Assembly (NCBI RefSeq): GCF_003946885.1
Contig: NZ_RWKQ01000010.1
Location: forward strand, 15,835-71,824
DNA: 55,990 nt
Source of the DNA: Specibacter cremeus
Lineage (GTDB): Bacteria; Actinomycetota; Actinomycetes; Actinomycetales; Micrococcaceae
Direction of reading: 5' to 3'
Part shown: piece after piece, positions 1 through 55,990 of the stretch
Layout: each line of letters opens with the position of its first letter
How positions within the stretch are numbered: position 1 is the stretch's first letter
The notes under the pieces: model-generated
Told to the model about the DNA's origin: nothing
Database searches by the model: none
Seen by the model: the letters and a program-made list of their open reading frames with translations, nothing else
Translations under genes and position numbers: made by a program

Positions 1-136
1 CGCCGAGAAACTCGAACGCCTGCTCACCAACGACCCCGGCATGGGCGTCATCCGCCACGTCGACGCCGGCTACCACCGGGCGGTCGAGGTGGCCCGGGAA
101 CGCGGCGTGCGCATCCCCATGCAGGAACACAGCTAA
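1..136 (+). CDS. hutU: urocanate hydratase, C-terminal end (partial)
   Basis: Only the last 44 codons are present; the reading frame starts at base 2 and ends at TAA 134-136. The visible segment has the [10 protein letters not shown] and [11 protein letters not shown] patterns found at the extreme C-terminus of urocanate hydratase, the NAD-dependent enzyme that converts urocanate to imidazolonepropionate in histidine breakdown. The rest of the gene, including the NAD site, lies upstream of the window. A strong hairpin follows at once. Identification rests on a short but distinctive tail. Confidence 0.75.
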
Positions 137-144
137 TCCGGTGC

Positions 145-188
145 GTGGCCGGGTTTAGCAGCTTCCCCAAGCTGTCCAACCCGGCCAC
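145..188 (+). terminator. nested hairpin after hutU
   Basis: GTGGCCGGGTT (145-155) pairs perfectly with AACCCGGCCAC (178-188). Inside it CAGCTT (159-164) and AAGCTG (169-174) form a second stem with a CCCC loop. No T-run follows. It may end the hutU transcript, or act as a leader structure, since the next gene's ribosome site starts about 30 nt downstream. Confidence 0.5.
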
Positions 189-227
189 CATCTCGAACCC
201 GACTTGATGAACCGCTCGAAGGACTTC

Positions 228-3050
228 ATGAACGCCGCCGTCGCCCCAAGCCCCGCCGCCGAAAGCGGACCACTGCAACGCATCCACGCTGCAGCCACGC
301 GCCCCGCCGTGGGTACGCCAAGCAGCGCATGGCGCCTTCGCACCGACAGTTGGGATTTTCTGGCCTACACCACCAAGCAACTGACCGCTGCGACGAAGGA
401 AAACGGCCTGGACGTCTTGCTGGCCGAATCCTTCCGGCTGCTGGACATCCTTGACTCCATCGAGCTGTACTTCGCCTCCCCCGGGCTTTCGCACATGGCG
501 GATCTGCGCATGAGCCTGACGGCCAAGGACTTCGGATTGGCCGCCGAACTGATTGACGCCGTCCGGGACGGCCTGGGCGATGCTGCCGCCGTCAATCCCG
601 ATCCCCCGGTGGCACCCGAGGCCTGGGAAACGGTGCCACACCCGGCCACTGCGACGGATTCCCGGCGGCGGTTCGAAGTCCTGGTCATCGATGACCTGTC
701 CCCAGTGAACCAAGAAGCCTTTAAGCGTGACCTGCTCGGCAGGCGCCGCAACGATGACGAGTTTGTCTATGACGTCAATATCGTTCCCAGCTTCGAGGAC
801 GCCCTCATTGCCGTGCTGCTCAACCCGGAGATTCAGGCCTGCGTCATCCGTCCTGGCTTCGCCCAGACGTCCCGGCAGCGCCTTGGACATGACCTGCGCC
901 GTTACTTGGACGCCTTCACGGGCGATGGCCCCGAGCCGCGGCATCCTGTCCAACGCATCCTCCGTCTCGCGAAGAAACTTTGCGAACTACGCCCTGAACT
1001 CGATCTCTACCTGGTCGCCGGCGTCGCGATCGAAAAGGTCGCTGGGTCGCTAACCAGCCACTTTCGCCGCATCTTCGCCCGGCAGGACGGACTGGAAATC
1101 CACCTGTCCCTGCTCCGCGGCGTGGCCGGTCGCTTCGAAACCCCGTTCTTCACTGCGCTGCAGCACTACAGCAAACGGCCTGCCGGCGTATTCCACGCCC
1201 TGCCCGTGTCGCGAGGCGGGTCGGTGGTGAACTCCAAATGGATCAAAGACATGGTGGAGTTCTATGGTCTGAACCTGCTGCTCGCGGAAACCTCGGCCAC
1301 CTCCGGCGGCCTCGATTCGCTCCTGGATCCGCACGGCCCGATCAGAGATGCGCAGAAGTTGGCGGCCCGGGCCTTCGGCGCCCAAAAAACATACTTCGTC
1401 ACCAACGGAACGTCGACGGCGAACAAGATCGTTCATCAATCGATCATCGCCCCCGGCGACGTCGTCCTGGTGGACCGCAACTGCCACAAGTCCCATCACT
1501 ACGCCATGATGCTGGCGGGGGCCCGGGTCGCCTACCTGGATGCCTACCCGCTCAACGAGCAGTCGTTCTACGGAGCAGTCCCCCTCCGCAGCATCAAGCA
1601 GACACTGCTGGACTACCGCCGCGCCGGCCGCCTGCACGAGGTCAAGATGATCACTTTGACCAACTGCACGTTCGACGGAATTGTCTATGACGTCGAACGC
1701 GTCATGTCAGAATGCCTTGCCATAAAGCCCGACCTGGTCTTCCTCTGGGACGAAGCGTGGTTCGCCTTCGCGGGATTCCACCCGCTCTACCGCCGACGCA
1801 CCGCCATGGCCGCGTCCCGGAAAATGGAACAGGACTTCCAGCAAGCCGCCTATGCGCAACGGCACGCCGAACAAGCGCGGGCCCTCCATGACCAGGAGAC
1901 CGGACAGCCTGTCTCGGACGAAAAATGGCTGGCCGCCCGGCTGGTGCCGGACCCGGCCAAAGCCCGGCTGCGTGTCTACGCAACCCAGTCCACGCACAAA
2001 ACCCTGACATCACTTCGGCAGGGCTCCATGATCCACGTCTACGACCAGGATTTCTCCCTGCGCAACGAAGACGCCTTCAGGGAGGCCTACATGACGCACA
2101 CCTCCACCTCCCCGAACTACCAGATCCTCGCATCCTTGGATATCGGGCGCCGCCAAGCCGAACTCGAAGGATACGAACTCATCCAGCGCCAGGCCGACCT
2201 GGCCGTCAGCATAGCCCAGACGGTCGCCCGACATCCCCTGCTGAGAAAGTACTTCAAGGTCCTGACCACCCGCGATCTCATCCCTGCCGAGTACCGGCGC
2301 GGCCGCCTGGCTGCCCCCCTGCGGGGAGGATTGGCGGCGATGGACGATGTCTGGCGCAATGACGAATTCGTCGTCGATCCGTGCAGGCTCACGCTGGACA
2401 TTGGACTGACGGGAATTGATGGGGACACGTTCAAACACGTCCACCTCATGGACCGGTTCGGCATTCAGGTGAACAAGACGTCGCGCAACAGCGTCCTGCT
2501 CATGACCAACATCGGAACCTCACGCAGTTCGGTGGCGTACCTCATCGAGGTATTGGTCAAACTCGCGGAAACCTTCGAACGGGATCGCGCGTCCCTGAGC
2601 CCGGCCGACCAGGAGGCAGACAGGTCTCGCGTGAGGGCCCTGACCAGTTCCCCTCCCCCGCTGCCGGATTTCAGCCGTTTTGCGGCACGCTACCGCAGCG
2701 GGGCCGATACGCCGGATGGGGACATCCGCGCCGCTCATTTCGACACCTACCGGAATGACGCGACGGCCTACCTCGCCGGGAGCGAGATCGTCCGCCGCGT
2801 CAAGGCGGGAGAGGAAATCGTCTCCGCCGGATTCGTCACCCCGTACCCGCCGGGATTTCCCGTCCTTGTCCCGGGCCAGATCATCACGTTGCCCATCCTG
2901 GACTTCATGGCAGCGCTCGACACACGGGAAATCCACGGCTACAGCCACCGGCATGGCTACCGGGTCATGGCCCCGGAGGCCAGATCTCCGTACCCGCCAG
3001 CCGCCGACCAGACGCCAGCGCCCTCAACACGGTTGCAAGAAACACGATGA
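228..3050 (+). CDS. Orn/Lys/Arg-type PLP decarboxylase, long form
   Basis: A 940-residue fold-type-I PLP decarboxylase of the prokaryotic arginine/lysine/ornithine family. These enzymes remove the alpha-carboxyl group of a basic amino acid to give a polyamine or diamine. I chose ATG 228 because AAGGA sits 5 nt upstream; ATG 204 is the longest option and has no ribosome site. The first ~290 residues are a variable N-terminal region with a receiver-like section (VLVIDD motif near residue 150), as in the wing domain of biodegradative decarboxylases. The PLP domain follows, with TNGTSTANK (around residue 395), WDEAWFAF (around 510) and the Schiff-base lysine in STHKTLTSLRQG (K591). The family is usually 700-760 residues, so this is a long version. 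Substrate cannot be read from sequence. It sits between hutU and an IclR regulator. Confidence 0.85.
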   Translation: MNAAVAPSPAAESGPLQRIHAAATRPAVGTPSSAWRLRTDSWDFLAYTTKQLTAATKENGLDVLLAESFRLLDILDSIELYFASPGLSHMADLRMSLTAKDFGLAAELIDAVRDGLGDAAAVNPDPPVAPEAWETVPHPATATDSRRRFEVLVIDDLSPVNQEAFKRDLLGRRRNDDEFVYDVNIVPSFEDALIAVLLNPEIQACVIRPGFAQTSRQRLGHDLRRYLDAFTGDGPEPRHPVQRILRLAKKLCELRPELDLYLVAGVAIEKVAGSLTSHFRRIFARQDGLEIHLSLLRGVAGRFETPFFTALQHYSKRPAGVFHALPVSRGGSVVNSKWIKDMVEFYGLNLLLAETSATSGGLDSLLDPHGPIRDAQKLAARAFGAQKTYFVTNGTSTANKIVHQSIIAPGDVVLVDRNCHKSHHYAMMLAGARVAYLDAYPLNEQSFYGAVPLRSIKQTLLDYRRAGRLHEVKMITLTNCTFDGIVYDVERVMSECLAIKPDLVFLWDEAWFAFAGFHPLYRRRTAMAASRKMEQDFQQAAYAQRHAEQARALHDQETGQPVSDEKWLAARLVPDPAKARLRVYATQSTHKTLTSLRQGSMIHVYDQDFSLRNEDAFREAYMTHTSTSPNYQILASLDIGRRQAELEGYELIQRQADLAVSIAQTVARHPLLRKYFKVLTTRDLIPAEYRRGRLAAPLRGGLAAMDDVWRNDEFVVDPCRLTLDIGLTGIDGDTFKHVHLMDRFGIQVNKTSRNSVLLMTNIGTSRSSVAYLIEVLVKLAETFERDRASLSPADQEADRSRVRALTSSPPPLPDFSRFAARYRSGADTPDGDIRAAHFDTYRNDATAYLAGSEIVRRVKAGEEIVSAGFVTPYPPGFPVLVPGQIITLPILDFMAALDTREIHGYSHRHGYRVMAPEARSPYPPAADQTPAPSTRLQETR

Positions 3051-3125
3051 ACCGGCCAGCACACCGGCAGGAACTCGTGCACCCCGTCCGGAATACCGGA
3101 CTGCGGGGCGGCGTATTCTTGCAGC

Positions 3126-3965
3126 ATGAATAGCCCGCTGGCGCGCTCCAAGGCCCCCGCCGCCGCACAGGTGCTTGCGATACTCAGGTTCGTGGCCGAA
3201 CAGGCTGCCCCGGTTGGCGCGTCGGTGATCGCGCGTGACGTCGGGCTGCCCCGGTCCACGACCTACCAGCTGATCACGACCCTGATCGACGACGGCTTTC
3301 TCGTGCACCTGCCCGAGGAGCGCAAGTACGCGCTCGGCGTGACGGCCCACGAACTGGGGACGGGATACTCGAGGCAGGCTCCGCTGCAGCGCATTGCTCG
3401 GTATCCGCTGACCCAGTTGGTGAGCAGGACCAAGCGTACGGCCCATCTCGCGGTGATGCACGGCAGGGACGTCATCTACGTCATCGTCGAACGCGCGCCG
3501 CGGCAAAGGCCGCTGGTAACGGACACCGGCATCCGGCTGCCGGCCCACTTGACGGCCAGCGGCCGGGCGATGATGGCGCAAATGGATCGCGCCCAAGTGG
3601 CCGCACTGTTTCCCGGTTCCGAGGCTTTCACGGCCCGAAACGAGAAGGGGCCGCAATCGTTGCCGGCGCTGCAGAACCTGCTGTCAAGGGCACGGACACT
3701 CGGATATGCGTGGGAACAGGACGAGATCACGGAGGGATTCTCCTCCGTCGCCGTCGCCGTCCTCGATCGGGGGCGCTACCCCGTGGCCAGCGTGACGTTG
3801 ACAGTTCCCAACCGAGCCTTTCCCGGAGGCACTCGGAGCCGGACCAAGGATGCGGAGACGGCCGAGGAACGGGCGATGCGGATCGAAGACGTTGCCAGGC
3901 AGTGGATACCCGAGGTGAGCCGCTGCGCCCGCGAGATTTCCCGCCGACTGGGCACCCACACCTAG
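3126..3965 (+). CDS. IclR-family transcriptional regulator
   Basis: A 279-residue DNA-binding regulator. The N-terminal winged helix-turn-helix (about residues 13-75) carries the ARDVGLPRSTTYQLITTL recognition pattern. The C-terminal IclR effector domain (about 85-275) contains the GRDVIYVIVE strand and the LPAHLTASGRAMMA segment typical of the family. It begins 75 nt after the decarboxylase stop and may control it, the upstream hut genes, or both. IclR-type regulators of histidine use are known in corynebacteria, which makes hut control plausible but unproven here. It ends in a hairpin shared with the convergent cys operon. Confidence 0.85.
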   Translation: MNSPLARSKAPAAAQVLAILRFVAEQAAPVGASVIARDVGLPRSTTYQLITTLIDDGFLVHLPEERKYALGVTAHELGTGYSRQAPLQRIARYPLTQLVSRTKRTAHLAVMHGRDVIYVIVERAPRQRPLVTDTGIRLPAHLTASGRAMMAQMDRAQVAALFPGSEAFTARNEKGPQSLPALQNLLSRARTLGYAWEQDEITEGFSSVAVAVLDRGRYPVASVTLTVPNRAFPGGTRSRTKDAETAEERAMRIEDVARQWIPEVSRCAREISRRLGTHT

Positions 3966-4012
3966 CGGACCTGGCCGAAGCGGAGCGCATCCTGGACGAG
4001 GGCGACACGAGC

Positions 4013-4031
4013 ACCCCGGCGGGTCCGGGGT
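4013..4031. terminator. hairpin between convergent iclR and cysN
   Basis: ACCCCGG (4013-4019) pairs with CCGGGGT (4025-4031) over a 5-nt loop in the 91-nt gap between two convergent genes. A bidirectional terminator is likely. There is no T-run, and its right arm runs into a repeat unit. Confidence 0.45.
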
Positions 4032-4052
4032 CTCGACGAACTCGACCACCGG
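4029..4052. repeat. VELVET-family repeat, single unit
   Basis: One inverted unit, GGTCTCGACGAACTCGACCACC, with one arm base differing from the consensus. It lies just past the cysN stop codon (4057). Confidence 0.75.
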
Positions 4053-4056
4053 CGCG

Positions 4057-5484
4057 TCAGATGACGTAGCGCTCGTCCTCGTGGTCGCCCGGGTGGTCCT
4101 TGACAAGCCCCGCGGCCAGCGTGTTGCCGTCCTGCGGATCGATCACCAGGAACGCCCCGGTGCGGCGATGCCGCGCATACGTCTCCACGGGCAGCGGGGA
4201 GGCCAGGCGCAGCTGCGCCGAGCCGATGTCGTTCAGGTCCAGCCCGGACGCCGGCGCCTCGGCGAACGTATCCAGGTCCAGCTTGCCGGTGACGGCACGG
4301 ACCAGCGCCTGCACGGTCTTGCTGCCCTGCTTCACCAGTACCTTGGCGCCCTCGCGCAGCGGCTTCGTCGACAGCCAGCACAGCTCGGCGTACACGTCCT
4401 GCGACGGCTCGCCGAACGTGCCGCGGGCCGCGACCAGGTCGCCGCGGGCGATGTCGATCTCGTCGGCCAGGCGCAGCGACACCGACTGCGGCGCCACGGC
4501 CGTCTCCAGCGACCGGCCGGCGAAGTCAATGCCCGTCACAACCGTGGAACGCCCCGACGGCAGCACGGTGACCGCGTCCCCCACGGACACGGACCCCGAC
4601 GCCACCTGCCCCGCATAGGCGCGGTAATCACGGAAGGCGGCACCGCCGTCGTCCGCGGCGAGCTCCGGCGCCAGCGCACCCTGCGGCCGGATCACCAGCT
4701 GCACCGGGAACCGGAACGGCTCCAGCCCGCGCTCCAGCTCGTCCGTGGTGGGCAGCGTCTCCAACAGCGTCAGCAGCGTGGGCCCCGTGTACCAGGGGGT
4801 GTGCGCGGAGCGGTCCACCACGTTGTCGCCCTCCAGCGCGGACACGGGCACGACGGCGACGCCGTCCAGTCCCAGCTCGGTGCCCACCGCCTGCACGTCG
4901 GCCCGGATCGCCGCAAACACGGCCTCGCTGTAGTCGACCAGGTCGATCTTGTTCACGGCCACCACAACGTTGGGCACGCGCAGCAGGCGCAGCACGGACA
5001 GGTGCCGGCGGGTCTGCTCCAGCACGCCCTTGCGGGCGTCGATGAGGACGACGACGGCGTCCGCCGTGGACGCGCCGGTCACCGTGTTCTTGGTGTACTG
5101 CACGTGGCCGGGGCAGTCGGCCAGGATGAACGAGCGCCGGTCCGTGGCGAAGTAGCGGTAGGCCACATCGATCGTGATGCCCTGCTCGCGTTCGGCCCGC
5201 AGGCCGTCGGTCAGCAGCGCCAGGTCGATCTTCTGCCCGCTCGCCGAGTCGCCGCCGAAGCCGCGGTCCGCGGAGGTGCGGGCGACGGCGTCGAGCGTGT
5301 CGGCCAGGATCGCCTTGGAATCGTGCAGCAGCCGGCCCACCAGCGTCGACTTGCCGTCGTCCACGGACCCGGCCGTGGCGAAGCGAAACAGCGTACCGGC
5401 CGTGGTTGAGCCTGTGCCGGTGGTCGAGCTTGTCGAGACCTGGGTCTCGACAAGCTCGACCGCCGGTGCATTGGGAGTGCTCAT
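4057..5484 (-). CDS. cysN: sulfate adenylyltransferase subunit 1 (GTPase)
   Basis: A 475-residue EF-Tu-like GTPase that drives sulfate activation to adenosine 5'-phosphosulfate (APS) by the catalytic partner CysD. The G1 loop GSVDDGKST lies near residues 38-46, G3 is DCPGHVQY and G4 is NKIDLV. Domains 2 and 3 follow the GTPase domain. No CysC (APS kinase) domain is fused at the C-terminus, which agrees with the APS reductase encoded next door. The ATG overlaps the cysD stop (ATGA). Residues 7-28 (VELVET, VSTSSTT) are encoded by a genomic repeat; no alternative start lies between it and G1, so the repeat must be translated. Confidence 0.95.
   Translation of the reverse strand: MSTPNAPAVELVETQVSTSSTTGTGSTTAGTLFRFATAGSVDDGKSTLVGRLLHDSKAILADTLDAVARTSADRGFGGDSASGQKIDLALLTDGLRAEREQGITIDVAYRYFATDRRSFILADCPGHVQYTKNTVTGASTADAVVVLIDARKGVLEQTRRHLSVLRLLRVPNVVVAVNKIDLVDYSEAVFAAIRADVQAVGTELGLDGVAVVPVSALEGDNVVDRSAHTPWYTGPTLLTLLETLPTTDELERGLEPFRFPVQLVIRPQGALAPELAADDGGAAFRDYRAYAGQVASGSVSVGDAVTVLPSGRSTVVTGIDFAGRSLETAVAPQSVSLRLADEIDIARGDLVAARGTFGEPSQDVYAELCWLSTKPLREGAKVLVKQGSKTVQALVRAVTGKLDLDTFAEAPASGLDLNDIGSAQLRLASPLPVETYARHRRTGAFLVIDPQDGNTLAAGLVKDHPGDHEDERYVI
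5402..5466. repeat. VELVET-family repeat inside cysN N-terminus
   Basis: It contains a perfect 19-bp inverted pair: 5422-5440 (GGTCGAGCTTGTCGAGACC) and 5443-5461, separated by TG, plus a diverged half unit at 5402-5419. It is read in frame as cysN codons 7-28. In the mRNA the pair could form a very stable hairpin close to the start codon. Confidence 0.9.
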
Positions 5485-6461
5485 CAGAAGTACCCGTCCT
5501 TCTTGCGGTCTTCCATGGCCGCCTCGGAAATCCTGTCGTCGGCGCGCGTGGCGCCGCGTTCGGTCAGCGTGGACGCGGCCACTTCGCGGACCACGTCATG
5601 GACGGTCGCCGCGTCGGAGGCGACGGCCCCGGTGCAGGACATGTCCCCCACCGTGCGGTAGCGGACCTGCTTGACGATCACTTCCTCCTCGGGGCGTGGC
5701 TGCGAGACCTCGCCCACTGCGCGCCACATGCCGTCGCGGGCGAACACCTCGCGGTCGTGGGCGTAGTACAGCGGCGGCAGCTCGATGTTTTCGCGGGCGA
5801 TGTACCGCCACACGTCCAGCTCGGTCCAGTTGCTGATCGGGAAGGCCCGCACATGCTGGCCCACGGTGTGCCGGCCGTTGTACAGGTTCCACAGCTCGGG
5901 GCGCTGGTTGCGGGGGTCCCACTGGCCGAACTCGTCGCGCAGCGAGAGGATGCGCTCCTTCGCCCGGGCCTTGTCCTCGTCCCGGCGGCCGCCGCCGAAC
6001 ACGGCGTCGAACCGGTTCCGGGCGATCGCGTCCAGCAGCGGCACGGTCTGCAACGGGTTGCGGGTGCCGTCGGCGCGCTCGGCCAGCTCGCCGCGGTCGA
6101 TGAACTCCTGCACGGAGCCCACCTCCAGCCGCAGCCCCAGACGTGCCACCGTGCGGTCGCGGAACTCGATGACCTCCGGGAAGTTATGGCCGGTGTCCAC
6201 GTGCAGCACCGGGAACGGCACCTTGCCCGGCCAGAACGCCTTCGTGGCCAGGTGCAGCATCAGCACGGAGTCCTTGCCGCCGGAGAACAGCAGCGCCGGG
6301 CGCTCGAACTCGGCCACCACCTCGCGGATGATGTGGATGGCCTCGGCCTCGAGCAGGTCCAGGCTGGTCAGGCCGTGGGTCTGGGTCTCGACAAGGTCAG
6401 GGGTCTCGACAAGCTCGACCACCGACTCAACCACCGATTCGTCAATTGTCTGGGTGCTCAT
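5484..6461 (-). CDS. cysD: sulfate adenylyltransferase subunit 2
   Basis: A 325-residue catalytic subunit of ATP sulfurylase, an ATP pyrophosphatase-fold enzyme making APS from ATP and sulfate with CysN. The PP-loop is SGGKDSVLML (about residues 54-63). HVDTGHNFPEVIEFRD and GGGRRDEDKARAKER are further signatures, and the C-terminus ends RKKDGYF as usual. The start is ATG 6461, which overlaps the cysH stop as ATGA; a longer reading frame exists upstream but is overlapped by cysH. Residues ~10-27 are repeat-derived (VVELVETPDLVET) and replace the normal short N-terminus before LLEAEAIHIIREV. Confidence 0.95.
   Translation of the reverse strand: MSTQTIDESVVESVVELVETPDLVETQTHGLTSLDLLEAEAIHIIREVVAEFERPALLFSGGKDSVLMLHLATKAFWPGKVPFPVLHVDTGHNFPEVIEFRDRTVARLGLRLEVGSVQEFIDRGELAERADGTRNPLQTVPLLDAIARNRFDAVFGGGRRDEDKARAKERILSLRDEFGQWDPRNQRPELWNLYNGRHTVGQHVRAFPISNWTELDVWRYIARENIELPPLYYAHDREVFARDGMWRAVGEVSQPRPEEEVIVKQVRYRTVGDMSCTGAVASDAATVHDVVREVAASTLTERGATRADDRISEAAMEDRKKDGYF
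6381..6432. repeat. VELVET-family repeat inside cysD N-terminus
   Basis: Two inverted-orientation units, one degenerate (GTCTCGACAAGGTCAGG) and one intact (GGTCTCGACAAGCTCGACCACC), are read in frame as about codons 10-27 of cysD. Confidence 0.85.
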
Positions 6462-7240
6462 ACGTGTAGTCCGCATTCTGTCTTGGAGGTTCCGGCCCAA
6501 CGACCGGAGCGGGGGTCCGCGCCGGGGGCCACTTTCTGCGTGCAGGGGGCGCAGCCGATGGACGGGTAGCCCTGGCCCAGTAGGGGGTTGACGGGCAGCA
6601 GGTTGTCCTCGGCGTAGGCCATCAACTCGTCGTACGTCCACGCCGCCACCGGGTTGACCTTGACCAGCCCGTTCTTCGCGTCCCACGTGACCAGCGGCGT
6701 GTTGGTCCGGGTGGGGGCCTCGTCCCGGCGCACGCCGGTGAACCACAGCTCGTACCCGGCCAGCGCATTGCTGAGCGGCGCCACCTTGCGCAGTGCGCAG
6801 CACTGGGCGGGGTCGCGGGCGAACAAATCTTTGCCGAGCAGCGAATCCTGCTGCGCGACGGTGTGTTCGGGCAGCACGTCGACGATGGTAACGCGCAGGT
6901 TCGCCGCCACCTCGTCACGTGTGGCATAGGTTTCGTCGAAGTGGTAGCCGGTGTCCAGGAACAGCACGTCCACGCCGGGCAGCTGGTCGGCGACGAGCGC
7001 CGGCAGGACGGAATCGGCCATGGAACAGGCGACGGCGGTGGCTTGCGTTTCGAAGTTGCGCGCCACCCAGCCGATGACGTCGGCGGCGGGCGCGTCCCAG
7101 CCGAGTTCCGCCGCACCGGCCGCCGCCAGGACGCGCAGCTCGTCGCGGGTGCGAACGGTGGTTGAGCCCGTCGAAACCTGGGTCTCGACGTGCTCGACCA
7201 CCGGGGTCTCGACAGGCTCGACCACCGGGGTCTCGCTCAT
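6458..7240 (-). CDS. cysH: APS (adenylyl-sulfate) reductase
   Basis: A 260-residue assimilatory reductase that converts APS to sulfite with thioredoxin as electron donor. Cys147-Cys148 and Cys230/Cys233 (CxxC) give the [4Fe-4S] ligand pattern of APS reductases rather than cluster-free PAPS reductases. The catalytic Cys256 lies in the ECGLH tail. FLDTGYHFDETY and GVRRDEAPTR are substrate-binding motifs. The ATG at 7240 overlaps the cysI stop (ATGA). Residues 3-28 derive from a repeat array (VEPVET, VEHVET, VSTGSTT); no start codon follows it before conserved sequence, so the repeats are part of the protein. Confidence 0.95.
   Translation of the reverse strand: MSETPVVEPVETPVVEHVETQVSTGSTTVRTRDELRVLAAAGAAELGWDAPAADVIGWVARNFETQATAVACSMADSVLPALVADQLPGVDVLFLDTGYHFDETYATRDEVAANLRVTIVDVLPEHTVAQQDSLLGKDLFARDPAQCCALRKVAPLSNALAGYELWFTGVRRDEAPTRTNTPLVTWDAKNGLVKVNPVAAWTYDELMAYAEDNLLPVNPLLGQGYPSIGCAPCTQKVAPGADPRSGRWAGTSKTECGLHV
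7157..7232. repeat. VELVET-family repeat inside cysH N-terminus
   Basis: Three units (GGTTGAGCCCGTCGAAACC, then inverted GGTCTCGACGTGCTCGACC and GGTCTCGACAGGCTCGACC) are translated as codons 3-28 of cysH. Confidence 0.9.
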
Positions 7241-8979
7241 TGCAGCAGCCCCTCGTCGACGCGGTGCGACCACTCGGCGAACGTCTCCCCGTCGGCACGG
7301 TCGGCGACGTAGCCGCGGATGACGCGCTCCACGTAGTCGGTGAGGTTGTCCACGGTGACCTTCAGGCCGCGGACCGTGCGGCCCAGCCCGGCCTCGTCGC
7401 GTTCGTGCGAGGCCAGCCCGCCGCCCAGGTGCACCTGGAAACCGGGGGTGGTGCCGCCGTCGTCCGTTGGCAGCATCATGCCCTTCAGGCCGATGTCGGC
7501 GGTCTGGATGCGGGCGCACGAGTTGGGGCAGCCGTTGATGTACAGGCCGATCGGGCTGGTCAGCGTGCCGGAATCGACCAGGTCGGCGAGGCGGACCTCC
7601 AGCTCGTCGATCGTGGCGGCGGCCGTGTCCTTCGTGTTCACGATCGCCAGCTTGCAGAACTCGATGCCGGTGCAGGCGATGGTGCTGCGGCGGAAGATCG
7701 ACGGGCGGGCGGACAGGCCGATCCCGTCCAGTTCGGTGATGACCGATTCGACGTCCTCGCCGGCGATGTCCAGGGCCAGCACCTTCTGGTGCGGGGTGGT
7801 GCGCAAACGGAACGAGCCGTGGGTTTCGAGAATGTCGGCCAGTTTCGCCAGCGTCGTGCCGGAGAGCCGGCCGACGGTGGGGCTGAGACCGATGAAAAAC
7901 TTGCCGTCCTTCTGCTCGTGCACGCCGATGTGGTCGCCCGGGGCGGTGGCGCGCGGCGGGGCGATGCCGTCCGGCAGCGTGAAGCCCAGGTATTCGTCCT
8001 GCAGGACCTGGCGGAACTTCTCGGTGCCCCAGTCGGCGATGAGGAACTTCAGCCGGGCCTTGTTGCGCATGCGCCGGTACCCGTAGTCGCGGAAGATGCT
8101 CGTCACACCCTCCCACACGGCCACGCCGTGCTCCGGTGGCACGAACACGCCCACGCGCTCGGCCAGCCGCGGCGCCGTCGACAGCCCGCCGCCGACCCAC
8201 AGGTCGTAGCCGGGGCCCAGCTCGGGGTGGCGCACGCCCACGAAGGAGACGTCGTTGATCTCATGCACGGTGTCCTGGCTGGGGTGACCGGTAATGGACG
8301 TCTTGTACTTGCGGGGCAGGTTGGAGAACGCCGGGTTGCCGATGAAACGCTCATGCAGCTCGCGGATGAAGCCGGTCGGGTCGAGGATCTCATCCTTCGC
8401 GATGCCGGCCACCGGCGAGCCGAGGATGACGCGCGGCACGTCGCCGCAGGCCTCGGTGGTGGACAGGCCCACGGCCTCCAGGCGGCGCCAGATCTCCGGC
8501 ACGTCCTCGATGCGGATCCAGTGCAGCTGGATGTTCTGCCGGTCGGTCAAATCCGCCGTGTCGCGGCCGAATTCCGTGGAGATGCCGGCGATGACGCGCA
8601 GCTGCTCCGTGGTGAGCACGCCGCCGTCGATGCGCACGCGCAGCATCATGTAGCGGTCCTCGAGCTCGTGCGGTTCCAGCGTGGCCGTCTTGCCGCCGTC
8701 GATCCCCTGCTTGCGCTGCGTGTACAGCCCCCACCAGCGGAACCGGCCGTGCAGGTCGTCGTCGGTGATCGAGTCGAAACCCTCTTGGGCGTAGATCGTC
8801 TCGATGCGGTGGCGGACGCTGAGCCCGTCGTCCTCCTGCTTCCAGGCCTCGTTGCCGTTCAGCGGCGCCGTGCCGTCGACCTTCCACTGACCGTGCGGCT
8901 TGGCCGCCGGGCGGGCGCGGACGGGCCGCTGCGGCGCCGCGGTCGGGTCGGTCGTTTCGGCCACTGCTGTCTGGGTCAT
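7237..8979 (-). CDS. cysI: ferredoxin-type sulfite reductase
   Basis: A 580-residue siroheme/[4Fe-4S] reductase taking sulfite to sulfide. Two ferrodoxin-like/siroheme repeats are present. The cluster and siroheme ligands are Cys436 and Cys442 (TACTGIEFC) and Cys484 and Cys488 (NGCPNSCAR). WWGLYTQRKQG (about residues 81-91) and the STTEACGD region resemble the Tyr-Cys pair of the mycobacterial sulfite reductase SirA. Its place before cysHDN supports sulfite over nitrite. It is the second gene of the sirB-cysI-cysH-cysD-cysN unit. No clear Shine-Dalgarno site is visible before the ATG. Confidence 0.93.
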   Translation of the reverse strand: MTQTAVAETTDPTAAPQRPVRARPAAKPHGQWKVDGTAPLNGNEAWKQEDDGLSVRHRIETIYAQEGFDSITDDDLHGRFRWWGLYTQRKQGIDGGKTATLEPHELEDRYMMLRVRIDGGVLTTEQLRVIAGISTEFGRDTADLTDRQNIQLHWIRIEDVPEIWRRLEAVGLSTTEACGDVPRVILGSPVAGIAKDEILDPTGFIRELHERFIGNPAFSNLPRKYKTSITGHPSQDTVHEINDVSFVGVRHPELGPGYDLWVGGGLSTAPRLAERVGVFVPPEHGVAVWEGVTSIFRDYGYRRMRNKARLKFLIADWGTEKFRQVLQDEYLGFTLPDGIAPPRATAPGDHIGVHEQKDGKFFIGLSPTVGRLSGTTLAKLADILETHGSFRLRTTPHQKVLALDIAGEDVESVITELDGIGLSARPSIFRRSTIACTGIEFCKLAIVNTKDTAAATIDELEVRLADLVDSGTLTSPIGLYINGCPNSCARIQTADIGLKGMMLPTDDGGTTPGFQVHLGGGLASHERDEAGLGRTVRGLKVTVDNLTDYVERVIRGYVADRADGETFAEWSHRVDEGLLQ

Positions 8980-8995
8980 GCATCGAGATTAGGTG

Positions 8996-9011
8996 GGCGC
9001 CGCGCGGCGCC
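8996..9011. promoter_or_regulatory. perfect 16-bp palindrome before cysI
   Basis: GGCGCCGCGCGGCGCC is a complete self-complementary 16-mer ending 17 nt upstream of the cysI ATG in the 88-nt sirB-cysI gap. It may be an operator or an RNA hairpin that hides the cysI start. Short GC-only palindromes also arise by chance in DNA of this composition. Confidence 0.35.
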
Positions 9012-9067
9012 GCATGGCGCGCGCAACGCCAGGTCACAGGCGGCAATATTTCGTCACACGGTTGCGG

Positions 9068-9766
9068 CTACCCCCATGAAGGGGAATGGACGACGGCGTC
9101 GTAGCGTTCCAGCGCCAGCTCGGCCACCAGCGTGGCGGGCAGCAGCGGCTCCGCGACCAGGTCGGCGCCGGCCGCGGCCAGCTGGTCGTGGAAGTAGCCG
9201 GGGGCCAGCAGGTAGGCCGCCACGGCCACCCCGGTTGCGCCGCGTTGCCGCAGCGCCGCCACGGCATCCGGCACCGACGGCGCCGCGCTGGCCCCGTACG
9301 CGGCCATGATGTGTTCCTTGCGCAGCACGGCCAGGTCGGCAGCGAGCACCTCAATCTGCTCGGCGGCCGCCGCCTCGCTCGACCCGGCGGCGGCCAGCAC
9401 CACGCCCCACCCGTCCGGCAGCGCCCCGAGGCGTTCGTGCAAAAGCTTGGCCAGGCGCGGATCGGGGCCCAGCGGCCGGGCGGCCGCGAGCCCGGGCCGG
9501 CTCGCCACGGCGTCGGCGATGTCCTTGTTGACGTGGTACCCCACGGTCAGCAGCAGCGGCACGACGACGGCCGTTTCATCGACCGTGAGCGCCGCCACGA
9601 CGTCGGGCAGGGCCGGCTCCTGCACGTCCACGTAGGCCTCCCGCACGTCGAGGCCGGGGCGCATTTCGCGTAGCTGAGCCCTGACCCGATTGATCCTTTG
9701 CCTGCCGTCCGGGTTATTCGTGCCGTGGGCGCAGGCGATCAGGACCGGCATTTCCGTGTCGGTCAT
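9068..9766 (-). CDS. sirB: sirohydrochlorin chelatase (CbiX/SirB family)
   Basis: A 232-residue chelatase-like protein with two CbiX-type halves. Metal-binding histidines appear in CAHGTNNP (about residues 11-18) and [13 protein letters not shown]. It probably inserts iron into sirohydrochlorin to make siroheme for CysI, encoded 88 nt downstream. The start is ATG 9766, with GGAAGG about 8 nt upstream; a longer frame runs to 9967 without family similarity. Cobalt insertion for B12 cannot be excluded by sequence, but the cys context favours siroheme. Confidence 0.85.
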
Positions 9767-9921
9767 TGCATACCCTTCCGCCAATACCGTATGTGGCCCA
9801 ATGTACCGGTCCGGCTTGCCGTCCCGCGCACACTTCGAGGCGAAAGTGGCGCACCTTGCCCTGCTGCGCACTGTTCGCACCCTGTTGTGCGCAGAACGGC
9901 GCTCACTTCCCGCCCATGAAT

Positions 9922-9934
9922 ATTGTTGAACAAT
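9922..9934. promoter_or_regulatory. ATTGTTGAACAAT palindrome before pxpA, likely GntR operator
   Basis: A perfect 13-bp palindrome about a central G, 54 nt upstream of the pxpA start. Twelve of 13 bases recur at 14997-15009 before the DUF969 gene, with the GntR gene between the two sites. The surrounding 221-nt gap (9767-9987) holds no gene. It also contains an imperfect dyad near 9826-9853 close to the sirB start. Confidence 0.6.
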
Positions 9935-9987
9935 TTGGATTAATGCGTCATTCTGGAGGGACACCACCGCTAGAGACTGGGATCACA

Positions 9988-10746
9988 ATGGCCACCATTG
10001 ACCTAAACAGCGACGTCGGGGAGTCCTTCGGCAACTGGACGTTTGGCGACGACGCCGTCATCATCGCCAGCGTATCCAGCGTCAATGTGGCCTGCGGCTT
10101 CCACGCCGGGGACCCGAGCGGCATCCGCGCCACCTGCGCCGCCGCGGCCGCCGCCGGTGTCACGGTGGGCGCCCACCCGGGCTATCGGGATCTGGCAGGA
10201 TTCGGCCGCCGTTTCATGGACATGGCCCCGCGGGAGCTCACGGACGACGTCATCTACCAGATCGGCGCCCTCCAGGGCCTGGCCCGCTCCGCCGGCACCT
10301 CCGTCACATACGTCAAGCCGCACGGCGCCCTCTACAACACCATCGTGCACCACGCCGTCCAGGCCCGGGCCGTCGTCGACGCCGTGCTGGCCGTGGACCC
10401 CGCGCTGCCGCTGATGGTGCTGCCGGGCTCGGAGATCCAGCGCGCCGCCCGCGCCGCCGGCCTGCGCACGGTGGCGGAGGCCTTTGCCGACCGTGCCTAC
10501 AATGCCGACGGCACCCTTGTCTCCCGGCGCGAACCCGGCGCCGTCCTGCACAGCACTGACGCCGTCGTCGAGCACGTCCTGCAGCTGGTGACCCAGGGGA
10601 CCATCACCGCCATCGACGGCACCGTCATCGAGGTCGTGGCCGAGAGTATCTGCCTGCACGGGGACACCCCCGGCGCCGTGGCGATGGCACAGGCCGTCCA
10701 CACCGCGCTGCGTGCCGAGGGCGTCAGCATTGAAAGCTTCGCGTAA
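9988..10746 (+). CDS. pxpA: 5-oxoprolinase subunit A (LamB/YcsF family), copy 1
   Basis: A 252-residue PxpA protein. Family hallmarks are [11 protein letters not shown] at the start, [19 protein letters not shown] and KPHGALYN, which line the presumed metal/substrate site. PxpA works with PxpB and PxpC in ATP-dependent opening of 5-oxoproline to glutamate. The start is ATG 9988. It heads a cluster with a PxpB-PxpC fusion, a biotin carboxylase-BCCP fusion, a GntR regulator, DUF969/DUF979 and DUF2891. The adjoining biotin enzyme suggests that substrate activation may go through carboxylation. A second PxpA at 48407 belongs to another cluster. Confidence 0.92.
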
Positions 10747-10755
10747 GTGCCGGCC

Positions 10756-12348
10756 ATGACCGACGCCGGCGTCCGCGCCATCCTCCCCGCTGGGGACCGC
10801 GCCATCCTGGTGGAACTGGACTCGCTGGCCGCGGTGCTCAGCCTGCAGGCGGCCCTGCAGGCGCACCCGCTGGCGGGGCAGATCGACGTGGTAGCCGCGG
10901 CCTCCACCGTCCTGGTCACCGCCGCGTCCAGCGAGGACGCCCGCAGGATTGCCGCGCATGTGCGCACGCTGGACCTTGGCCAGCGCCCCGAGATTGACGC
11001 CGCCCTGGTCACCATCGAGGTGGTGTACGACGGCGAGGACCTCGCCGCCGTGGGCGAGCTCACCGGCCTGGGGGCGGAGGGTGTGGTGGCAGCCCACACC
11101 GGTTCCGTGTGGACCGCAGCCTTTGGCGGCTTCGCCCCCGGTTTCACCTACCTGGCCGGCGGCGACGCCCGGCTGGAGGTGCCGCGCCGTGCGACGCCGC
11201 GCACAGCCGTGCCGGCCGGTGCCGTCGCCCTGGGCGGGGCCTACTCGGCCGTCTACCCGCGCCAGACGCCCGGCGGCTGGCAGCTCATTGGCCGCACCGA
11301 CGCCGTCCTCTGGGACCTGGACCGCAGCAGCCCGGCGCTGATCCGGCCCGGCAACCGCGTGCAGTTCAACGCCGTGCGAGCGACGGCGCTGGCCCCCGCT
11401 TCAACATCTGCTACGAAAGGCGCCCCCGCGGCCGGCGCTGCTGCTGTGGGCCCCGCCCCCGGCCTCGTCGTCGTCCGTTCCGGGCTCCAGACCACCATCC
11501 AGGATCTGGGCCGCCCGGGCAGCGCGGACCTGGGCGTCACCGCCTCCGGTGCGATGGACAGCGGCGCGCTGCGCCAGGCCAACCGGCTGGCGGGCAATCC
11601 CGCAGCCGCCGCGGGCATCGAGGTGCTGCACGGCGGCCTGGCCCTTGCCGCGCTGGCGGACCAGGTGCTGGCCGTGGCCGGCGCGCCCCTGAACCTCACC
11701 ATCACCGACCCCGACGGCGGTGAGCGCGAGGTGCCCATGCTGGCGCCGTTCGCCCTGCTGGCCGGCGAAACCCTGGAACTCGGCACCCCGCATCGGGGCC
11801 TGCGCAGCTATGTGGCCGTGCGCGGCGGGCTGGATGCGCCGCTGGTCCTCGGCAGCCGCTCCACGGACACCATGTCCGGCATCGGCCCCGCCCCCTTGGC
11901 CGCCGGCAGCTTGCTGGGCGTCATCGCGGCGCCGCCGTGGTCCGTGGTGGGCAACCCGGAGCTGCCCGCCGCCGATGCCCCGGAGGTCACCGTGCTGCGC
12001 ATGGTGCCCGGACCGCGCCAAGACTGGTTCGACGACGCCGTCGTCACCGGTTTCGCCGGGCGGGAGTGGACCGTCACCCCGCAGTCCAACCGGATCGGCC
12101 TGCGCCTATCCGGCACGGCGCTGGAACGCAGCCGCGACGGCGAGCTCGCCAGCGAGGGCACCGTCCGCGGCGCCCTCCAGGTGCCGCCGTCGGGCCAGCC
12201 TGTGCTGTTCCTGTCCGACCATCCGGTGACCGGCGGCTACCCGGTGATCGGCGTGGTGGCCGCGGCCGATCTCGACAAGGCGGCCCAGCTGCCGCCCGGC
12301 GCCCGGGTCCGCTTTGTCCCGGACGCTTCCGCCGCGCCTGTTCTCTAG
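10756..12348 (+). CDS. pxpBC: 5-oxoprolinase subunits B and C fused (KipI-KipA)
   Basis: One 530-residue protein joins the KipI-like PxpB domain (about residues 1-205; [12 protein letters not shown] near 123) to the KipA-like PxpC domain (about 235-530; [12 protein letters not shown], then [16 protein letters not shown]). An Ala/Pro-rich linker lies between them. KipI and KipA are homologous to the carboxyltransferase part of urea carboxylase, which fits the biotin carboxylase encoded next. I prefer ATG 10756; GTG 10747, directly after the pxpA stop, is also possible. No strong ribosome site is visible, so translational coupling to pxpA is likely. Confidence 0.9.
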
Positions 12349-12385
12349 CTCTGGTTCTTGCACTTTTTTGACCAAGGCATCACCC

Positions 12386-14149
12386 ATGTACACGGTCCTC
12401 ATTGCCAACCGCGGCGAAATCGCCGTCCGGATCGCCCGCTCCTGCGACGACGTCGGCCTGGAAACGGTGGGCGTCTATGCCGACGTCGACGCCGATGCGC
12501 TGCATGTTGACGCCGTCACCGAGGCCTACGCACTGGGCGGCAACAGCCCCGCGGAAACGTATTTGAATGTCGAAAAGGTGCTGGCCATAGCGGCCCGTTC
12601 CGGCGCCGACGCCGTGCACCCCGGCTATGGCTTCCTGTCCGAGAACGCGGGTTTTGCCCAGGCTGTCATGGACGCCGGGCTGACGTGGATCGGGCCGTCC
12701 CCGGACGCCATCCGCACGCTGGGCAACAAGGTCAGCGCCCGCGAGATCGCCGTCCGCGCCGGAGCCCCGTTGGCCCCGGGCAGCGACGGGCCGGTGGCCT
12801 CCGCCGCCGAGGTGCGCGACTTTGCCGCGGTCCACGGGCTGCCCGTGGCCATCAAGGCCGCCTTTGGCGGCGGCGGGCGCGGCCTGAAGGTGGTGTGGGA
12901 GATGGACGCCATCGAGGAGGCCTTTGCCTCCGCCGTGCGCGAATCCAAAGCCGCCTTCGGCCGCGACGAGTGCTTTGTGGAGAAGTTCCTGCACCGCCCC
13001 CGCCACGTGGAGGCCCAGGTGCTGGCCGACACGCACGGCAACGTCATTGTCGTCGGCACCCGCGACTGCTCCCTGCAGCGCCGCCACCAGAAGCTGGTGG
13101 AGGAGGCCCCGGCGCCCTTCCTGACCGACGCCCAGCTGGAGAGCATCCACACCTCCGCCAAGGCCATCTGCCGCGAGGCCGGCTACACCGGCGCCGGCAC
13201 CGTGGAGTACCTGGTGGCCGCCGACGGCACCGTGTCCTTCCTGGAGGTCAACACCCGCCTGCAGGTGGAGCACCCCATCACCGAGGAAACGTCCCGCATC
13301 GACCTCGTGGCCGCCCAGCTCTCCATCGCCGCCGGCGAGCCACTGCCGTGGACCGCAGACCCGCAGCCGAGCGGGCACTCGTTCGAATTCCGCATCAACG
13401 CCGAGGACGTGGCCCGCGGGTTCCTGCCCTCGCCCGGCACCGTGGCCGGATTCACTGTGCCCACCGGCCCCGGCATCCGCGTGGATTCGGGCGTGCGCAC
13501 CGGCTCCGTGGTGCCCGGCACCTTCGATTCCCTGCTGGCCAAGCTGGTGGTGACGGGCGCCAACCGCGAGCAGGCGCTGCGCCGCGCCCGCCGCGCCCTG
13601 GCCGAGTTCCGCATCGACGGCCTGGCCACGGTGCTGCCCTTCCACCGGGCCGTGGTCCGGGACGCCGATTTCACCAACCCGGACGCCATGGGCGTCTACA
13701 CCACGTGGATCGAGAGCGAGTTCACCGAGCGCCTGGCTGCGGATCCGGAATTCAGCGTCAAGGCGCCGGCGGGCGAACGCCGCACCATCAGCATCGAACT
13801 CGACGGCAAGCGCATGACCCTGGGCCTGCCCGCCGGACTGCTGGACGGCCTGCGCGCAGGGGCCATGCCGGCGTCGTTCTCCGACGACGACGACGACGGT
13901 GCCGCCGGTGCCGCCGGTGCCGCCGGTGCCGCCGACCTGGCCGAGCTGCGCGCCACCATGGCCGGTTCCGTGGTGAAGTGGCTGGCCGAGCCCGGCGCAT
14001 CCGTTTCCGCTGGCGAGCCGGTGCTGGTGCTGGAGGCCATGAAGATGGAGACCACCGTTTGCGCCCACCGCGACGGCGTGCTCGGCGAGCCGCAGGCGGT
14101 CGCCGGCGCCGCCGTTGTACTGGGCACCGTGCTCGGCACCATCGACTAG
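12386..14149 (+). CDS. biotin carboxylase-BCCP fusion
   Basis: A 587-residue protein. The biotin carboxylase region (about 1-445) has the [11 protein letters not shown] start, the ATP-grasp glycine loop [10 protein letters not shown] and [14 protein letters not shown]. The C-terminal carrier domain (about 517-587) has EAMKMET with biotinyl Lys553. It resembles the alpha subunit of acyl-CoA carboxylases, but no acyl-CoA carboxyltransferase gene is nearby; the partner is more likely the PxpB-PxpC fusion just upstream. Together they rebuild a split urea-carboxylase-like enzyme. The domains are linked by DDDDD and four GAA triplets (residues 500-516) from tandem DNA repeats. ATG 12386 is chosen to match the family start. 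Confidence 0.9.
13883..13933 (+). repeat. in-frame micro/minisatellite in the BC-BCCP linker
   Basis: Five GAC triplets (13883-13897) are followed by four exact copies of GGTGCCGCC (13898-13933). They encode the acidic and Gly-Ala-Ala linker. Both can change length without shifting the frame. Confidence 0.9.
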
Positions 14150-14161
14150 AAATCACGTCCA

Positions 14162-14177
14162 GGTGGCATGTGCCACC
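14162..14177. promoter_or_regulatory. GGTGGC/GCCACC dyad between BC-BCCP and gntR
   Basis: GGTGGC (14162-14167) and GCCACC (14172-14177) flank a 4-nt loop in the 72-nt gap. It could be a weak terminator for the upstream operon or an operator for gntR. No T-run follows. Confidence 0.35.
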
Positions 14178-14221
14178 CGGCGGCTGCGTGGTCGCGGCCC
14201 GCCACAGCCTACGCTTGAGCC

Positions 14222-14923
14222 ATGACGTTTGAGGCGGTACTGGAGGAATTGCGCCGGCTGGCCAAGGGTGCAACCCATGCACACACGGGCCTGTGGGTGG
14301 CGACCCAGCTGCGCCAGCGGATCTCGGCCGGCCAATTGACTCCGGGCACCAAGCTGTCCGAGCAGGCCTTGGGGGAGGCGCTGGGCGTCAGCCGCAATAC
14401 GCTCCGCGAGGCCTTCACAGCCCTGCATGCCGAACACATCATCACACGCATCCCCAACCGGGGCGTGTTCGTCGCCCAGCCTACCGCTGAGGACGTCCGT
14501 GAAATCTACCGGGTACGCCGCTACCTGGAGCCGGCGGCCATCATGTGGCAGGCGCCGTCGTCCGTGGACGATCTGCGAGCAATCGTTGCCGAGGGCCAGC
14601 TGGCCCGGTCCCGCGGGGACATCGACCGCATGGCCGCCGCCAACCAGGAATTCCACCGCGCCGTGGTGGCCCGGGCGGCCAGCGAGCGGCTGGACGCGCT
14701 CATGGCCCAGGTGCTGGCCGAGATGCGGCTGGTGTTCCACGCCATGGGGTCCGACCCGGCCTTCCATGAGCCCTATGTGGCCGACAACCTGCAGCTGATC
14801 GAGCTGGTGGCGGCCGGGGACAATGCCACTGCGGCGGAGTTCATGCGGGGCTACCTTGACCGCGCCGAGGCCCAGCTGCTGGAGGCAATGGCCGCCCAAA
14901 GGCCGGCCCCAACGGCCCACTAG
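14222..14923 (+). CDS. GntR/FadR-type regulator (FCD domain)
   Basis: A 233-residue regulator. The N-terminal winged helix-turn-helix (about residues 20-85) includes LSEQALGEALGVSRNTLREAF, and the FCD ligand-binding domain (about 95-225) contains the AANQEFHRAVV metal-binding segment. It lies in the middle of the oxoproline/lactam cluster. Matching 13-bp palindromes stand before pxpA and before the DUF969 gene, so it probably represses both halves and responds to the substrate. The target is inferred from position and operator repeats only. Confidence 0.9.
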   Translation: MTFEAVLEELRRLAKGATHAHTGLWVATQLRQRISAGQLTPGTKLSEQALGEALGVSRNTLREAFTALHAEHIITRIPNRGVFVAQPTAEDVREIYRVRRYLEPAAIMWQAPSSVDDLRAIVAEGQLARSRGDIDRMAAANQEFHRAVVARAASERLDALMAQVLAEMRLVFHAMGSDPAFHEPYVADNLQLIELVAAGDNATAAEFMRGYLDRAEAQLLEAMAAQRPAPTAH

Positions 14924-14989
14924 ACTGGTCCGACTCCGGTCCGACCGTGGACGACGGCGAAGGCCGCCGCCATTGGCGCCCCCCAAGTC

Positions 14990-15030
14990 TTGCCAGATTG
15001 TTGAACAAAAGTATATGCTGTGACTCACAG
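14990..15030 (+). promoter_or_regulatory. promoter with operator for DUF969-DUF979-DUF2891
   Basis: A possible -35 (TTGCCA, 14990-14995) and -10 (TATGCT, 15014-15019) are 18 nt apart. ATTGTTGAACAAA (14997-15009) lies between them, where a bound repressor would block polymerase. A second palindrome, CTGTGACTCACAG (15018-15030), overlaps the -10 and may bind another regulator. The leader to the ATG at 15141 is about 110 nt. Confidence 0.55.
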
Positions 15031-15140
15031 TGATGGGCACCACTGTCCGGGGATACCCACTCCATCCCAGGCCGTTGGCCGTGCCTGAACAACCACACAC
15101 GTCCGCAGACCAGTCCTGGTCCACGCGGGAATGGATAATC

Positions 15141-15863
15141 ATGCTCGTACTCATCGGGGTCTTGCTGGTGATTGTTGGCTTCGCCATCCGCCTGAACCCA
15201 CTGATTGTTGTCACAGTCTCCGGCATCGTCACGGCCCTGCTGGGCGGTCTTTCACCGGTGGAAATCCTCAACGCCTTCGGCTCCGGCTTTGCCAGCAGCC
15301 GCTCAGTGACCATCTTTGTGGTGGTGCTGCCGGTGATCGGCATCATTGAGCGCTTCGGCCTGCAGGAGCAGGCCAAGACGCTGATCTCCAAGCTGGCCAA
15401 GCTGACCGCCGGCCGCGTGCTGCTGGGCTACCTGCTGGTCCGCCAGGCCACCGCCGCCCTGGGCCTGACCAGCATCGGCGGGCATGCGCAGACCGTGCGC
15501 CCGCTGGTATTCCCGATGGCCGAGGGCGCCGCGCTGCGCCGCTACGGCAGTGTCCCGGAAAGGGTCAAGGAAAAGATCAAGGGCCACTCGGCCGCGGCGG
15601 ACAACGTGGGCGTCTTCTTCGGCGAGGACATCTTTGTGGCCGTCGGCTCCATCCTGCTGATCACCACCTTTGTGGACACCACCTACGGCCTGCACCTGGA
15701 GCCGCTGGAACTGGCCATCTGGGCCATCCCCACGGCCGTCATCGCCTTCCTGATCCACGGGTTCCGCCTGCTGCGCCTTGACCGCCAGCTGGACAATGAC
15801 GTCAAGGCCGCCCTGGAAGAAGAGAAGCACGCACAGACCGCCACCACCGGAGGCAACGCATGA
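15141..15863 (+). CDS. DUF969 membrane protein
   Basis: A 240-residue protein of the DUF969 family. It starts in a hydrophobic segment (MLVLIGVLLVIVGFAIRLNP) and has about six predicted membrane spans with the LTSIGGHAQTVRPLV and FFGEDIFVA motifs. ATG 15141 is preferred over an earlier ATG at 15030, whose extra 37 residues are not membrane-like and overlap the promoter. It overlaps the DUF979 gene by 4 nt. The pair is expected to form a two-part transporter for 5-oxoproline or a related lactam; this is inferred from its place beside pxp genes. No biochemical role can be read from sequence. Confidence 0.85.
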   Translation: MLVLIGVLLVIVGFAIRLNPLIVVTVSGIVTALLGGLSPVEILNAFGSGFASSRSVTIFVVVLPVIGIIERFGLQEQAKTLISKLAKLTAGRVLLGYLLVRQATAALGLTSIGGHAQTVRPLVFPMAEGAALRRYGSVPERVKEKIKGHSAAADNVGVFFGEDIFVAVGSILLITTFVDTTYGLHLEPLELAIWAIPTAVIAFLIHGFRLLRLDRQLDNDVKAALEEEKHAQTATTGGNA

Positions 15864-16831
15864 TCAAGGTTGAAGCCGTCTTCTGGCTGATTGGCATCCT
15901 CTTCGTGGCCTGGGCGTTCCTGATCGCCCGCGAGACCACCCACCCCAAGCGCTGGGGCAGTTCCGCCTTCTGGGGCCTGCTGGGCCTGTGCTTCTTCTAC
16001 GGCACCTGGGTCCAGGCCAAGACCGCTCCGGCGTGGATTCTGGGCATCGCCGTTCTGGTTCTGGTGGCGCTGGCCAGCACCGGCATGCTCGGGGACGGCA
16101 AGTCCAAGACCACCAGCGTGGAAAAGCGCACCGAATTCGCCGCCAAGTTCGGCAACAAGCTGTTCATTCCGGCGCTGACCATCCCCGTGGTGACCGTCGT
16201 CGTCGTACTGCTGGCACCGGTGCTGGCCATCGGCGGGAAACCCCTCATCGACCCCGCCAACACCACGCTGGTGGCGCTGGCCATCGGCGCCGTGGCGGCC
16301 GCCGTCGTCGCCGTGCTGATCCTGCGCCCCAAGCAGAAGCTGGCCCCCGTGTTCGAGGGCCGCCGCATCCTGGAATCCATCGGCTGGGCCGCGCTGCTGC
16401 CGCAAATGCTCTCCACGCTGGGCATCCTGTTCACCAAGGCCGGCGTGGGGACCGCCGTCGGCATCCTGGCCAAGGGCGTGCTGCCCGCCGGATCGCTGCT
16501 GGCCGCGGTGGTGGTCTACTGCGTGGGCATGTTCCTGTTCACCGTGCTGATGGGCAACGGTTTTGCCGCCTTCCCGATCATGACCGCCGCCATCGGCTGG
16601 CCGGTGCTGGTGCAGACATTCCACGGCAACCCCGCCATCGTCTTCGCGATCGGCATGCTGGCCGGCTTCTGCGGAACGCTCTGCACGCCCATGGCCGCCA
16701 ACTTCAATCTGGTCCCGGCCGCGCTGCTGGAGATGAAGAACAAGTACGGCGTGATCAAGGCCCAGATGGCCACGGGGGTTCCGCTGCTGGGCGCCAACAT
16801 TGTCCTGATGTACTTCCTGGCCTTCCACTAG
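15860..16831 (+). CDS. DUF979 membrane protein
   Basis: A 323-residue polytopic membrane protein of the DUF979 family, with about nine hydrophobic segments. Conserved-looking elements are ESIGWAALLPQML, MGNGFAAFPIMTAAIG and GFCGTLCTPMAANFNLVP near the C-terminus. The ATG overlaps the DUF969 stop (ATGA), so the two are likely made in equal amounts and act together. The layout is reminiscent of symporters with two inverted halves split over two genes. Substrate is not proven; the lactam cluster is the only guide. Confidence 0.87.
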   Translation: MIKVEAVFWLIGILFVAWAFLIARETTHPKRWGSSAFWGLLGLCFFYGTWVQAKTAPAWILGIAVLVLVALASTGMLGDGKSKTTSVEKRTEFAAKFGNKLFIPALTIPVVTVVVVLLAPVLAIGGKPLIDPANTTLVALAIGAVAAAVVAVLILRPKQKLAPVFEGRRILESIGWAALLPQMLSTLGILFTKAGVGTAVGILAKGVLPAGSLLAAVVVYCVGMFLFTVLMGNGFAAFPIMTAAIGWPVLVQTFHGNPAIVFAIGMLAGFCGTLCTPMAANFNLVPAALLEMKNKYGVIKAQMATGVPLLGANIVLMYFLAFH

Positions 16832-16860
16832 CCGGCATTCGAGAACTGCAAGGAGACCCC

Positions 16861-17904
16861 ATGAACGCCACGGCATTCGACGCCGCCCAGATGGACGCAC
16901 TGGCCAACCGGTACGCGGACATCGTCCTGGACAACCTGTCCCGGCCCTACCCCTACGCCTCCCACCACGTGGAGACGTCGCTCCAGGACCGGCCGAGCCC
17001 GCAGGAGCTGCACCCGGCCTTCCACACGTCCTTCGACTGGCACTCTTGCGTACACATGACCTGGCTGGGCGTGAGCCTGCTGGAGCACGGGCTCGACGCC
17101 GGCCGGGACGCGGCCCTGCGTGCCGCCCTGGACGCCAACCTGACGGCGGACAACCTGGCCGTGGAAGGCGCCTACCTGCTGGCCAACCCCAGCTGGGAGC
17201 GCCCGTACGGCTGGGGTTGGCTGGCGCGCCTGGCCGCCGCCGCCGGCACGTCAAGGGATGGGCAGATCCGCGGCTGGGGCGCGTCCCTGGTCCCTCTCGT
17301 GGACGTCGTCGCGTCGCTGGTGGCCGGCTGGACCGCCAAGGCCGAGTTCCCTGTCCGCCACGGACTGCACACCAACGCCGCCTTCGGCCTGGGCATGATG
17401 CTGGACGCATTCCGCGTGCTGGGCCGGGTCGAGGCCGCGGCGGTCTGCGAGAAGGCGGCCCTGGGCTGGTTCAACAACGACGCCGGATGGCCGGGCCAGT
17501 GGGAAATGAGCGGCCAGGACTTCCTCTCCCCCGGCCTCAGCGAAGCAGACCTCATGGCCCGCATACTTGGCGCAGAGGCGTTTGCCGCCTGGTTTGCCGG
17601 GTTCCTGCCGGGCCTGGCCGTGGATGCCCGCATCCTGGCCAAGGCCACCGTCACGGACGAATCCGACGGTTACCTGGCCCACCTGAACGGTCTGAACCTG
17701 ACCCGGGCCGGGCAGATCATCCGCATCCGCAAGGCCCTCTGCGCCGCCGCGGACACGGCTGCCACGGGCGCCGTCGTCGACGTTCTGGGGGACGCGTTGG
17801 GGCCGCTGCTGGCCGCCGGCATGGAGTCCGTCATGACCGAGGAGTTCATGTCCAGCCACTGGTTGGCCAGCTTCGCCTGGGATGCCCTGCTCTCCGCCGG
17901 ATAG
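16861..17904 (+). CDS. DUF2891 family protein
   Basis: A 347-residue soluble protein with AAGGAGA well placed before the ATG. It is rich in histidine and aromatic residues (SFDWHSCVHMTWL, HGLHTNAAFGL, WFNNDAGWPGQWEMSGQDF) spread through helical sequence, suggesting an alpha/alpha-barrel like some glycan- or peptide-processing enzymes. No signal peptide is seen, so it is probably cytoplasmic. It closes the DUF969-DUF979 operon and probably supplies a further step on the imported substrate or a derived peptide. No catalytic activity can be assigned. Confidence 0.85.
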   Translation: MNATAFDAAQMDALANRYADIVLDNLSRPYPYASHHVETSLQDRPSPQELHPAFHTSFDWHSCVHMTWLGVSLLEHGLDAGRDAALRAALDANLTADNLAVEGAYLLANPSWERPYGWGWLARLAAAAGTSRDGQIRGWGASLVPLVDVVASLVAGWTAKAEFPVRHGLHTNAAFGLGMMLDAFRVLGRVEAAAVCEKAALGWFNNDAGWPGQWEMSGQDFLSPGLSEADLMARILGAEAFAAWFAGFLPGLAVDARILAKATVTDESDGYLAHLNGLNLTRAGQIIRIRKALCAAADTAATGAVVDVLGDALGPLLAAGMESVMTEEFMSSHWLASFAWDALLSAG

Positions 17905-17923
17905 CCGTTGCCGGGAACGGTGC

Positions 17924-19372
17924 TCACTCGTGTGGCCGGACACCGGCCCCGGCGGGCCGGTCCTGGCAATTCGCCACGGCGTCGGCCGTGGCCTGCGTGC
18001 TGGACGCGTCCGCGTTGCTGATCCCCACCGCGGAGATGACGCCGCCGGCGATGAGCAGCAACGCCACGACCTGGACGATGCGGCGGAACGAGTCGGTGTC
18101 AAGGACACCGCCGCTGCCGACGATGATGCCGGCCAGGGCCACGGCGACCAGCCCGGCAACGCGGGCGACGGCGTTGTTGATGGCCGATCCGATCCCGCTC
18201 TGCGCCGCCGGCACGGCCCCGAGGATGGCCGCGGTCAGCGGGGCCACCGTGATGGCCAAGCCCAGTCCGAACAGGAGCAGCCCGGGGAGCAGCTGGGTCC
18301 AGAAGTTGAACGGGGCGCCGGTGAACAGGCCCATGTACAGGTAGCCGCACCCGGCCACCACGGGTCCCGCCGCCATGAACCACCGCGGACCGTGCCGCCC
18401 CGCGAGCCCGCCGAACACCCCCGCCAGCAGCAGCGACAGCAAGGCGACCGGCAGCGTGGCCAATCCCGCCTCGGCGGCGGTGAACCCGGCCACCTCCTGC
18501 AGGAACAACACCACCATGAGCGGCCCCAGCGAGACGCCGGCGTAGACGGCCACGGTGGCCAGGTTGCCCACGCCGAAGTTGCGGGCCCGGAACAGGTGCA
18601 GCGGCATCATGGGCTGCGGTGTCCGTGCCTCCCACCACAGGAAGACGGCCAAGGCGGCGACGCCCAGGACGAAGGGTGCGAACACGGCGGGACTCGCCCA
18701 GCCCAGCCGCTGCTGCTCGATCAGCGCGAACACCGTGCCGCCCAGGCCGGCCGCGGCCAGCGCCGCGCCGGGGACATCGATGCGCGGTCGCGGGGTGGCG
18801 TCGGGACTCTCCAGCCTGAGCGGGGACAGCAGCACCAGCGTCCCGGCGATCGGGATGACGTTGATGGCGAACACGTACCGCCAGCTGCCGAACTCGACCA
18901 GCAGGCCGCCGATCAGCGGGCCGGCGATGAAGGCAGTCCCGGTCCAGCCCGTCCACGTCCCGATCGCCTTGGCCTGGGCCGGGCCGCTGAACGTCGCCGT
19001 GATCAGGGCCAGCGAGCTGGGCACCAGCAGCGCGGCGCCCGCCCCTTGCACGGCCCGGGCGGCGATGAGCAGCAGGCCGGTGGGGGCCAGGGCGCAGGCC
19101 AGCGACGCAGCCCCGAAGAGTAGCAGGCCGGCGCGCAGGATCCGGATGCGGCCGAACGAATCGGAGATGGACCCGGCAAGCAGGATCAACGAGCCCAGGG
19201 TGAGCAGGTACGCGTCGACGACCCATTGCGCCGTGGCCAGTCCCCCGCCCAGTTCGGCCGTCATGGCGGGCAGGGCGACGTTGACGATGGCGCCGTCCAG
19301 GAAGGCCACGAAGGAGGCGAGGATGGCCACCCACAGCACACGCCGTTGCAGCCCGCTGCCCGTAAGCTCCAT
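17924..19372 (-). CDS. MFS drug-exporter-like transporter (DHA2, 14 spans)
   Basis: A 482-residue major facilitator protein with about 14 hydrophobic segments. VAFLDGAIVNVALPAM lies in span 1 and SDSFGRIRILRAG is the conserved loop after span 2, both typical of the DHA2 proton-drug antiporters. The start is ATG 19372, only 4 nt after the ABC permease stop, with GGAAAGG inside the permease end. It therefore belongs to a three-gene export operon. Substrate unknown. It is convergent with the DUF2891 gene 19 nt away. Confidence 0.88.
   Translation of the reverse strand: MELTGSGLQRRVLWVAILASFVAFLDGAIVNVALPAMTAELGGGLATAQWVVDAYLLTLGSLILLAGSISDSFGRIRILRAGLLLFGAASLACALAPTGLLLIAARAVQGAGAALLVPSSLALITATFSGPAQAKAIGTWTGWTGTAFIAGPLIGGLLVEFGSWRYVFAINVIPIAGTLVLLSPLRLESPDATPRPRIDVPGAALAAAGLGGTVFALIEQQRLGWASPAVFAPFVLGVAALAVFLWWEARTPQPMMPLHLFRARNFGVGNLATVAVYAGVSLGPLMVVLFLQEVAGFTAAEAGLATLPVALLSLLLAGVFGGLAGRHGPRWFMAAGPVVAGCGYLYMGLFTGAPFNFWTQLLPGLLLFGLGLAITVAPLTAAILGAVPAAQSGIGSAINNAVARVAGLVAVALAGIIVGSGGVLDTDSFRRIVQVVALLLIAGGVISAVGISNADASSTQATADAVANCQDRPAGAGVRPHE
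17934..17948. terminator. hairpin at the convergent DUF2891/MFS ends
   Basis: GGCCGG (17934-17939) pairs with CCGGCC (17943-17948) over ACA. It lies in the last codons of the MFS gene and 30 nt past the DUF2891 stop. Likely a weak terminator for the plus-strand operon. Confidence 0.35.
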
Positions 19373-19376
19373 GGCG

Positions 19377-20597
19377 TCAGCCTTTCCGCGAGAATGCGTT
19401 CCGCAGCGACAGTTTGCGCGAATACTCGATGGAGCCGTAGCGGAACAGGTACACGGCCACGCGCAGCGCAAGGAACCCGAATCCGAACAGTTCCACGATG
19501 ACGATCACGGCGGCGGCCGGGCTGAGCGAACCGAACGCGTTGCGCAGCATGGCCGTGACCGGCGCGGACAGCGGGAAATACGTGAAGATCTGCACGATCA
19601 GCGCCTGCGGGTCACTGACCACCAGTGCCACCGCGTAGAACGGCACGAAGATCAGCGCCATCATGGGCCCGAACACGGTGCCGGCCTCCTTGGCCGTGGG
19701 CATGACGGCGCCGATCCCCACCAGCACGCCGGTGAACAGCACGAACCCGCCCACCAGCAGCAGTGCGCCGACGAGCATGGGCCAGAATTGGAAGGTCAGG
19801 TGGGACAGGTCGAACGCCGGCAGGTTCAACTTGTCCCGGAAGAACGTGTAACCGAACGCGATCGGGGTGGCGAACACGAGCATCTGCACCAGGCCCACGA
19901 GGAACAGTGAGATGACCTTCCCCACCACCAGCGTGGTCGGGTTGAGCGTGGTCAGGATCATCTCGGTGACCCGGTTCTCCTTCTCCTCCAGTGTCGAGTT
20001 GAGCATCTGGTTGGCCAGCAGGATGATGACCACGTAGAAGATCACGAGGAAGAACAGTGGCGGCACCAGGGTGCCGATGCCGCCCGATTCCTGCCCATCC
20101 CTGAATGTGGCGGCGTCGGTTTGGATGTTGCCCTGCACGGCGGCGGACAGCGCCGGCGAACCGATCGCCTTCTCCGCGGACAGGGCCAGCACCTGGGTGG
20201 CCACGGCCGTGTACGCGCCGTTCTTGAAGATGCCCTGGTCGGCCCCGTACACGCGTACCGGTTCGGTGGCCGGGTGCGCCGGGTAGGCGAAGAAAGCCTG
20301 CAGCCTGCCGTCGCGCACGCGTGCGACGGCGGTCGCCGGGTCGGTCTCCACGGTGCCGCCCAGCGCGGCGGCGACGGCGGGGTTCACCAGCCCGGAGGCG
20401 TCCGTGTAGCTGAACGGGATGCGATCGTTCTTCTGTTCCGAGGCCGTGTTCTTCGTGGCGGAACTGCTCAGGAACACCAGCCCGAACACGACGGCCAACA
20501 GCACGGGAATGGCCAGCGTGGCGATCCAGAACCTCCGCTTCTTCACGGTGCGGACGAACTCGAATTCGACCACCGTGCCAAGATTGTGCCGGGCCAT
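19377..20597 (-). CDS. ABC-2 type exporter permease (NatB-like)
   Basis: A 406-residue permease with one N-terminal membrane anchor (residues ~22-44), a large extracytoplasmic loop of about 130 residues, then five or six C-terminal spans. The NSTLEEKENRVTEMILTT coupling segment is characteristic of the NatB/ABC-2 group. It begins 2 nt after its ATPase gene and is followed by an MFS gene. NatAB proteins export sodium or other toxic compounds; the substrate here is unknown. Confidence 0.9.
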   Translation of the reverse strand: MARHNLGTVVEFEFVRTVKKRRFWIATLAIPVLLAVVFGLVFLSSSATKNTASEQKNDRIPFSYTDASGLVNPAVAAALGGTVETDPATAVARVRDGRLQAFFAYPAHPATEPVRVYGADQGIFKNGAYTAVATQVLALSAEKAIGSPALSAAVQGNIQTDAATFRDGQESGGIGTLVPPLFFLVIFYVVIILLANQMLNSTLEEKENRVTEMILTTLNPTTLVVGKVISLFLVGLVQMLVFATPIAFGYTFFRDKLNLPAFDLSHLTFQFWPMLVGALLLVGGFVLFTGVLVGIGAVMPTAKEAGTVFGPMMALIFVPFYAVALVVSDPQALIVQIFTYFPLSAPVTAMLRNAFGSLSPAAAVIVIVELFGFGFLALRVAVYLFRYGSIEYSRKLSLRNAFSRKG

Positions 20598-20599
20598 GG

Positions 20600-21535
20600 C
20601 TATGCCGCCTTCCCGTCCAGCGCGGCGGCCCCGTACACCTGGATGAAGATGTCCTCCATGCTGCGCTTGGATGCCGTGAATCCGCGCACGGCCACGCCGG
20701 CGGACACCAGCGAGCGCAGTACGTCCGCCTCGTCGACGTCGTCGGCCAGCACCAGTTCGGCGTAGTTCGTCTCCCGGGTGATGACACGGTAGAGCGGCGA
20801 GTCCGGGACGCGGCCGGTGTGGCGCAGGCGCACGGTGCGCCCGCCGTACTGGTTCTGCACCTCGTCGATGGTGCCGTACGCCTCCGCCCGGCCGTCCTTG
20901 AGCAGCACGATCCGGTCGCAGAGCCGTTCGACCTCCTCCATCTGGTGCGTCACCATCATGACGGTGGCGCCGGCGGTCTTGCGTTCCTCGATGAGGTCCA
21001 TGAGCAGGCGCCGGTTGACGGGGTCGAATCCCTTCGTGGGCTCGTCCAGGATCAGCAGCTCGGGGTCGTTCATGATGGTCACGCCGAGCTGGATCTTCTG
21101 CTGTTCGCCGGCGGAAAGCTTGTCCAGCCGGGTGTCGGCCTTGCCAGCCAGCTCGACCCGGTCGAGGTAGTCGAGGGAGAACGCGCGGGCCGCGGGCTTG
21201 GCCAGCCCCTTGAGCCGGCCGAAGTAGGTCATGACGTCGAGCACGGATTCCTTCTTGTACAGCCCGCGCTCCTCCGGCAGGTAGCCGAGCCGGGCGCCGT
21301 AGTCGTCGCTGAACACGCGGCCGCCCACGTGCAGCGTCCCGGCCGTGGGGCGGTAGATGCCCAGCAGCGCCCGGATGGTGGTGGTCTTGCCACTGCCATT
21401 GCTGCCGAGGAACCCGAACGTCTCCCCTCGCATGACGTCGAAGGACAGGTCGTCGATGACCGTTTGGTCGCCGAACCGCATCCTGAAATCCTTGATGTGT
21501 ATCAGCGGCCCGGCGGACCCCGTGACGGAAGTCAT
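20600..21535 (-). CDS. ABC-2 exporter ATP-binding protein (NatA-like)
   Basis: A 311-residue ATPase with Walker A GSNGSGKTT, signature LSAGEQQK, Walker B LLILDEPTKGFDP and the switch histidine in VMMVTHQMEE. The C-terminal ~80 residues form the extra domain common in NatA-type subunits of ABC-2 exporters. It powers the adjacent permease, whose gene starts 2 nt after its stop. Its promoter lies in a gap shared with the divergent UPF0126 gene. Confidence 0.92.
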   Translation of the reverse strand: MTSVTGSAGPLIHIKDFRMRFGDQTVIDDLSFDVMRGETFGFLGSNGSGKTTTIRALLGIYRPTAGTLHVGGRVFSDDYGARLGYLPEERGLYKKESVLDVMTYFGRLKGLAKPAARAFSLDYLDRVELAGKADTRLDKLSAGEQQKIQLGVTIMNDPELLILDEPTKGFDPVNRRLLMDLIEERKTAGATVMMVTHQMEEVERLCDRIVLLKDGRAEAYGTIDEVQNQYGGRTVRLRHTGRVPDSPLYRVITRETNYAELVLADDVDEADVLRSLVSAGVAVRGFTASKRSMEDIFIQVYGAAALDGKAA

Positions 21536-21541
21536 GGCACC

Positions 21542-21601
21542 AAGCCTAACGGCCGAGGGGCCCCAAACGAGCGAAGCGAGTTTGGGGAGGCTGCTAGGCT
21601 T
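21542..21601. repeat. nested 60-nt inverted-repeat element
   Basis: AAGCCTA (21542-21548) pairs with TAGGCTT (21595-21601) and encloses CCCCAAAC (21561-21568) paired with GTTTGGGG (21580-21587), with GAGCGAAGCGA as the inner loop. It fills most of the gap between divergent genes. It may be a structured leader or a dispersed palindromic element. Confidence 0.55.
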
Positions 21602-21640
21602 CTAGCCCGCGCCGTCGTCGACCTTACAGGGGATCGCACC

Positions 21641-22297
21641 GTGAACCTTGACCTTGCCGTGCTGCTCGACCTTGTCGGCGTGTTCTTCTTTGCCGTGTCC
21701 GGCTCGCTGCTGGCCGCCCGTAAGGGCTTCGACATGATCGGGTCGCTGCTGCTCGGTTCCATGGTGGGGCTGGGCGGCGGGGTGGTCCGCGATGTGATCC
21801 TCGCGGCCGGGCCACCCGCCGCGTTCTCCAACCCGTTGTACCTGCTGCCGCCGCTGCTGGCTGCGGCGCTGGTGTATTTCCTGCCGCGCAGCGTGGAGCG
21901 CGGCAGCCGGCTGCTGTTGACGTTCGACGCCAGCGGGCTGGCCTTGTTCTGCCTCACCGGCACGCGCAAGGCGCTCGAAGCCGGCATGAACCCGGTGGCG
22001 GCCGTGCTGCTGGGCGTCACCACGGCGGTGGGCGGCGGCGTCCTGCGCGACATCACCGCCAACGAGGTGCCCCGCCTGTTCGACCCGCACGATCTGTACG
22101 CGATCCCGGCCATGGTGGGTGCCGTGCTGACGGCCGGGTTGTGGTCGCTGGGCTGGCTGAACCTGGTGACGGGGCCGGTGGTGGTGGTCGCCGTGTTCAT
22201 GTTGCGGATGCTGGCCCTGCGCTTCGGCTGGCATTCGCCGCTGGCCGCCCGGTCCTGGATCTTGTCCCGGCGCCGCCGGGCCTTCCGCCGCGACTAG
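21641..22297 (+). CDS. UPF0126/TRIC-family membrane protein
   Basis: A 218-residue protein with about seven spans and two repeated halves. Each half carries a GGGVVRD or GGGVLRD motif (MVGLGGGVVRDV and AVGGGVLRDI), as in bacterial relatives of trimeric intracellular cation channels (YicG/UPF0126). The start is GTG 21641 with AGGGGA upstream. A much longer open frame exists upstream but covers the opposite-strand ABC gene and is not real. Ion selectivity cannot be judged. Confidence 0.88.
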   Translation: MNLDLAVLLDLVGVFFFAVSGSLLAARKGFDMIGSLLLGSMVGLGGGVVRDVILAAGPPAAFSNPLYLLPPLLAAALVYFLPRSVERGSRLLLTFDASGLALFCLTGTRKALEAGMNPVAAVLLGVTTAVGGGVLRDITANEVPRLFDPHDLYAIPAMVGAVLTAGLWSLGWLNLVTGPVVVVAVFMLRMLALRFGWHSPLAARSWILSRRRRAFRRD

Positions 22298-22334
22298 GAT
22301 TGAAGGCGAGCCGCAACCTACCGGGGAGAGTCAG

Positions 22335-22766
22335 ATGAGCGACGTGTTCGTGGACAAGTTCAAGGCCCTGGTACAGCTGTACCTGGATGAGCCGTGGCAG
22401 GAGGCGGACGGCATCGCCGCCGACGAACTGGACGCGATCCTCGTCGAGCAGCAGGTCAGCATCCCGCTGGCCATGCGCGATTTCTTCCTGGCCCTCGCCA
22501 ACTGCGAGGAGCTCATGGAAGCCTACTACTACTTCTGGGATCCGGAGGAGCTGGAGATCGAGGACGGCTACCTGCTGTTCCTCGAGGACGCGGACGAGGC
22601 CTACACGTGGGGCCTGCGCGCCGACCAGCTGGACGTCCCGGATCCGATCGTGTGGCGGCGCAACAACGCCAAGGGCAACTGGATCTGCGAGGAGGGCACG
22701 TTCAGCGAGTTCGTGCTGGACATGCTCGACTGGGTGTTCACGGAGGAAGACGAAGACAAGGACTAG
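22335..22766 (+). CDS. SUKH (SMI1/KNR4)-like protein, possible immunity protein
   Basis: A 143-residue acidic protein with GGGGAGAG before its ATG. The pattern VSIPLAMRDFFLALANCE, followed by YLLFLEDADEAYTWGL and a late W plus SEFVLDMLDWVF, matches the SMI1/KNR4 fold used by many immunity proteins against polymorphic toxins. No toxin gene adjoins it, so it could be an orphan immunity gene or a housekeeping SUKH protein. A tandem repeat array begins 5 nt after the stop. The family assignment is by visible pattern. Confidence 0.7.
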   Translation: MSDVFVDKFKALVQLYLDEPWQEADGIAADELDAILVEQQVSIPLAMRDFFLALANCEELMEAYYYFWDPEELEIEDGYLLFLEDADEAYTWGLRADQLDVPDPIVWRRNNAKGNWICEEGTFSEFVLDMLDWVFTEEDEDKD

Positions 22767-22771
22767 CCGGG

Positions 22772-22891
22772 GGTCGAGCCTGCCGAGACCCCGGTGGTCG
22801 AGCCTGTCGAGACCCCGGTGGTCGAGCCTGTCGAGACCCCGGGGGTCGAGCCTGTCGAGACCCCGGGGGTCGAGCCTGTCGAGACCCCGGG
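22772..22891. repeat. VELVET-family tandem array, five 24-bp units
   Basis: Five head-to-tail copies of GGTCGAGCCTGTCGAGACCCCGGK run without spacers (22772, 22796, 22820, 22844, 22868); unit 1 has one change. The 24-bp period equals 8 codons, and all six frames stay open through the array. It separates two small genes. Confidence 0.95.
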
Positions 22892-22925
22892 GGTCCCGTG
22901 CGGCCTGAGACGATAGCGTAGCCCC

Positions 22926-23459
22926 ATGTCCACCGAGAACCCCCGGGCCGATCTGCTGCCAGACCCCGCAGCGGTCGTGGTACTGGTGAAGAACCTGGTC
23001 GAGGGGCCGTGGCCCCGGACGGAAGCCGACCGCGTCGAGTTGTTCCAGCGCCTCAAACTTGTGTCCAAGGGCGCGGTCGAGCAGCCGGCTGGCGGCCCGA
23101 CGACGCTCTTCCGGATGGAGACGGCCCTGCACGGCGGCGTCTTCGGCTCGTGGGACAGCTACCGCGAGCGGTTCATGGGCGTTTGCGTGCACGTATACAA
23201 CGCGCCGACACCGCGCAATCCGGACACTCGCCGCGGCTATGACGAGGTCAGATTTCTCCTGACGACGCTGTACGGCGAGCCCACCGAGCCGTGGCACGGC
23301 GAAAAGACCCCGCCGTGTATCTGGACCGTGAACGGCCGGCGGGTCACCATCCACTTTTTCGACGCTCGCGACAGCAGCGTCATGGTCAGCATTGAGGACG
23401 GCATCCTGGCGGACTTGGCGGAAGCGGAGAGCGGCGACCATGTTCGACCTGATGACTGA
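22926..23459 (+). CDS. hypothetical protein
   Basis: A 177-residue protein I do not recognise. It has no signal peptide or membrane span. The central part (ALHGGVFGSWDSYRERFMGVCVHVY, residues ~64-88, then DEVRFLLTTLYGEPTEPWHG) looks like an alpha/beta domain with many aromatic residues, and the C-terminus is acidic. Small size and position beside the SUKH-like gene, between two repeat arrays, resemble immunity-gene clusters, but there is no direct evidence. The ATG at 22926 has no strong ribosome site. Confidence 0.65.
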   Translation: MSTENPRADLLPDPAAVVVLVKNLVEGPWPRTEADRVELFQRLKLVSKGAVEQPAGGPTTLFRMETALHGGVFGSWDSYRERFMGVCVHVYNAPTPRNPDTRRGYDEVRFLLTTLYGEPTEPWHGEKTPPCIWTVNGRRVTIHFFDARDSSVMVSIEDGILADLAEAESGDHVRPDD

Positions 23460-23518
23460 CTCGGCGAGGTCCGGGATTCGCCGGGACAGACTCCCCGGCT
23501 GAACCACATGGGACACCA

Positions 23519-23646
23519 GCCGAAACCCCGGGATCTCAACAAGCTCGATCACCGGACCAGCCGCTGGTTGAGCCTGCCGAAACCCCGGGATCTCGACAAG
23601 CTCGATCACCGACAAGCTCGATCACCGACAAGCTCGATCACCGGGG
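23519..23646. repeat. diverged VELVET-family repeat cluster
   Basis: Mixed units with A/T substitutions (GGGATCTCAACAAGCTCGATCACC, TGGTTGAGCCTGCCGAAACC, GGGATCTCGACAAGCTCGATCACC), followed by two more short GACAAGCTCGATCACC copies. It lies just beyond the stop of the polyprenyl synthase gene and is more worn than the 22772 array. Confidence 0.85.
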
Positions 23647-23649
23647 CCG

Positions 23650-24753
23650 TTACACGTCGCGGGCGACGACCGCCTCGGCGAAGCTGGCGAGCGCCGTCTT
23701 GACCATGCCCTCGGGCAGTGGCGCCAGGGCGGCGGCCGCGTCGGCCGCCCACTGCCGGGCCACGGCCCACGACTCCGCCGTGACGGGATGCTCGCGCAGC
23801 GCGGCCACGGCCTCAGCCAGGGCCTCGTCGCTGGTCAAGTCGCCATCCACCAGGGCCAGCACGCGGGCCGCGGATGCGTCGCCGTCCGCCGCGGCCTTGC
23901 GCAGCAGCAGCACGGGCAGCGTCGGCACGCCCTCGCGCAGGTCGGTTCCCGGGGACTTGCCGGACACCTGCTTCAACCCGGTCACGTCGATGACGTCGTC
24001 GGCCAGCTGGAACGCGACGCCGACCTTCTCGCCGTACTCGATCAGCACGTCCACGAGCCCGTCCTCCACCCCGGCGAAGATGGCGCCCAACTGGCCGGAC
24101 GCCGCCACCAGGGACCCGGTCTTGTCCGCGATCACGGACAGGTAGTGCTCCACCGGGTCCTCGTCCGGGCGCGGCCCCACGGTCTCGTGCAACTGGCCCA
24201 GGCACAGCCGCTCGAACGTTCGCGCCTGGATGCCCAGCGCCCGCGCACCGAGCTCGGAGACCAGGATGGACGCCCGGGCGAAGATCAGGTCGCCGGTCAG
24301 GATCGCCACCGAATTCCCCCACACCTCGTGCGCGGTCGGGGCGCCGCGACGGAAGGGTGCCGAATCCATGACGTCGTCGTGGTACAGCGTGGCCAGGTGC
24401 GTCAGCTCAACAACGACGGCGGCACGCACCACCTCCGGGTTGCTCGCGTCACCGAGGTGGGCGGCCAGCAGGGTCAGCAACGGGCGGATGCGCTTCCCAC
24501 CGGCCTCGACCAGGTGCCGGCTCGTCGCATCGGCCAACGGGTCGGAATTGGCGATGGCCAGGCGCAGTTCCTTCTCCACCCTGGCCAGGCTCATGGCGAT
24601 CGACGGACCCAGCTCCGAGTCCTCGGCAATGGCGGAGAATCCCTTGGGCAGCTGCAGGCCGGTGGCGATGGCCATGGTGCTGGGGTTCGGGTCGGTGGAG
24701 GGCGGAAGGCCGTGGCCGGCATGGGTCCAGCTGTGGTCTGCGGAAGAAGTCAC
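23650..24753 (-). CDS. polyprenyl diphosphate synthase
   Basis: A 367-residue trans-isoprenyl synthase that builds the long prenyl chain from IPP, most likely the menaquinone side chain given its neighbours. The first aspartate-rich motif is DDVMD in LYHDDVMDSAPFRRG, the second is DDVID in FQLADDVIDVTG, and GGKRIRPLL precedes them. The start at 24753 gives a 27-residue leader; an internal ATG (the M of MAIATGLQLPKG) is a fair alternative. It is the last gene of the menG-menJ-synthase run on the minus strand, 3 nt after the reductase stop. Confidence 0.93.
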   Translation of the reverse strand: MTSSADHSWTHAGHGLPPSTDPNPSTMAIATGLQLPKGFSAIAEDSELGPSIAMSLARVEKELRLAIANSDPLADATSRHLVEAGGKRIRPLLTLLAAHLGDASNPEVVRAAVVVELTHLATLYHDDVMDSAPFRRGAPTAHEVWGNSVAILTGDLIFARASILVSELGARALGIQARTFERLCLGQLHETVGPRPDEDPVEHYLSVIADKTGSLVAASGQLGAIFAGVEDGLVDVLIEYGEKVGVAFQLADDVIDVTGLKQVSGKSPGTDLREGVPTLPVLLLRKAAADGDASAARVLALVDGDLTSDEALAEAVAALREHPVTAESWAVARQWAADAAAALAPLPEGMVKTALASFAEAVVARDV

Positions 24754-24756
24754 GAA

Positions 24757-26067
24757 TTAACACTTTACTGTCGGCGTGGACGGTTGACCTGCGGTGCTGC
24801 CCTGGTTGGTTGCGGCAGGGACGAGCCGCTCCAATAGATGAATTACTCTATCCTCAAATCCCGCTCCGCCGGGTTCGGCGAGGTTGGCCATCAGGCGCAC
24901 CACGAAGCGCATCAGCACCGGGATGGGCATGCCGGTGCGCAGCGCCACCTTCATGACCTGCGGCTTGCCGATCAGCCCGGCGAACACGCTGCCCAGCGTG
25001 AAGTGGCCGCCCCACGCGGCGCGCACATGGTCCGCGTAGCCGGCCAGTGCGTGGTCGGCGGCGCGGGCGGAACCGGCCGCCGCGGCGCGTTCGATGAACT
25101 CGGCCGCGTACCGTCCCGACTCCATGGCGTAGGAGATGCCTTCCCCGTTGAAGGGGCTGACCATGCCGCCGGCGTCGCCGAGCAGCAGCAGTCCGGGCGA
25201 GGCGTGCGGGGTGCGGTTGAAGCCCATGGGCAGTGCCGCGCCACGGATGGGCCCCACCTGGTTCTCCGGCGCGAAGCCCCACTCGGCCGGCATGGCCGCC
25301 GTCCAGTCGCGCAGCACCTGGCGGTAGTCGAGCTTGCCGAACTCCTTCGACGAGTTCAGGATGCCCAGGCCCACGTTGGCGGTGCCGTCGCCCACGCCGA
25401 ACACCCAACCGTAGCCGGGCAGCGGGTTGCCTGATTTATCGGGCAGTTCCAGCCAGCCCTCCATCCAGTCGTCGTCGTGCCGGGGCGAGGCGAAGTACGT
25501 CCGGTAGGCCACGCCGAGCGGACGGTCGTCGCGCTTCTCGTGCCCGAGCGAGACGGCCGTGCGCGTCGAGTTGCCATCCGCGGCCAGCACCAGGTCGGCG
25601 TGGAAGTCGACCGTTTCACCGGTCTTGCGCCCGGCCCCGTCCACCAGTGCCGCCCGGGCACCCACGACGCGACCGGCGTCGTCCGTCAACGCACTCGTCA
25701 CGGAGTGCCGTTCCAGGATCCTGGCACCGGCGGCCTGCGCGTGCCGGGCCAGCGCCTCGTCGAAGCCGAGCCGGGTGCGGATCAGCCCGTAGTCGGGGAA
25801 CGCGCCCAGCGACGGCCACGGCACCTCGACGGTTCGCCCGCCGGCGATCAGCCGCAGGCCCTTGTTGCGCCGCCAGCCGTCGGCGGCCTCGTGCGGCAGG
25901 CCCATGAGCCGCATCTCGCGCACGGCGCGCGGGGTCAGGCCGTCACCGCACACCTTCTCGCGCGGGAATGCGGTCTTCTCCAGGACCGTGACGTCGATCC
26001 CGGCACTGGCCAGGTAATAGGCGGCGGTGGATCCGGCCGGGCCGGCCCCGACTACGAGGACTTTCAC
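24757..26067 (-). CDS. menJ: geranylgeranyl reductase-family flavoprotein, likely menaquinone reductase
   Basis: A 436-residue FAD enzyme. VVGAGPAGSTAAYYLA at the N-terminus is the FAD-binding glycine motif, ADGNSTRT lies mid-protein, and LLLGDAGGMVSPFNGEGI is the second FAD motif. In mycobacteria MenJ of this family saturates one isoprene unit of menaquinone. The position between menG and the polyprenyl synthase supports that role. Reduction of other prenyl chains is possible. It starts 5 nt after the menG stop. Confidence 0.88.
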   Translation of the reverse strand: MKVLVVGAGPAGSTAAYYLASAGIDVTVLEKTAFPREKVCGDGLTPRAVREMRLMGLPHEAADGWRRNKGLRLIAGGRTVEVPWPSLGAFPDYGLIRTRLGFDEALARHAQAAGARILERHSVTSALTDDAGRVVGARAALVDGAGRKTGETVDFHADLVLAADGNSTRTAVSLGHEKRDDRPLGVAYRTYFASPRHDDDWMEGWLELPDKSGNPLPGYGWVFGVGDGTANVGLGILNSSKEFGKLDYRQVLRDWTAAMPAEWGFAPENQVGPIRGAALPMGFNRTPHASPGLLLLGDAGGMVSPFNGEGISYAMESGRYAAEFIERAAAAGSARAADHALAGYADHVRAAWGGHFTLGSVFAGLIGKPQVMKVALRTGMPIPVLMRFVVRLMANLAEPGGAGFEDRVIHLLERLVPAATNQGSTAGQPSTPTVKC

Positions 26068-26072
26068 GTCAG

Positions 26073-26801
26073 CTAGAGCGCCGGTTTCACGGCACTGGGC
26101 TTAGCCGCACCGGGCTTGACAGCGCGGTGCACAGCCACGATGCCGCCGCTGAGATTGCGGTACGCCACGTCCGTCCAGCCGGCCCCGGTGAGCCATGCGG
26201 ACAGCGCGTCCTGGTTCGGCCACGCCCGGATGGACTCGGCCAGGTACACGTACGCGTCCGGGTTGGAGGCCACCTTCGTGGCGATGGCCGGCAGCGCCCG
26301 CATCAGGTATTCGGTGTAGACGGTCCGCCACGGCGCGAACGTGGGATGCGAGAACTCGGCCACCACCAGCTTGCCGCCGGGCTTCGTCACGCGCAGCATC
26401 TCGGCCAGCGCCTTCTTCGGGTCGATGACGTTGCGCAGGCCGAAGGAGATGGTGGAGGCGTCGAAGGAGTTGTCCGCGAACGGCAGGTTGGTGGCGTCAC
26501 CGGCGATGAAGTCGATGTCCGGGCGGCGGCGCTTGCCGACCTTGAGCATGCCGACGGAGAAGTCGCAGGCGACGACGGAGATGCCGGCGTCCGCGTACGG
26601 TTCGCTCGAGGTGCCCGTTCCGGCGGCCAGGTCCAGCACGCGCTGGCCGGGCACGGCGCCCACGGCATCGACGACGACCCGGCGCCACCGGCGCGTCTGT
26701 CCCATGGACAGGATGTCGTTGACGATGTCGTATTTCGCGGCGACGTCGTCGAACATGGCGGCGACTTCGTCCGGACGCTTCTCCAAGGATGCACGGTTCA
26801 C
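26073..26801 (-). CDS. menG: demethylmenaquinone methyltransferase
   Basis: A 242-residue SAM-dependent methyltransferase of the UbiE/MenG family, which adds the last methyl group to make menaquinone. [16 protein letters not shown] is the SAM-binding loop; [19 protein letters not shown] and [17 protein letters not shown] are the two UbiE signatures. The start is GTG 26801. The C-terminus has a short Lys/Pro/Ala tail ([12 protein letters not shown]). It is divergent from menF across a 105-nt gap that must contain both promoters. Confidence 0.94.
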
Positions 26802-26906
26802 GTCCCCAGTGTCTCAAACTTTGCCGTCGGCGTCCCAAACACCCGCGCCCCTGTGGGCCAGGACACCCCGCGGGCAGTGGGTGCGGGCGAGTAATCTTGA
26901 TCCATC

Positions 26907-28271
26907 ATGACTGCAACCCTGCGCGCCCTCACCACGGTCCTGGATGCCGCGGCATTGGGCGGACTTTCCCTCACCGGACCGGCCGATGTCCTTGCCCGAG
27001 CAGGAGACAGCATGGATGGCACAGCCGAGCCGCTGTGCTGGATCCGCCGCGGCCAGGGCCTGGTGGGCCTGGGCGAGGCCGCCCGCTTCACCGGCACCGG
27101 CCCGGACCGATTCGCCGACGCCGAGCAGTGGTGGCGGGACGTGCTGGCCGCCGCCCGTGTCACCGACCCGTTGCGGCTGCCGGGCACGGGCGCCGCCGCG
27201 TTCGGGTCGTTCGCGTTCTCCAAGACGAGCGCGCACGCGTCCACGCTCATCGTCCCGTCCCTGCTGGTCGGCTTCCGCGACGGCACCGCGTGGCTGACCC
27301 AGCTCACCATGAACGGCGCCGCGCCGACGGCCGGCGACGCGCACCGCCAGCTGCGTGCCTTCCTCGCCCCCGCTTCCGGTGAATTCACGACGGCGGGGCC
27401 CGGCTCCGCGCGGACCGTCACCGGTGTGGTGGAAGCGGGTGCGCTGGATGAGGCGGCCTGGAAGGAGTCCGTGGCCGCCGGCGTGGCCGCGATCGCGACG
27501 GGCGGGCTGGACCACGCCGGGCTGGAGAAGATCGTGCTGGCCCGCGACGTGGTTGCCCGGCTGGCCGCACCGGTCTGCCGGGTATCGATTCTGCAACGAT
27601 TGAGCGCCCAATACAGCGAGTGCTGGACGTACGGGGTCGACGGGCTCGTCGGCGCCACACCCGAGATGCTGATCAAGGTGGACGGCGACATGGCGAAGGC
27701 GCGCGTGCTCGCCGGCACCCTGGATCGCGAGGACGCGCCCGACGGCGTGCCCGACTTCGCCGCCACCGTGCTGGCCGGTTCCGACAAGCAGCGGCGTGAG
27801 CACGACTTCGCCGTCAGGTCGCTCACCCGGCAGCTGGCGCCGTTCGCCACGGACCTGTCCTTCCCACCCGAACCGTTCATCCTGGAACTGCCCAATGTGT
27901 GGCACCTGGCCTCCGACGTCCATGCCCGCCTGGCGGACAACGACGGGCACCTGCCGACCTCGCTGGCCCTCGTCGAGGCGCTGCATCCCACGGCCGCCGT
28001 GTGCGGTACACCGCGGGAATCCGCGGGGAAACTCATCCTGGAGCTTGAGCACATGGATCGTGGCCCCTACGCCGGGCCGGTCGGCTGGCTGGACGGCGCG
28101 GGCAACGGCGAGTGGGGCATCGCGCTGCGCGGCGCCGTCATCGAGGACCCCACCACCGTGCGGTTGTATGCCGGGGCCGGCATCGTGGCCGCGTCCGATC
28201 CGGCCGCCGAGCTGGCCGAGACGTGGGCCAAGTTCCGTCCCATGCTGCAGGCGCTGGGGCTGCGCGGCTGA
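26907..28271 (+). CDS. menF: isochorismate synthase
   Basis: A 454-residue chorismate-using enzyme that commits chorismate to menaquinone synthesis. The C-terminal catalytic region shows GLEKIVLARDVVARL (about residue 210), GATPEMLIKVDG, AGTLDRE, SDKQRREHDFAVRS and ALHPTAAVCGTPRESA, all standard for isochorismate synthases. The N-terminal ~200 residues are the more variable half of the fold. It is adjacent to menG and upstream of menD, which uses its product. A siderophore-type isochorismate synthase is excluded only by context. Confidence 0.93.
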   Translation: MTATLRALTTVLDAAALGGLSLTGPADVLARAGDSMDGTAEPLCWIRRGQGLVGLGEAARFTGTGPDRFADAEQWWRDVLAAARVTDPLRLPGTGAAAFGSFAFSKTSAHASTLIVPSLLVGFRDGTAWLTQLTMNGAAPTAGDAHRQLRAFLAPASGEFTTAGPGSARTVTGVVEAGALDEAAWKESVAAGVAAIATGGLDHAGLEKIVLARDVVARLAAPVCRVSILQRLSAQYSECWTYGVDGLVGATPEMLIKVDGDMAKARVLAGTLDREDAPDGVPDFAATVLAGSDKQRREHDFAVRSLTRQLAPFATDLSFPPEPFILELPNVWHLASDVHARLADNDGHLPTSLALVEALHPTAAVCGTPRESAGKLILELEHMDRGPYAGPVGWLDGAGNGEWGIALRGAVIEDPTTVRLYAGAGIVAASDPAAELAETWAKFRPMLQALGLRG

Positions 28272-28358
28272 CGCCGCACGGCACCCCGGACACCCCGCGA
28301 CAGAATCCGGCATCCCAGACTGGGGGTGGAAACGGGGCCTTGAACATCTCCCGCAAAA

Positions 28359-28371
28359 GTTGTTCAATAGT
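28359..28371. promoter_or_regulatory. TTGTTCAA element before amino-acid ABC operon
   Basis: GTTGTTCAATAGT matches the reverse complement of the pxpA operator at 10 of 13 positions, including the eight-base core TTGTTCAA. It sits 83 nt upstream of the substrate-binding protein gene. It may extend the GntR regulon to this importer. Confidence 0.35.
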
Positions 28372-28385
28372 GAAACGTAGTTTAC

Positions 28386-28401
28386 CGTGATGCAAATCAC
28401 A
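28386..28401. promoter_or_regulatory. CRP/GlxR-like site
   Basis: CGTGATGCAAATCACA fits TGTGA-N6-TCACA with one mismatch and is 52 nt upstream of the importer start. Actinobacterial CRP/GlxR proteins bind this pattern, so catabolite control of amino-acid uptake is likely. Confidence 0.6.
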
Positions 28402-28453
28402 GCGGTTATACACTTGGCTTTCAACCACTCCCGTTCAAACCAAAGGGTAGGAA

Positions 28454-29386
28454 ATGCATATCTCGACAAGGCTGACCGTCCGGCTCGCGGCCGTCGCCGC
28501 CGTGGGCGCACTGGCACTGACCGGCTGCACCAATGCATCGCAACAGACAGGGGCCGGCGCGGGCTCAACCGAGTCCGCCACCTTCGACCCGTCATCCGTC
28601 GCCAAGGACGACGCCCTCATCGCCATGCTCCCGGCGGCGCTCAAGTCCAAGGCCACGCTCGACGTCGGCTCTGACACGTCGTACGAGCCTGCTGAATTCC
28701 TGGCCACCGACGGCCAGACCCCCATCGGCTACGATGTCGACTTGGCGAAGGCCATCGCCGCCACCTTGGGCAAGAAGGCAGCGGTCCATACCGCGGACTT
28801 CTCCACGATCCTGCCCAAGCTCGGCAGCCTCTACGATCTGGGCATTTCATCCTTCACGATCAACCCGGAACGTTCCAAGGCCGTGAACTTCGTCAGCTAC
28901 TTCAATGCCGGCGTGCTCTGGGCGGTGCAGAAGGGCAACCCGAAGAAGATCAGCCTCGACGACCTGTGCGGCAAGACGGTCGGCGTGCAGACGGGCACCG
29001 TTGAGGAGAACCCGGATGTGTCGGGCCGGTCGGCTGCCTGCGTCAAGGCGGGCAAGCCCGCCATCACGATCGTGTCGCTGAAGAACCAGACCGATGTCAC
29101 CACCCGGCTCGTGGGAGGCACCATCGACGCGATGAGCGCTGACTCGCCGATCACCCGCAACGCATTGGCCAAGACCAACGGCCAACTGGAGACGCTCGGT
29201 GCCGTCTACGACTCGGCGCAGCAAGGCATCGCCATTGCCAAAGCTGACACCCAGTTCGCCCAAGTCATCGAGAAGGTCATGAACAAGCTCATCCAGGACG
29301 GAACCTACGGCAAGATCCTCAAGGACTGGAACAACTCCGAAGGCGCCCTGCCGAAGGCCGTCATGAACCCGGCGGCCGGCAGTTGA
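28454..29386 (+). CDS. amino-acid ABC transporter substrate-binding lipoprotein
   Basis: A 310-residue exported lipoprotein. The signal peptide ends in the lipobox ALTGC (Cys at about residue 26), so it is anchored to the membrane outer face. Polar amino-acid binding-protein elements follow: DTSYEPAEF, PIGYDVDLAKAIA and GVQTGTVEE. It captures an amino acid for the permease and ATPase encoded next. Ligand unknown. A GGTAGGAA ribosome site precedes the ATG, and a CRP-like box lies upstream. Confidence 0.92.
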   Translation: MHISTRLTVRLAAVAAVGALALTGCTNASQQTGAGAGSTESATFDPSSVAKDDALIAMLPAALKSKATLDVGSDTSYEPAEFLATDGQTPIGYDVDLAKAIAATLGKKAAVHTADFSTILPKLGSLYDLGISSFTINPERSKAVNFVSYFNAGVLWAVQKGNPKKISLDDLCGKTVGVQTGTVEENPDVSGRSAACVKAGKPAITIVSLKNQTDVTTRLVGGTIDAMSADSPITRNALAKTNGQLETLGAVYDSAQQGIAIAKADTQFAQVIEKVMNKLIQDGTYGKILKDWNNSEGALPKAVMNPAAGS

Positions 29387-30360
29387 GCAGGACAGCCACC
29401 AGCGCACCCGCGGCCGGCAGGGATGCCGAGCCGGAACTGATCCGCGCGGTTCCGGTCCGGCACCCGGGCCGGTGGGCGGGCGCCGTCATCATCTTCCTGG
29501 CCCTGGCCATCGCCGGACAATCAGTGGTGACCAACCAGAACTTCCATTGGGACGTTTTCCGGACCTACCTGTTCGACGTCCTGGTGGTCCAAGGTGTCGG
29601 GTGGACCCTGATCCTGACGGTCACATCGATGATCATCGCCATCGTGCTGGCCATCCTGCTGGCGTTTATGCGACAGTCCGACAATCCGCTGTTCCGGTAC
29701 GTTTCATGGACGTGGGTGTGGTTCTTCCGGGGCACTCCCGTCTACACCCAGCTGCTCTTCTGGGGTTCGGTGGCTGTCCTGTATCCGCAAATCGTCGTGG
29801 GCGTCCCCTTCGGTCCCGCGTGGTTCGCCCTGGATACGCAAAAGGTCATCACGTACACGGTGGCGGCGATCGTGGGACTGGGCCTGAACGAATCCGCCTA
29901 CCTGGCAGAGATCTTCCGCGCCGGCCTGAAGTCCGTGGACACGGGCCAGATGGAGGCCGCCGAGGCGCTGGGCATGCGCAGGTCCAAGATCATGTGGCGG
30001 ATCATCCTGCCGCAGGCCATGCGCGTGATCGTCCCACCGACCGGCAACGAGACGATCGGCATGCTGAAAACAACGTCGCTGGTGCTGGCCGTACCATTCA
30101 CGCTGGACCTGACGTTCGTGACGAACACACTTGCGAGCCGGACGTTCCAGCCCATCCCCCTGCTCATGGTCGCCGCCGCGTGGTACCTGTTCATCACGTC
30201 GGTGCTGATGGTGGGCCAGTACTACATCGAACGGCACTTCGGCAAGGGCGTGGACAATGTGACCAAGGCCCCCGTCAAGGCCACGGCCGCAGTAGCCGCG
30301 GCGCACGCAGGCGACCCGAAACCGACCGACGGAAACACTGAAACGACGGGCAAGCTATGA
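29383..30360 (+). CDS. amino-acid ABC transporter permease
   Basis: A 325-residue permease of the His/Glu/Gln family. It has five or six membrane spans and the coupling motif [22 protein letters not shown] (split here by its EAA core) that contacts the ATPase. [15 protein letters not shown] is a further family signature. The start TTG overlaps the binding-protein stop (TTGA), indicating coupled translation. The last ~35 residues are an Ala/Pro/Lys-rich cytoplasmic tail. Confidence 0.92.
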
Positions 30361-31160
30361 CCGAGACAGCCAAGCAGGCAGCGCAACAGGGCACCCTCGT
30401 CCAGCCGCTGGTGCGGATCGAGGGCGTGCACAAGTACTTCGGCGAACACCACGTGTTGCGCGGCATCGACATGACCATCAAGGAGGGCGAGGTCTCGGTG
30501 ATCATCGGCCCGTCCGGGTCGGGCAAGTCGACGCTGCTGCGCTGCGTGAACCTGCTTGAGACCATCAGCGCCGGGCGCATCAGCGTCCGCGACGAGCTGA
30601 TCGGCTACCGGGAGGTCAACGGCAGGCTCCACGACCTGAACGCCAAGCAGATCGCGGCCCAGCGCCGGGAGATCGGCATGGTGTTCCAGCGCTTCAACCT
30701 GTTCCCGCACAAGACGGCGCTGTACAACATCATCGAGGCACCTACCCAGGTGAAACGGCAGTCCAAGGCGGCCGCGCGCGTCCGGGCGCTGGAACTGCTG
30801 GAAATGGTGGGGCTGAGCGACCACGCCAACCACTACCCGTCGCAGCTCTCCGGTGGTCAGCAGCAGCGCGTGGCGATCGCCCGGGCGCTGGCCATGGAAC
30901 CGGAGCTCATGCTGTTCGACGAGCCCACGTCCGCGCTGGACCCGGAACTCGTCGGCGACGTGCTGAACGTCATGAAGGACCTGGCGAAGTCGGGCATGAC
31001 CATGATCGTGGTCACCCACGAGATCGGTTTCGCCCGCGAGGTCGGCGACACGTTGACGTTCATGGACGGCGGCGTCGTCGTCGAAAGCGGCAACCCCCGC
31101 GAGATCATCGCCAACCCGCAACACCGCCGGACCAAGGAATTCCTCTCCCGCGTCCTCTGA
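30357..31160 (+). CDS. amino-acid ABC transporter ATP-binding protein
   Basis: A 267-residue GlnQ-like ATPase with Walker [10 protein letters not shown], signature LSGGQQQR, Walker [15 protein letters not shown] and switch histidine VVTHEIGFA. Its ATG overlaps the permease stop (ATGA), completing a three-gene importer. The insertion [19 protein letters not shown] between Walker A and the Q-loop is common in this subgroup. A repeat cluster follows its stop. Confidence 0.94.
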
Positions 31161-31162
31161 TC

Positions 31163-31293
31163 CCCGGTGGTCGAGCTTGTCCCCCGGTGGTCGAGCCTGT
31201 CGAGACTCCGGTTGATTACTGACAGGCTCAATCACCGAACCGGTGGTCGAGCTTGTCGAGACCGATGATTTCGACAAGCTCGACCACCGGTTC
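31163..31293. repeat. VELVET-family repeat cluster between ABC ATPase and menD
   Basis: It contains a truncated unit (GGTCGAGCTTGTC), a full unit, an inverted TTGATTACTGACAGGCTCAATCACC variant, and an inverted pair GGTCGAGCTTGTCGAGACC...TTTCGACAAGCTCGACCACC. The pair can form a long hairpin and may serve as terminator for two convergent genes. Confidence 0.9.
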
Positions 31294-31296
31294 TCG

Positions 31297-33018
31297 TTAC
31301 GGGGCCAACGCCTCCGCGAGGCGGGCGTGGAGGGCACGCAGGTCGGTGCGTTTCGCACGCACCTCGACGATGCTGCGGCCCGTGACGGGTGCGTCAAGGA
31401 TGGCACTGAGCTCCGCCCCCGGCGTGACGGCCCGGTGCGCCCAACCGTACGCGACCGCCAGTGCGGACAGGTTGACCTGGTGGGGCGTGCCGAAGAAGCG
31501 TTCGACGGCGGCCCGGTACACGGGTGTCTCGCCGAGCCGCCCGTGCTCAAGGGTCGTGAAGATGCCGCCGCCGTCGTCGTTGAGCACGACGACCTGCAGA
31601 TCCGCGGCGCGTTCCCCGGGCCCGGTGAGCAGCGCACCGGCGTCGTGGAGCAGGGTCAGGTCGCCGAGCAGCACGCGCGTCGGGCGGCCCGTGGCCAGCG
31701 CTATGCCCGTGGCCGTGGCCACGGTTCCGTCGATCCCGGCCAGACCGCGGTTGGCGAACACCCGGGCGTAGTGGTGGCCCGCGCCGGGCCGGCCGGCCAA
31801 GTCGACGTCGCGGACCGGATTCGACGAACCGAGTACCAGATTGGTGCCCGGATGGTTCCTGCCGGCGAGCCACAGGTCGCGCGCCAGCGCCACACCGGTG
31901 GCGTCCGTGCCATCCGCGAGCACCGCCTCCAGTTCTCGCTCGGCGATCGCCGCCCGCTCCTGCCACGCGGCCAGCCAGCCGTCCGGACCGCGACCGGCAA
32001 AGCCGACGAGCTGCTCCCACTGGGTCAGCACCAGCTCGGGGCGCCGGCCCGGCTCGAACCAGGCGACGGGACGCGGCACGTACAGGGCCCGTTCCAGCTC
32101 GGGGCAGGCCAGTAGTCGGGCGACCGGCCGGGACAGCGTGGGCCGGCCAAACACGACCACCCGCTCGATGGGCCGTGCCGTGACGGGGCCGAAGTGGTCC
32201 AGCAGCAGCCGGTACGGGCCGATTGCGTTGGGCCCGAAGCGGGCGTTCGACGACGGCTCGGCCAGCAGCGGCAGGCCCAGCAGACGGGCAAAGTACTCCG
32301 CCGCGGGACCGGCGTCGTGCCCGGCCACGACCACGGTCCGGTGCTCGTTGGACGGCAGGTGATCGGTGGTCGAGCTTGTCGAGGCCTGGGTCTCGACAGG
32401 CTCGACAAGCTCGACCACCGGCCTAGGCTCGGCCACCGCCTCGGTTCCCGGGCGGGTGAGCCACCCGCTCCCGTCCAGCTCCGGGGTGAGCGGCTCGCGA
32501 AACGCCAGGTTCAACTGCACGGGTCCGGCCGGGATCCCCGGCAGCCGGCCCTGCGCGGCACTCAACGCCGTGGCGACGGCGCCGGACGGGTCCGTGCCGG
32601 CCGCGATGTCGGTGGCGAAACGGACGTGCTCGCCGAAGAGATCCAACTGGCTGGTGGTCTGGTTGGCGCCCGTTCCGCGCAGCTCCTCCGGCCGGTCCGC
32701 GGATAGCACGATCAGCGGCTTGCCCGCATGGTTGGCCTCCATGACGGCCGGCAGCAGGTTCCCCACTGCCGTGCCCGAGGTGGTCAGCACGGCCGCCGGG
32801 GCTCCCGCGCCAAGCGCCATGCCGAGGGCCGTGAACCCGGCCACGCGCTCGTCGACGCGAACATCGACGTCCAGCCGGCCGTCCCCCTGCGCCTCGGCCA
32901 GGGCGTAGACCATGGGGGCGCTGCGCGAACCGGGGGCGACGACGACGTTGCGGACGCCGGCCGATTCCAGCGCGTCAACCACGCGTCGGGCGGCGTCCAT
33001 GGAGCTCAGAAAAGTCAC
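31297..33018 (-). CDS. menD: SEPHCHC synthase MenD with repeat insertion
   Basis: A 573-residue thiamine-diphosphate enzyme that joins isochorismate and 2-oxoglutarate in menaquinone synthesis. The N-terminal domain has VVAPGSRSAPM and LTTSGTAVGNLLPAVMEA; the C-terminal cofactor region has GLAGIDGTVATATGIALA and LGDLTLLHDAGALL. Residues ~199-219 (VVELVEPVETQASTSSTT) are a repeat insertion at the boundary between the first and middle domains, a place likely to tolerate extra loop. The start is GTG 33018; ATG 33000 is an alternative. Confidence 0.94.
   Translation of the reverse strand: MTFLSSMDAARRVVDALESAGVRNVVVAPGSRSAPMVYALAEAQGDGRLDVDVRVDERVAGFTALGMALGAGAPAAVLTTSGTAVGNLLPAVMEANHAGKPLIVLSADRPEELRGTGANQTTSQLDLFGEHVRFATDIAAGTDPSGAVATALSAAQGRLPGIPAGPVQLNLAFREPLTPELDGSGWLTRPGTEAVAEPRPVVELVEPVETQASTSSTTDHLPSNEHRTVVVAGHDAGPAAEYFARLLGLPLLAEPSSNARFGPNAIGPYRLLLDHFGPVTARPIERVVVFGRPTLSRPVARLLACPELERALYVPRPVAWFEPGRRPELVLTQWEQLVGFAGRGPDGWLAAWQERAAIAERELEAVLADGTDATGVALARDLWLAGRNHPGTNLVLGSSNPVRDVDLAGRPGAGHHYARVFANRGLAGIDGTVATATGIALATGRPTRVLLGDLTLLHDAGALLTGPGERAADLQVVVLNDDGGGIFTTLEHGRLGETPVYRAAVERFFGTPHQVNLSALAVAYGWAHRAVTPGAELSAILDAPVTGRSIVEVRAKRTDLRALHARLAEALAP
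32364..32422. repeat. VELVET-family repeat inside menD
   Basis: GGTCGAGCTTGTCGAG (32368-32383) and CTCGACAAGCTCGACC (32401-32416) are perfect 16-bp inverted arms around a second partial unit. It is read in frame through the middle of menD. Confidence 0.93.
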
Positions 33019-33061
33019 GCCTCCATCTAATCACCCGGGCATCTACAAAAGTATAGACAAG

Positions 33062-33093
33062 CCTAGTATTCTGCTATATATACCTAGATATTC
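33062..33093 (+). promoter_or_regulatory. AT-rich promoter with CCTAG(A)TATTC direct repeats
   Basis: CCTAGTATTC (33062-33071) and CCTAGATATTC (33083-33093) are about two helical turns apart around TATATATA in the 92-nt menD/ATPase gap. This stretch is much richer in A and T than its surroundings. It likely holds the ATPase promoter and a paired operator. Confidence 0.45.
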
Positions 33094-33110
33094 GTAGAAT
33101 TGAGGAAGCG

Positions 33111-34280
33111 TTGGATCCGGTTCTCAACCCCTACTCGCCTGGGGCCGGCCGTAAACCGGCGGCGTTGGTCGGACGAGACCAACCACGCACCGATTGGCAG
33201 GTCGCGTTGGACCGCGTGGAAATAGGCAGGTCTGCCCAGCCGTTCGTCTTGTACGGGCTACGCGGCGTCGGCAAGACGGTTCTGCTTTCGGACTTCCGGC
33301 GAGCGGCCGCTGACCGTGGGTGGATTGTGGCCCAAGTGGAGGCCGGCGCCGGAAAGTCACTGCGGCAGGCGCTGGGCGAGACACTGCACGCTCCCTTGGC
33401 TGACCTCGCCCGTCCCTCCGCGGGACGTCGCCTTGCAAGTGCCCTCAAGACCGCGCTCAGCTTCAAGGCATCCTATGACCCTGCAGGAACGTGGAACTTC
33501 GGGGTCGATGTGGCCGGCGCCCCCGGTGGCGGCGCTGACACCGGCGTCCTCGAAACTGATCTGCGCAAGCTCGTCCACGACTTGGCTGCCGCCGCCGACG
33601 AAGAGGGCGTCGGACTGGCTATCTTGATCGACGAGGCGCAGGACCTTGACCCAGCGGAACTGGTGGCTCTTTGTGCCATTGCCCACGCGGCAGCGCAGGA
33701 CGACTGGCACGTGCTTTTTGCCGTGGCCGGCCTGCCAAGTCTTCCACGGGTGCTGACCGAGGCGAAGTCATACGCCGAGCGGTTCAACTACCACTTGGTC
33801 AAAGAACTTCGCGGCTCGGTGGCCGCGGATGCGCTGACCAAGCCCGCAGCAGACGACGGTGTCGCCTGGGACGGGGCGGCCGTGGGACTTGTTGTCGAGG
33901 AAAGCGCCGGCTACCCGTATTTTCTCCAGCAGTTCGGGCAAGACACGTGGAACGCCGCCAGCGGTTCGCGCATCACGTACGACGACGCCCGCGTCGGCGT
34001 GGCCACCGGCAGGGGCGCGCTCGACACCGGGTTCTTCCGCGTTCGATGGGACCGTGCAACCCGCGCCGAACAAAAGTACCTGCGCGCGATGGCCGAAGAC
34101 GGCGACGACGGCAGTTCCTCGGGTGAGATCGCCAACCGGCTCGGCCGCCGCGCAACCAGCTTTGGCCCGATCCGGGCAAACCTGATTGCCAAGGGCCTCG
34201 TGTACGCACCAGAGCACGGCGTCATCGCCTTCACGGTGCCCGGCATGGCGGCATTCATCAACCGGCAACCCACCTCGTAG
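33111..34280 (+). CDS. AAA+ (ORC/Cdc6-like) ATPase with C-terminal winged helix
   Basis: A 389-residue ATPase starting at TTG 33111 with GAGGAAG just upstream. Walker A is YGLRGVGKT (about residues 47-55), Walker B ILIDEAQDL (about 172-180), with a VGRDQPRTDW entry motif near residue 23. The C-terminal ~80 residues (KYLRAMAEDG, GEIANRLGRR) look like a winged helix. Related proteins are common in actinobacteria with no settled role; DNA binding or regulation is a reasonable guess. It stands between men genes without functional link and has its own AT-rich promoter. Confidence 0.82.
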   Translation: MDPVLNPYSPGAGRKPAALVGRDQPRTDWQVALDRVEIGRSAQPFVLYGLRGVGKTVLLSDFRRAAADRGWIVAQVEAGAGKSLRQALGETLHAPLADLARPSAGRRLASALKTALSFKASYDPAGTWNFGVDVAGAPGGGADTGVLETDLRKLVHDLAAAADEEGVGLAILIDEAQDLDPAELVALCAIAHAAAQDDWHVLFAVAGLPSLPRVLTEAKSYAERFNYHLVKELRGSVAADALTKPAADDGVAWDGAAVGLVVEESAGYPYFLQQFGQDTWNAASGSRITYDDARVGVATGRGALDTGFFRVRWDRATRAEQKYLRAMAEDGDDGSSSGEIANRLGRRATSFGPIRANLIAKGLVYAPEHGVIAFTVPGMAAFINRQPTS

Positions 34281-34291
34281 TCTGGGCACCC

Positions 34292-35413
34292 TCAGACGGC
34301 GAAGCGCAGCATGGCCGCCACCGGTCCCCCGCCGGGCACGTCCTCGGCGCGCACGGCCAGGATCCGGGCGTCGGCCAGGAACGACCGGCGCAGCACCTCA
34401 TCGACCACGCCGTAGTTGTTGGCGTCGGCCGTGCCGTCCACGGTGATGACGCCACTGTCCGCGTCGACGGTGCCGGGCACGCTGTGATCGATGTCCACGA
34501 ACAACGTCCCAACCGCCCCGAACGTCGCGGCCCGGGCCACGTCGCTGAGGTCGCTGACCGCCCGCCCGGCGGTGCGCAACCGCTCGAACTCCTCCGTCAG
34601 CGCGGCCAGTTCACCGGCGTACAGCCCGTTCAGGACGAGCCGCGCGGCCGCGGCCAGGTCGCCGTTGCTGGTCTCCTCCGGGTTGCCGGCGATCCCCTCG
34701 GCGGCCAGGTGGGGGTAGGTGTTCACGGACCGGAAGATGCCGGCCAGCGGCTCCGTGGCCGCGAGGATCAACGGCAGCGCCTGGCCGGCCAGGAACGGGC
34801 GCATGGCCTGGTTGACGGCGCGCGCGTACTGGCGCAGACGCACCTTCTGCCCCTCGGAGCCGTGCAGCCGTCCGGACGGGTCCCGGCGCGTGACGGCGTC
34901 CAGGCCCACGGATTCCGCGGCGTCGGCCGGCATGTCCGGGAGCTGGACCTCCTGCGGTTCGGCGTCGGCGGCGACCTCGATCAGGCGGACCGAGTTCTGC
35001 GCCAGGGCCAGCACATACGAGGCCTGCGGGAACGTCGTGGCCCGCATCAGCGGCTTGACCTTGAACCGGTCCGCGACCTGGACGTGCCGGCTGAGCCGGT
35101 TCGGCAGCCGGAACGTGGCCAGCGAGCCTGTCGTGGCGAAGATCGCCAGCGTGTTCGACTGGTGCGACCAGAACACCCGGTCGTCAACCAGTTCGGCGAT
35201 GGCGGTGCTGATCGGCTCGAACGCGCGCGCCTCGCCCCCGGAGGCGGTCCATTGGGTGGCGGCCTCCGCCACCAGGTTCTTCAGGTCGATCCGGCTCTTC
35301 TCGGTGTCCGCAGGGACCGGGCTCGTCGGCAGGTAGATCGTGACGGCCAGCCCGTCCCTCGCGGCCGCAAGGGCCTGGATCTCGGCCTTGCCCGGGATAT
35401 CGATGTGCAACAT
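34292..35413 (-). CDS. baeRF-type (bacterial archaeo-eukaryotic release factor) protein
   Basis: A 373-residue cytoplasmic protein. The layout (LAVTIYLPTSP near residue 22, FWSHQSNTLAIFATTG near 80, LAGQALPLILAATEPLAGIFR near 210, then a C-terminal alpha/beta domain) fits the bacterial release-factor-like families related to the peptidyl-tRNA hydrolase Vms1. Such proteins are suspected to act in ribosome rescue or hibernation. I see no GGQ motif. It is convergent with the AAA ATPase 11 nt away. Confidence 0.65.
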   Translation of the reverse strand: MLHIDIPGKAEIQALAAARDGLAVTIYLPTSPVPADTEKSRIDLKNLVAEAATQWTASGGEARAFEPISTAIAELVDDRVFWSHQSNTLAIFATTGSLATFRLPNRLSRHVQVADRFKVKPLMRATTFPQASYVLALAQNSVRLIEVAADAEPQEVQLPDMPADAAESVGLDAVTRRDPSGRLHGSEGQKVRLRQYARAVNQAMRPFLAGQALPLILAATEPLAGIFRSVNTYPHLAAEGIAGNPEETSNGDLAAAARLVLNGLYAGELAALTEEFERLRTAGRAVSDLSDVARAATFGAVGTLFVDIDHSVPGTVDADSGVITVDGTADANNYGVVDEVLRRSFLADARILAVRAEDVPGGGPVAAMLRFAV

Positions 35414-35523
35414 GGATCGCGCCCTCCCTCACGGTTCCCTGCCGCCCGGCAGGTGCGCCGCCACGAGACAGTGAGGCGGCTTAGTCCCGACATTACACGG
35501 ACCGCCAGCCCAGAAACAGGGAC

Positions 35524-36528
35524 TCAGGACGGGCGCTCGACGTCGTTCCCGGCGGCCAGCACGGCGTGGCACCGGGCGAGCCGGTCCAGCCACCATTGGC
35601 GCCGGCCGGGCGGGGCGGCGTGCCGCGCCAGCAGCCCCGGATCGGCGACGATGTCGCGGACCCGGATGCCGCCGTCGACTGCCACCAGCGACTCGGCGAC
35701 GACGTCCCCGGCCATGAGCGAGACCGTCCCAAGCCCGCACGCGTAGGGCAGTTCGGGCAGCGCCGCGGCCAGTGCCACGCCGGCCCGTATGCCCACTGAG
35801 GTGTCCAGCGCGGAACTGACGACGGCGGGCAGCCCCGCCTCCGCGACGATCGCCAGCGCCCGGCGCACCCCACCCAGGGGTGCGGCCTTCACGATGATCA
35901 GGTCCGCGGCGCCGGCCCGGGCCACGGCGAGCGGGTCGGTGGCCTTGCGCACGCTTTCGTCCGCCGCGACCAGCACGGAACCGTCCAGGGCGCGGCGCAC
36001 GGCGGCGAGCCCGTCGACGCCGGGCACGGGCTGTTCGGCGTATTCGAGTCCGAAAACGGACAACATGCGCACCGCCTTCACGGCCTGCGGCACGTCCCAG
36101 CCGCCGTTGGCGTCGATGCGAATGCGCGCCTCCGGCAGCAGGTGCCGTACGGCCCCCACCCGGGCGGCGTCGTCGGCCAGCGACTGGCCGGGCTCGGCCA
36201 CCTTGATCTTCACGGTGTGGACGGCGTCGAAGGCGGCGAGCACCTCCGGCACCCGGGCGGCCGGCACGGCGGGCACGGTCGCGTTGACGGGCACCACATC
36301 CCGGACGGGGGCGGGGAATCCGTCCCAGCCCGCCTCGATGGCACCGGCCAGCCAACGGGAGGACTCGGCGTCGTCGTACTCGACGAACGGGGAGAACTCG
36401 GCCCACCCGGCCGGGCCGTCCAGCAGCAACACCTCGCGGTCCAGGACCCCGCGGAACGTCACCCGCATCGGAACGGTCACCACATGGGCGCGGGCCAGCA
36501 GGTCGTCGAGCGCGGGAACGGAGTCCAT
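35524..36528 (-). CDS. menC: o-succinylbenzoate synthase
   Basis: A 334-residue enolase-superfamily enzyme that dehydrates SHCHC to o-succinylbenzoate in menaquinone synthesis. The catalytic KxK is VKIKVAE (about residue 104), metal ligands lie in RIDANGGW, EYAEQPV and AADES, and the second catalytic lysine is in IIVKAAPLGG. The start is ATG 36528; the frame runs further upstream but leaves the family there. It is the only men gene after menD in the window; menB, menE and menA are not here. Confidence 0.93.
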   Translation of the reverse strand: MDSVPALDDLLARAHVVTVPMRVTFRGVLDREVLLLDGPAGWAEFSPFVEYDDAESSRWLAGAIEAGWDGFPAPVRDVVPVNATVPAVPAARVPEVLAAFDAVHTVKIKVAEPGQSLADDAARVGAVRHLLPEARIRIDANGGWDVPQAVKAVRMLSVFGLEYAEQPVPGVDGLAAVRRALDGSVLVAADESVRKATDPLAVARAGAADLIIVKAAPLGGVRRALAIVAEAGLPAVVSSALDTSVGIRAGVALAAALPELPYACGLGTVSLMAGDVVAESLVAVDGGIRVRDIVADPGLLARHAAPPGRRQWWLDRLARCHAVLAAGNDVERPS

Positions 36529-36577
36529 GCGCCCCACTCTAGGGTTCTTCCCAAGTTTGTGTGGCAACCTAGACGGG

Positions 36578-37471
36578 ATGACTACGTACGGGAGCCGATC
36601 CGGGCATGCACGCCGCCGGGCCGCCGCCCCCCACGCGTTGCCGTTCATCCTTGCCGCGCTGATCGCCCTGGCCGGGGTCGTGGCCACGTACCAGCTGTTC
36701 GTGAACCGCACCGAGGGCCAGTTCATCGACGAGTCCGCGCTGACCGAGGCCGCCGTGGCACGCCACTATCTCGGCGTCCAGGCGTCTCAATGGCTGGATG
36801 CCCTACCGCTCACGAGCGTGGTGATCGCCGCCTTCGTCGTGCTGTTCGTCACGCTGGCGCGCCGCCGCTGGAAGGCGGCCGGCATCGCCCTGCTTGCCAT
36901 GGGCGCGGCGAACCTGAGCACCCAGTTGATCAAGGCCGCGCTGCCCAACCGGCCGGACCTGGGTGTGGACACCCTGTCGCTGAACTCGCTGCCGTCCGGG
37001 CACAGCACGCTGGCCGCCTCGGCCGCCGTCGCCGTGTTCCTGGTGGTGTCGCCGCGATGGCGGCCGGCCGCCGGATTCCTGGGCGGCACGTACGCGGTCG
37101 TGTCGGGCGTCTCGACGCTGGTCAACCAGTGGCACCGGCCCGCCGACGTGTTGGCGGCGTTCTTTGTCGTCGCGTTCTGGGGCGCGCTGGCCGCGCTGGC
37201 CGTGATGCGCACCGGCAACGCCTGGAACGTGTGGGCTGGCCCGCGCGAACACTGGGCGTCTTCCGCGTGGTGGACCATCGGGGCCGCCGGCTTGGCCGTG
37301 CTGACCATCGTCGGCGCATACACGGCGGTGGCGTCCGTGGCCGCCCACCCGCAGACGAGCCGGATCACCTATTTCCTGGCCGGCGCCGCGCTGATCGCCG
37401 CGTGCGGCTACGCGCTGACCATGTTCGGCGCGCTGCTGCTCGGTTCGCAGGCACGACGCCGGGCCCGCTAG
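36578..37471 (+). CDS. PAP2-family membrane phosphatase
   Basis: A 297-residue membrane phosphatase with about six spans. The three phosphatase motifs are KAALPNRP, SLPSGHS and the late STLVNQWHRPADVLA, spaced as in PAP2 enzymes with the active site outside the membrane. Likely substrates are lipid phosphates such as undecaprenyl diphosphate or phosphatidic acid. The start is ATG 36578, facing menC across 49 nt. It is followed by a VIT transporter gene 32 nt away. Confidence 0.9.
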   Translation: MTTYGSRSGHARRRAAAPHALPFILAALIALAGVVATYQLFVNRTEGQFIDESALTEAAVARHYLGVQASQWLDALPLTSVVIAAFVVLFVTLARRRWKAAGIALLAMGAANLSTQLIKAALPNRPDLGVDTLSLNSLPSGHSTLAASAAVAVFLVVSPRWRPAAGFLGGTYAVVSGVSTLVNQWHRPADVLAAFFVVAFWGALAALAVMRTGNAWNVWAGPREHWASSAWWTIGAAGLAVLTIVGAYTAVASVAAHPQTSRITYFLAGAALIAACGYALTMFGALLLGSQARRRAR

Positions 37472-37503
37472 CCGAGGGCCCGCAACTGTGGTTCGCTGGT
37501 CCC

Positions 37504-38238
37504 ATGGACGCTGACGGGCCCGCCGAGTCCCCGTTCCACGACGACGAGCCGCACAACGGAGGATTGGCAGTGCGGCTGAACTGGCTGCGCGCCGGGGTGC
37601 TGGGCGCCAACGACGGGATCGTCTCCGTGGCCGCCGTCGTTGTCGGCGTGGCCGGCGCCACCGGCCACCTCCCGACCATCCTGACCGCGGGCCTGGCCGC
37701 CCTTGTCGGCGGCGCCGTGTCCATGGCCCTGGGGGAATACGTCTCGGTCAGCAGCCAGAGCGACAGCCAGAGGTCGCTGATCGAGAAGGAGCGCTGGGAG
37801 CTGGCGCACATGCCCGAGGAGGAGTTGGCGGAACTCACCGCCCTGTATGAGGCGAAGGGACTCTCCACCGAGACGGCCGCCCTGGTCGCCGCGGAGCTCA
37901 CCGCCCACGACGACCTGGCCGCGCACCTGTCGGCCGAGCTGAACATCGACCCGGACGACATCGTGAGCCCGTGGCACGCGGCCCTGGCCTCCGCCGTCAG
38001 CTTCGTCATCGGGGCGATCCTGCCCATGCTGGCCATCCTGCTGCCGCCCCCGCAGTGGCGTGTTCCCGTGACGTTCCTCGTGGTGCTGGTCGCGCTGGCG
38101 CTGACCGGGGCGACGGGCGCGCGGATCGGCGGGGCGCCGGTTCCGCGAGCCACGGTCCGGGTGGTCGTCGGCGGCGCCGTGGCCCTGCTCGCCACGTTCC
38201 TGGTCGGATCGTGGCTGGGTGCCAGCGGCGTCGTCTAG
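37504..38238 (+). CDS. VIT1/CCC1-family metal transporter
   Basis: A 244-residue protein. Membrane segment 1 contains LRAGVLGANDGIVSVAAVVVGV and segment 2 SMALGEYVSVSSQSDSQ, the hallmark sequences of the vacuolar iron transporter family. A ~75-residue cytoplasmic metal-binding loop rich in Glu follows, then three C-terminal spans. It probably exports Fe(II) or Mn(II) from the cytoplasm. The start is ATG 37504. Its stop overlaps the convergent MFS stop at CTAG. Confidence 0.93.
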   Translation: MDADGPAESPFHDDEPHNGGLAVRLNWLRAGVLGANDGIVSVAAVVVGVAGATGHLPTILTAGLAALVGGAVSMALGEYVSVSSQSDSQRSLIEKERWELAHMPEEELAELTALYEAKGLSTETAALVAAELTAHDDLAAHLSAELNIDPDDIVSPWHAALASAVSFVIGAILPMLAILLPPPQWRVPVTFLVVLVALALTGATGARIGGAPVPRATVRVVVGGAVALLATFLVGSWLGASGVV

Positions 38239-39440
38239 GTGCGCGCCGCCGGCGCGCTGCGCGGGATCCAGTACCAGAGCACGGCGGCCGCGACGAGGCC
38301 GAGCGCCCCGGTGGCCCCGATCCCCACCGACAGCGTCGCCACGGCCGTGATGGCGGACAACAGGGCCGGCCCGCCGGAGTTGCCGACGTCGGACAGGAAC
38401 CGCCAGATACCCAGGAACTGGGGCCGCCCCAGCGCGGGTGAATGGTCCGCGCCGAGCGTCATGATGAGCCCCGAACCGATCCCGTTGCCGAGGCCCACCA
38501 GCAGCGCGACGAGCAACAACGAACCCGCCCCGTGCGTGAACGGCATGGCCAGCAGGCCGAGCCCCATCAACGCCATGGATGGCACGGCCACGGCACTGCG
38601 GCCCTTCTGGTCCATGACCTTCCCGGCCGGGTAGAACACGAGCATGTCGACGGCGCCGGAGAGCCCGTAGATCAGTGATGTGGTTGTGGCGTCCAGGCCC
38701 AGGTTGTCGGCCCACAGGGGAATCACCACTTGCCGGGCGGACCTGACGGCACTGACCAGGACCACACCCACGCCCAGGGTCGCGAACAGCCGGCCGTAGC
38801 TGCCCAGCAGGTGCCGTACCGTGGGAGCCGGCCCCGCCGCCGCCCCCGCGCGGCCCGGTCGGGACTCCAGGTCGGGCAGCGTCCACACCACCACGCCGGC
38901 CGCGGCCACGGCGACGGCGGCCACCCAGTACGCGCCGGCCAGCCCGGCCAGGTGGATGGCCAGGGCGCCCACGAACGGTCCGGCGAAGATGCCGATCCGG
39001 CCCACCCCGCCCAGCGTCGACATGGCCCGGGCGCGCAGCGTGGGCGGGACGGCGGCCGTCAGGTAGCTCTGCCGGGCCAGGTTGAACTCGGCGCTGGCCG
39101 CACCGATCAGCAGCACGCCAAGCGCGAAGAGCCACAGGTCGTGGGCAAGGATGCACAACAGCAACGCCACGAGTGTCAGCACCGAGGCGCCCACGAGCCC
39201 CATGCGCTCGCCGAACCGGGCCGTCAGCAGCGAGGCGGGGATGTTGCTGACCAGCGAGCCGAGCCCCATGAGCGTCACGACCAGGGCGGCCGCGGCCAGG
39301 GACGCACCCATGTCCCGGGCCGTTAGGGGAATCACCGGCAGGATGGCGCCCTGCGCGACCCCGAACAGCAGTGTCGGCCCGAAGACCGGGACGGCGATGG
39401 CTCGCATCGTGGGAGGGGCGGGATTGCTCACTCGCACCAC
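38235..39440 (-). CDS. MFS transporter (12 spans)
   Basis: A 401-residue major facilitator protein with 12 hydrophobic segments. ASLLTARFGERMGLVGAS is the loop after span 2, and AGKVMDQKGRSAVAVPS is its counterpart in the second half. Start choice is uncertain: GTG at 39440, 39437 or 39431, or the ATG of MRAIAVPVFG about 11 codons in. Substrate unknown; it looks like a proton-coupled exporter. A VELVET repeat cluster lies directly before it, where its promoter should be. Confidence 0.85.
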   Translation of the reverse strand: MVRVSNPAPPTMRAIAVPVFGPTLLFGVAQGAILPVIPLTARDMGASLAAAALVVTLMGLGSLVSNIPASLLTARFGERMGLVGASVLTLVALLLCILAHDLWLFALGVLLIGAASAEFNLARQSYLTAAVPPTLRARAMSTLGGVGRIGIFAGPFVGALAIHLAGLAGAYWVAAVAVAAAGVVVWTLPDLESRPGRAGAAAGPAPTVRHLLGSYGRLFATLGVGVVLVSAVRSARQVVIPLWADNLGLDATTTSLIYGLSGAVDMLVFYPAGKVMDQKGRSAVAVPSMALMGLGLLAMPFTHGAGSLLLVALLVGLGNGIGSGLIMTLGADHSPALGRPQFLGIWRFLSDVGNSGGPALLSAITAVATLSVGIGATGALGLVAAAVLWYWIPRSAPAART

Positions 39441-39447
39441 TGTAGCG

Positions 39448-39566
39448 CCCGGGTCTCGACAAGCTCGACCACCGGTGGTTGAGCCTGTCGAAACCCCGGT
39501 CTGTCAAGCTCGACCATCGGTGGTTGAGCCTGTCGAAACCCCGGGTCTGACAAGCTCGACCACCGG
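39448..39566. repeat. VELVET-family repeat cluster between MFS and MBL genes
   Basis: Alternating orientation: inverted GGTCTCGACAAGCTCGACCACC, then TGGTTGAGCCTGTCGAAACCCC twice with worn inverted copies (CTGTCAAGCTCGACCATC, CTGACAAGCTCGACCACC). It fills nearly the whole 129-nt gap. Confidence 0.92.
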
Positions 39567-39569
39567 GGG

Positions 39570-40385
39570 TCAGTGCTGTGTCGCCCGCAATCGGGACAGG
39601 AACAGCCGCGCCTCGTCCGGCCCGTAGGGCAGCATCGGGATGGCCTTCGTGGCCAGGTCCGGCATGTCGGCCAGCGCGTCGGACGCCTGCCGGACGGCAT
39701 GGGTCATGGTGTCGGCCATGCCGGCCACGAACCCGCTCGAGGCCGGCTTCCCGTGGCCCGGGACCAGGAAGTCGTAGCGGTCGCGCAACCCCACCAGCTG
39801 GCGCAGCACATCCGCCCAGTCGGCGGGGAACGAATCCTCGAACGACGGGTCGGCGCCCTCCTCGACGATGTCACCGGCGAACAGCGTGGAGGGCGTGCCG
39901 ACGAGCAGGTCGCCGTCGGTGTGCGCCCGGCCCAGCCAGAACAGCGTCACGCTCACCCCGCCCAGGTCCACGAGCACCGGCCGGTCCTCGACGAGCGCCG
40001 TCGGCGGCACGATCTCCGTGAGCGCCCCGGTGCCGGCAGCCATCTCCGGTTCGGTGCCGCCAACGAAGGCACGCTGCGACTCACCCGTGGCGGCCATCGC
40101 CCGCGCGGCGGCGGCGTGCGCCCAGAACTCGGTGGCGCCGTCGTGCCTGAACACGGCATTGCCGAAGAAGTGGTCCCAGTGCGCGTGCGTGGTGGCAACC
40201 ACCAGCGGCAGCTCCGTCAGCTCGCGCACGGCGGTCAGGATCTGCGCCCCGTGCCGCGGCCCGCACCCGGTGTCGACGACCATGGCCCGCTCGGCGCCGA
40301 CGACCAGCCCGGTGTTCAGCCGGACGCCGGGCACGCCCTGGCTGCCGAGCACATACGTGTTGCCACCCAGATCACGCCATTCCAT
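39570..40385 (-). CDS. metallo-beta-lactamase-fold hydrolase
   Basis: A 271-residue MBL-fold enzyme. The zinc motif is THAHWDH (about residues 65-71), with further metal ligands in LGRAHTDGDLLV, FAGDIVEEG and VPGHGKP. This arrangement fits glyoxalase II-like or quinoprotein-relay (SoxH-type) hydrolases. No signal peptide. It starts 26 nt after the bkdC stop and could be co-transcribed with the bkd genes, though its function need not be related. Confidence 0.9.
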   Translation of the reverse strand: MEWRDLGGNTYVLGSQGVPGVRLNTGLVVGAERAMVVDTGCGPRHGAQILTAVRELTELPLVVATTHAHWDHFFGNAVFRHDGATEFWAHAAAARAMAATGESQRAFVGGTEPEMAAGTGALTEIVPPTALVEDRPVLVDLGGVSVTLFWLGRAHTDGDLLVGTPSTLFAGDIVEEGADPSFEDSFPADWADVLRQLVGLRDRYDFLVPGHGKPASSGFVAGMADTMTHAVRQASDALADMPDLATKAIPMLPYGPDEARLFLSRLRATQH

Positions 40386-40410
40386 GCCAGAACCCTACCG
40401 CCCGGCGGCA

Positions 40411-41796
40411 CTACAATTCTGCCAGCATCGCCGTGGGGTTCTCCATCGCGTCGGCGACGAAGCGCAGGAACCCGGCCGCCACCTCACCGTCGCAGACCCG
40501 GTGGTCGAACGCGAGCGTCAACTCGGCCACCTGGCGCACGCGCAGCCGGCCGCCGACCACCCACGGCCGGGGCATGATGCGGCCCAGGCCGAGCATGGCG
40601 GCCTCGGGGTGGTTGATGATGGCGGCCGACCCGTCGACGCCGAACACGCCGTAGTTGTTGATGGTAAACGTGCCGCCGGACAGCAGCGCCGGGCCGGCCT
40701 TGCCCGCACGCGCCGTCCCGGCCAGCTCGCGGATCCGCGCGTCCAGTTCCCGGGCACCCAACCCCTGCACGCCGCGCAGCACGGGCACCACCAGGCCCCG
40801 ATCGGTCTGGGCGGCGAAGCCGAGATTCACGCCGTCGAACTCGGTGAGCTCGCCGCCGTCGGCGGTGTCCGTGAACTGCCGGTTGAGCTGCGGGTACCGG
40901 GCCAGTCCGGCCGTCGCGAAGCGCGCCACGAACGCCAGCAGACCGGGTGCGGTGCCGTCGCGCTCCTTGAGCTTGCGGCGCAGGTTGAGCAGTTTCGTGG
41001 CATCCACGTCGACCCAGACGGTGGCCTCCGGGATCTCCCGCCGGCTGCGCGAGAACGCGGCGACCGCTGCCCGTTGCATGCCGGTCAACGGGGTGCGGGC
41101 GCGCACGCCCAGCCCGGTGCGTTGGTCGATTCCCGTGGGTGGATGGACGACGACGACGTCCCCGCCCCGGGTGCCCGGCTCGCGTTCGGTTGCGCGGATG
41201 GCGGCGTCGACGTCGCTGCGCAGGATCAGTCCGTCGGGCCCCGTGCCGCGGATGGCCGCCAGGGCCAGGCCGTGATCGTGGGCGAGCTTGCGCACGATCG
41301 GCGAGACCACCAGGGGCGCGGCGGGTTCCGGCGCATGGTTGGCCGGTGCCGCCGGGACGGGCTTCCGCGGCGCCCGCGTGCGGCCGGGCCCCGCCTCGCC
41401 CGAGGTGCCGTAGCCGATCAGCACGTGACCGGACTCGCGGTGATTGAGCTTGTCGAAATCGGTCTCGACGGGCTCGCGGTGATTGAGCTTGTCGAAATCG
41501 GTCTCGACGGGCTCGACCACCGGGGTCTGGGTCTCGACGGGCTCGACCACCGGGGTCTCGGCCCGGATGGAGATCAGCGGCTTCCCGACGGCCAGGGTCT
41601 CCCCCTCGGCCCCGTGCAACGTGGCCACGACGCCCTCGAACGGGGACGGCACTTCGACCACGGACTTTGCGGTCTCCAGCTCGGCAACGGGCTGGTCCAC
41701 GTGGACGGCGTCGCCGACCCCGACCAGCCACGTGACGAGCTCGGCCTCGGTGAGTCCCTCGCCCAGGTCCGGCAACATGAAGACTTGCAGGCTCAT
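40411..41796 (-). CDS. bkdC: branched-chain 2-oxoacid dehydrogenase E2 with repeat-built linker
   Basis: A 461-residue dihydrolipoyl acyltransferase. The N-terminal lipoyl domain (1-80) carries lipoyl Lys44 in ELETAKSVVEV. The subunit-binding domain (about 160-195, VSPIVRKLAHDHGLALAAIRG) and the catalytic domain (about 230-461, active site AFDHRVCDGE) follow. Residues 81-121 of the first linker are pure genomic repeat: VEPVET twice, then PVETDFDKLNHRE twice. Its ATG overlaps the E1-beta stop (ATGA). E3 is not encoded here. Confidence 0.94.
   Translation of the reverse strand: MSLQVFMLPDLGEGLTEAELVTWLVGVGDAVHVDQPVAELETAKSVVEVPSPFEGVVATLHGAEGETLAVGKPLISIRAETPVVEPVETQTPVVEPVETDFDKLNHREPVETDFDKLNHRESGHVLIGYGTSGEAGPGRTRAPRKPVPAAPANHAPEPAAPLVVSPIVRKLAHDHGLALAAIRGTGPDGLILRSDVDAAIRATEREPGTRGGDVVVVHPPTGIDQRTGLGVRARTPLTGMQRAAVAAFSRSRREIPEATVWVDVDATKLLNLRRKLKERDGTAPGLLAFVARFATAGLARYPQLNRQFTDTADGGELTEFDGVNLGFAAQTDRGLVVPVLRGVQGLGARELDARIRELAGTARAGKAGPALLSGGTFTINNYGVFGVDGSAAIINHPEAAMLGLGRIMPRPWVVGGRLRVRQVAELTLAFDHRVCDGEVAAGFLRFVADAMENPTAMLAEL
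41434..41556. repeat. VELVET-family repeat array inside bkdC
   Basis: A 39-bp segment (GGTGATTGAGCTTGTCGAAATCGGTCTCGACGGGCTCGC in part) occurs twice in tandem, followed by two GGTCTCGACGGGCTCGACCACCGG units. All is translated as residues 81-121 of the E2 linker. Confidence 0.95.
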
Positions 41797-42863
41797 GCGT
41801 CCTCCCACTGCAGCTCGTCCACGGCGTCGAGGATGCGGTCCACGCCCGGCAGGTGGTACTTCTCCAGGTTCGGCGCCGGGTAGGGGATGTCGAAGCCGGT
41901 CACGCGCAGCACGGGCGCGGCGAGCGAATGGAAGCAGCGTTCCTGGATTCGAGCGGCGATCTCGGACGCCATGGACGCGAAACCGGGCGCCTCGGCGACG
42001 ACCACGGCCCGCCCGGTGCGGCGCACGGCCGCGCACACGGTCGTATCGTCGAACGGCACCAGCGAGCGCACGTCGATGACCTGCAGCGACCGGCCCTCCG
42101 CCTCGGCCGTCGCGGCGGCCGCGAGCGCGGGGGCGACGGACGGGCCGTAGGCGATCAGGGTCGCGTCGGTGCCGTCCCGGGCGATGACGGCCCGGCCGAT
42201 CGTCGACGGCGCCGCGGCCGTGTGCCGGGCGCGCAGGGCGTCCAGGTCCACCGTGTCCTTGGCGAAGTACAGCTTCTTCGGTTCCAGGAACACGACGGGG
42301 TCCGGTGACGCGATGGCGTCGCGCAGCATGGTGTACGCGTCGGCCACGGTCGACGGCGTGAGGACGGTCAGCCCGGGCGTGTGCACGTAGTAGGCCTCGG
42401 AGGAGTCGCAGTGGTGCTCGACGCCGCCGATCCCGCCCGCGTAGGGGACCCGGATCACCAGTGGCAGCCGGACCCGGCCGCGGGTGCGATTGCCCATCTT
42501 GGCCACGTGGCTGGTGATCTGCTCGAACGCCGGGTACGCGAACGAGTCGAACTGCATTTCGACGACCGGGCGCATGCCGTTCATGGCCATGCCGGTCGCC
42601 ATGCCGACGATGCCGGATTCGGCCAGCGGCGTGTCGAAGCAGCGGTCCTCGCCGAACGTGCGGGTCAGCCCGTCGGTGACGCGGAAGACGCCGCCGAGCG
42701 TGCCGACGTCCTCCCCGAACACGACGACGGACGGGTCGGCGGCCATGGCATCCGCCATGGCCAGCGTCAGCGCCTTCGCGAACGTGAGCGTCTGGACGCC
42801 GTGCAGCTCGGCGAACTCGTTGCGGGATGTCACGCCGTGCGGCGTCTGGGACACGGTGGTCAT
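41793..42863 (-). CDS. bkdB: branched-chain 2-oxoacid dehydrogenase E1 beta
   Basis: A 356-residue transketolase-like beta subunit. VVFGEDVGTLGGVFRVTDGL near the start, ESGIVGMATGMAMNG, and the C-terminal VIDVRSLVPFDDTTV are typical. With E1 alpha it decarboxylates branched-chain 2-oxoacids using thiamine diphosphate and passes the acyl group to E2. The start is ATG 42863, overlapping the E1-alpha stop. The 4-nt overlaps at both ends fix the operon order A-B-C. Confidence 0.94.
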   Translation of the reverse strand: MTTVSQTPHGVTSRNEFAELHGVQTLTFAKALTLAMADAMAADPSVVVFGEDVGTLGGVFRVTDGLTRTFGEDRCFDTPLAESGIVGMATGMAMNGMRPVVEMQFDSFAYPAFEQITSHVAKMGNRTRGRVRLPLVIRVPYAGGIGGVEHHCDSSEAYYVHTPGLTVLTPSTVADAYTMLRDAIASPDPVVFLEPKKLYFAKDTVDLDALRARHTAAAPSTIGRAVIARDGTDATLIAYGPSVAPALAAAATAEAEGRSLQVIDVRSLVPFDDTTVCAAVRRTGRAVVVAEAPGFASMASEIAARIQERCFHSLAAPVLRVTGFDIPYPAPNLEKYHLPGVDRILDAVDELQWEDA

Positions 42864-44005
42864 GATGTGGCTCCTGTGGGGGTGGCGGCCAGTTCGGCGG
42901 CCAGGGACCGGCCTTGTTCGTCCAGTTGCGGTGTCGGGGTGCTGTAGACGAACCGGAAGAGGTCCTGCGGGTCGGGGGTGGTGGTGGCGTTCAGGCCGTC
43001 GCGCAGCGTCTTCGCGAGCGTCTCGGCGGCCGCCGCGATCCGGTCCTTGTCGGCGGCGCCCAGCGCTCCGGCGTCGGACAGGTATTTCTCCAGCCGCACC
43101 AGCGGATCCCGGAGCACCCACTGCGCCACCTCGCCGTCGGACCGGTAGCGGGTGGCGTCGTCGGCGTTCGTGTGCGATTGCATGCGGTACGTGTGCGCCT
43201 CGACGAGCGCCGGGCCGCCGCCGTTGCGTGCGCGCTCGGCCGCCTGCCCGAGCACGGCCAGCAACGCGGCCAGGTCGTTGCCGTCCACGCGTTCGCCGGC
43301 CATGCCGTAGCCGATCGCCTTGTGCGCCAGCGACGGCGCCACGCTCTGGTGGACCAGGGGGGTCGAGATGGCGTACTGGTTGTTCTGGACGAGGAAGACG
43401 ACCGGGACGTGGAACACGGCGGCGAAGTTCAGTGCCTCGTGGAAGTCGCCCTCGCTGGTGGCGCCGTCGCCGCAGATGGCCAACGCCACGGTGTCCTCGC
43501 CGCGCAGTTTCGCCGCGTGCGCCACGCCGACGGCGTGCAGCAGCTGGGTGGCCAGCGGTGTCGATTGCGTGGCGACGTTGTGTTCGTGCGGGTCGTAGCC
43601 GCTGTGCCAGTCCCCGCGCAGCGACGCGAACGCCTCGAGCGGGTCGACGCCGCGGGCCAGCACGGCGACCATGTCGCGGTACGTGGGGAACAGCCAGTCG
43701 CGCGGTTGCAGGCACATGGCGGCGGCCACCTCGCACGCCTCCTGGCCGTGCGACGACGGGTATACGGCCAGCCGCCCCTGCCGGACGAGCGCCCCGGCCT
43801 GATCGTTGACGCGGCGCCCGATCACGAGTTGTTCGTAACCGGCCAACAGGGTTTCCAGATTGGGCATCGGGTAGTCGGCCTTGTGGTCGCCCGCCGGTGC
43901 GGCAGCGCCGTCGGCGGTGATGAGCTGCACGACGTCGACCGACGGCAGCAGGAAGGTGGTGCCGCGTCCGCCCGCCTGGGCCGACCGCTCGGGGTGTTCC
44001 GTCAT
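42860..44005 (-). CDS. bkdA: branched-chain 2-oxoacid dehydrogenase E1 alpha
   Basis: A 381-residue alpha subunit. ICGDGATSEGDFHEALNFA with VQNNQYAIS is the thiamine diphosphate/Mg binding motif; YPSSHGQEACEVAAAM and THTNADD-like SHTNADDATRYR (the phosphorylation-loop region) are family features. The start is ATG 44005, about 44 residues before the conserved core. It leads the bkdABC operon and is divergent from an Lrp regulator. Branched-chain rather than pyruvate specificity follows from the Lrp/permease context and sequence style. Confidence 0.93.
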   Translation of the reverse strand: MTEHPERSAQAGGRGTTFLLPSVDVVQLITADGAAAPAGDHKADYPMPNLETLLAGYEQLVIGRRVNDQAGALVRQGRLAVYPSSHGQEACEVAAAMCLQPRDWLFPTYRDMVAVLARGVDPLEAFASLRGDWHSGYDPHEHNVATQSTPLATQLLHAVGVAHAAKLRGEDTVALAICGDGATSEGDFHEALNFAAVFHVPVVFLVQNNQYAISTPLVHQSVAPSLAHKAIGYGMAGERVDGNDLAALLAVLGQAAERARNGGGPALVEAHTYRMQSHTNADDATRYRSDGEVAQWVLRDPLVRLEKYLSDAGALGAADKDRIAAAAETLAKTLRDGLNATTTPDPQDLFRFVYSTPTPQLDEQGRSLAAELAATPTGATS

Positions 44006-44073
44006 GAGCCTGCGCCCCTCCAAAGTTGAAAGATGTTCCGTCACTTCAGTATGGATTCGGTGCTCGTTTTGTA

Positions 44074-44097
44074 TCCAGACCTTCGGCAAAATCTGGA
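44074..44097. promoter_or_regulatory. TCCAGA-N12-TCTGGA dyad in bkdA/lrp gap
   Basis: TCCAGA (44074-44079) and TCTGGA (44092-44097) lie centrally in the 186-nt divergent gap, followed by ATTTTGGAACCAG, an AT-rich stretch unlike its surroundings. It is a good candidate Lrp-type operator serving both directions. Confidence 0.5.
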
Positions 44098-44191
44098 ATT
44101 TTGGAACCAGTTTCCGTAGTCTTGAAGACAGAAATGCTGTGTGAGCCACGTTACGGCGACAGTTGCACGAACCGTCCGGAAGGGAACCCGC

Positions 44192-44644
44192 ATGAGCGAC
44201 CACCAGCCGGTGCCGTTGGACGAGACGGACCGGCGCATCATCGCCGAGCTGACCCGCGACGGGCGCATGTCGGTGACCACGGTGGCGGCGAACGTGCACA
44301 TCTCCCGGGCGCACGCCTATTCGCGGATTGCCCGGCTCACCGGCGATGGGGTGCTGACACGGTTCACGGCCGTGGTGGACCCCGTGAAGGCGGGGTTGCG
44401 GTCCTCCGCCTACGTCACCCTGAAGGTCAGCCAGCACTCGTGGCGCCAGCTGAAGGAGGACCTCTCACGGATCCCGGAAGTGCAGCACATCGCCCTGGTG
44501 GGCGGGGACTTCGATGTCATCCTGCTGGTCCGGGCCGAGGACAACGTGGGCCTGCGCCGGGTCATCTTCGACCAGCTGCAATCCATGCCCGGCGTGCTGG
44601 ACACCCAGACGTTCCTGATCTTCGAGGACCTGGACACCCGGTGA
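44192..44644 (+). CDS. bkdR: Lrp/AsnC-family regulator, probable bkd regulator
   Basis: A 150-residue regulator with GGAAGGGAA upstream of ATG 44192; a longer start at 44141 is less likely. The N-terminal helix-turn-helix (LDETDRRIIAELTRDGRMSV) is followed by the AsnC effector domain (HIALVGGDFDVILLV). Lrp-type proteins divergent from bkd genes usually sense branched-chain amino acids and activate the operon. The symbol is given by position and family. Confidence 0.85.
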   Translation: MSDHQPVPLDETDRRIIAELTRDGRMSVTTVAANVHISRAHAYSRIARLTGDGVLTRFTAVVDPVKAGLRSSAYVTLKVSQHSWRQLKEDLSRIPEVQHIALVGGDFDVILLVRAEDNVGLRRVIFDQLQSMPGVLDTQTFLIFEDLDTR

Positions 44645-44717
44645 ATCCGTGCCCCATTGACGTTCTTCCGGACCGGGCGCATTCTGGTGCGGAGGATTGA
44701 GAGCATGGGAGCACATC

Positions 44718-46385
44718 ATGACAAACGTGCAGGTACCTGTTCCGCCCAAAAGCACCAAACCCGGTTTGAAACGTGAAATCGGGTTTATCGGGCTTCTCTG
44801 GGCCTCAACCGGTTCCATCATCGGATCGGGGTGGCTTTTCGGGGCCAAGGACGCCCTGCAGATTGCCGGCCCCGCCGTCATCATCTCCTGGGTGGTTGGC
44901 GGCATTTGCATCTTGATTCTGGCCCTGCCGCACGCCGAGCTGGGCGGCATGTACCCGGTTTCGGGCGGCACCGCCCGTTTCCCGCACTACGCGTTCGGTG
45001 GCGCCGTGGGCGCGTCGTTCGGCTGGTTCTCCTGGCTGCAGGCCGCGACGGTCGCCCCCATCGAGGTCCAGGCGATGATCAACTATGCGGGCCACTACAC
45101 ATTTGCCAAGTCCTGGCTGGTGATCAAGCAGACCGCGGCCGGGCCGCAGCCCACGCTGACCGGCAGCGGCCTGACGGTCGCCATCCTGCTCATGGCAGCC
45201 GTCACGGCCATCAATTTCCTGAGCATCAAGAAGCTGGCCAACGTCAACAGTGCCGCCACGTGGTGGAAGGTCGGCGTGCCGCTGCTGACCATCTTCATGC
45301 TCGCGGTCTTCAACTTCCATCCGGGCAATTTCACGGCCGCCAACGGCTTTGATCCGGACGGGGTCAAGGGCATCCTGTCCGCCGTTTCCACCGGCGGCAT
45401 CGTGTTCGCGCTGCTGGGCTTTGAGCAGGCCGACCAGCTGGCCGGTGAAAGCAGCAACCCGAAAAAGGACATTCCGCGGGCCGTCATCGGATCGACCATC
45501 ATTGGCGTGTTCATCTATCTATTGCTGCAGTTCGCCTTCCTGGTGGCACTGCCGGCGTCGCAGCTCGGCACCACCTGGAAGAACGGCCTGTACACCGCCA
45601 TGACGGGCCCCTTTGCTGACATCGCCACCCTGGCGGGCTTTGGCTGGCTGGCCGCGGTTCTCTACATCGACGCCATCATCTCCCCCGGGGGAACCGCGCT
45701 GATCTACATCACGGCATCGTCCCGGGTGTCCTACGGGCTCAGCCGCAACGGCTACGTCCCCGTGGTGTTTGAACGGACCAACAAGGCCGGCGTCCCCTGG
45801 GTTGGGCTGATCACGGCGTTCATCATCGGCTGCATCTGCTTCCTGCCCTTCCCGACGTGGCAGTCGATCGTCGGCCTGATCACCAGCGCAAGCGTGCTCA
45901 TGTACGCCGGCGCCCCGCTGGCCCTGGGCGTGTTCCGCAACAGGCTGCCCCATGAAGACCGCCCGTACCGACTCCCCGCGGCCACGGTCATGTCACCCTT
46001 GGCGTTTGTCGTCGCCAACCTGCTGATCCTGTGGTCGGGTTGGAGCACGGACTGGAAGCTGGGACTTGCCATCCTGATCGGCTACGTGATCCTTGTCGGC
46101 AACCGGCTGTTCAACCTGAACCCGACCAAACCCCAGATGGACTGGAAGGCCGCCCAGTGGCTGCCCGTCTACCTGGTCGGCATGGGCCTGATCGTGTTTC
46201 TCAGCGATTTCGGGCCGCTGGCGCACCCCTGGTTCCCGCTCTATTGGGACATCCTGGCCACGGCGGTTTTCAGTGCCATCATCTACTACTGGGCGGTCCA
46301 TGTCGCCTTGTCGGCCGACGAAATCAGCAACATGATCAACACCGTGGTGGTCGAGGAGGAGGCAACGATTCCCGGCGCCGCGTGA
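44718..46385 (+). CDS. APC-superfamily amino-acid permease
   Basis: A 555-residue permease with about 14 hydrophobic segments. GLLWASTGSIIGSGWLFGA in span 1 contains the GSIIGSGW substrate/backbone motif of APC transporters, and GFEQADQLAGESSNPKKDIPRA is the conserved loop after span 6. Start ATG 44718 has GGGAGC 7 nt upstream. It follows the Lrp gene by 73 nt and probably imports amino acids that feed the bkd pathway. A nested hairpin ends it. Confidence 0.9.
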   Translation: MTNVQVPVPPKSTKPGLKREIGFIGLLWASTGSIIGSGWLFGAKDALQIAGPAVIISWVVGGICILILALPHAELGGMYPVSGGTARFPHYAFGGAVGASFGWFSWLQAATVAPIEVQAMINYAGHYTFAKSWLVIKQTAAGPQPTLTGSGLTVAILLMAAVTAINFLSIKKLANVNSAATWWKVGVPLLTIFMLAVFNFHPGNFTAANGFDPDGVKGILSAVSTGGIVFALLGFEQADQLAGESSNPKKDIPRAVIGSTIIGVFIYLLLQFAFLVALPASQLGTTWKNGLYTAMTGPFADIATLAGFGWLAAVLYIDAIISPGGTALIYITASSRVSYGLSRNGYVPVVFERTNKAGVPWVGLITAFIIGCICFLPFPTWQSIVGLITSASVLMYAGAPLALGVFRNRLPHEDRPYRLPAATVMSPLAFVVANLLILWSGWSTDWKLGLAILIGYVILVGNRLFNLNPTKPQMDWKAAQWLPVYLVGMGLIVFLSDFGPLAHPWFPLYWDILATAVFSAIIYYWAVHVALSADEISNMINTVVVEEEATIPGAA

Positions 46386-46386
46386 C

Positions 46387-46456
46387 CGGGCCCGAACCGG
46401 ATATTCACCCGCACAAACACTGGGCACCCGCGGAAACGTGCGGAATCCGGGGCCCG
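46387..46456 (+). terminator. nested stem terminator after the permease
   Basis: CGGGCC and CCGGAT (46387-46402, with a 4-nt bulge) pair with ATCCGGGGCCCG (46445-46456). Inside, CCGCAC (46409-46414) pairs with GTGCGG (46438-46443). The structure begins 2 nt after the stop codon. Confidence 0.6.
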
Positions 46457-46584
46457 AAAGCCGCAGCCCGGCCCAGTCCAACGGCAAAAGTGTGGATAAT
46501 GTCCACACCCGTCCAGGGCACCGCAGCATGGCCATCACCAGTCGCTTCGCGGCCACCGGTAGTTCCCGCTGCACGTCGGCGGCC

Positions 46585-46803
46585 TTAGGCCATGTGGATG
46601 CGCTCGTACCCGAACTCAACCACCACGCGAAGCCGTTCGCCGACGGCCTCGACATACTTCCGCAGGGTGTCCTACCTGGGCACGTTCAATATCACCGTGC
46701 TCGATGCGCGACACCCCGTTCTGACTCACCCGCAGGTGTCGCGCGCTTGGCCCTTGTTCTGCCCGGCCGTCACCTTGCGGCGCAGGTCAGGGTCTGGGTC
46801 TAG
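46585..46803 (-). pseudogene. decayed XRE/HigA-type antitoxin
   Basis: On the minus strand the segment LRVSQNGVSRIEHGDIERAQV reads in one frame and DTLRKYVEAVGERLRVVVEFGYERI in another; a one-base change near GTAGGACACC joins them. Together they match the helix-turn-helix and C-terminal tail of HigA-type antitoxins. RRKVTA survives further upstream in a third register with sequence missing between. The stop TAA is at 46585-46587. No toxin gene remains. The rest of 46457-46799 holds no other gene I can support. Confidence 0.65.
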
Positions 46804-48284
46804 AGGTCCGTAATTCTCAGGGCCATTAGACAGGTTGCCTGTCCGTCCAGGGTGTCCAGGGGCAGCCGCATTAGCTCCGAGAGCAGTCGCAGGCGTTTGC
46901 TCAGGGTGTTGCGGTGAATATAGAGGTCTCGGGATGTTTGGGACGGCTGTGCGTTGTGTTTCAGATAGGTTTTCAGGGTCTGCAGGAGCGCGCTGTCGTG
47001 GTCATGGTCGTACGCGAGCACTGGAGCAAGGAGCTTGTGGGCTGCCGCGCGGGCGCCGCCGCCGGCGGTGGCCGCGATCAGTGATTGGAGATTGAGCGGC
47101 GCTGGAATCACCGGCTCCGAAACGTGTAAGACCTTGTGTCGTGCGTCCGCGACGCCCAGCCGCAATTCGTCCACACTGTCGGCCGGTCCTTTGACGATAA
47201 TCGGCACCGTCCCGGCCACTTGGCGGCATGATTCCAGCAACTGTTGTGTGATCGACTCCGGGGGCTCCCCGGTGAGCGAGCTGGATTGGGCAAAGGCGAA
47301 GAGGTTGCCTTGCCAGGAGTGCATCTGGACACGGCTGAACAACTCCTGAACCGCCAGACGGATTTTCCACGGATGGGTTGAGTCGTCGGGACCTGGGCGG
47401 GCGACCACCAGATACGTCGCCGCCTGGGGGTCGAGCCCCGCCGCCCGAAAGGTCCGGGTGAGTTCGTCGGTGGCGACTCCCTCCCAATCGCCGAATTGTT
47501 GCAGCAGTGCCGTCATTCGTGCCGCTTTTTGCCCCGAGGCCTTGAGCACGTTGTTGAGTTGAACGGCGAGGATGGATGAGGCTGGACCGAGCAGCGTTGT
47601 CAGCGGCTCGCGGGAGAGTCCCCCGCGGGCAACAAGATGGAAGGTCTCCGTCCCGCCCATGGGCAGTTCGAAGGACGAAGCCTGGGTTCCCGCAGCGGCC
47701 CGGCGTAGGTCTTCGTGGGTCCAGCCCGAGCCCTTCGGCCAGGAAGCCACCACGTCGCCGATGGCATCGAAGATCGCGACTTGGCCTTTGGTGGCGTCGG
47801 CAATCTCGGCCAGCAACCCGCGCAAGGCGCCCCCGGCCCCGGCGATTCTTGCGCACCGGTCGGCCAGTGCCCACGACTGTTTGGTCAGTGCGAAGCGTTC
47901 CGCCTCCAAGACGCTGGTGACGAAACGCTGTACTTGGAGTGCGGGCACAACGTGCGGTACTTCCAGGAGTGGGACGTTATGGTTCGTGGCGGCTCTGACC
48001 AGGCCCGGTGGGATCAGCCGGTGGGCGGCGCCGGTGACGAACGCGAGGGCGGCCACCGGAACGTCCGCAAGCCGCTCGACGTAGGCGTCCCAGATGCGGT
48101 CGTCCGAAAAGTTGAATCCGATGCCATTGGTGATCAGGAGGCAGCTGGCGCTGAGAAAGGGTGTTGGGTCCAGGAACTCTGCCTGGGCGCAGAAGCTGAT
48201 GGATCGGGCCAATCGTTGCCTCGAAGAGGGTGTGTGCAAACGCAACTGCAAAGTATCCTCGGCCAGCAAATCGGCGACTTTCAT
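46800..48284 (-). CDS. PucR-family transcriptional regulator
   Basis: A 494-residue regulator. The N-terminal PucR domain (about 1-125: MKVADLLAEDTLQLRL, PVAALAFVTG) binds an effector. The middle is a CdaR/GGDEF-like section (about 275-400). The C-terminal helix-turn-helix is TLKTYLKHNAQPSQTSRDLYIHRNTLSKRL (a longer run split by its Q-S-Q core). PucR proteins usually control breakdown of purines or other N-rich compounds. ATG 48284 has GAGGGAGA upstream. It is divergent from the second pxp cluster across a perfect 13-bp inverted repeat. Confidence 0.9.
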   Translation of the reverse strand: MKVADLLAEDTLQLRLHTPSSRQRLARSISFCAQAEFLDPTPFLSASCLLITNGIGFNFSDDRIWDAYVERLADVPVAALAFVTGAAHRLIPPGLVRAATNHNVPLLEVPHVVPALQVQRFVTSVLEAERFALTKQSWALADRCARIAGAGGALRGLLAEIADATKGQVAIFDAIGDVVASWPKGSGWTHEDLRRAAAGTQASSFELPMGGTETFHLVARGGLSREPLTTLLGPASSILAVQLNNVLKASGQKAARMTALLQQFGDWEGVATDELTRTFRAAGLDPQAATYLVVARPGPDDSTHPWKIRLAVQELFSRVQMHSWQGNLFAFAQSSSLTGEPPESITQQLLESCRQVAGTVPIIVKGPADSVDELRLGVADARHKVLHVSEPVIPAPLNLQSLIAATAGGGARAAAHKLLAPVLAYDHDHDSALLQTLKTYLKHNAQPSQTSRDLYIHRNTLSKRLRLLSELMRLPLDTLDGQATCLMALRITDL

Positions 48285-48315
48285 GCTCTCCCTCTTGACG
48301 GCCTGGTCTGGATCG

Positions 48316-48377
48316 CATCCCAGTGTGCAACTACGACAATTAGACACCAATGTAGTGGGCAAACGCACACTGGGATG
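48316..48377. promoter_or_regulatory. perfect 13-bp inverted repeat between pucR and pxpA2
   Basis: CATCCCAGTGTGC (48316-48328) and GCACACTGGGATG (48365-48377) are exact reverse complements with a 36-nt spacer, so the centres are 49 nt apart. They frame the AT-richer promoter of a divergent pair. A likely PucR binding site for control of both genes. Confidence 0.7.
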
Positions 48378-48406
48378 TGACCTGAAGTCTCCGTAGGGTT
48401 TCACAC

Positions 48407-49153
48407 ATGCAACAAGACAATGTGAACGGCGTCACGAGCGGAATTGAGATCAACTCGGACATGGGTGAAGCCTTGGGGCTGCACACCTTTGGGAACGATC
48501 TGGAGCTCATGCAGATCATCGACGTCGCAAACGTCGCGTGTGGATTCCATTCCGGAGACCCGGACACCATGGAGGTGACGGTGCAGGCCGCCAAGGACCA
48601 CGGCGTGAAGGTCGGCGCCCATCCGGGACTGCCGGACATCGTGGGCTTTGGCCGCCGGGAGATGAAACTGACGCCGGCGGAGGTCGAGTCCCTGATCCTC
48701 TACCAGGTGGGTGCCCTGACCGGTTTCCTGAACAAGGTGGGACTGGAACTGAACCACATCAAACCCCACGGATCCCTGTACGGAATGCTGGCGCGCGACC
48801 CCGAGCTGATGAGGGGTGCAGCCAACGTCGCCAAACTCTACGACGTGCCCATCTATGGATTGGCTGGCACCGCACACCAAAGCGTGTGCCAGGAGATGGG
48901 CGTTCCCTTCCTCGGCGAACTGTACGTGGATCTGAACTACGGCCCCGAGGGGCAGCTGCTCATCCAGCGGCGCCCCGAACCCACGGATCCCGCCGCGGCG
49001 GCCGAACGCGTGCGCAGGGTGCGCAGCGAAGGCGTTGTCGAAGCCTCCGATGGCTCCCTGATCACCATTGACTTCGACAGCATCTGCGTACACTCCGACG
49101 CCCCGAATTCCCCAGCCGTAGCTGCGGCCGTCCGGCAGGCCGCCGGTTCCTAA
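48407..49153 (+). CDS. pxpA: 5-oxoprolinase subunit A-like (LamB/YcsF), copy 2
   Basis: A 248-residue PxpA-family protein. INSDMGEALGLHTFGND, VACGFHSGDPDTM, VGAHPGLPDIVGFGRR and IKPHGSLYG are the family motifs. Compared with copy 1 it has Met in NSDMGE and Leu-Pro in HPGLPD, and it sits with unfused partners, an NCS1 transporter and a PucR regulator. Its substrate is probably a different lactam or cyclic amide. It is the first gene of a tight six-gene operon. Confidence 0.9.
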   Translation: MQQDNVNGVTSGIEINSDMGEALGLHTFGNDLELMQIIDVANVACGFHSGDPDTMEVTVQAAKDHGVKVGAHPGLPDIVGFGRREMKLTPAEVESLILYQVGALTGFLNKVGLELNHIKPHGSLYGMLARDPELMRGAANVAKLYDVPIYGLAGTAHQSVCQEMGVPFLGELYVDLNYGPEGQLLIQRRPEPTDPAAAAERVRRVRSEGVVEASDGSLITIDFDSICVHSDAPNSPAVAAAVRQAAGS

Positions 49154-49191
49154 CCCGCTGCACCTGAGACAACCACTGCGAAAGGTCCACT

Positions 49192-49437
49192 GTGTCCCAT
49201 AACATCGTTTCCCCACTCCCCGGCCTGTTCTACCGAAAGCCCGGTCCCGGCAAGGACGCCTATATTTCCGAAGGCGACCGCGTCGAGTCCGGCCAGACCA
49301 TCGGCGTCATCGAAATCATGAAGCAGTTCAGCGAAATCCGCTCCGACGTCGCCGGCACCCTGACCAGCTTTGCGGTCGAAGATTTCGGTGCCGTCAACCC
49401 CGGCGACGTGATCGCTGTCATCGAGGTGGGACCGTGA
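49192..49437 (+). CDS. biotin carboxyl carrier protein, stand-alone
   Basis: An 81-residue biotinyl domain with the start GTG 49192 and GAAAGG upstream. Biotinyl Lys44 lies in VIEIMKQFSEI; the more common motif is AMKM, so Ile-Met-Lys-Gln is a variant seen in some carriers of this family. The start SPLPGLFYRKPGPG also fits short BCCPs. Its stop overlaps the biotin carboxylase start. It carries carboxylated biotin between the carboxylase at 49434 and the KipI/KipA pair. Confidence 0.88.
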   Translation: MSHNIVSPLPGLFYRKPGPGKDAYISEGDRVESGQTIGVIEIMKQFSEIRSDVAGTLTSFAVEDFGAVNPGDVIAVIEVGP

Positions 49438-50789
49438 AGAAACTGCTGATTGCCAACCGCGGCGAAATCGCCGTCCGCATCATCCGTACGGCACGCGAAC
49501 TCGGCATCACTACGGTTGTCGTGGCCAGTGAACCCGACGCCCATTCCTTCGCCGCCCAACTCGCCGACGAATGCGCCGTCGTCGGCCCGGCGCCAGCGAG
49601 CCGCAGCTACCTCGACCACGAGGCAGTGCTCAAGGCGGCCCTAGACCACGGCTGCGATGCCGTCCACCCCGGTTATGGGTTCCTGTCCGAGAATGCGGTT
49701 TTCGCCCGGGCCGTGCGCGATGCCGGGCTGATCTGGGTGGGTCCGGCCCCGGAATCGATCGAACTCATGGGCGATAAGGCCCGCGCCCGACAGGCAGCCA
49801 TGGACGCCGGCGTCCCGACGCTGCGCGGCACCGACGGCGCCGTCCCCGAGGGCGCAGACATTGTGACGATCGCCCGGGACATCGGCTATCCGTTGGTGGT
49901 CAAGGCCGCCGCGGGCGGTGGCGGCCGCGGCATCCGTCTCATCGTGACGGAGGCGGAGCTACTCGCCACCGTCGAGGTCGCCCAGGCCGAGGCGGCCGCC
50001 GCCTTCGGCAGCTCCGCGGTCTATCTGGAACGCTTTGTCGAACGTGCCCGGCACGTTGAGGTCCAGATTCTGGGCGACGGGCACAACGTCATCCACTTGG
50101 GGGACCGCGACTGCTCCATGCAACGCCGGCAGCAGAAAGTCATGGAGGAGGCGCCCGCCCCGGACCTCCCCGAGGAGGTGCGCCGGCAGATGCTGGAGTC
50201 TTCCGTGCACCTCGGGCAGAAGTGCGGCTACTCCGGGCTCGGCACTATCGAATTCCTCTACGACCCGCGCAACCACGAGGTTGCCTTCATCGAGATGAAC
50301 ACCCGCCTCCAGGTGGAGCATCCCGTGACCGAAATGATCACGGGCCTGGACCTGGTCCGGGAACAGCTGCTGGTGGCCGACGGCGCGGAACTGAGACTAA
50401 GGCAGGAAGATATCGTCTTCCGCGGCCATGCCTTCGAATTCCGCATCAACGCCGAAGACCCGGCCAACGGTTTCATGCCGAGCCCCGGGGTGATCAAGCG
50501 CCTCGACTGGCCCGGCGGCCCGGGCATCCGCGTCGACTCCGGCTTCGTCAGCGGCTCCACCGTGGCGCCCTTCTACGACTCTCTTCTGGCCAAGCTGATC
50601 GTCTGGGACGAGACCCGCGACCAGGCCATCGTCCGTTCGGGACGCGCCCTCGATGAGATCACCGTCGAGGGTGTCACGACAACGATTCCGTTGCTCATGG
50701 CCCTGAGCCAGCGGCCCGAGCTACGCGCCGTCGAACACCATTCCAAGTTCATCGAAACCGCGCCCGAACTGCTTGGTCTGCCAGCATGA
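49434..50789 (+). CDS. biotin carboxylase, stand-alone
   Basis: A 451-residue ATP-grasp enzyme: [13 protein letters not shown] at the start, KAAAGGGGRGI as the glycine loop, KVMEEAPAPDLP, and [16 protein letters not shown] near the catalytic arginine. It carboxylates the biotin on the small carrier with bicarbonate and ATP. GTG 49434 overlaps the BCCP stop. No acyl-CoA carboxyltransferase is encoded nearby; the KipI/KipA pair downstream is the likely acceptor module. Confidence 0.92.
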   Translation: MKKLLIANRGEIAVRIIRTARELGITTVVVASEPDAHSFAAQLADECAVVGPAPASRSYLDHEAVLKAALDHGCDAVHPGYGFLSENAVFARAVRDAGLIWVGPAPESIELMGDKARARQAAMDAGVPTLRGTDGAVPEGADIVTIARDIGYPLVVKAAAGGGGRGIRLIVTEAELLATVEVAQAEAAAAFGSSAVYLERFVERARHVEVQILGDGHNVIHLGDRDCSMQRRQQKVMEEAPAPDLPEEVRRQMLESSVHLGQKCGYSGLGTIEFLYDPRNHEVAFIEMNTRLQVEHPVTEMITGLDLVREQLLVADGAELRLRQEDIVFRGHAFEFRINAEDPANGFMPSPGVIKRLDWPGGPGIRVDSGFVSGSTVAPFYDSLLAKLIVWDETRDQAIVRSGRALDEITVEGVTTTIPLLMALSQRPELRAVEHHSKFIETAPELLGLPA

Positions 50790-51700
50790 GTGCGCACAGC
50801 GCCGAGAGCGAGCGGCTGAAGGGAAAGGCCCGCTACACCTGGGGCGGCGATGAATTTCTGTTCATCGAGATCGACGAAGCGATGAGCCTGGCCGCGAACT
50901 TCAAGGCCAACTCCATGGCCGGCATGCTCTCGGCCCGGGCACTGTCCGGGATCTCCGACGTCTGCCCGGCCAACGCCTCCCTGCTGATCCGGTTCAATCC
51001 GGACGTTCTAGACCCGGAGGAACTCGAAGCCGTGGCCCGAGCCATCGAGGTGGAGGTCGACGCCGCGGAACACCAGACCCTTGAAACCCGAATCGTGGAG
51101 GTTCCCGTTTGGTACGACGATCCTTTCACCCGCGAGACGGGGGCACGGTTCCGCAGCGGACACCAGAGCCCGGACGGCACAGATCTCGACTTCGCCGCCG
51201 AGAGCAACGGACTGGCCTCCGCGGCGGAATTCATCAGCCGCCACCACGGCAGCCCGTGGCTGGTGTCCATGGTCGGCTTCGTGGCGGGCCTGCCCTTCAT
51301 GTTCCAGATGGTTCCCCGGGAGCAGCAGCTGGAGGTCCCCAAGTATCTGAGCCCTCGGACCGACACACCACCCTTGACGGTCGGACACGGCGGCTGTTTC
51401 GCCTGCATTTACTCGGTCCGGGGTGCCGGCGGCTACCAGATGTTCGGCCTCGCCGCAGCTCCCATCTTCGACCCCGCGCAGCGGCTTGAGGACTTCACGG
51501 ACTTCATGATCTTCTTCAAACCCGGCGACATCGTCACCTTCCGGCCCATTGACCAAGACGAGTATGAGCGGATCCAACGGCAGGTCGAGGACGGCACCTT
51601 CGTCTACCGCCAGGCCCCTGTGACCTTTGACCTCGCCGAAGCGCTGGAAGATCCGCAGCGGTACAACCAAGAGATTCTGGAGCGCCTCAATGTCGTTTGA
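50786..51700 (+). CDS. pxpB: KipI-type carboxyltransferase subunit (PxpB-like), long form
   Basis: A 304-residue KipI-family protein, about 100 residues longer than typical PxpB. SMVGFVAGLPFMFQMV, LEVPKYLSPRTDTPPL and GHGGCFACIYSVRGAGGYQMFG closely follow the layout of the KipI part of urea carboxylase rather than short PxpB. This favours true carboxyl transfer to a nitrogen substrate. The ATG overlaps the carboxylase stop (ATGA). A unique Cys pair (CFAC) lies in the active-site-like loop. Confidence 0.88.
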   Translation: MSAHSAESERLKGKARYTWGGDEFLFIEIDEAMSLAANFKANSMAGMLSARALSGISDVCPANASLLIRFNPDVLDPEELEAVARAIEVEVDAAEHQTLETRIVEVPVWYDDPFTRETGARFRSGHQSPDGTDLDFAAESNGLASAAEFISRHHGSPWLVSMVGFVAGLPFMFQMVPREQQLEVPKYLSPRTDTPPLTVGHGGCFACIYSVRGAGGYQMFGLAAAPIFDPAQRLEDFTDFMIFFKPGDIVTFRPIDQDEYERIQRQVEDGTFVYRQAPVTFDLAEALEDPQRYNQEILERLNVV

Positions 51701-52655
51701 AATTTTGGAACCCGGGCTCTCCACCACGGTCCAGGACCGTGGCCGGCTTGGCTACTACAACGTCGGCATTCCCCAGGGCGGTTCGATGGACCAGTGGTCG
51801 GCCGAGCTGGCCAACGCCGTGGCGGGCAACACCGCCGCGGAAGCGGTCCTCGAATGCACGTACCTCGGGCCGCGCTTCCGGACCACGGAGGCCGCCGTCA
51901 TTGCTGTCGGTGGTGCACCTGTGGACGTCAAGGTCAACGGCGAGAACAGGGAACAATGGACCAGGCTTGAGCTGGCCGCGGGAGACGAGGTTTCGTTCGG
52001 TTTCCTGCAGGGCGGGACACGGTTCTACATCGCCGTGCGCGGCGGCATCGATGTCCCGCTCGTGCTGGGCAGCCGCTCGACCTACACCCTCGGGTCGCTG
52101 GGCGGATTCAAGGGCCGCAAGCTTGAAGCCGGCGATGTAGTGCCGGTTGGTCCTTCCGCCGCGGGAAACAAGGGCCTGGGCGGCATCGATCCGGCGTTGC
52201 GGCCCACCTACACCCGGGAGCTGGACATCCGCGTGGTCTGCGGCCTCTACGACCACCGGCTCACCGAGGCAGGAATGAACACACTGCTGTCCTCCACCTG
52301 GACCCTCACACCGGTGGCCGACAGGACGGGCCTGCGCTACTCGGGCCCCGCCATCGAATGGAAACCGCGCCAACAACCCTTCGGCGCCGGCTCCGACCCC
52401 TCCAACATCGTCGATGCCGGGTACGCGGTGGGTTCCATCCAGATTCCCGGCGGCAATGAACCCATCGCCCTGCACCGGGACGCCGTTTCCGGGGGTGGCT
52501 ACGCCATGGTGGCAACGGTCATCAGTGCCGACATGGATCTGCTGGCCCGTAGCGCCCCCGGAACACAAACACGGTTCCGTGCGGTCACCATGAAAGACGC
52601 GCTCCGTGCGCGGGCCGACCTCAAGGCCCTCCGCCATCGGCTTTGGGGCAACTAG
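51690..52655 (+). CDS. pxpC: KipA-type carboxyltransferase subunit (PxpC-like)
   Basis: A 321-residue KipA-family protein. EPGLSTTVQDRGRLGYYNVGIPQGG at the start (split here by family core STTVQDRGR), [18 protein letters not shown] and the C-terminal GGYAMVATVISADMD are typical. With the gene before it, it rebuilds the carboxyltransferase half of urea carboxylase. The start ATG 51690 overlaps the previous gene by 11 nt. A longer frame begins at 51627 but only reads through the end of the KipI gene. Confidence 0.9.
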   Translation: MSFEILEPGLSTTVQDRGRLGYYNVGIPQGGSMDQWSAELANAVAGNTAAEAVLECTYLGPRFRTTEAAVIAVGGAPVDVKVNGENREQWTRLELAAGDEVSFGFLQGGTRFYIAVRGGIDVPLVLGSRSTYTLGSLGGFKGRKLEAGDVVPVGPSAAGNKGLGGIDPALRPTYTRELDIRVVCGLYDHRLTEAGMNTLLSSTWTLTPVADRTGLRYSGPAIEWKPRQQPFGAGSDPSNIVDAGYAVGSIQIPGGNEPIALHRDAVSGGGYAMVATVISADMDLLARSAPGTQTRFRAVTMKDALRARADLKALRHRLWGN

Positions 52656-52722
52656 GGCAAATTGCCGGCGGCATCGGTCGCCGGTTCCGTTCATTTATTT
52701 GCAACACCTAAGAGGTGGAACT

Positions 52723-54072
52723 TTGTCGTACTCAAATTATGTCCTACCCGCTACAAAACGTGCCGGTAAATGGTCCCTCACGATGGCCTGGTGGGCGCTT
52801 TTCTCGGCCATGTTCTGGATCTACGTGGCAGTCGCATCGGCCGGGGCCGTCGGTGTCGTCAACACCGTGATCGGCATGGCACTGACCGTCGCCACGTACG
52901 GCGCCATCAACCTTGCCCTGTCCCGCTACGCGGCAAGGACCGGGCTGACCGTGAGCCTGTTCTCCCGAACACTCTTCGGGTTGGTTGGCTCGGCCCTTGC
53001 CTCCCTGATCTTCGCGGCCACGGCCATCTACTATGCGGTCTTTGAAGGGTCGATCATCGCCGTCGCCTTCCACGAGTTCTTCGGCGGCACCATGGTGCTC
53101 TGGTACGCCGTCGTCGTCCTCTACGCCATCCCCCTGGCCATGGGTAGCGTACAGAACTGGCTGGACAAACTCAATGGCTTTCTCCTCCCGTTTTATGTGG
53201 CCGGCCTCATCGCCGTGATTATCGCCGCCACCCTCATCCGGGGCGTGCCGACAGACTGGCTCGGCCACGCTGCGGCCGCGTCAACGCTGCCGGGATGGCT
53301 GACCTCGTACCTTATCTACATGGGCGTGTACATCATGATGATGTACACATTCGACTATGCACGCCTGGGCCAGCAAAAAGACAAAAAGTTCCTCGGAACC
53401 GTGACTTTCGGTTGGGTCTTCTATGCCTTCACCTTTGGCCTGAACGGCCTGATTGGCATCTACATTATGAGCGCCTGGAAACTAGCAGCGTCCGAAACCG
53501 GGGTGGTCCAGGCATTCATCTCCTCCCTGGGTCTCGGCGGCGTCCTGGTCATCCTCGTATCGCAGACACGCATCAACTCAGCGAACTACTTCCTGGCATC
53601 AGAAAACCTTTCCGCCTTTGCCAGCAGGGTGTTCCGCCTCAATCTGCCCCGCTTCGTGTGGGTCATTGTCTGTGGAGTCTTGGCATTCCTGCTCATGCTC
53701 ACCGACGTCCTCAGCTACCTGCTCAAGGCGCTGGCCTGGCAGGGCGTCTTCGTCACCGCCTGGGTGGCCATCGCCCTGGTCTACATCGCGCTGAACTGGA
53801 AGAAGACGCACCTTGTCCCGGACATCCGGCCCGCCAGGCTGAAGGCCATCAGCCCGGGAGCCATTGCCTGGGTGCTGGCGTCGGGCATTGGAATCGCATT
53901 GACGGAGCAGACGGCCCTGCCGGTCATCTCCCAACTGACACCCGTGATCACCATGGTCCTGGCGGCCGCCCTGTACTACGGGGCCTACAAGCTCTCACCC
54001 CCGCAGTTCATTGATTCCTCGCAGAGCCCCGACGCAATCGAAGAAGGACTGGATCCCGCCATCACAGGCTGA
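52723..54072 (+). CDS. NCS1-type cation symporter
   Basis: A 449-residue transporter with about 12 spans. The start is TTG 52723, with AGAGGTGG ideally placed; an upstream ATG at 52606 lies inside pxpC. WALFSAMFWIYVAVASAG, NWLDKLNGFLLP and YTFDYARLGQ are features of the nucleobase/hydantoin/allantoin NCS1 family. It is the last gene of the second lactam cluster, so its cargo (a cyclic amide such as a pyrimidine, hydantoin or lactam) is probably the operon's substrate. Confidence 0.88.
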   Translation: MSYSNYVLPATKRAGKWSLTMAWWALFSAMFWIYVAVASAGAVGVVNTVIGMALTVATYGAINLALSRYAARTGLTVSLFSRTLFGLVGSALASLIFAATAIYYAVFEGSIIAVAFHEFFGGTMVLWYAVVVLYAIPLAMGSVQNWLDKLNGFLLPFYVAGLIAVIIAATLIRGVPTDWLGHAAAASTLPGWLTSYLIYMGVYIMMMYTFDYARLGQQKDKKFLGTVTFGWVFYAFTFGLNGLIGIYIMSAWKLAASETGVVQAFISSLGLGGVLVILVSQTRINSANYFLASENLSAFASRVFRLNLPRFVWVIVCGVLAFLLMLTDVLSYLLKALAWQGVFVTAWVAIALVYIALNWKKTHLVPDIRPARLKAISPGAIAWVLASGIGIALTEQTALPVISQLTPVITMVLAAALYYGAYKLSPPQFIDSSQSPDAIEEGLDPAITG

Positions 54073-54089
54073 CCCGGGCCGCCAAGGAT

Positions 54090-54132
54090 GCCGGTGTGCT
54101 GGACGGCAGCAAGGGTTACCCGGCACACCGGC
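54090..54132 (+). terminator. long hairpin after the NCS1 gene
   Basis: GCCGGTGTGC (54090-54099) and GCACACCGGC (54123-54132) are perfect 10-bp arms around a 23-nt loop, 18 nt past the stop. CCGGGCC/GGCCCGG flank it unevenly. Likely terminator of the six-gene operon. Confidence 0.5.
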
Positions 54133-54211
54133 CCGGAATCAATGAACAATAACGTGCGTTCACAAGACACTCCTCAACGTGTTCACTGTCCTTTTCAGGA
54201 GTCGGCGGCGT

Positions 54212-54650
54212 TCAGCCGGCCACGGACTCCAGGAACTTGCCGGTTGGGGCGAAGAGGACGGTCCCAGTCGCCGCGGTGGATACGTCAAGGAGGCGGTCAT
54301 GGCTGCCCTCCCGTTCACCGACGAACATCCGTTGGATCATCCGCTCGATCACCCACAACTGGCGTGTGTAGCGGCGCCGCACACGTCGCCACCGGTGGGG
54401 TTCGACATTCCGTCCACGAAACCGAGTAGGTCGTGCGAATCGAAGCAGCGGAAGCCGCTCACCTCGTCGGCCATCGTGATCGCGTCGCCGAGGGCGTCCA
54501 ATAGCAGCCGTTCGAACTCGAAACCGAAGTCCTCGCACTCGGCCCGAATATGCAAGAGCAGGCCACCCGGCGTGGACACTACCGTCCCGCTCGGCCCACG
54601 GACCTCACGGAACGGATGCAGTACGCGTGGCGGATGCACCTCCGTGAGCG
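54212..54650 (-). pseudogene. DyP-type peroxidase remnant with internal deletion
   Basis: On the minus strand HPFREVRGPSGTVVSTPGG, then GFRCFDSHDLLGFVDGMSNPTGG, reads as the N-terminal half of a dye-decolourising peroxidase (the usual motif is GFVDGTENP). In another frame YTRQLWVIERMIQRMFVGE and LLDVSTAATGTVLFAPTGKFLE matches its extreme C-terminus, ending at TGA 54212-54214. The middle third, which bears the haem-ligand histidine, is missing near 54360-54375. No functional enzyme can result. Confidence 0.75.
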
Positions 54651-55050
54651 GGGCGAAGTGGTACCCGCCGGCCGTGCGGGGACACCCAGGTCATGACCAC
54701 ACTCGGCCCAAGCCGGTGTCGTGACGCAGCCCACTCCCCCACAAACGTCACCAGAGAACCCCCGGAGCGGGTCATCACTGGGGCCGGTCGGCCGTCACGG
54801 ACGAAAATTCCGATGATCGGGTACACGGCACGACGACGCCCAGATCCGCTCATTTCGCAAGCTGCCCGGCCACCGATGAACAAGTGAAGGAAGCAACGAC
54901 TGGACCAGCCAGCCGGGCAGAACAGGAGCGGCCACCGCCACAGCCCCAAGCCAGCGCTGGATGACCACCCAAGCCACTGCATAGATAGTGCGGTCACTGT
55001 CCACAGCGGGTAAATCGCTTAATAACCTCTTCTGACCGGCACAAACACCG
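54651..55050. other. non-coding remnant region
   Basis: About 400 nt with no convincing gene on either strand. Open frames here have neither ribosome sites nor recognisable motifs. The sequence may hold the rest of the decayed DyP region and of a lost element next to the tRNA fragment. Confidence 0.5.
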
Positions 55051-55074
55051 TGCCCGAGGTGGGACTCGAACCCA
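55051..55074 (-). other. tRNA 3'-end fragment (T-arm and acceptor), possible att site
   Basis: The minus strand reads TGGGTTCGAGTCCCACCTCGGGCA: a T-arm with TTCGAGT loop plus the acceptor strand CTCGGGC and discriminator A. The matching 5' half (expected acceptor GCCCGAG) is absent; the enoyl-CoA hydratase gene is there instead. A 3' tRNA remnant like this is the usual trace of an integrated element's attachment site. Confidence 0.65.
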
Positions 55075-55077
55075 TGC

Positions 55078-55872
55078 TCAGCGACCCGTGAAGTCCGGCT
55101 TCCGCTTGGCCTTGAACGCCGCAAATCCCTCGGCATAGTCGGCCGTGCCGGACAGGTCTGCCTGGGCCTGGTTTTCACGGACGACGGCGTCCCACAGTCC
55201 CAGCCGGCGGTCCCGGATCGCCGCGACAAGGCCCTTGCTGGCGTTGAACGCCCGGGTGGGGCCGGTCGCGGCCTTCACGGCCGCCGCCCGGGTGGTCTCG
55301 AGCAGGGTTTCGGCGGGCAGTGCCCGGCTGAACAGGCCGGACCGCACGGCCTCCGCCCCGCTCATCAGCTCGGCCGTGTAGATCAGGTCGAGGGTCCGGT
55401 GCGGGCCCAGCCGTTCGGTGAACAGCCAGTGCCCGCCGGAATCGAGCGTGGCGCCCAGGTTCGCGAACGGGGAGCCGATCTTCGCGTTCTCCGCCACGTA
55501 CACGACGTCCGTGGCGATCAGCAGCCCCAACCCCACGCCGAGGCAGGCACCCTGGGCGGCCGCGAACGTGGGTGCCGGAAACCCGGACATGCTGCGCAGC
55601 AGCGGGGCGAGCAGGTCCTCCAGGTAGGCGCGCGCCCCCGGGTCAGCGGAGCCGTTCGCACCCTCGATCCCGGCGATGTCCCGCCCAGCGCAGAACGCCC
55701 GTCCCGTTCCTCTCAGCAGCAGCGCCCGGACGCTGCCGGCGGCGGCGGCGGCAGCGGCGTCGTCGTACGCGGCCGCCAGCTCGCCCAACGCACGCTCATC
55801 GAGTGCGTTGAGTTTCTGCGGTGCGTCCAGCACCACCTCGGCGACGGAATCGGCGATGGAAAGGTCAATCAT
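55078..55872 (-). CDS. enoyl-CoA hydratase/isomerase family protein
   Basis: A 264-residue crotonase-fold protein. GRAFCAGRDIAGIEG supplies the first oxyanion hole region and AAQGACLGVGLGLLIATDVVYV the second. ALGATLDSGG-like NLGATLDSGGHW occupies the catalytic loop; the second family glutamate appears replaced by Asp/Ser there, so hydratase versus isomerase (PaaG-like) activity is unclear. The start is ATG 55872 with AGGAG upstream. The frame runs further into repeat DNA, which is not part of the gene. It stands alone, bounded by repeats and a tRNA fragment. Confidence 0.85.
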   Translation of the reverse strand: MIDLSIADSVAEVVLDAPQKLNALDERALGELAAAYDDAAAAAAAGSVRALLLRGTGRAFCAGRDIAGIEGANGSADPGARAYLEDLLAPLLRSMSGFPAPTFAAAQGACLGVGLGLLIATDVVYVAENAKIGSPFANLGATLDSGGHWLFTERLGPHRTLDLIYTAELMSGAEAVRSGLFSRALPAETLLETTRAAAVKAATGPTRAFNASKGLVAAIRDRRLGLWDAVVRENQAQADLSGTADYAEGFAAFKAKRKPDFTGR

Positions 55873-55888
55873 GGCTGCTCCTAGAAGA

Positions 55889-55990
55889 GGTCGGTGGTCG
55901 AGCTTGTCGGTGATTGAGCTCGTCGGGTCTCGACAAGCTCGACCACCGTCGGGTCTCGACAAGCTCGACCACCGTCGGGTCTCGACAAGC
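55889..55990. repeat. VELVET-family repeat cluster at window end
   Basis: One forward unit, a diverged TGATTGAGCTCGTCGGGTC copy, then tandem GGTCTCGACAAGCTCGACCACCGTC units that continue past the end of the window. It lies where the enoyl-CoA hydratase promoter would be expected. Confidence 0.9.

What the first reader, a model, noticed from the sequence alone, without database searches (positions are those of the whole stretch)
4029..55990. A palindromic repeat family that lives inside genes as well as between them
Units of GGTCGAGCYTGTCGAGACC, in both orientations, occur at eleven loci: 4029, 5402, 6381, 7157, 22772, 23519, 31163, 32364, 39448, 41434 and 55889. Five are in frame inside proteins (CysN, CysD, CysH, MenD, BkdC), read as VELVET, VSTSSTT or DKLNHR. 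The canonical unit with its spacer is 24 bp (8 codons) and has no stop in any of six frames, so it can enter a gene in either direction without truncating it. In all five proteins it sits at an N-terminus or domain linker. This parallels Rickettsia palindromic elements, but I know of no formal description for this lineage.
Basis: partly seen in the sequence, partly recalled or inferred. Interest (0 to 1): 0.88.

Follow-up and report, generated by a model that had tools for sequence, protein, structure and literature searches.

The report
Hairpin repeats inside and between genes
A very short DNA hairpin has multiplied to hundreds of copies in this bacterium, mostly behind genes but sometimes inside them as apparently tolerated extra protein linker, and the same hairpin occurs in unrelated bacterial groups without the enzyme usually thought to spread such repeats.

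Summary
All eleven loci are real (28 window hits, 0.01 expected), and the genome has 582 copies against 0 for the reversed pattern. The unit is CGGT + GRTY-GAGCYTGTCGA-RAYC. Its core is fixed and its arms co-vary (417 of 452 cells paired, shuffle maximum 358), so it acts as a hairpin. In an 835-kb sample 53 of 206 units lie in 20 predicted genes, 16 convincing and 4 doubtful, mostly at termini or linkers. Orthologs in congeners differ there.

The RPE/REP parallel is a fair analogy, but RAYT is not the driver: no Y1_Tnp here, 2 of 23 congeners, both low-copy, and 0 of 17 genomes with at least 150 core copies. Freedom from stops in six frames is ordinary (53% of random window 24-mers).

New: matching 23-mers occur in Nocardioides, Cryobacterium, Arthrobacter, Treponema and Bacteroidales, and truncated copies keep the tag but lose the 3' arm (60 against 18). 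I read it as a REP-like, RAYT-independent hairpin element with an unknown mobiliser.

The parts
4029..4051 (-). single unit between the 3' ends of two converging genes (3126-3965 + and cysN)
   Evidence: matrix score 23.7; genes
4057..5484 (-). CysN (475 aa), two units in opposite orientation at residues 6-22, read VELVET and VSTSSTT
   Evidence: congeneric N-termini
5418..5465 (.). inverted pair of units inside cysN (a partial unit precedes at 5402)
5484..6461 (-). CysD (325 aa), one unit near residue 12
   Evidence: congeneric N-termini
6402..6424 (-). unit inside cysD (a partial unit adjoins from 6381)
6458..7240 (-). CysH (260 aa), three units at residues 4-27
7156..7227 (.). three units inside cysH
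22768..22886 (+). tandem array of five units with 24-bp period, just behind the gene ending at 22766
23532..23611 (.). three units with GATC/GGTT arms plus truncated copies, between converging genes
31185..31289 (.). three units plus truncated copies between converging genes
31297..33018 (-). MenD (573 aa), units at residues 199-217 between the N- and C-terminal TPP domain matches
32364..32420 (.). units inside menD (two of the three matrix hits overlap)
39452..39565 (.). four units (one weak, score 17.2) between two co-directional genes
40411..41796 (-). BkdC-type E2 (461 aa), four units at residues 81-119 between the lipoyl and E3-binding domains
41438..41552 (.). four units inside the E2 gene
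55926..55974 (-). two full units plus partial ones from 55889, upstream of the gene at 55078-55872

Best explanation
It is a REP-like, non-autonomous DNA element. The unit is a 5' tag CGGT followed by a hairpin: arm GRTY, core GAG-CYTGT-CGA, arm RAYC. The arms may change as long as they stay paired; the core, which can form two tandem G.A pairs around a five-base loop, does not change. I think it is copied through a single-stranded hairpin on the GAGCYTGTCGA strand, starting at the tag, so that interrupted copies keep the tag and lose the 3' arm. Arrays then grow by local duplication. Y1/RAYT transposase is not the enzyme; the mobiliser is unidentified. Copies in genes survive only where the extra residues are tolerated, at termini, linkers and loops. 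Shown: hairpin covariation, copy number, placement, insertion differences among congeners, polar truncation, absence of Y1_Tnp. Inferred: single-strand intermediate, start of copying at the tag, tolerance as the reason for in-gene placement.
For: 582 copies, reversed control 0. Arms: own 417 of 452 cells paired, shuffle mean 333, maximum 358 in 2000; Treponema plus Bacteroidales 69 of 72, shuffle maximum 61. G.T mismatches 18, A.C mismatches 6, other 12 of 588 pair cells, which points to the GAG strand as the folded one. Truncation: own 60 tag-side halves without a 3' arm against 18 of the other kind (reversed control 7 and 2); Cryobacterium loci 37 and 0; Nocardioides loci 14 and 4. Intergenic clusters: convergent 25, co-directional 23, divergent 2, against 84, 247, 124 gaps (Fisher p 2e-6 and 1e-4). 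53 of 206 units in coding sequence that makes up 88% of the sample. RecG loop with 7 units here, 0-1 in 22 congeners. Copy number 0 to 582 in one genus, the three genomes with at least 165 copies on separate branches. C. fucosi array of 236 bp where a relative has 41 bp.
Against: No mobiliser found. No target-site duplication could be tested. Nearest-neighbour folding gives the actinobacterial unit no better than shuffled energy (DNA z -1.30, RNA z -0.79), and the GATT form no fold as DNA; the tandem G.A reading is my inference. Co-directional intergenic units lean to the transcribed orientation (48 against 28), which a purely DNA-level element need not do. In the Nocardioides loci complete right halves outnumber complete left halves (45 against 29), so the tag is less fixed there. 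The apparent relic CGACCACCG in the relative of C. fucosi means that site is not cleanly empty.
Confidence: 0.55

Rival explanations
1. No dedicated enzyme: the hairpin spreads and multiplies only through replication accidents (template switching, slippage, gene conversion) of the host.
For: No Y1_Tnp; head-to-tail arrays and truncated copies joined to the next tag (35 of 60 own, 31 of 37 Cryobacterium); tags-inside pairs sharing two bases at CACCGGTG (15 of 34).
Against: Does not by itself explain dispersed copies in hundreds, nor the same 23-mer amplified in Spirochaetes, Bacteroidales and Actinobacteria.
Confidence: 0.27
2. A selected functional site at gene ends (mRNA 3' end protection, gyrase or other protein binding), with spread as a by-product.
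For: Enrichment between convergent genes, near absence between divergent ones; 20 of 23 co-directional clusters nearer the upstream gene's 3' end, orientation 48 to 28.
Against: Copy number 0 to 582 within one genus; in-gene copies in both orientations (29 and 24); no excess of terminator-like sites in window 22001-42000 (10 against 7.6 expected); no Rfam match in the window.
Confidence: 0.12
3. Classical RAYT-mobilised REP whose transposase was lost or is too diverged to see.
For: REP-like build; RAYT loss is reported for some E. coli strains (PMC3733652, passage).
Against: 0 of 17 genomes with at least 150 core copies have Y1_Tnp at E 0.001; the 7 of 42 genomes with a hit are Treponema or Bacteroidales with 4 to 141 copies. 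No core unit in the flanks held of 11 Y1_Tnp loci.
Confidence: 0.05
4. Ancient conserved protein sequence that happens to look palindromic.
For: Similar residues recur at the CysD and RecG sites of several congeners.
Against: Orthologs without it in the same genus; the same DNA read in several frames and orientations and outside genes.
Confidence: 0.01

Closest known systems
GTAG-tagged REPs / REPINs with RAYT (Di Nocera 2013 PMC3733652; Bertels and Rainey 2011 PMC3116915, search listing only)
   Same: 20-40 bp imperfect hairpins with a 5' tetranucleotide, hundreds of copies, mostly intergenic and behind genes, pairs in both orientations
   Different: tag CGGT instead of GTAG; no Y1_Tnp in the genome; tandem pairs are common (53 of 133 neighbouring pairs), whereas head-tail dimers are reported absent or rare in most GTAG genomes
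CGTC-tagged REPs (PMC3733652; sections 4 part 1, 5, 6, 15 and 17 part 1 read)
   Same: no dedicated transposase; reported in Bacteroidetes and Spirochaetes among others; intragenic copies, several in repair genes (compare RecG here)
   Different: tag CGTC, loops of 4-5 bp, clusters rare and head-tail dimers negligible, no Actinobacteria mentioned in the text. Figure 2 with the consensus sequences is not held, so overlap with the core could not be checked
Rickettsia palindromic elements (RPE)
   Same: in-frame insertion into functional genes
   Different: part of the RPEs are filed under CGTC-1 and CGTC-4 in PMC3733652; no sequence comparison was made here
Other bacterial MITEs and coding palindromes (PARCEL, PMC2996958; search listing only)
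   Same: short, non-coding or coding palindromic repeats
   Different: not compared in sequence; no terminal inverted repeats with target duplication shown here

Membership tests
REP in the broad sense | short imperfect palindrome, over 100 copies | tested here: met
   582 copies; 23-bp unit with co-varying arms
REP in the broad sense | mainly extragenic, paired in both orientations | tested here: met
   153 of 206 units outside predicted genes; 80 of 133 neighbouring pairs inverted
GTAG REP with RAYT | GTAG tag | tested here: not met
   tag CGGT in 92-98% per position of 145 units
GTAG REP with RAYT | RAYT (Y1_Tnp) in the genome or tracking copy number | tested here: not met
   0 in own genome; 2 of 23 congeners, low-copy; 7 of 42 genomes, none with 150 or more copies
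CGTC REP | CGTC tag | tested here: not met
   tag CGGT
CGTC REP | clusters rare, head-tail dimers negligible | tested here: not met
   53 of 71 clusters hold two or more units; 53 of 133 neighbouring pairs tandem
CGTC REP | family consensus of stem and loop | not testable with these tools
   Figure 2 of PMC3733652 not held
Rickettsia palindromic element | in-frame insertion in functional genes | tested here: met
   16 convincing genes in an 835-kb sample
Rickettsia palindromic element | sequence relation to RPE families | not tested
   no comparison made
MITE | terminal inverted repeats with target-site duplication and a parent transposon | not tested
   no strain pair with clean empty sites was available

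The most novel reading that the evidence does not exclude
GAGCYTGTCGA hairpins form a third large superfamily of bacterial palindromic repeats, beside GTAG and CGTC, defined by an invariant core with tandem G.A pairs and free-running co-varying arms. They cross at least three phyla, burst independently to hundreds of copies, and are copied by an undescribed hairpin-processing activity that is not a Y1 transposase and that starts at the tag, leaving polar truncated copies.
Probability: 0.4. Interest if true: 0.82.

Novelty: new variant of a known kind. Interest (0 to 1): 0.62.

Why it matters
It separates REP-like spread from RAYT in genomes with up to about 600 core copies, and points to an enzyme or host process still to be found. 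The fixed core with free arms, shared by Actinobacteria, Treponema and Bacteroidales, is a direct handle for finding it. The in-gene copies show how a repeat can add linker peptides to enzymes such as RecG, CysN and MenD within one genus.

Tried and rejected
RAYT as driver: rejected by Y1_Tnp searches and by empty flanks of 11 Y1_Tnp loci. Six-frame openness as a special adaptation: rejected, 53% of random window 24-mers share it. Phage or plasmid carriage: the 23-mer is in 3 stretches of viral contigs, and the array matches 1 of 72,556 plasmid records. Terminators: no excess. Rfam: no match. A longer MITE-like element suggested by the many C. fucosi matches to L192 952-1177 turned out to be arrays of full and truncated units. 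RecG model: mean pLDDT 52.9, pTM 0.32; residues 538-603, the repeat loop, are under 50 without secondary structure, but the whole model is too weak to count as more than a hint. A break at one fixed position in truncated units: not seen, breaks are spread. An explanation of the tag through integron attC-like boxes was considered on paper and dropped because the arms vary.

Literature: exact unit strings 0 papers, related strings 0 papers, encoded peptides 0 papers; REP plus RAYT plus Actinobacteria 0 papers; some searches gave listings, with PMC3733652 the only one read at length. PMC2817692 and PMC6006769 were only searched for terms; PMC7381226 only passages, about CRISPR. The library lacks most subscription papers, so absence in print is not shown.
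Full report
Observation. The 19-base unit with up to 3 mismatches occurs 28 times in the window against 0.01 expected. The window lies in a 4.31-Mb, 98-contig genome with 582 copies at up to 2 mismatches and none of the reversed pattern.

Anatomy. I sampled 835,484 bases of the genome, window included. 145 units with the exact core GAGCYTGTCGA and enough flank show conserved bases from seven before to four after the core and nothing beyond: CGGTG-RTY-core-RAY-C. The main arm pairs are GGTC/GACC, GATT/AATC, GATC/GATC, GGTT/AACC and GGTC/GGCC. Of 452 arm cells in 113 distinct units 417 are Watson-Crick; re-dealing the 3' arms gives a mean of 333 and a maximum of 358 in 2000 shuffles, and slid registers give 85-198. 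Shuffles do not remove shared descent, so the strength is not a probability. G.T mismatches (18) outnumber A.C (6), other mismatches are 12, which fits folding of the GAG strand. Between the arms the core can form G.A, A.G and G-C pairs around CYTGT; tandem G.A pairs in pyrimidine-GA-purine context are known to be stable (recalled, no call). Standard folding energies do not support the short form: z -1.30 as DNA, -0.79 as RNA, and no DNA fold for the GATT form; the longer Treponema-type hairpin folds well (z about -3).

Placement. My own gene caller found 740 genes, 88% coding. Of 206 matrix units (reversed control 4) 53 overlap coding sequence, in 20 genes. Intergenic clusters lie between convergent genes 25 times, co-directional 23, divergent 2, against 84, 247 and 124 gaps of 30 bp or more (Fisher p 2e-6 for convergent, 1e-4 for divergent). 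Neighbouring pairs within 100 bp are tandem 53, inverted with tags outside 46, with tags inside 34.

In genes. Of the 20 genes I regard 16 as convincing and 4 as doubtful (an FAD-binding, an M23 and an MFS gene with weak units, and a 163-aa frame with no Pfam match). Of the 16, 15 have a Pfam match over the cut-off and one, AAA_18, is below it. Six are N-terminal (CysN, CysD, CysH, an aminotransferase, the AAA_18 protein, a periplasmic binding protein), four C-terminal (a UDP-sugar dehydrogenase, an aconitase-family protein, a CoA transferase with five units, MazG), six internal (MenD, the BkdC-type E2, another E2, RecG with seven units, a tricorn-type protease, an HrpA-type helicase). In HrpA the units lie inside the DUF3418 match, so not every case is between domains. 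43 of the 53 units read in three frames (VELVET/VEPVET 21, VSTSST 13, LDKLDHR 9); the other three frames hold 10; units in one gene are not independent.

Orthologs. In 23 CysN N-termini of the genus (own included) the core is seen in 5, in different orientations. Start codons between repeat and P-loop are lacking in this CysN, so the repeat is truly coding there. All 23 CysD rows share an MST start; the linker after it carries VEPVET-, VIEPVEI- or no such motif. For MenD my expression read 10 of 23 rows: units in this genome, none in the other 9; 13 rows were not read. In RecG the loop after VCPKIG holds 7 units here; 4 of 22 congeners hold one core, 18 none, though some of those keep unit-like residues such as LVEPIET. 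An alignment of 8 RecGs shows conserved sequence on both sides.

Distribution. Within the genus copies range from 0 to 582 in 23 genomes; a tree of CysN, CysD and RecG pieces puts the three genomes with 165 or more copies on separate branches. In 396 genomes of the order, 55 have any match at up to 1 mismatch; only two exceed 13 copies (418 and 174). In 396 genomes of the phylum only this one is strongly amplified for the core (618 against 26 reversed). In 19 such spirochaete and Bacteroidales loci the core sits between longer, fully paired arms that differ from copy to copy. Core counts in 42 chosen genomes reach 508 in C. fucosi (reversed 28), 450 in N. alcanivorans (24) and 154 in T. bryantii (3). 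Two handles were not held.

Mobiliser. Y1_Tnp, the RAYT domain, is absent from this genome, present in 2 of 23 congeners with 9 and 10 copies, and in 7 of 42 chosen genomes, none of them among the 17 with at least 150 core copies. No core unit lies in the flanks held around 11 Y1_Tnp loci, some of which are short contig ends. Other transposase families were not searched.

Polarity. Truncated units keep the tag side: 60 tag-side halves lack the 3' arm against 18 of the opposite kind in the own sample (reversed control 7 and 2), 37 against 0 in Cryobacterium loci, 14 against 4 in Nocardioides loci; 35, 31 and 10 of these are followed by a fresh GGTG within 14 bases. These named loci were chosen by holding an exact full unit. 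Symmetric deletion between neighbours would give both kinds equally. I infer copying that begins at the tag and often stops in the hairpin. In C. fucosi an array of 236 bp follows a stop codon where a related genome has 41 bp with a CGACCACCG relic, so arrays come and go between species.

Reading. It works like a REP and, inside genes, like a Rickettsia palindromic element, but it fails the GTAG and CGTC tag tests and the RAYT test. I did not find it described; the searches were made, and the figure that could show overlap with CGTC families is not held.

Noticed in passing
window 41520-41617: ARAGORN calls a tRNA-Glu inside the BkdC-type gene; it overlaps the hairpin repeats and is probably false.
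   Followed up: partly
L052:8331-8822: A 163-aa open frame with no Pfam match carries two repeat units; probably not a gene.
   Followed up: partly
NZ_CP012477.1 (Arthrobacter sp. ERGS1:01 plasmid): Six places similar to the window array 22700-22960, the only one of 72,556 plasmid records.
   Followed up: no
L192 946-1181 against L284: Array gained, enlarged or lost between two Cryobacterium genomes behind the same gene.
   Followed up: partly
L131, L132, L133: Three viral contigs each carry one exact 23-mer.
   Followed up: no
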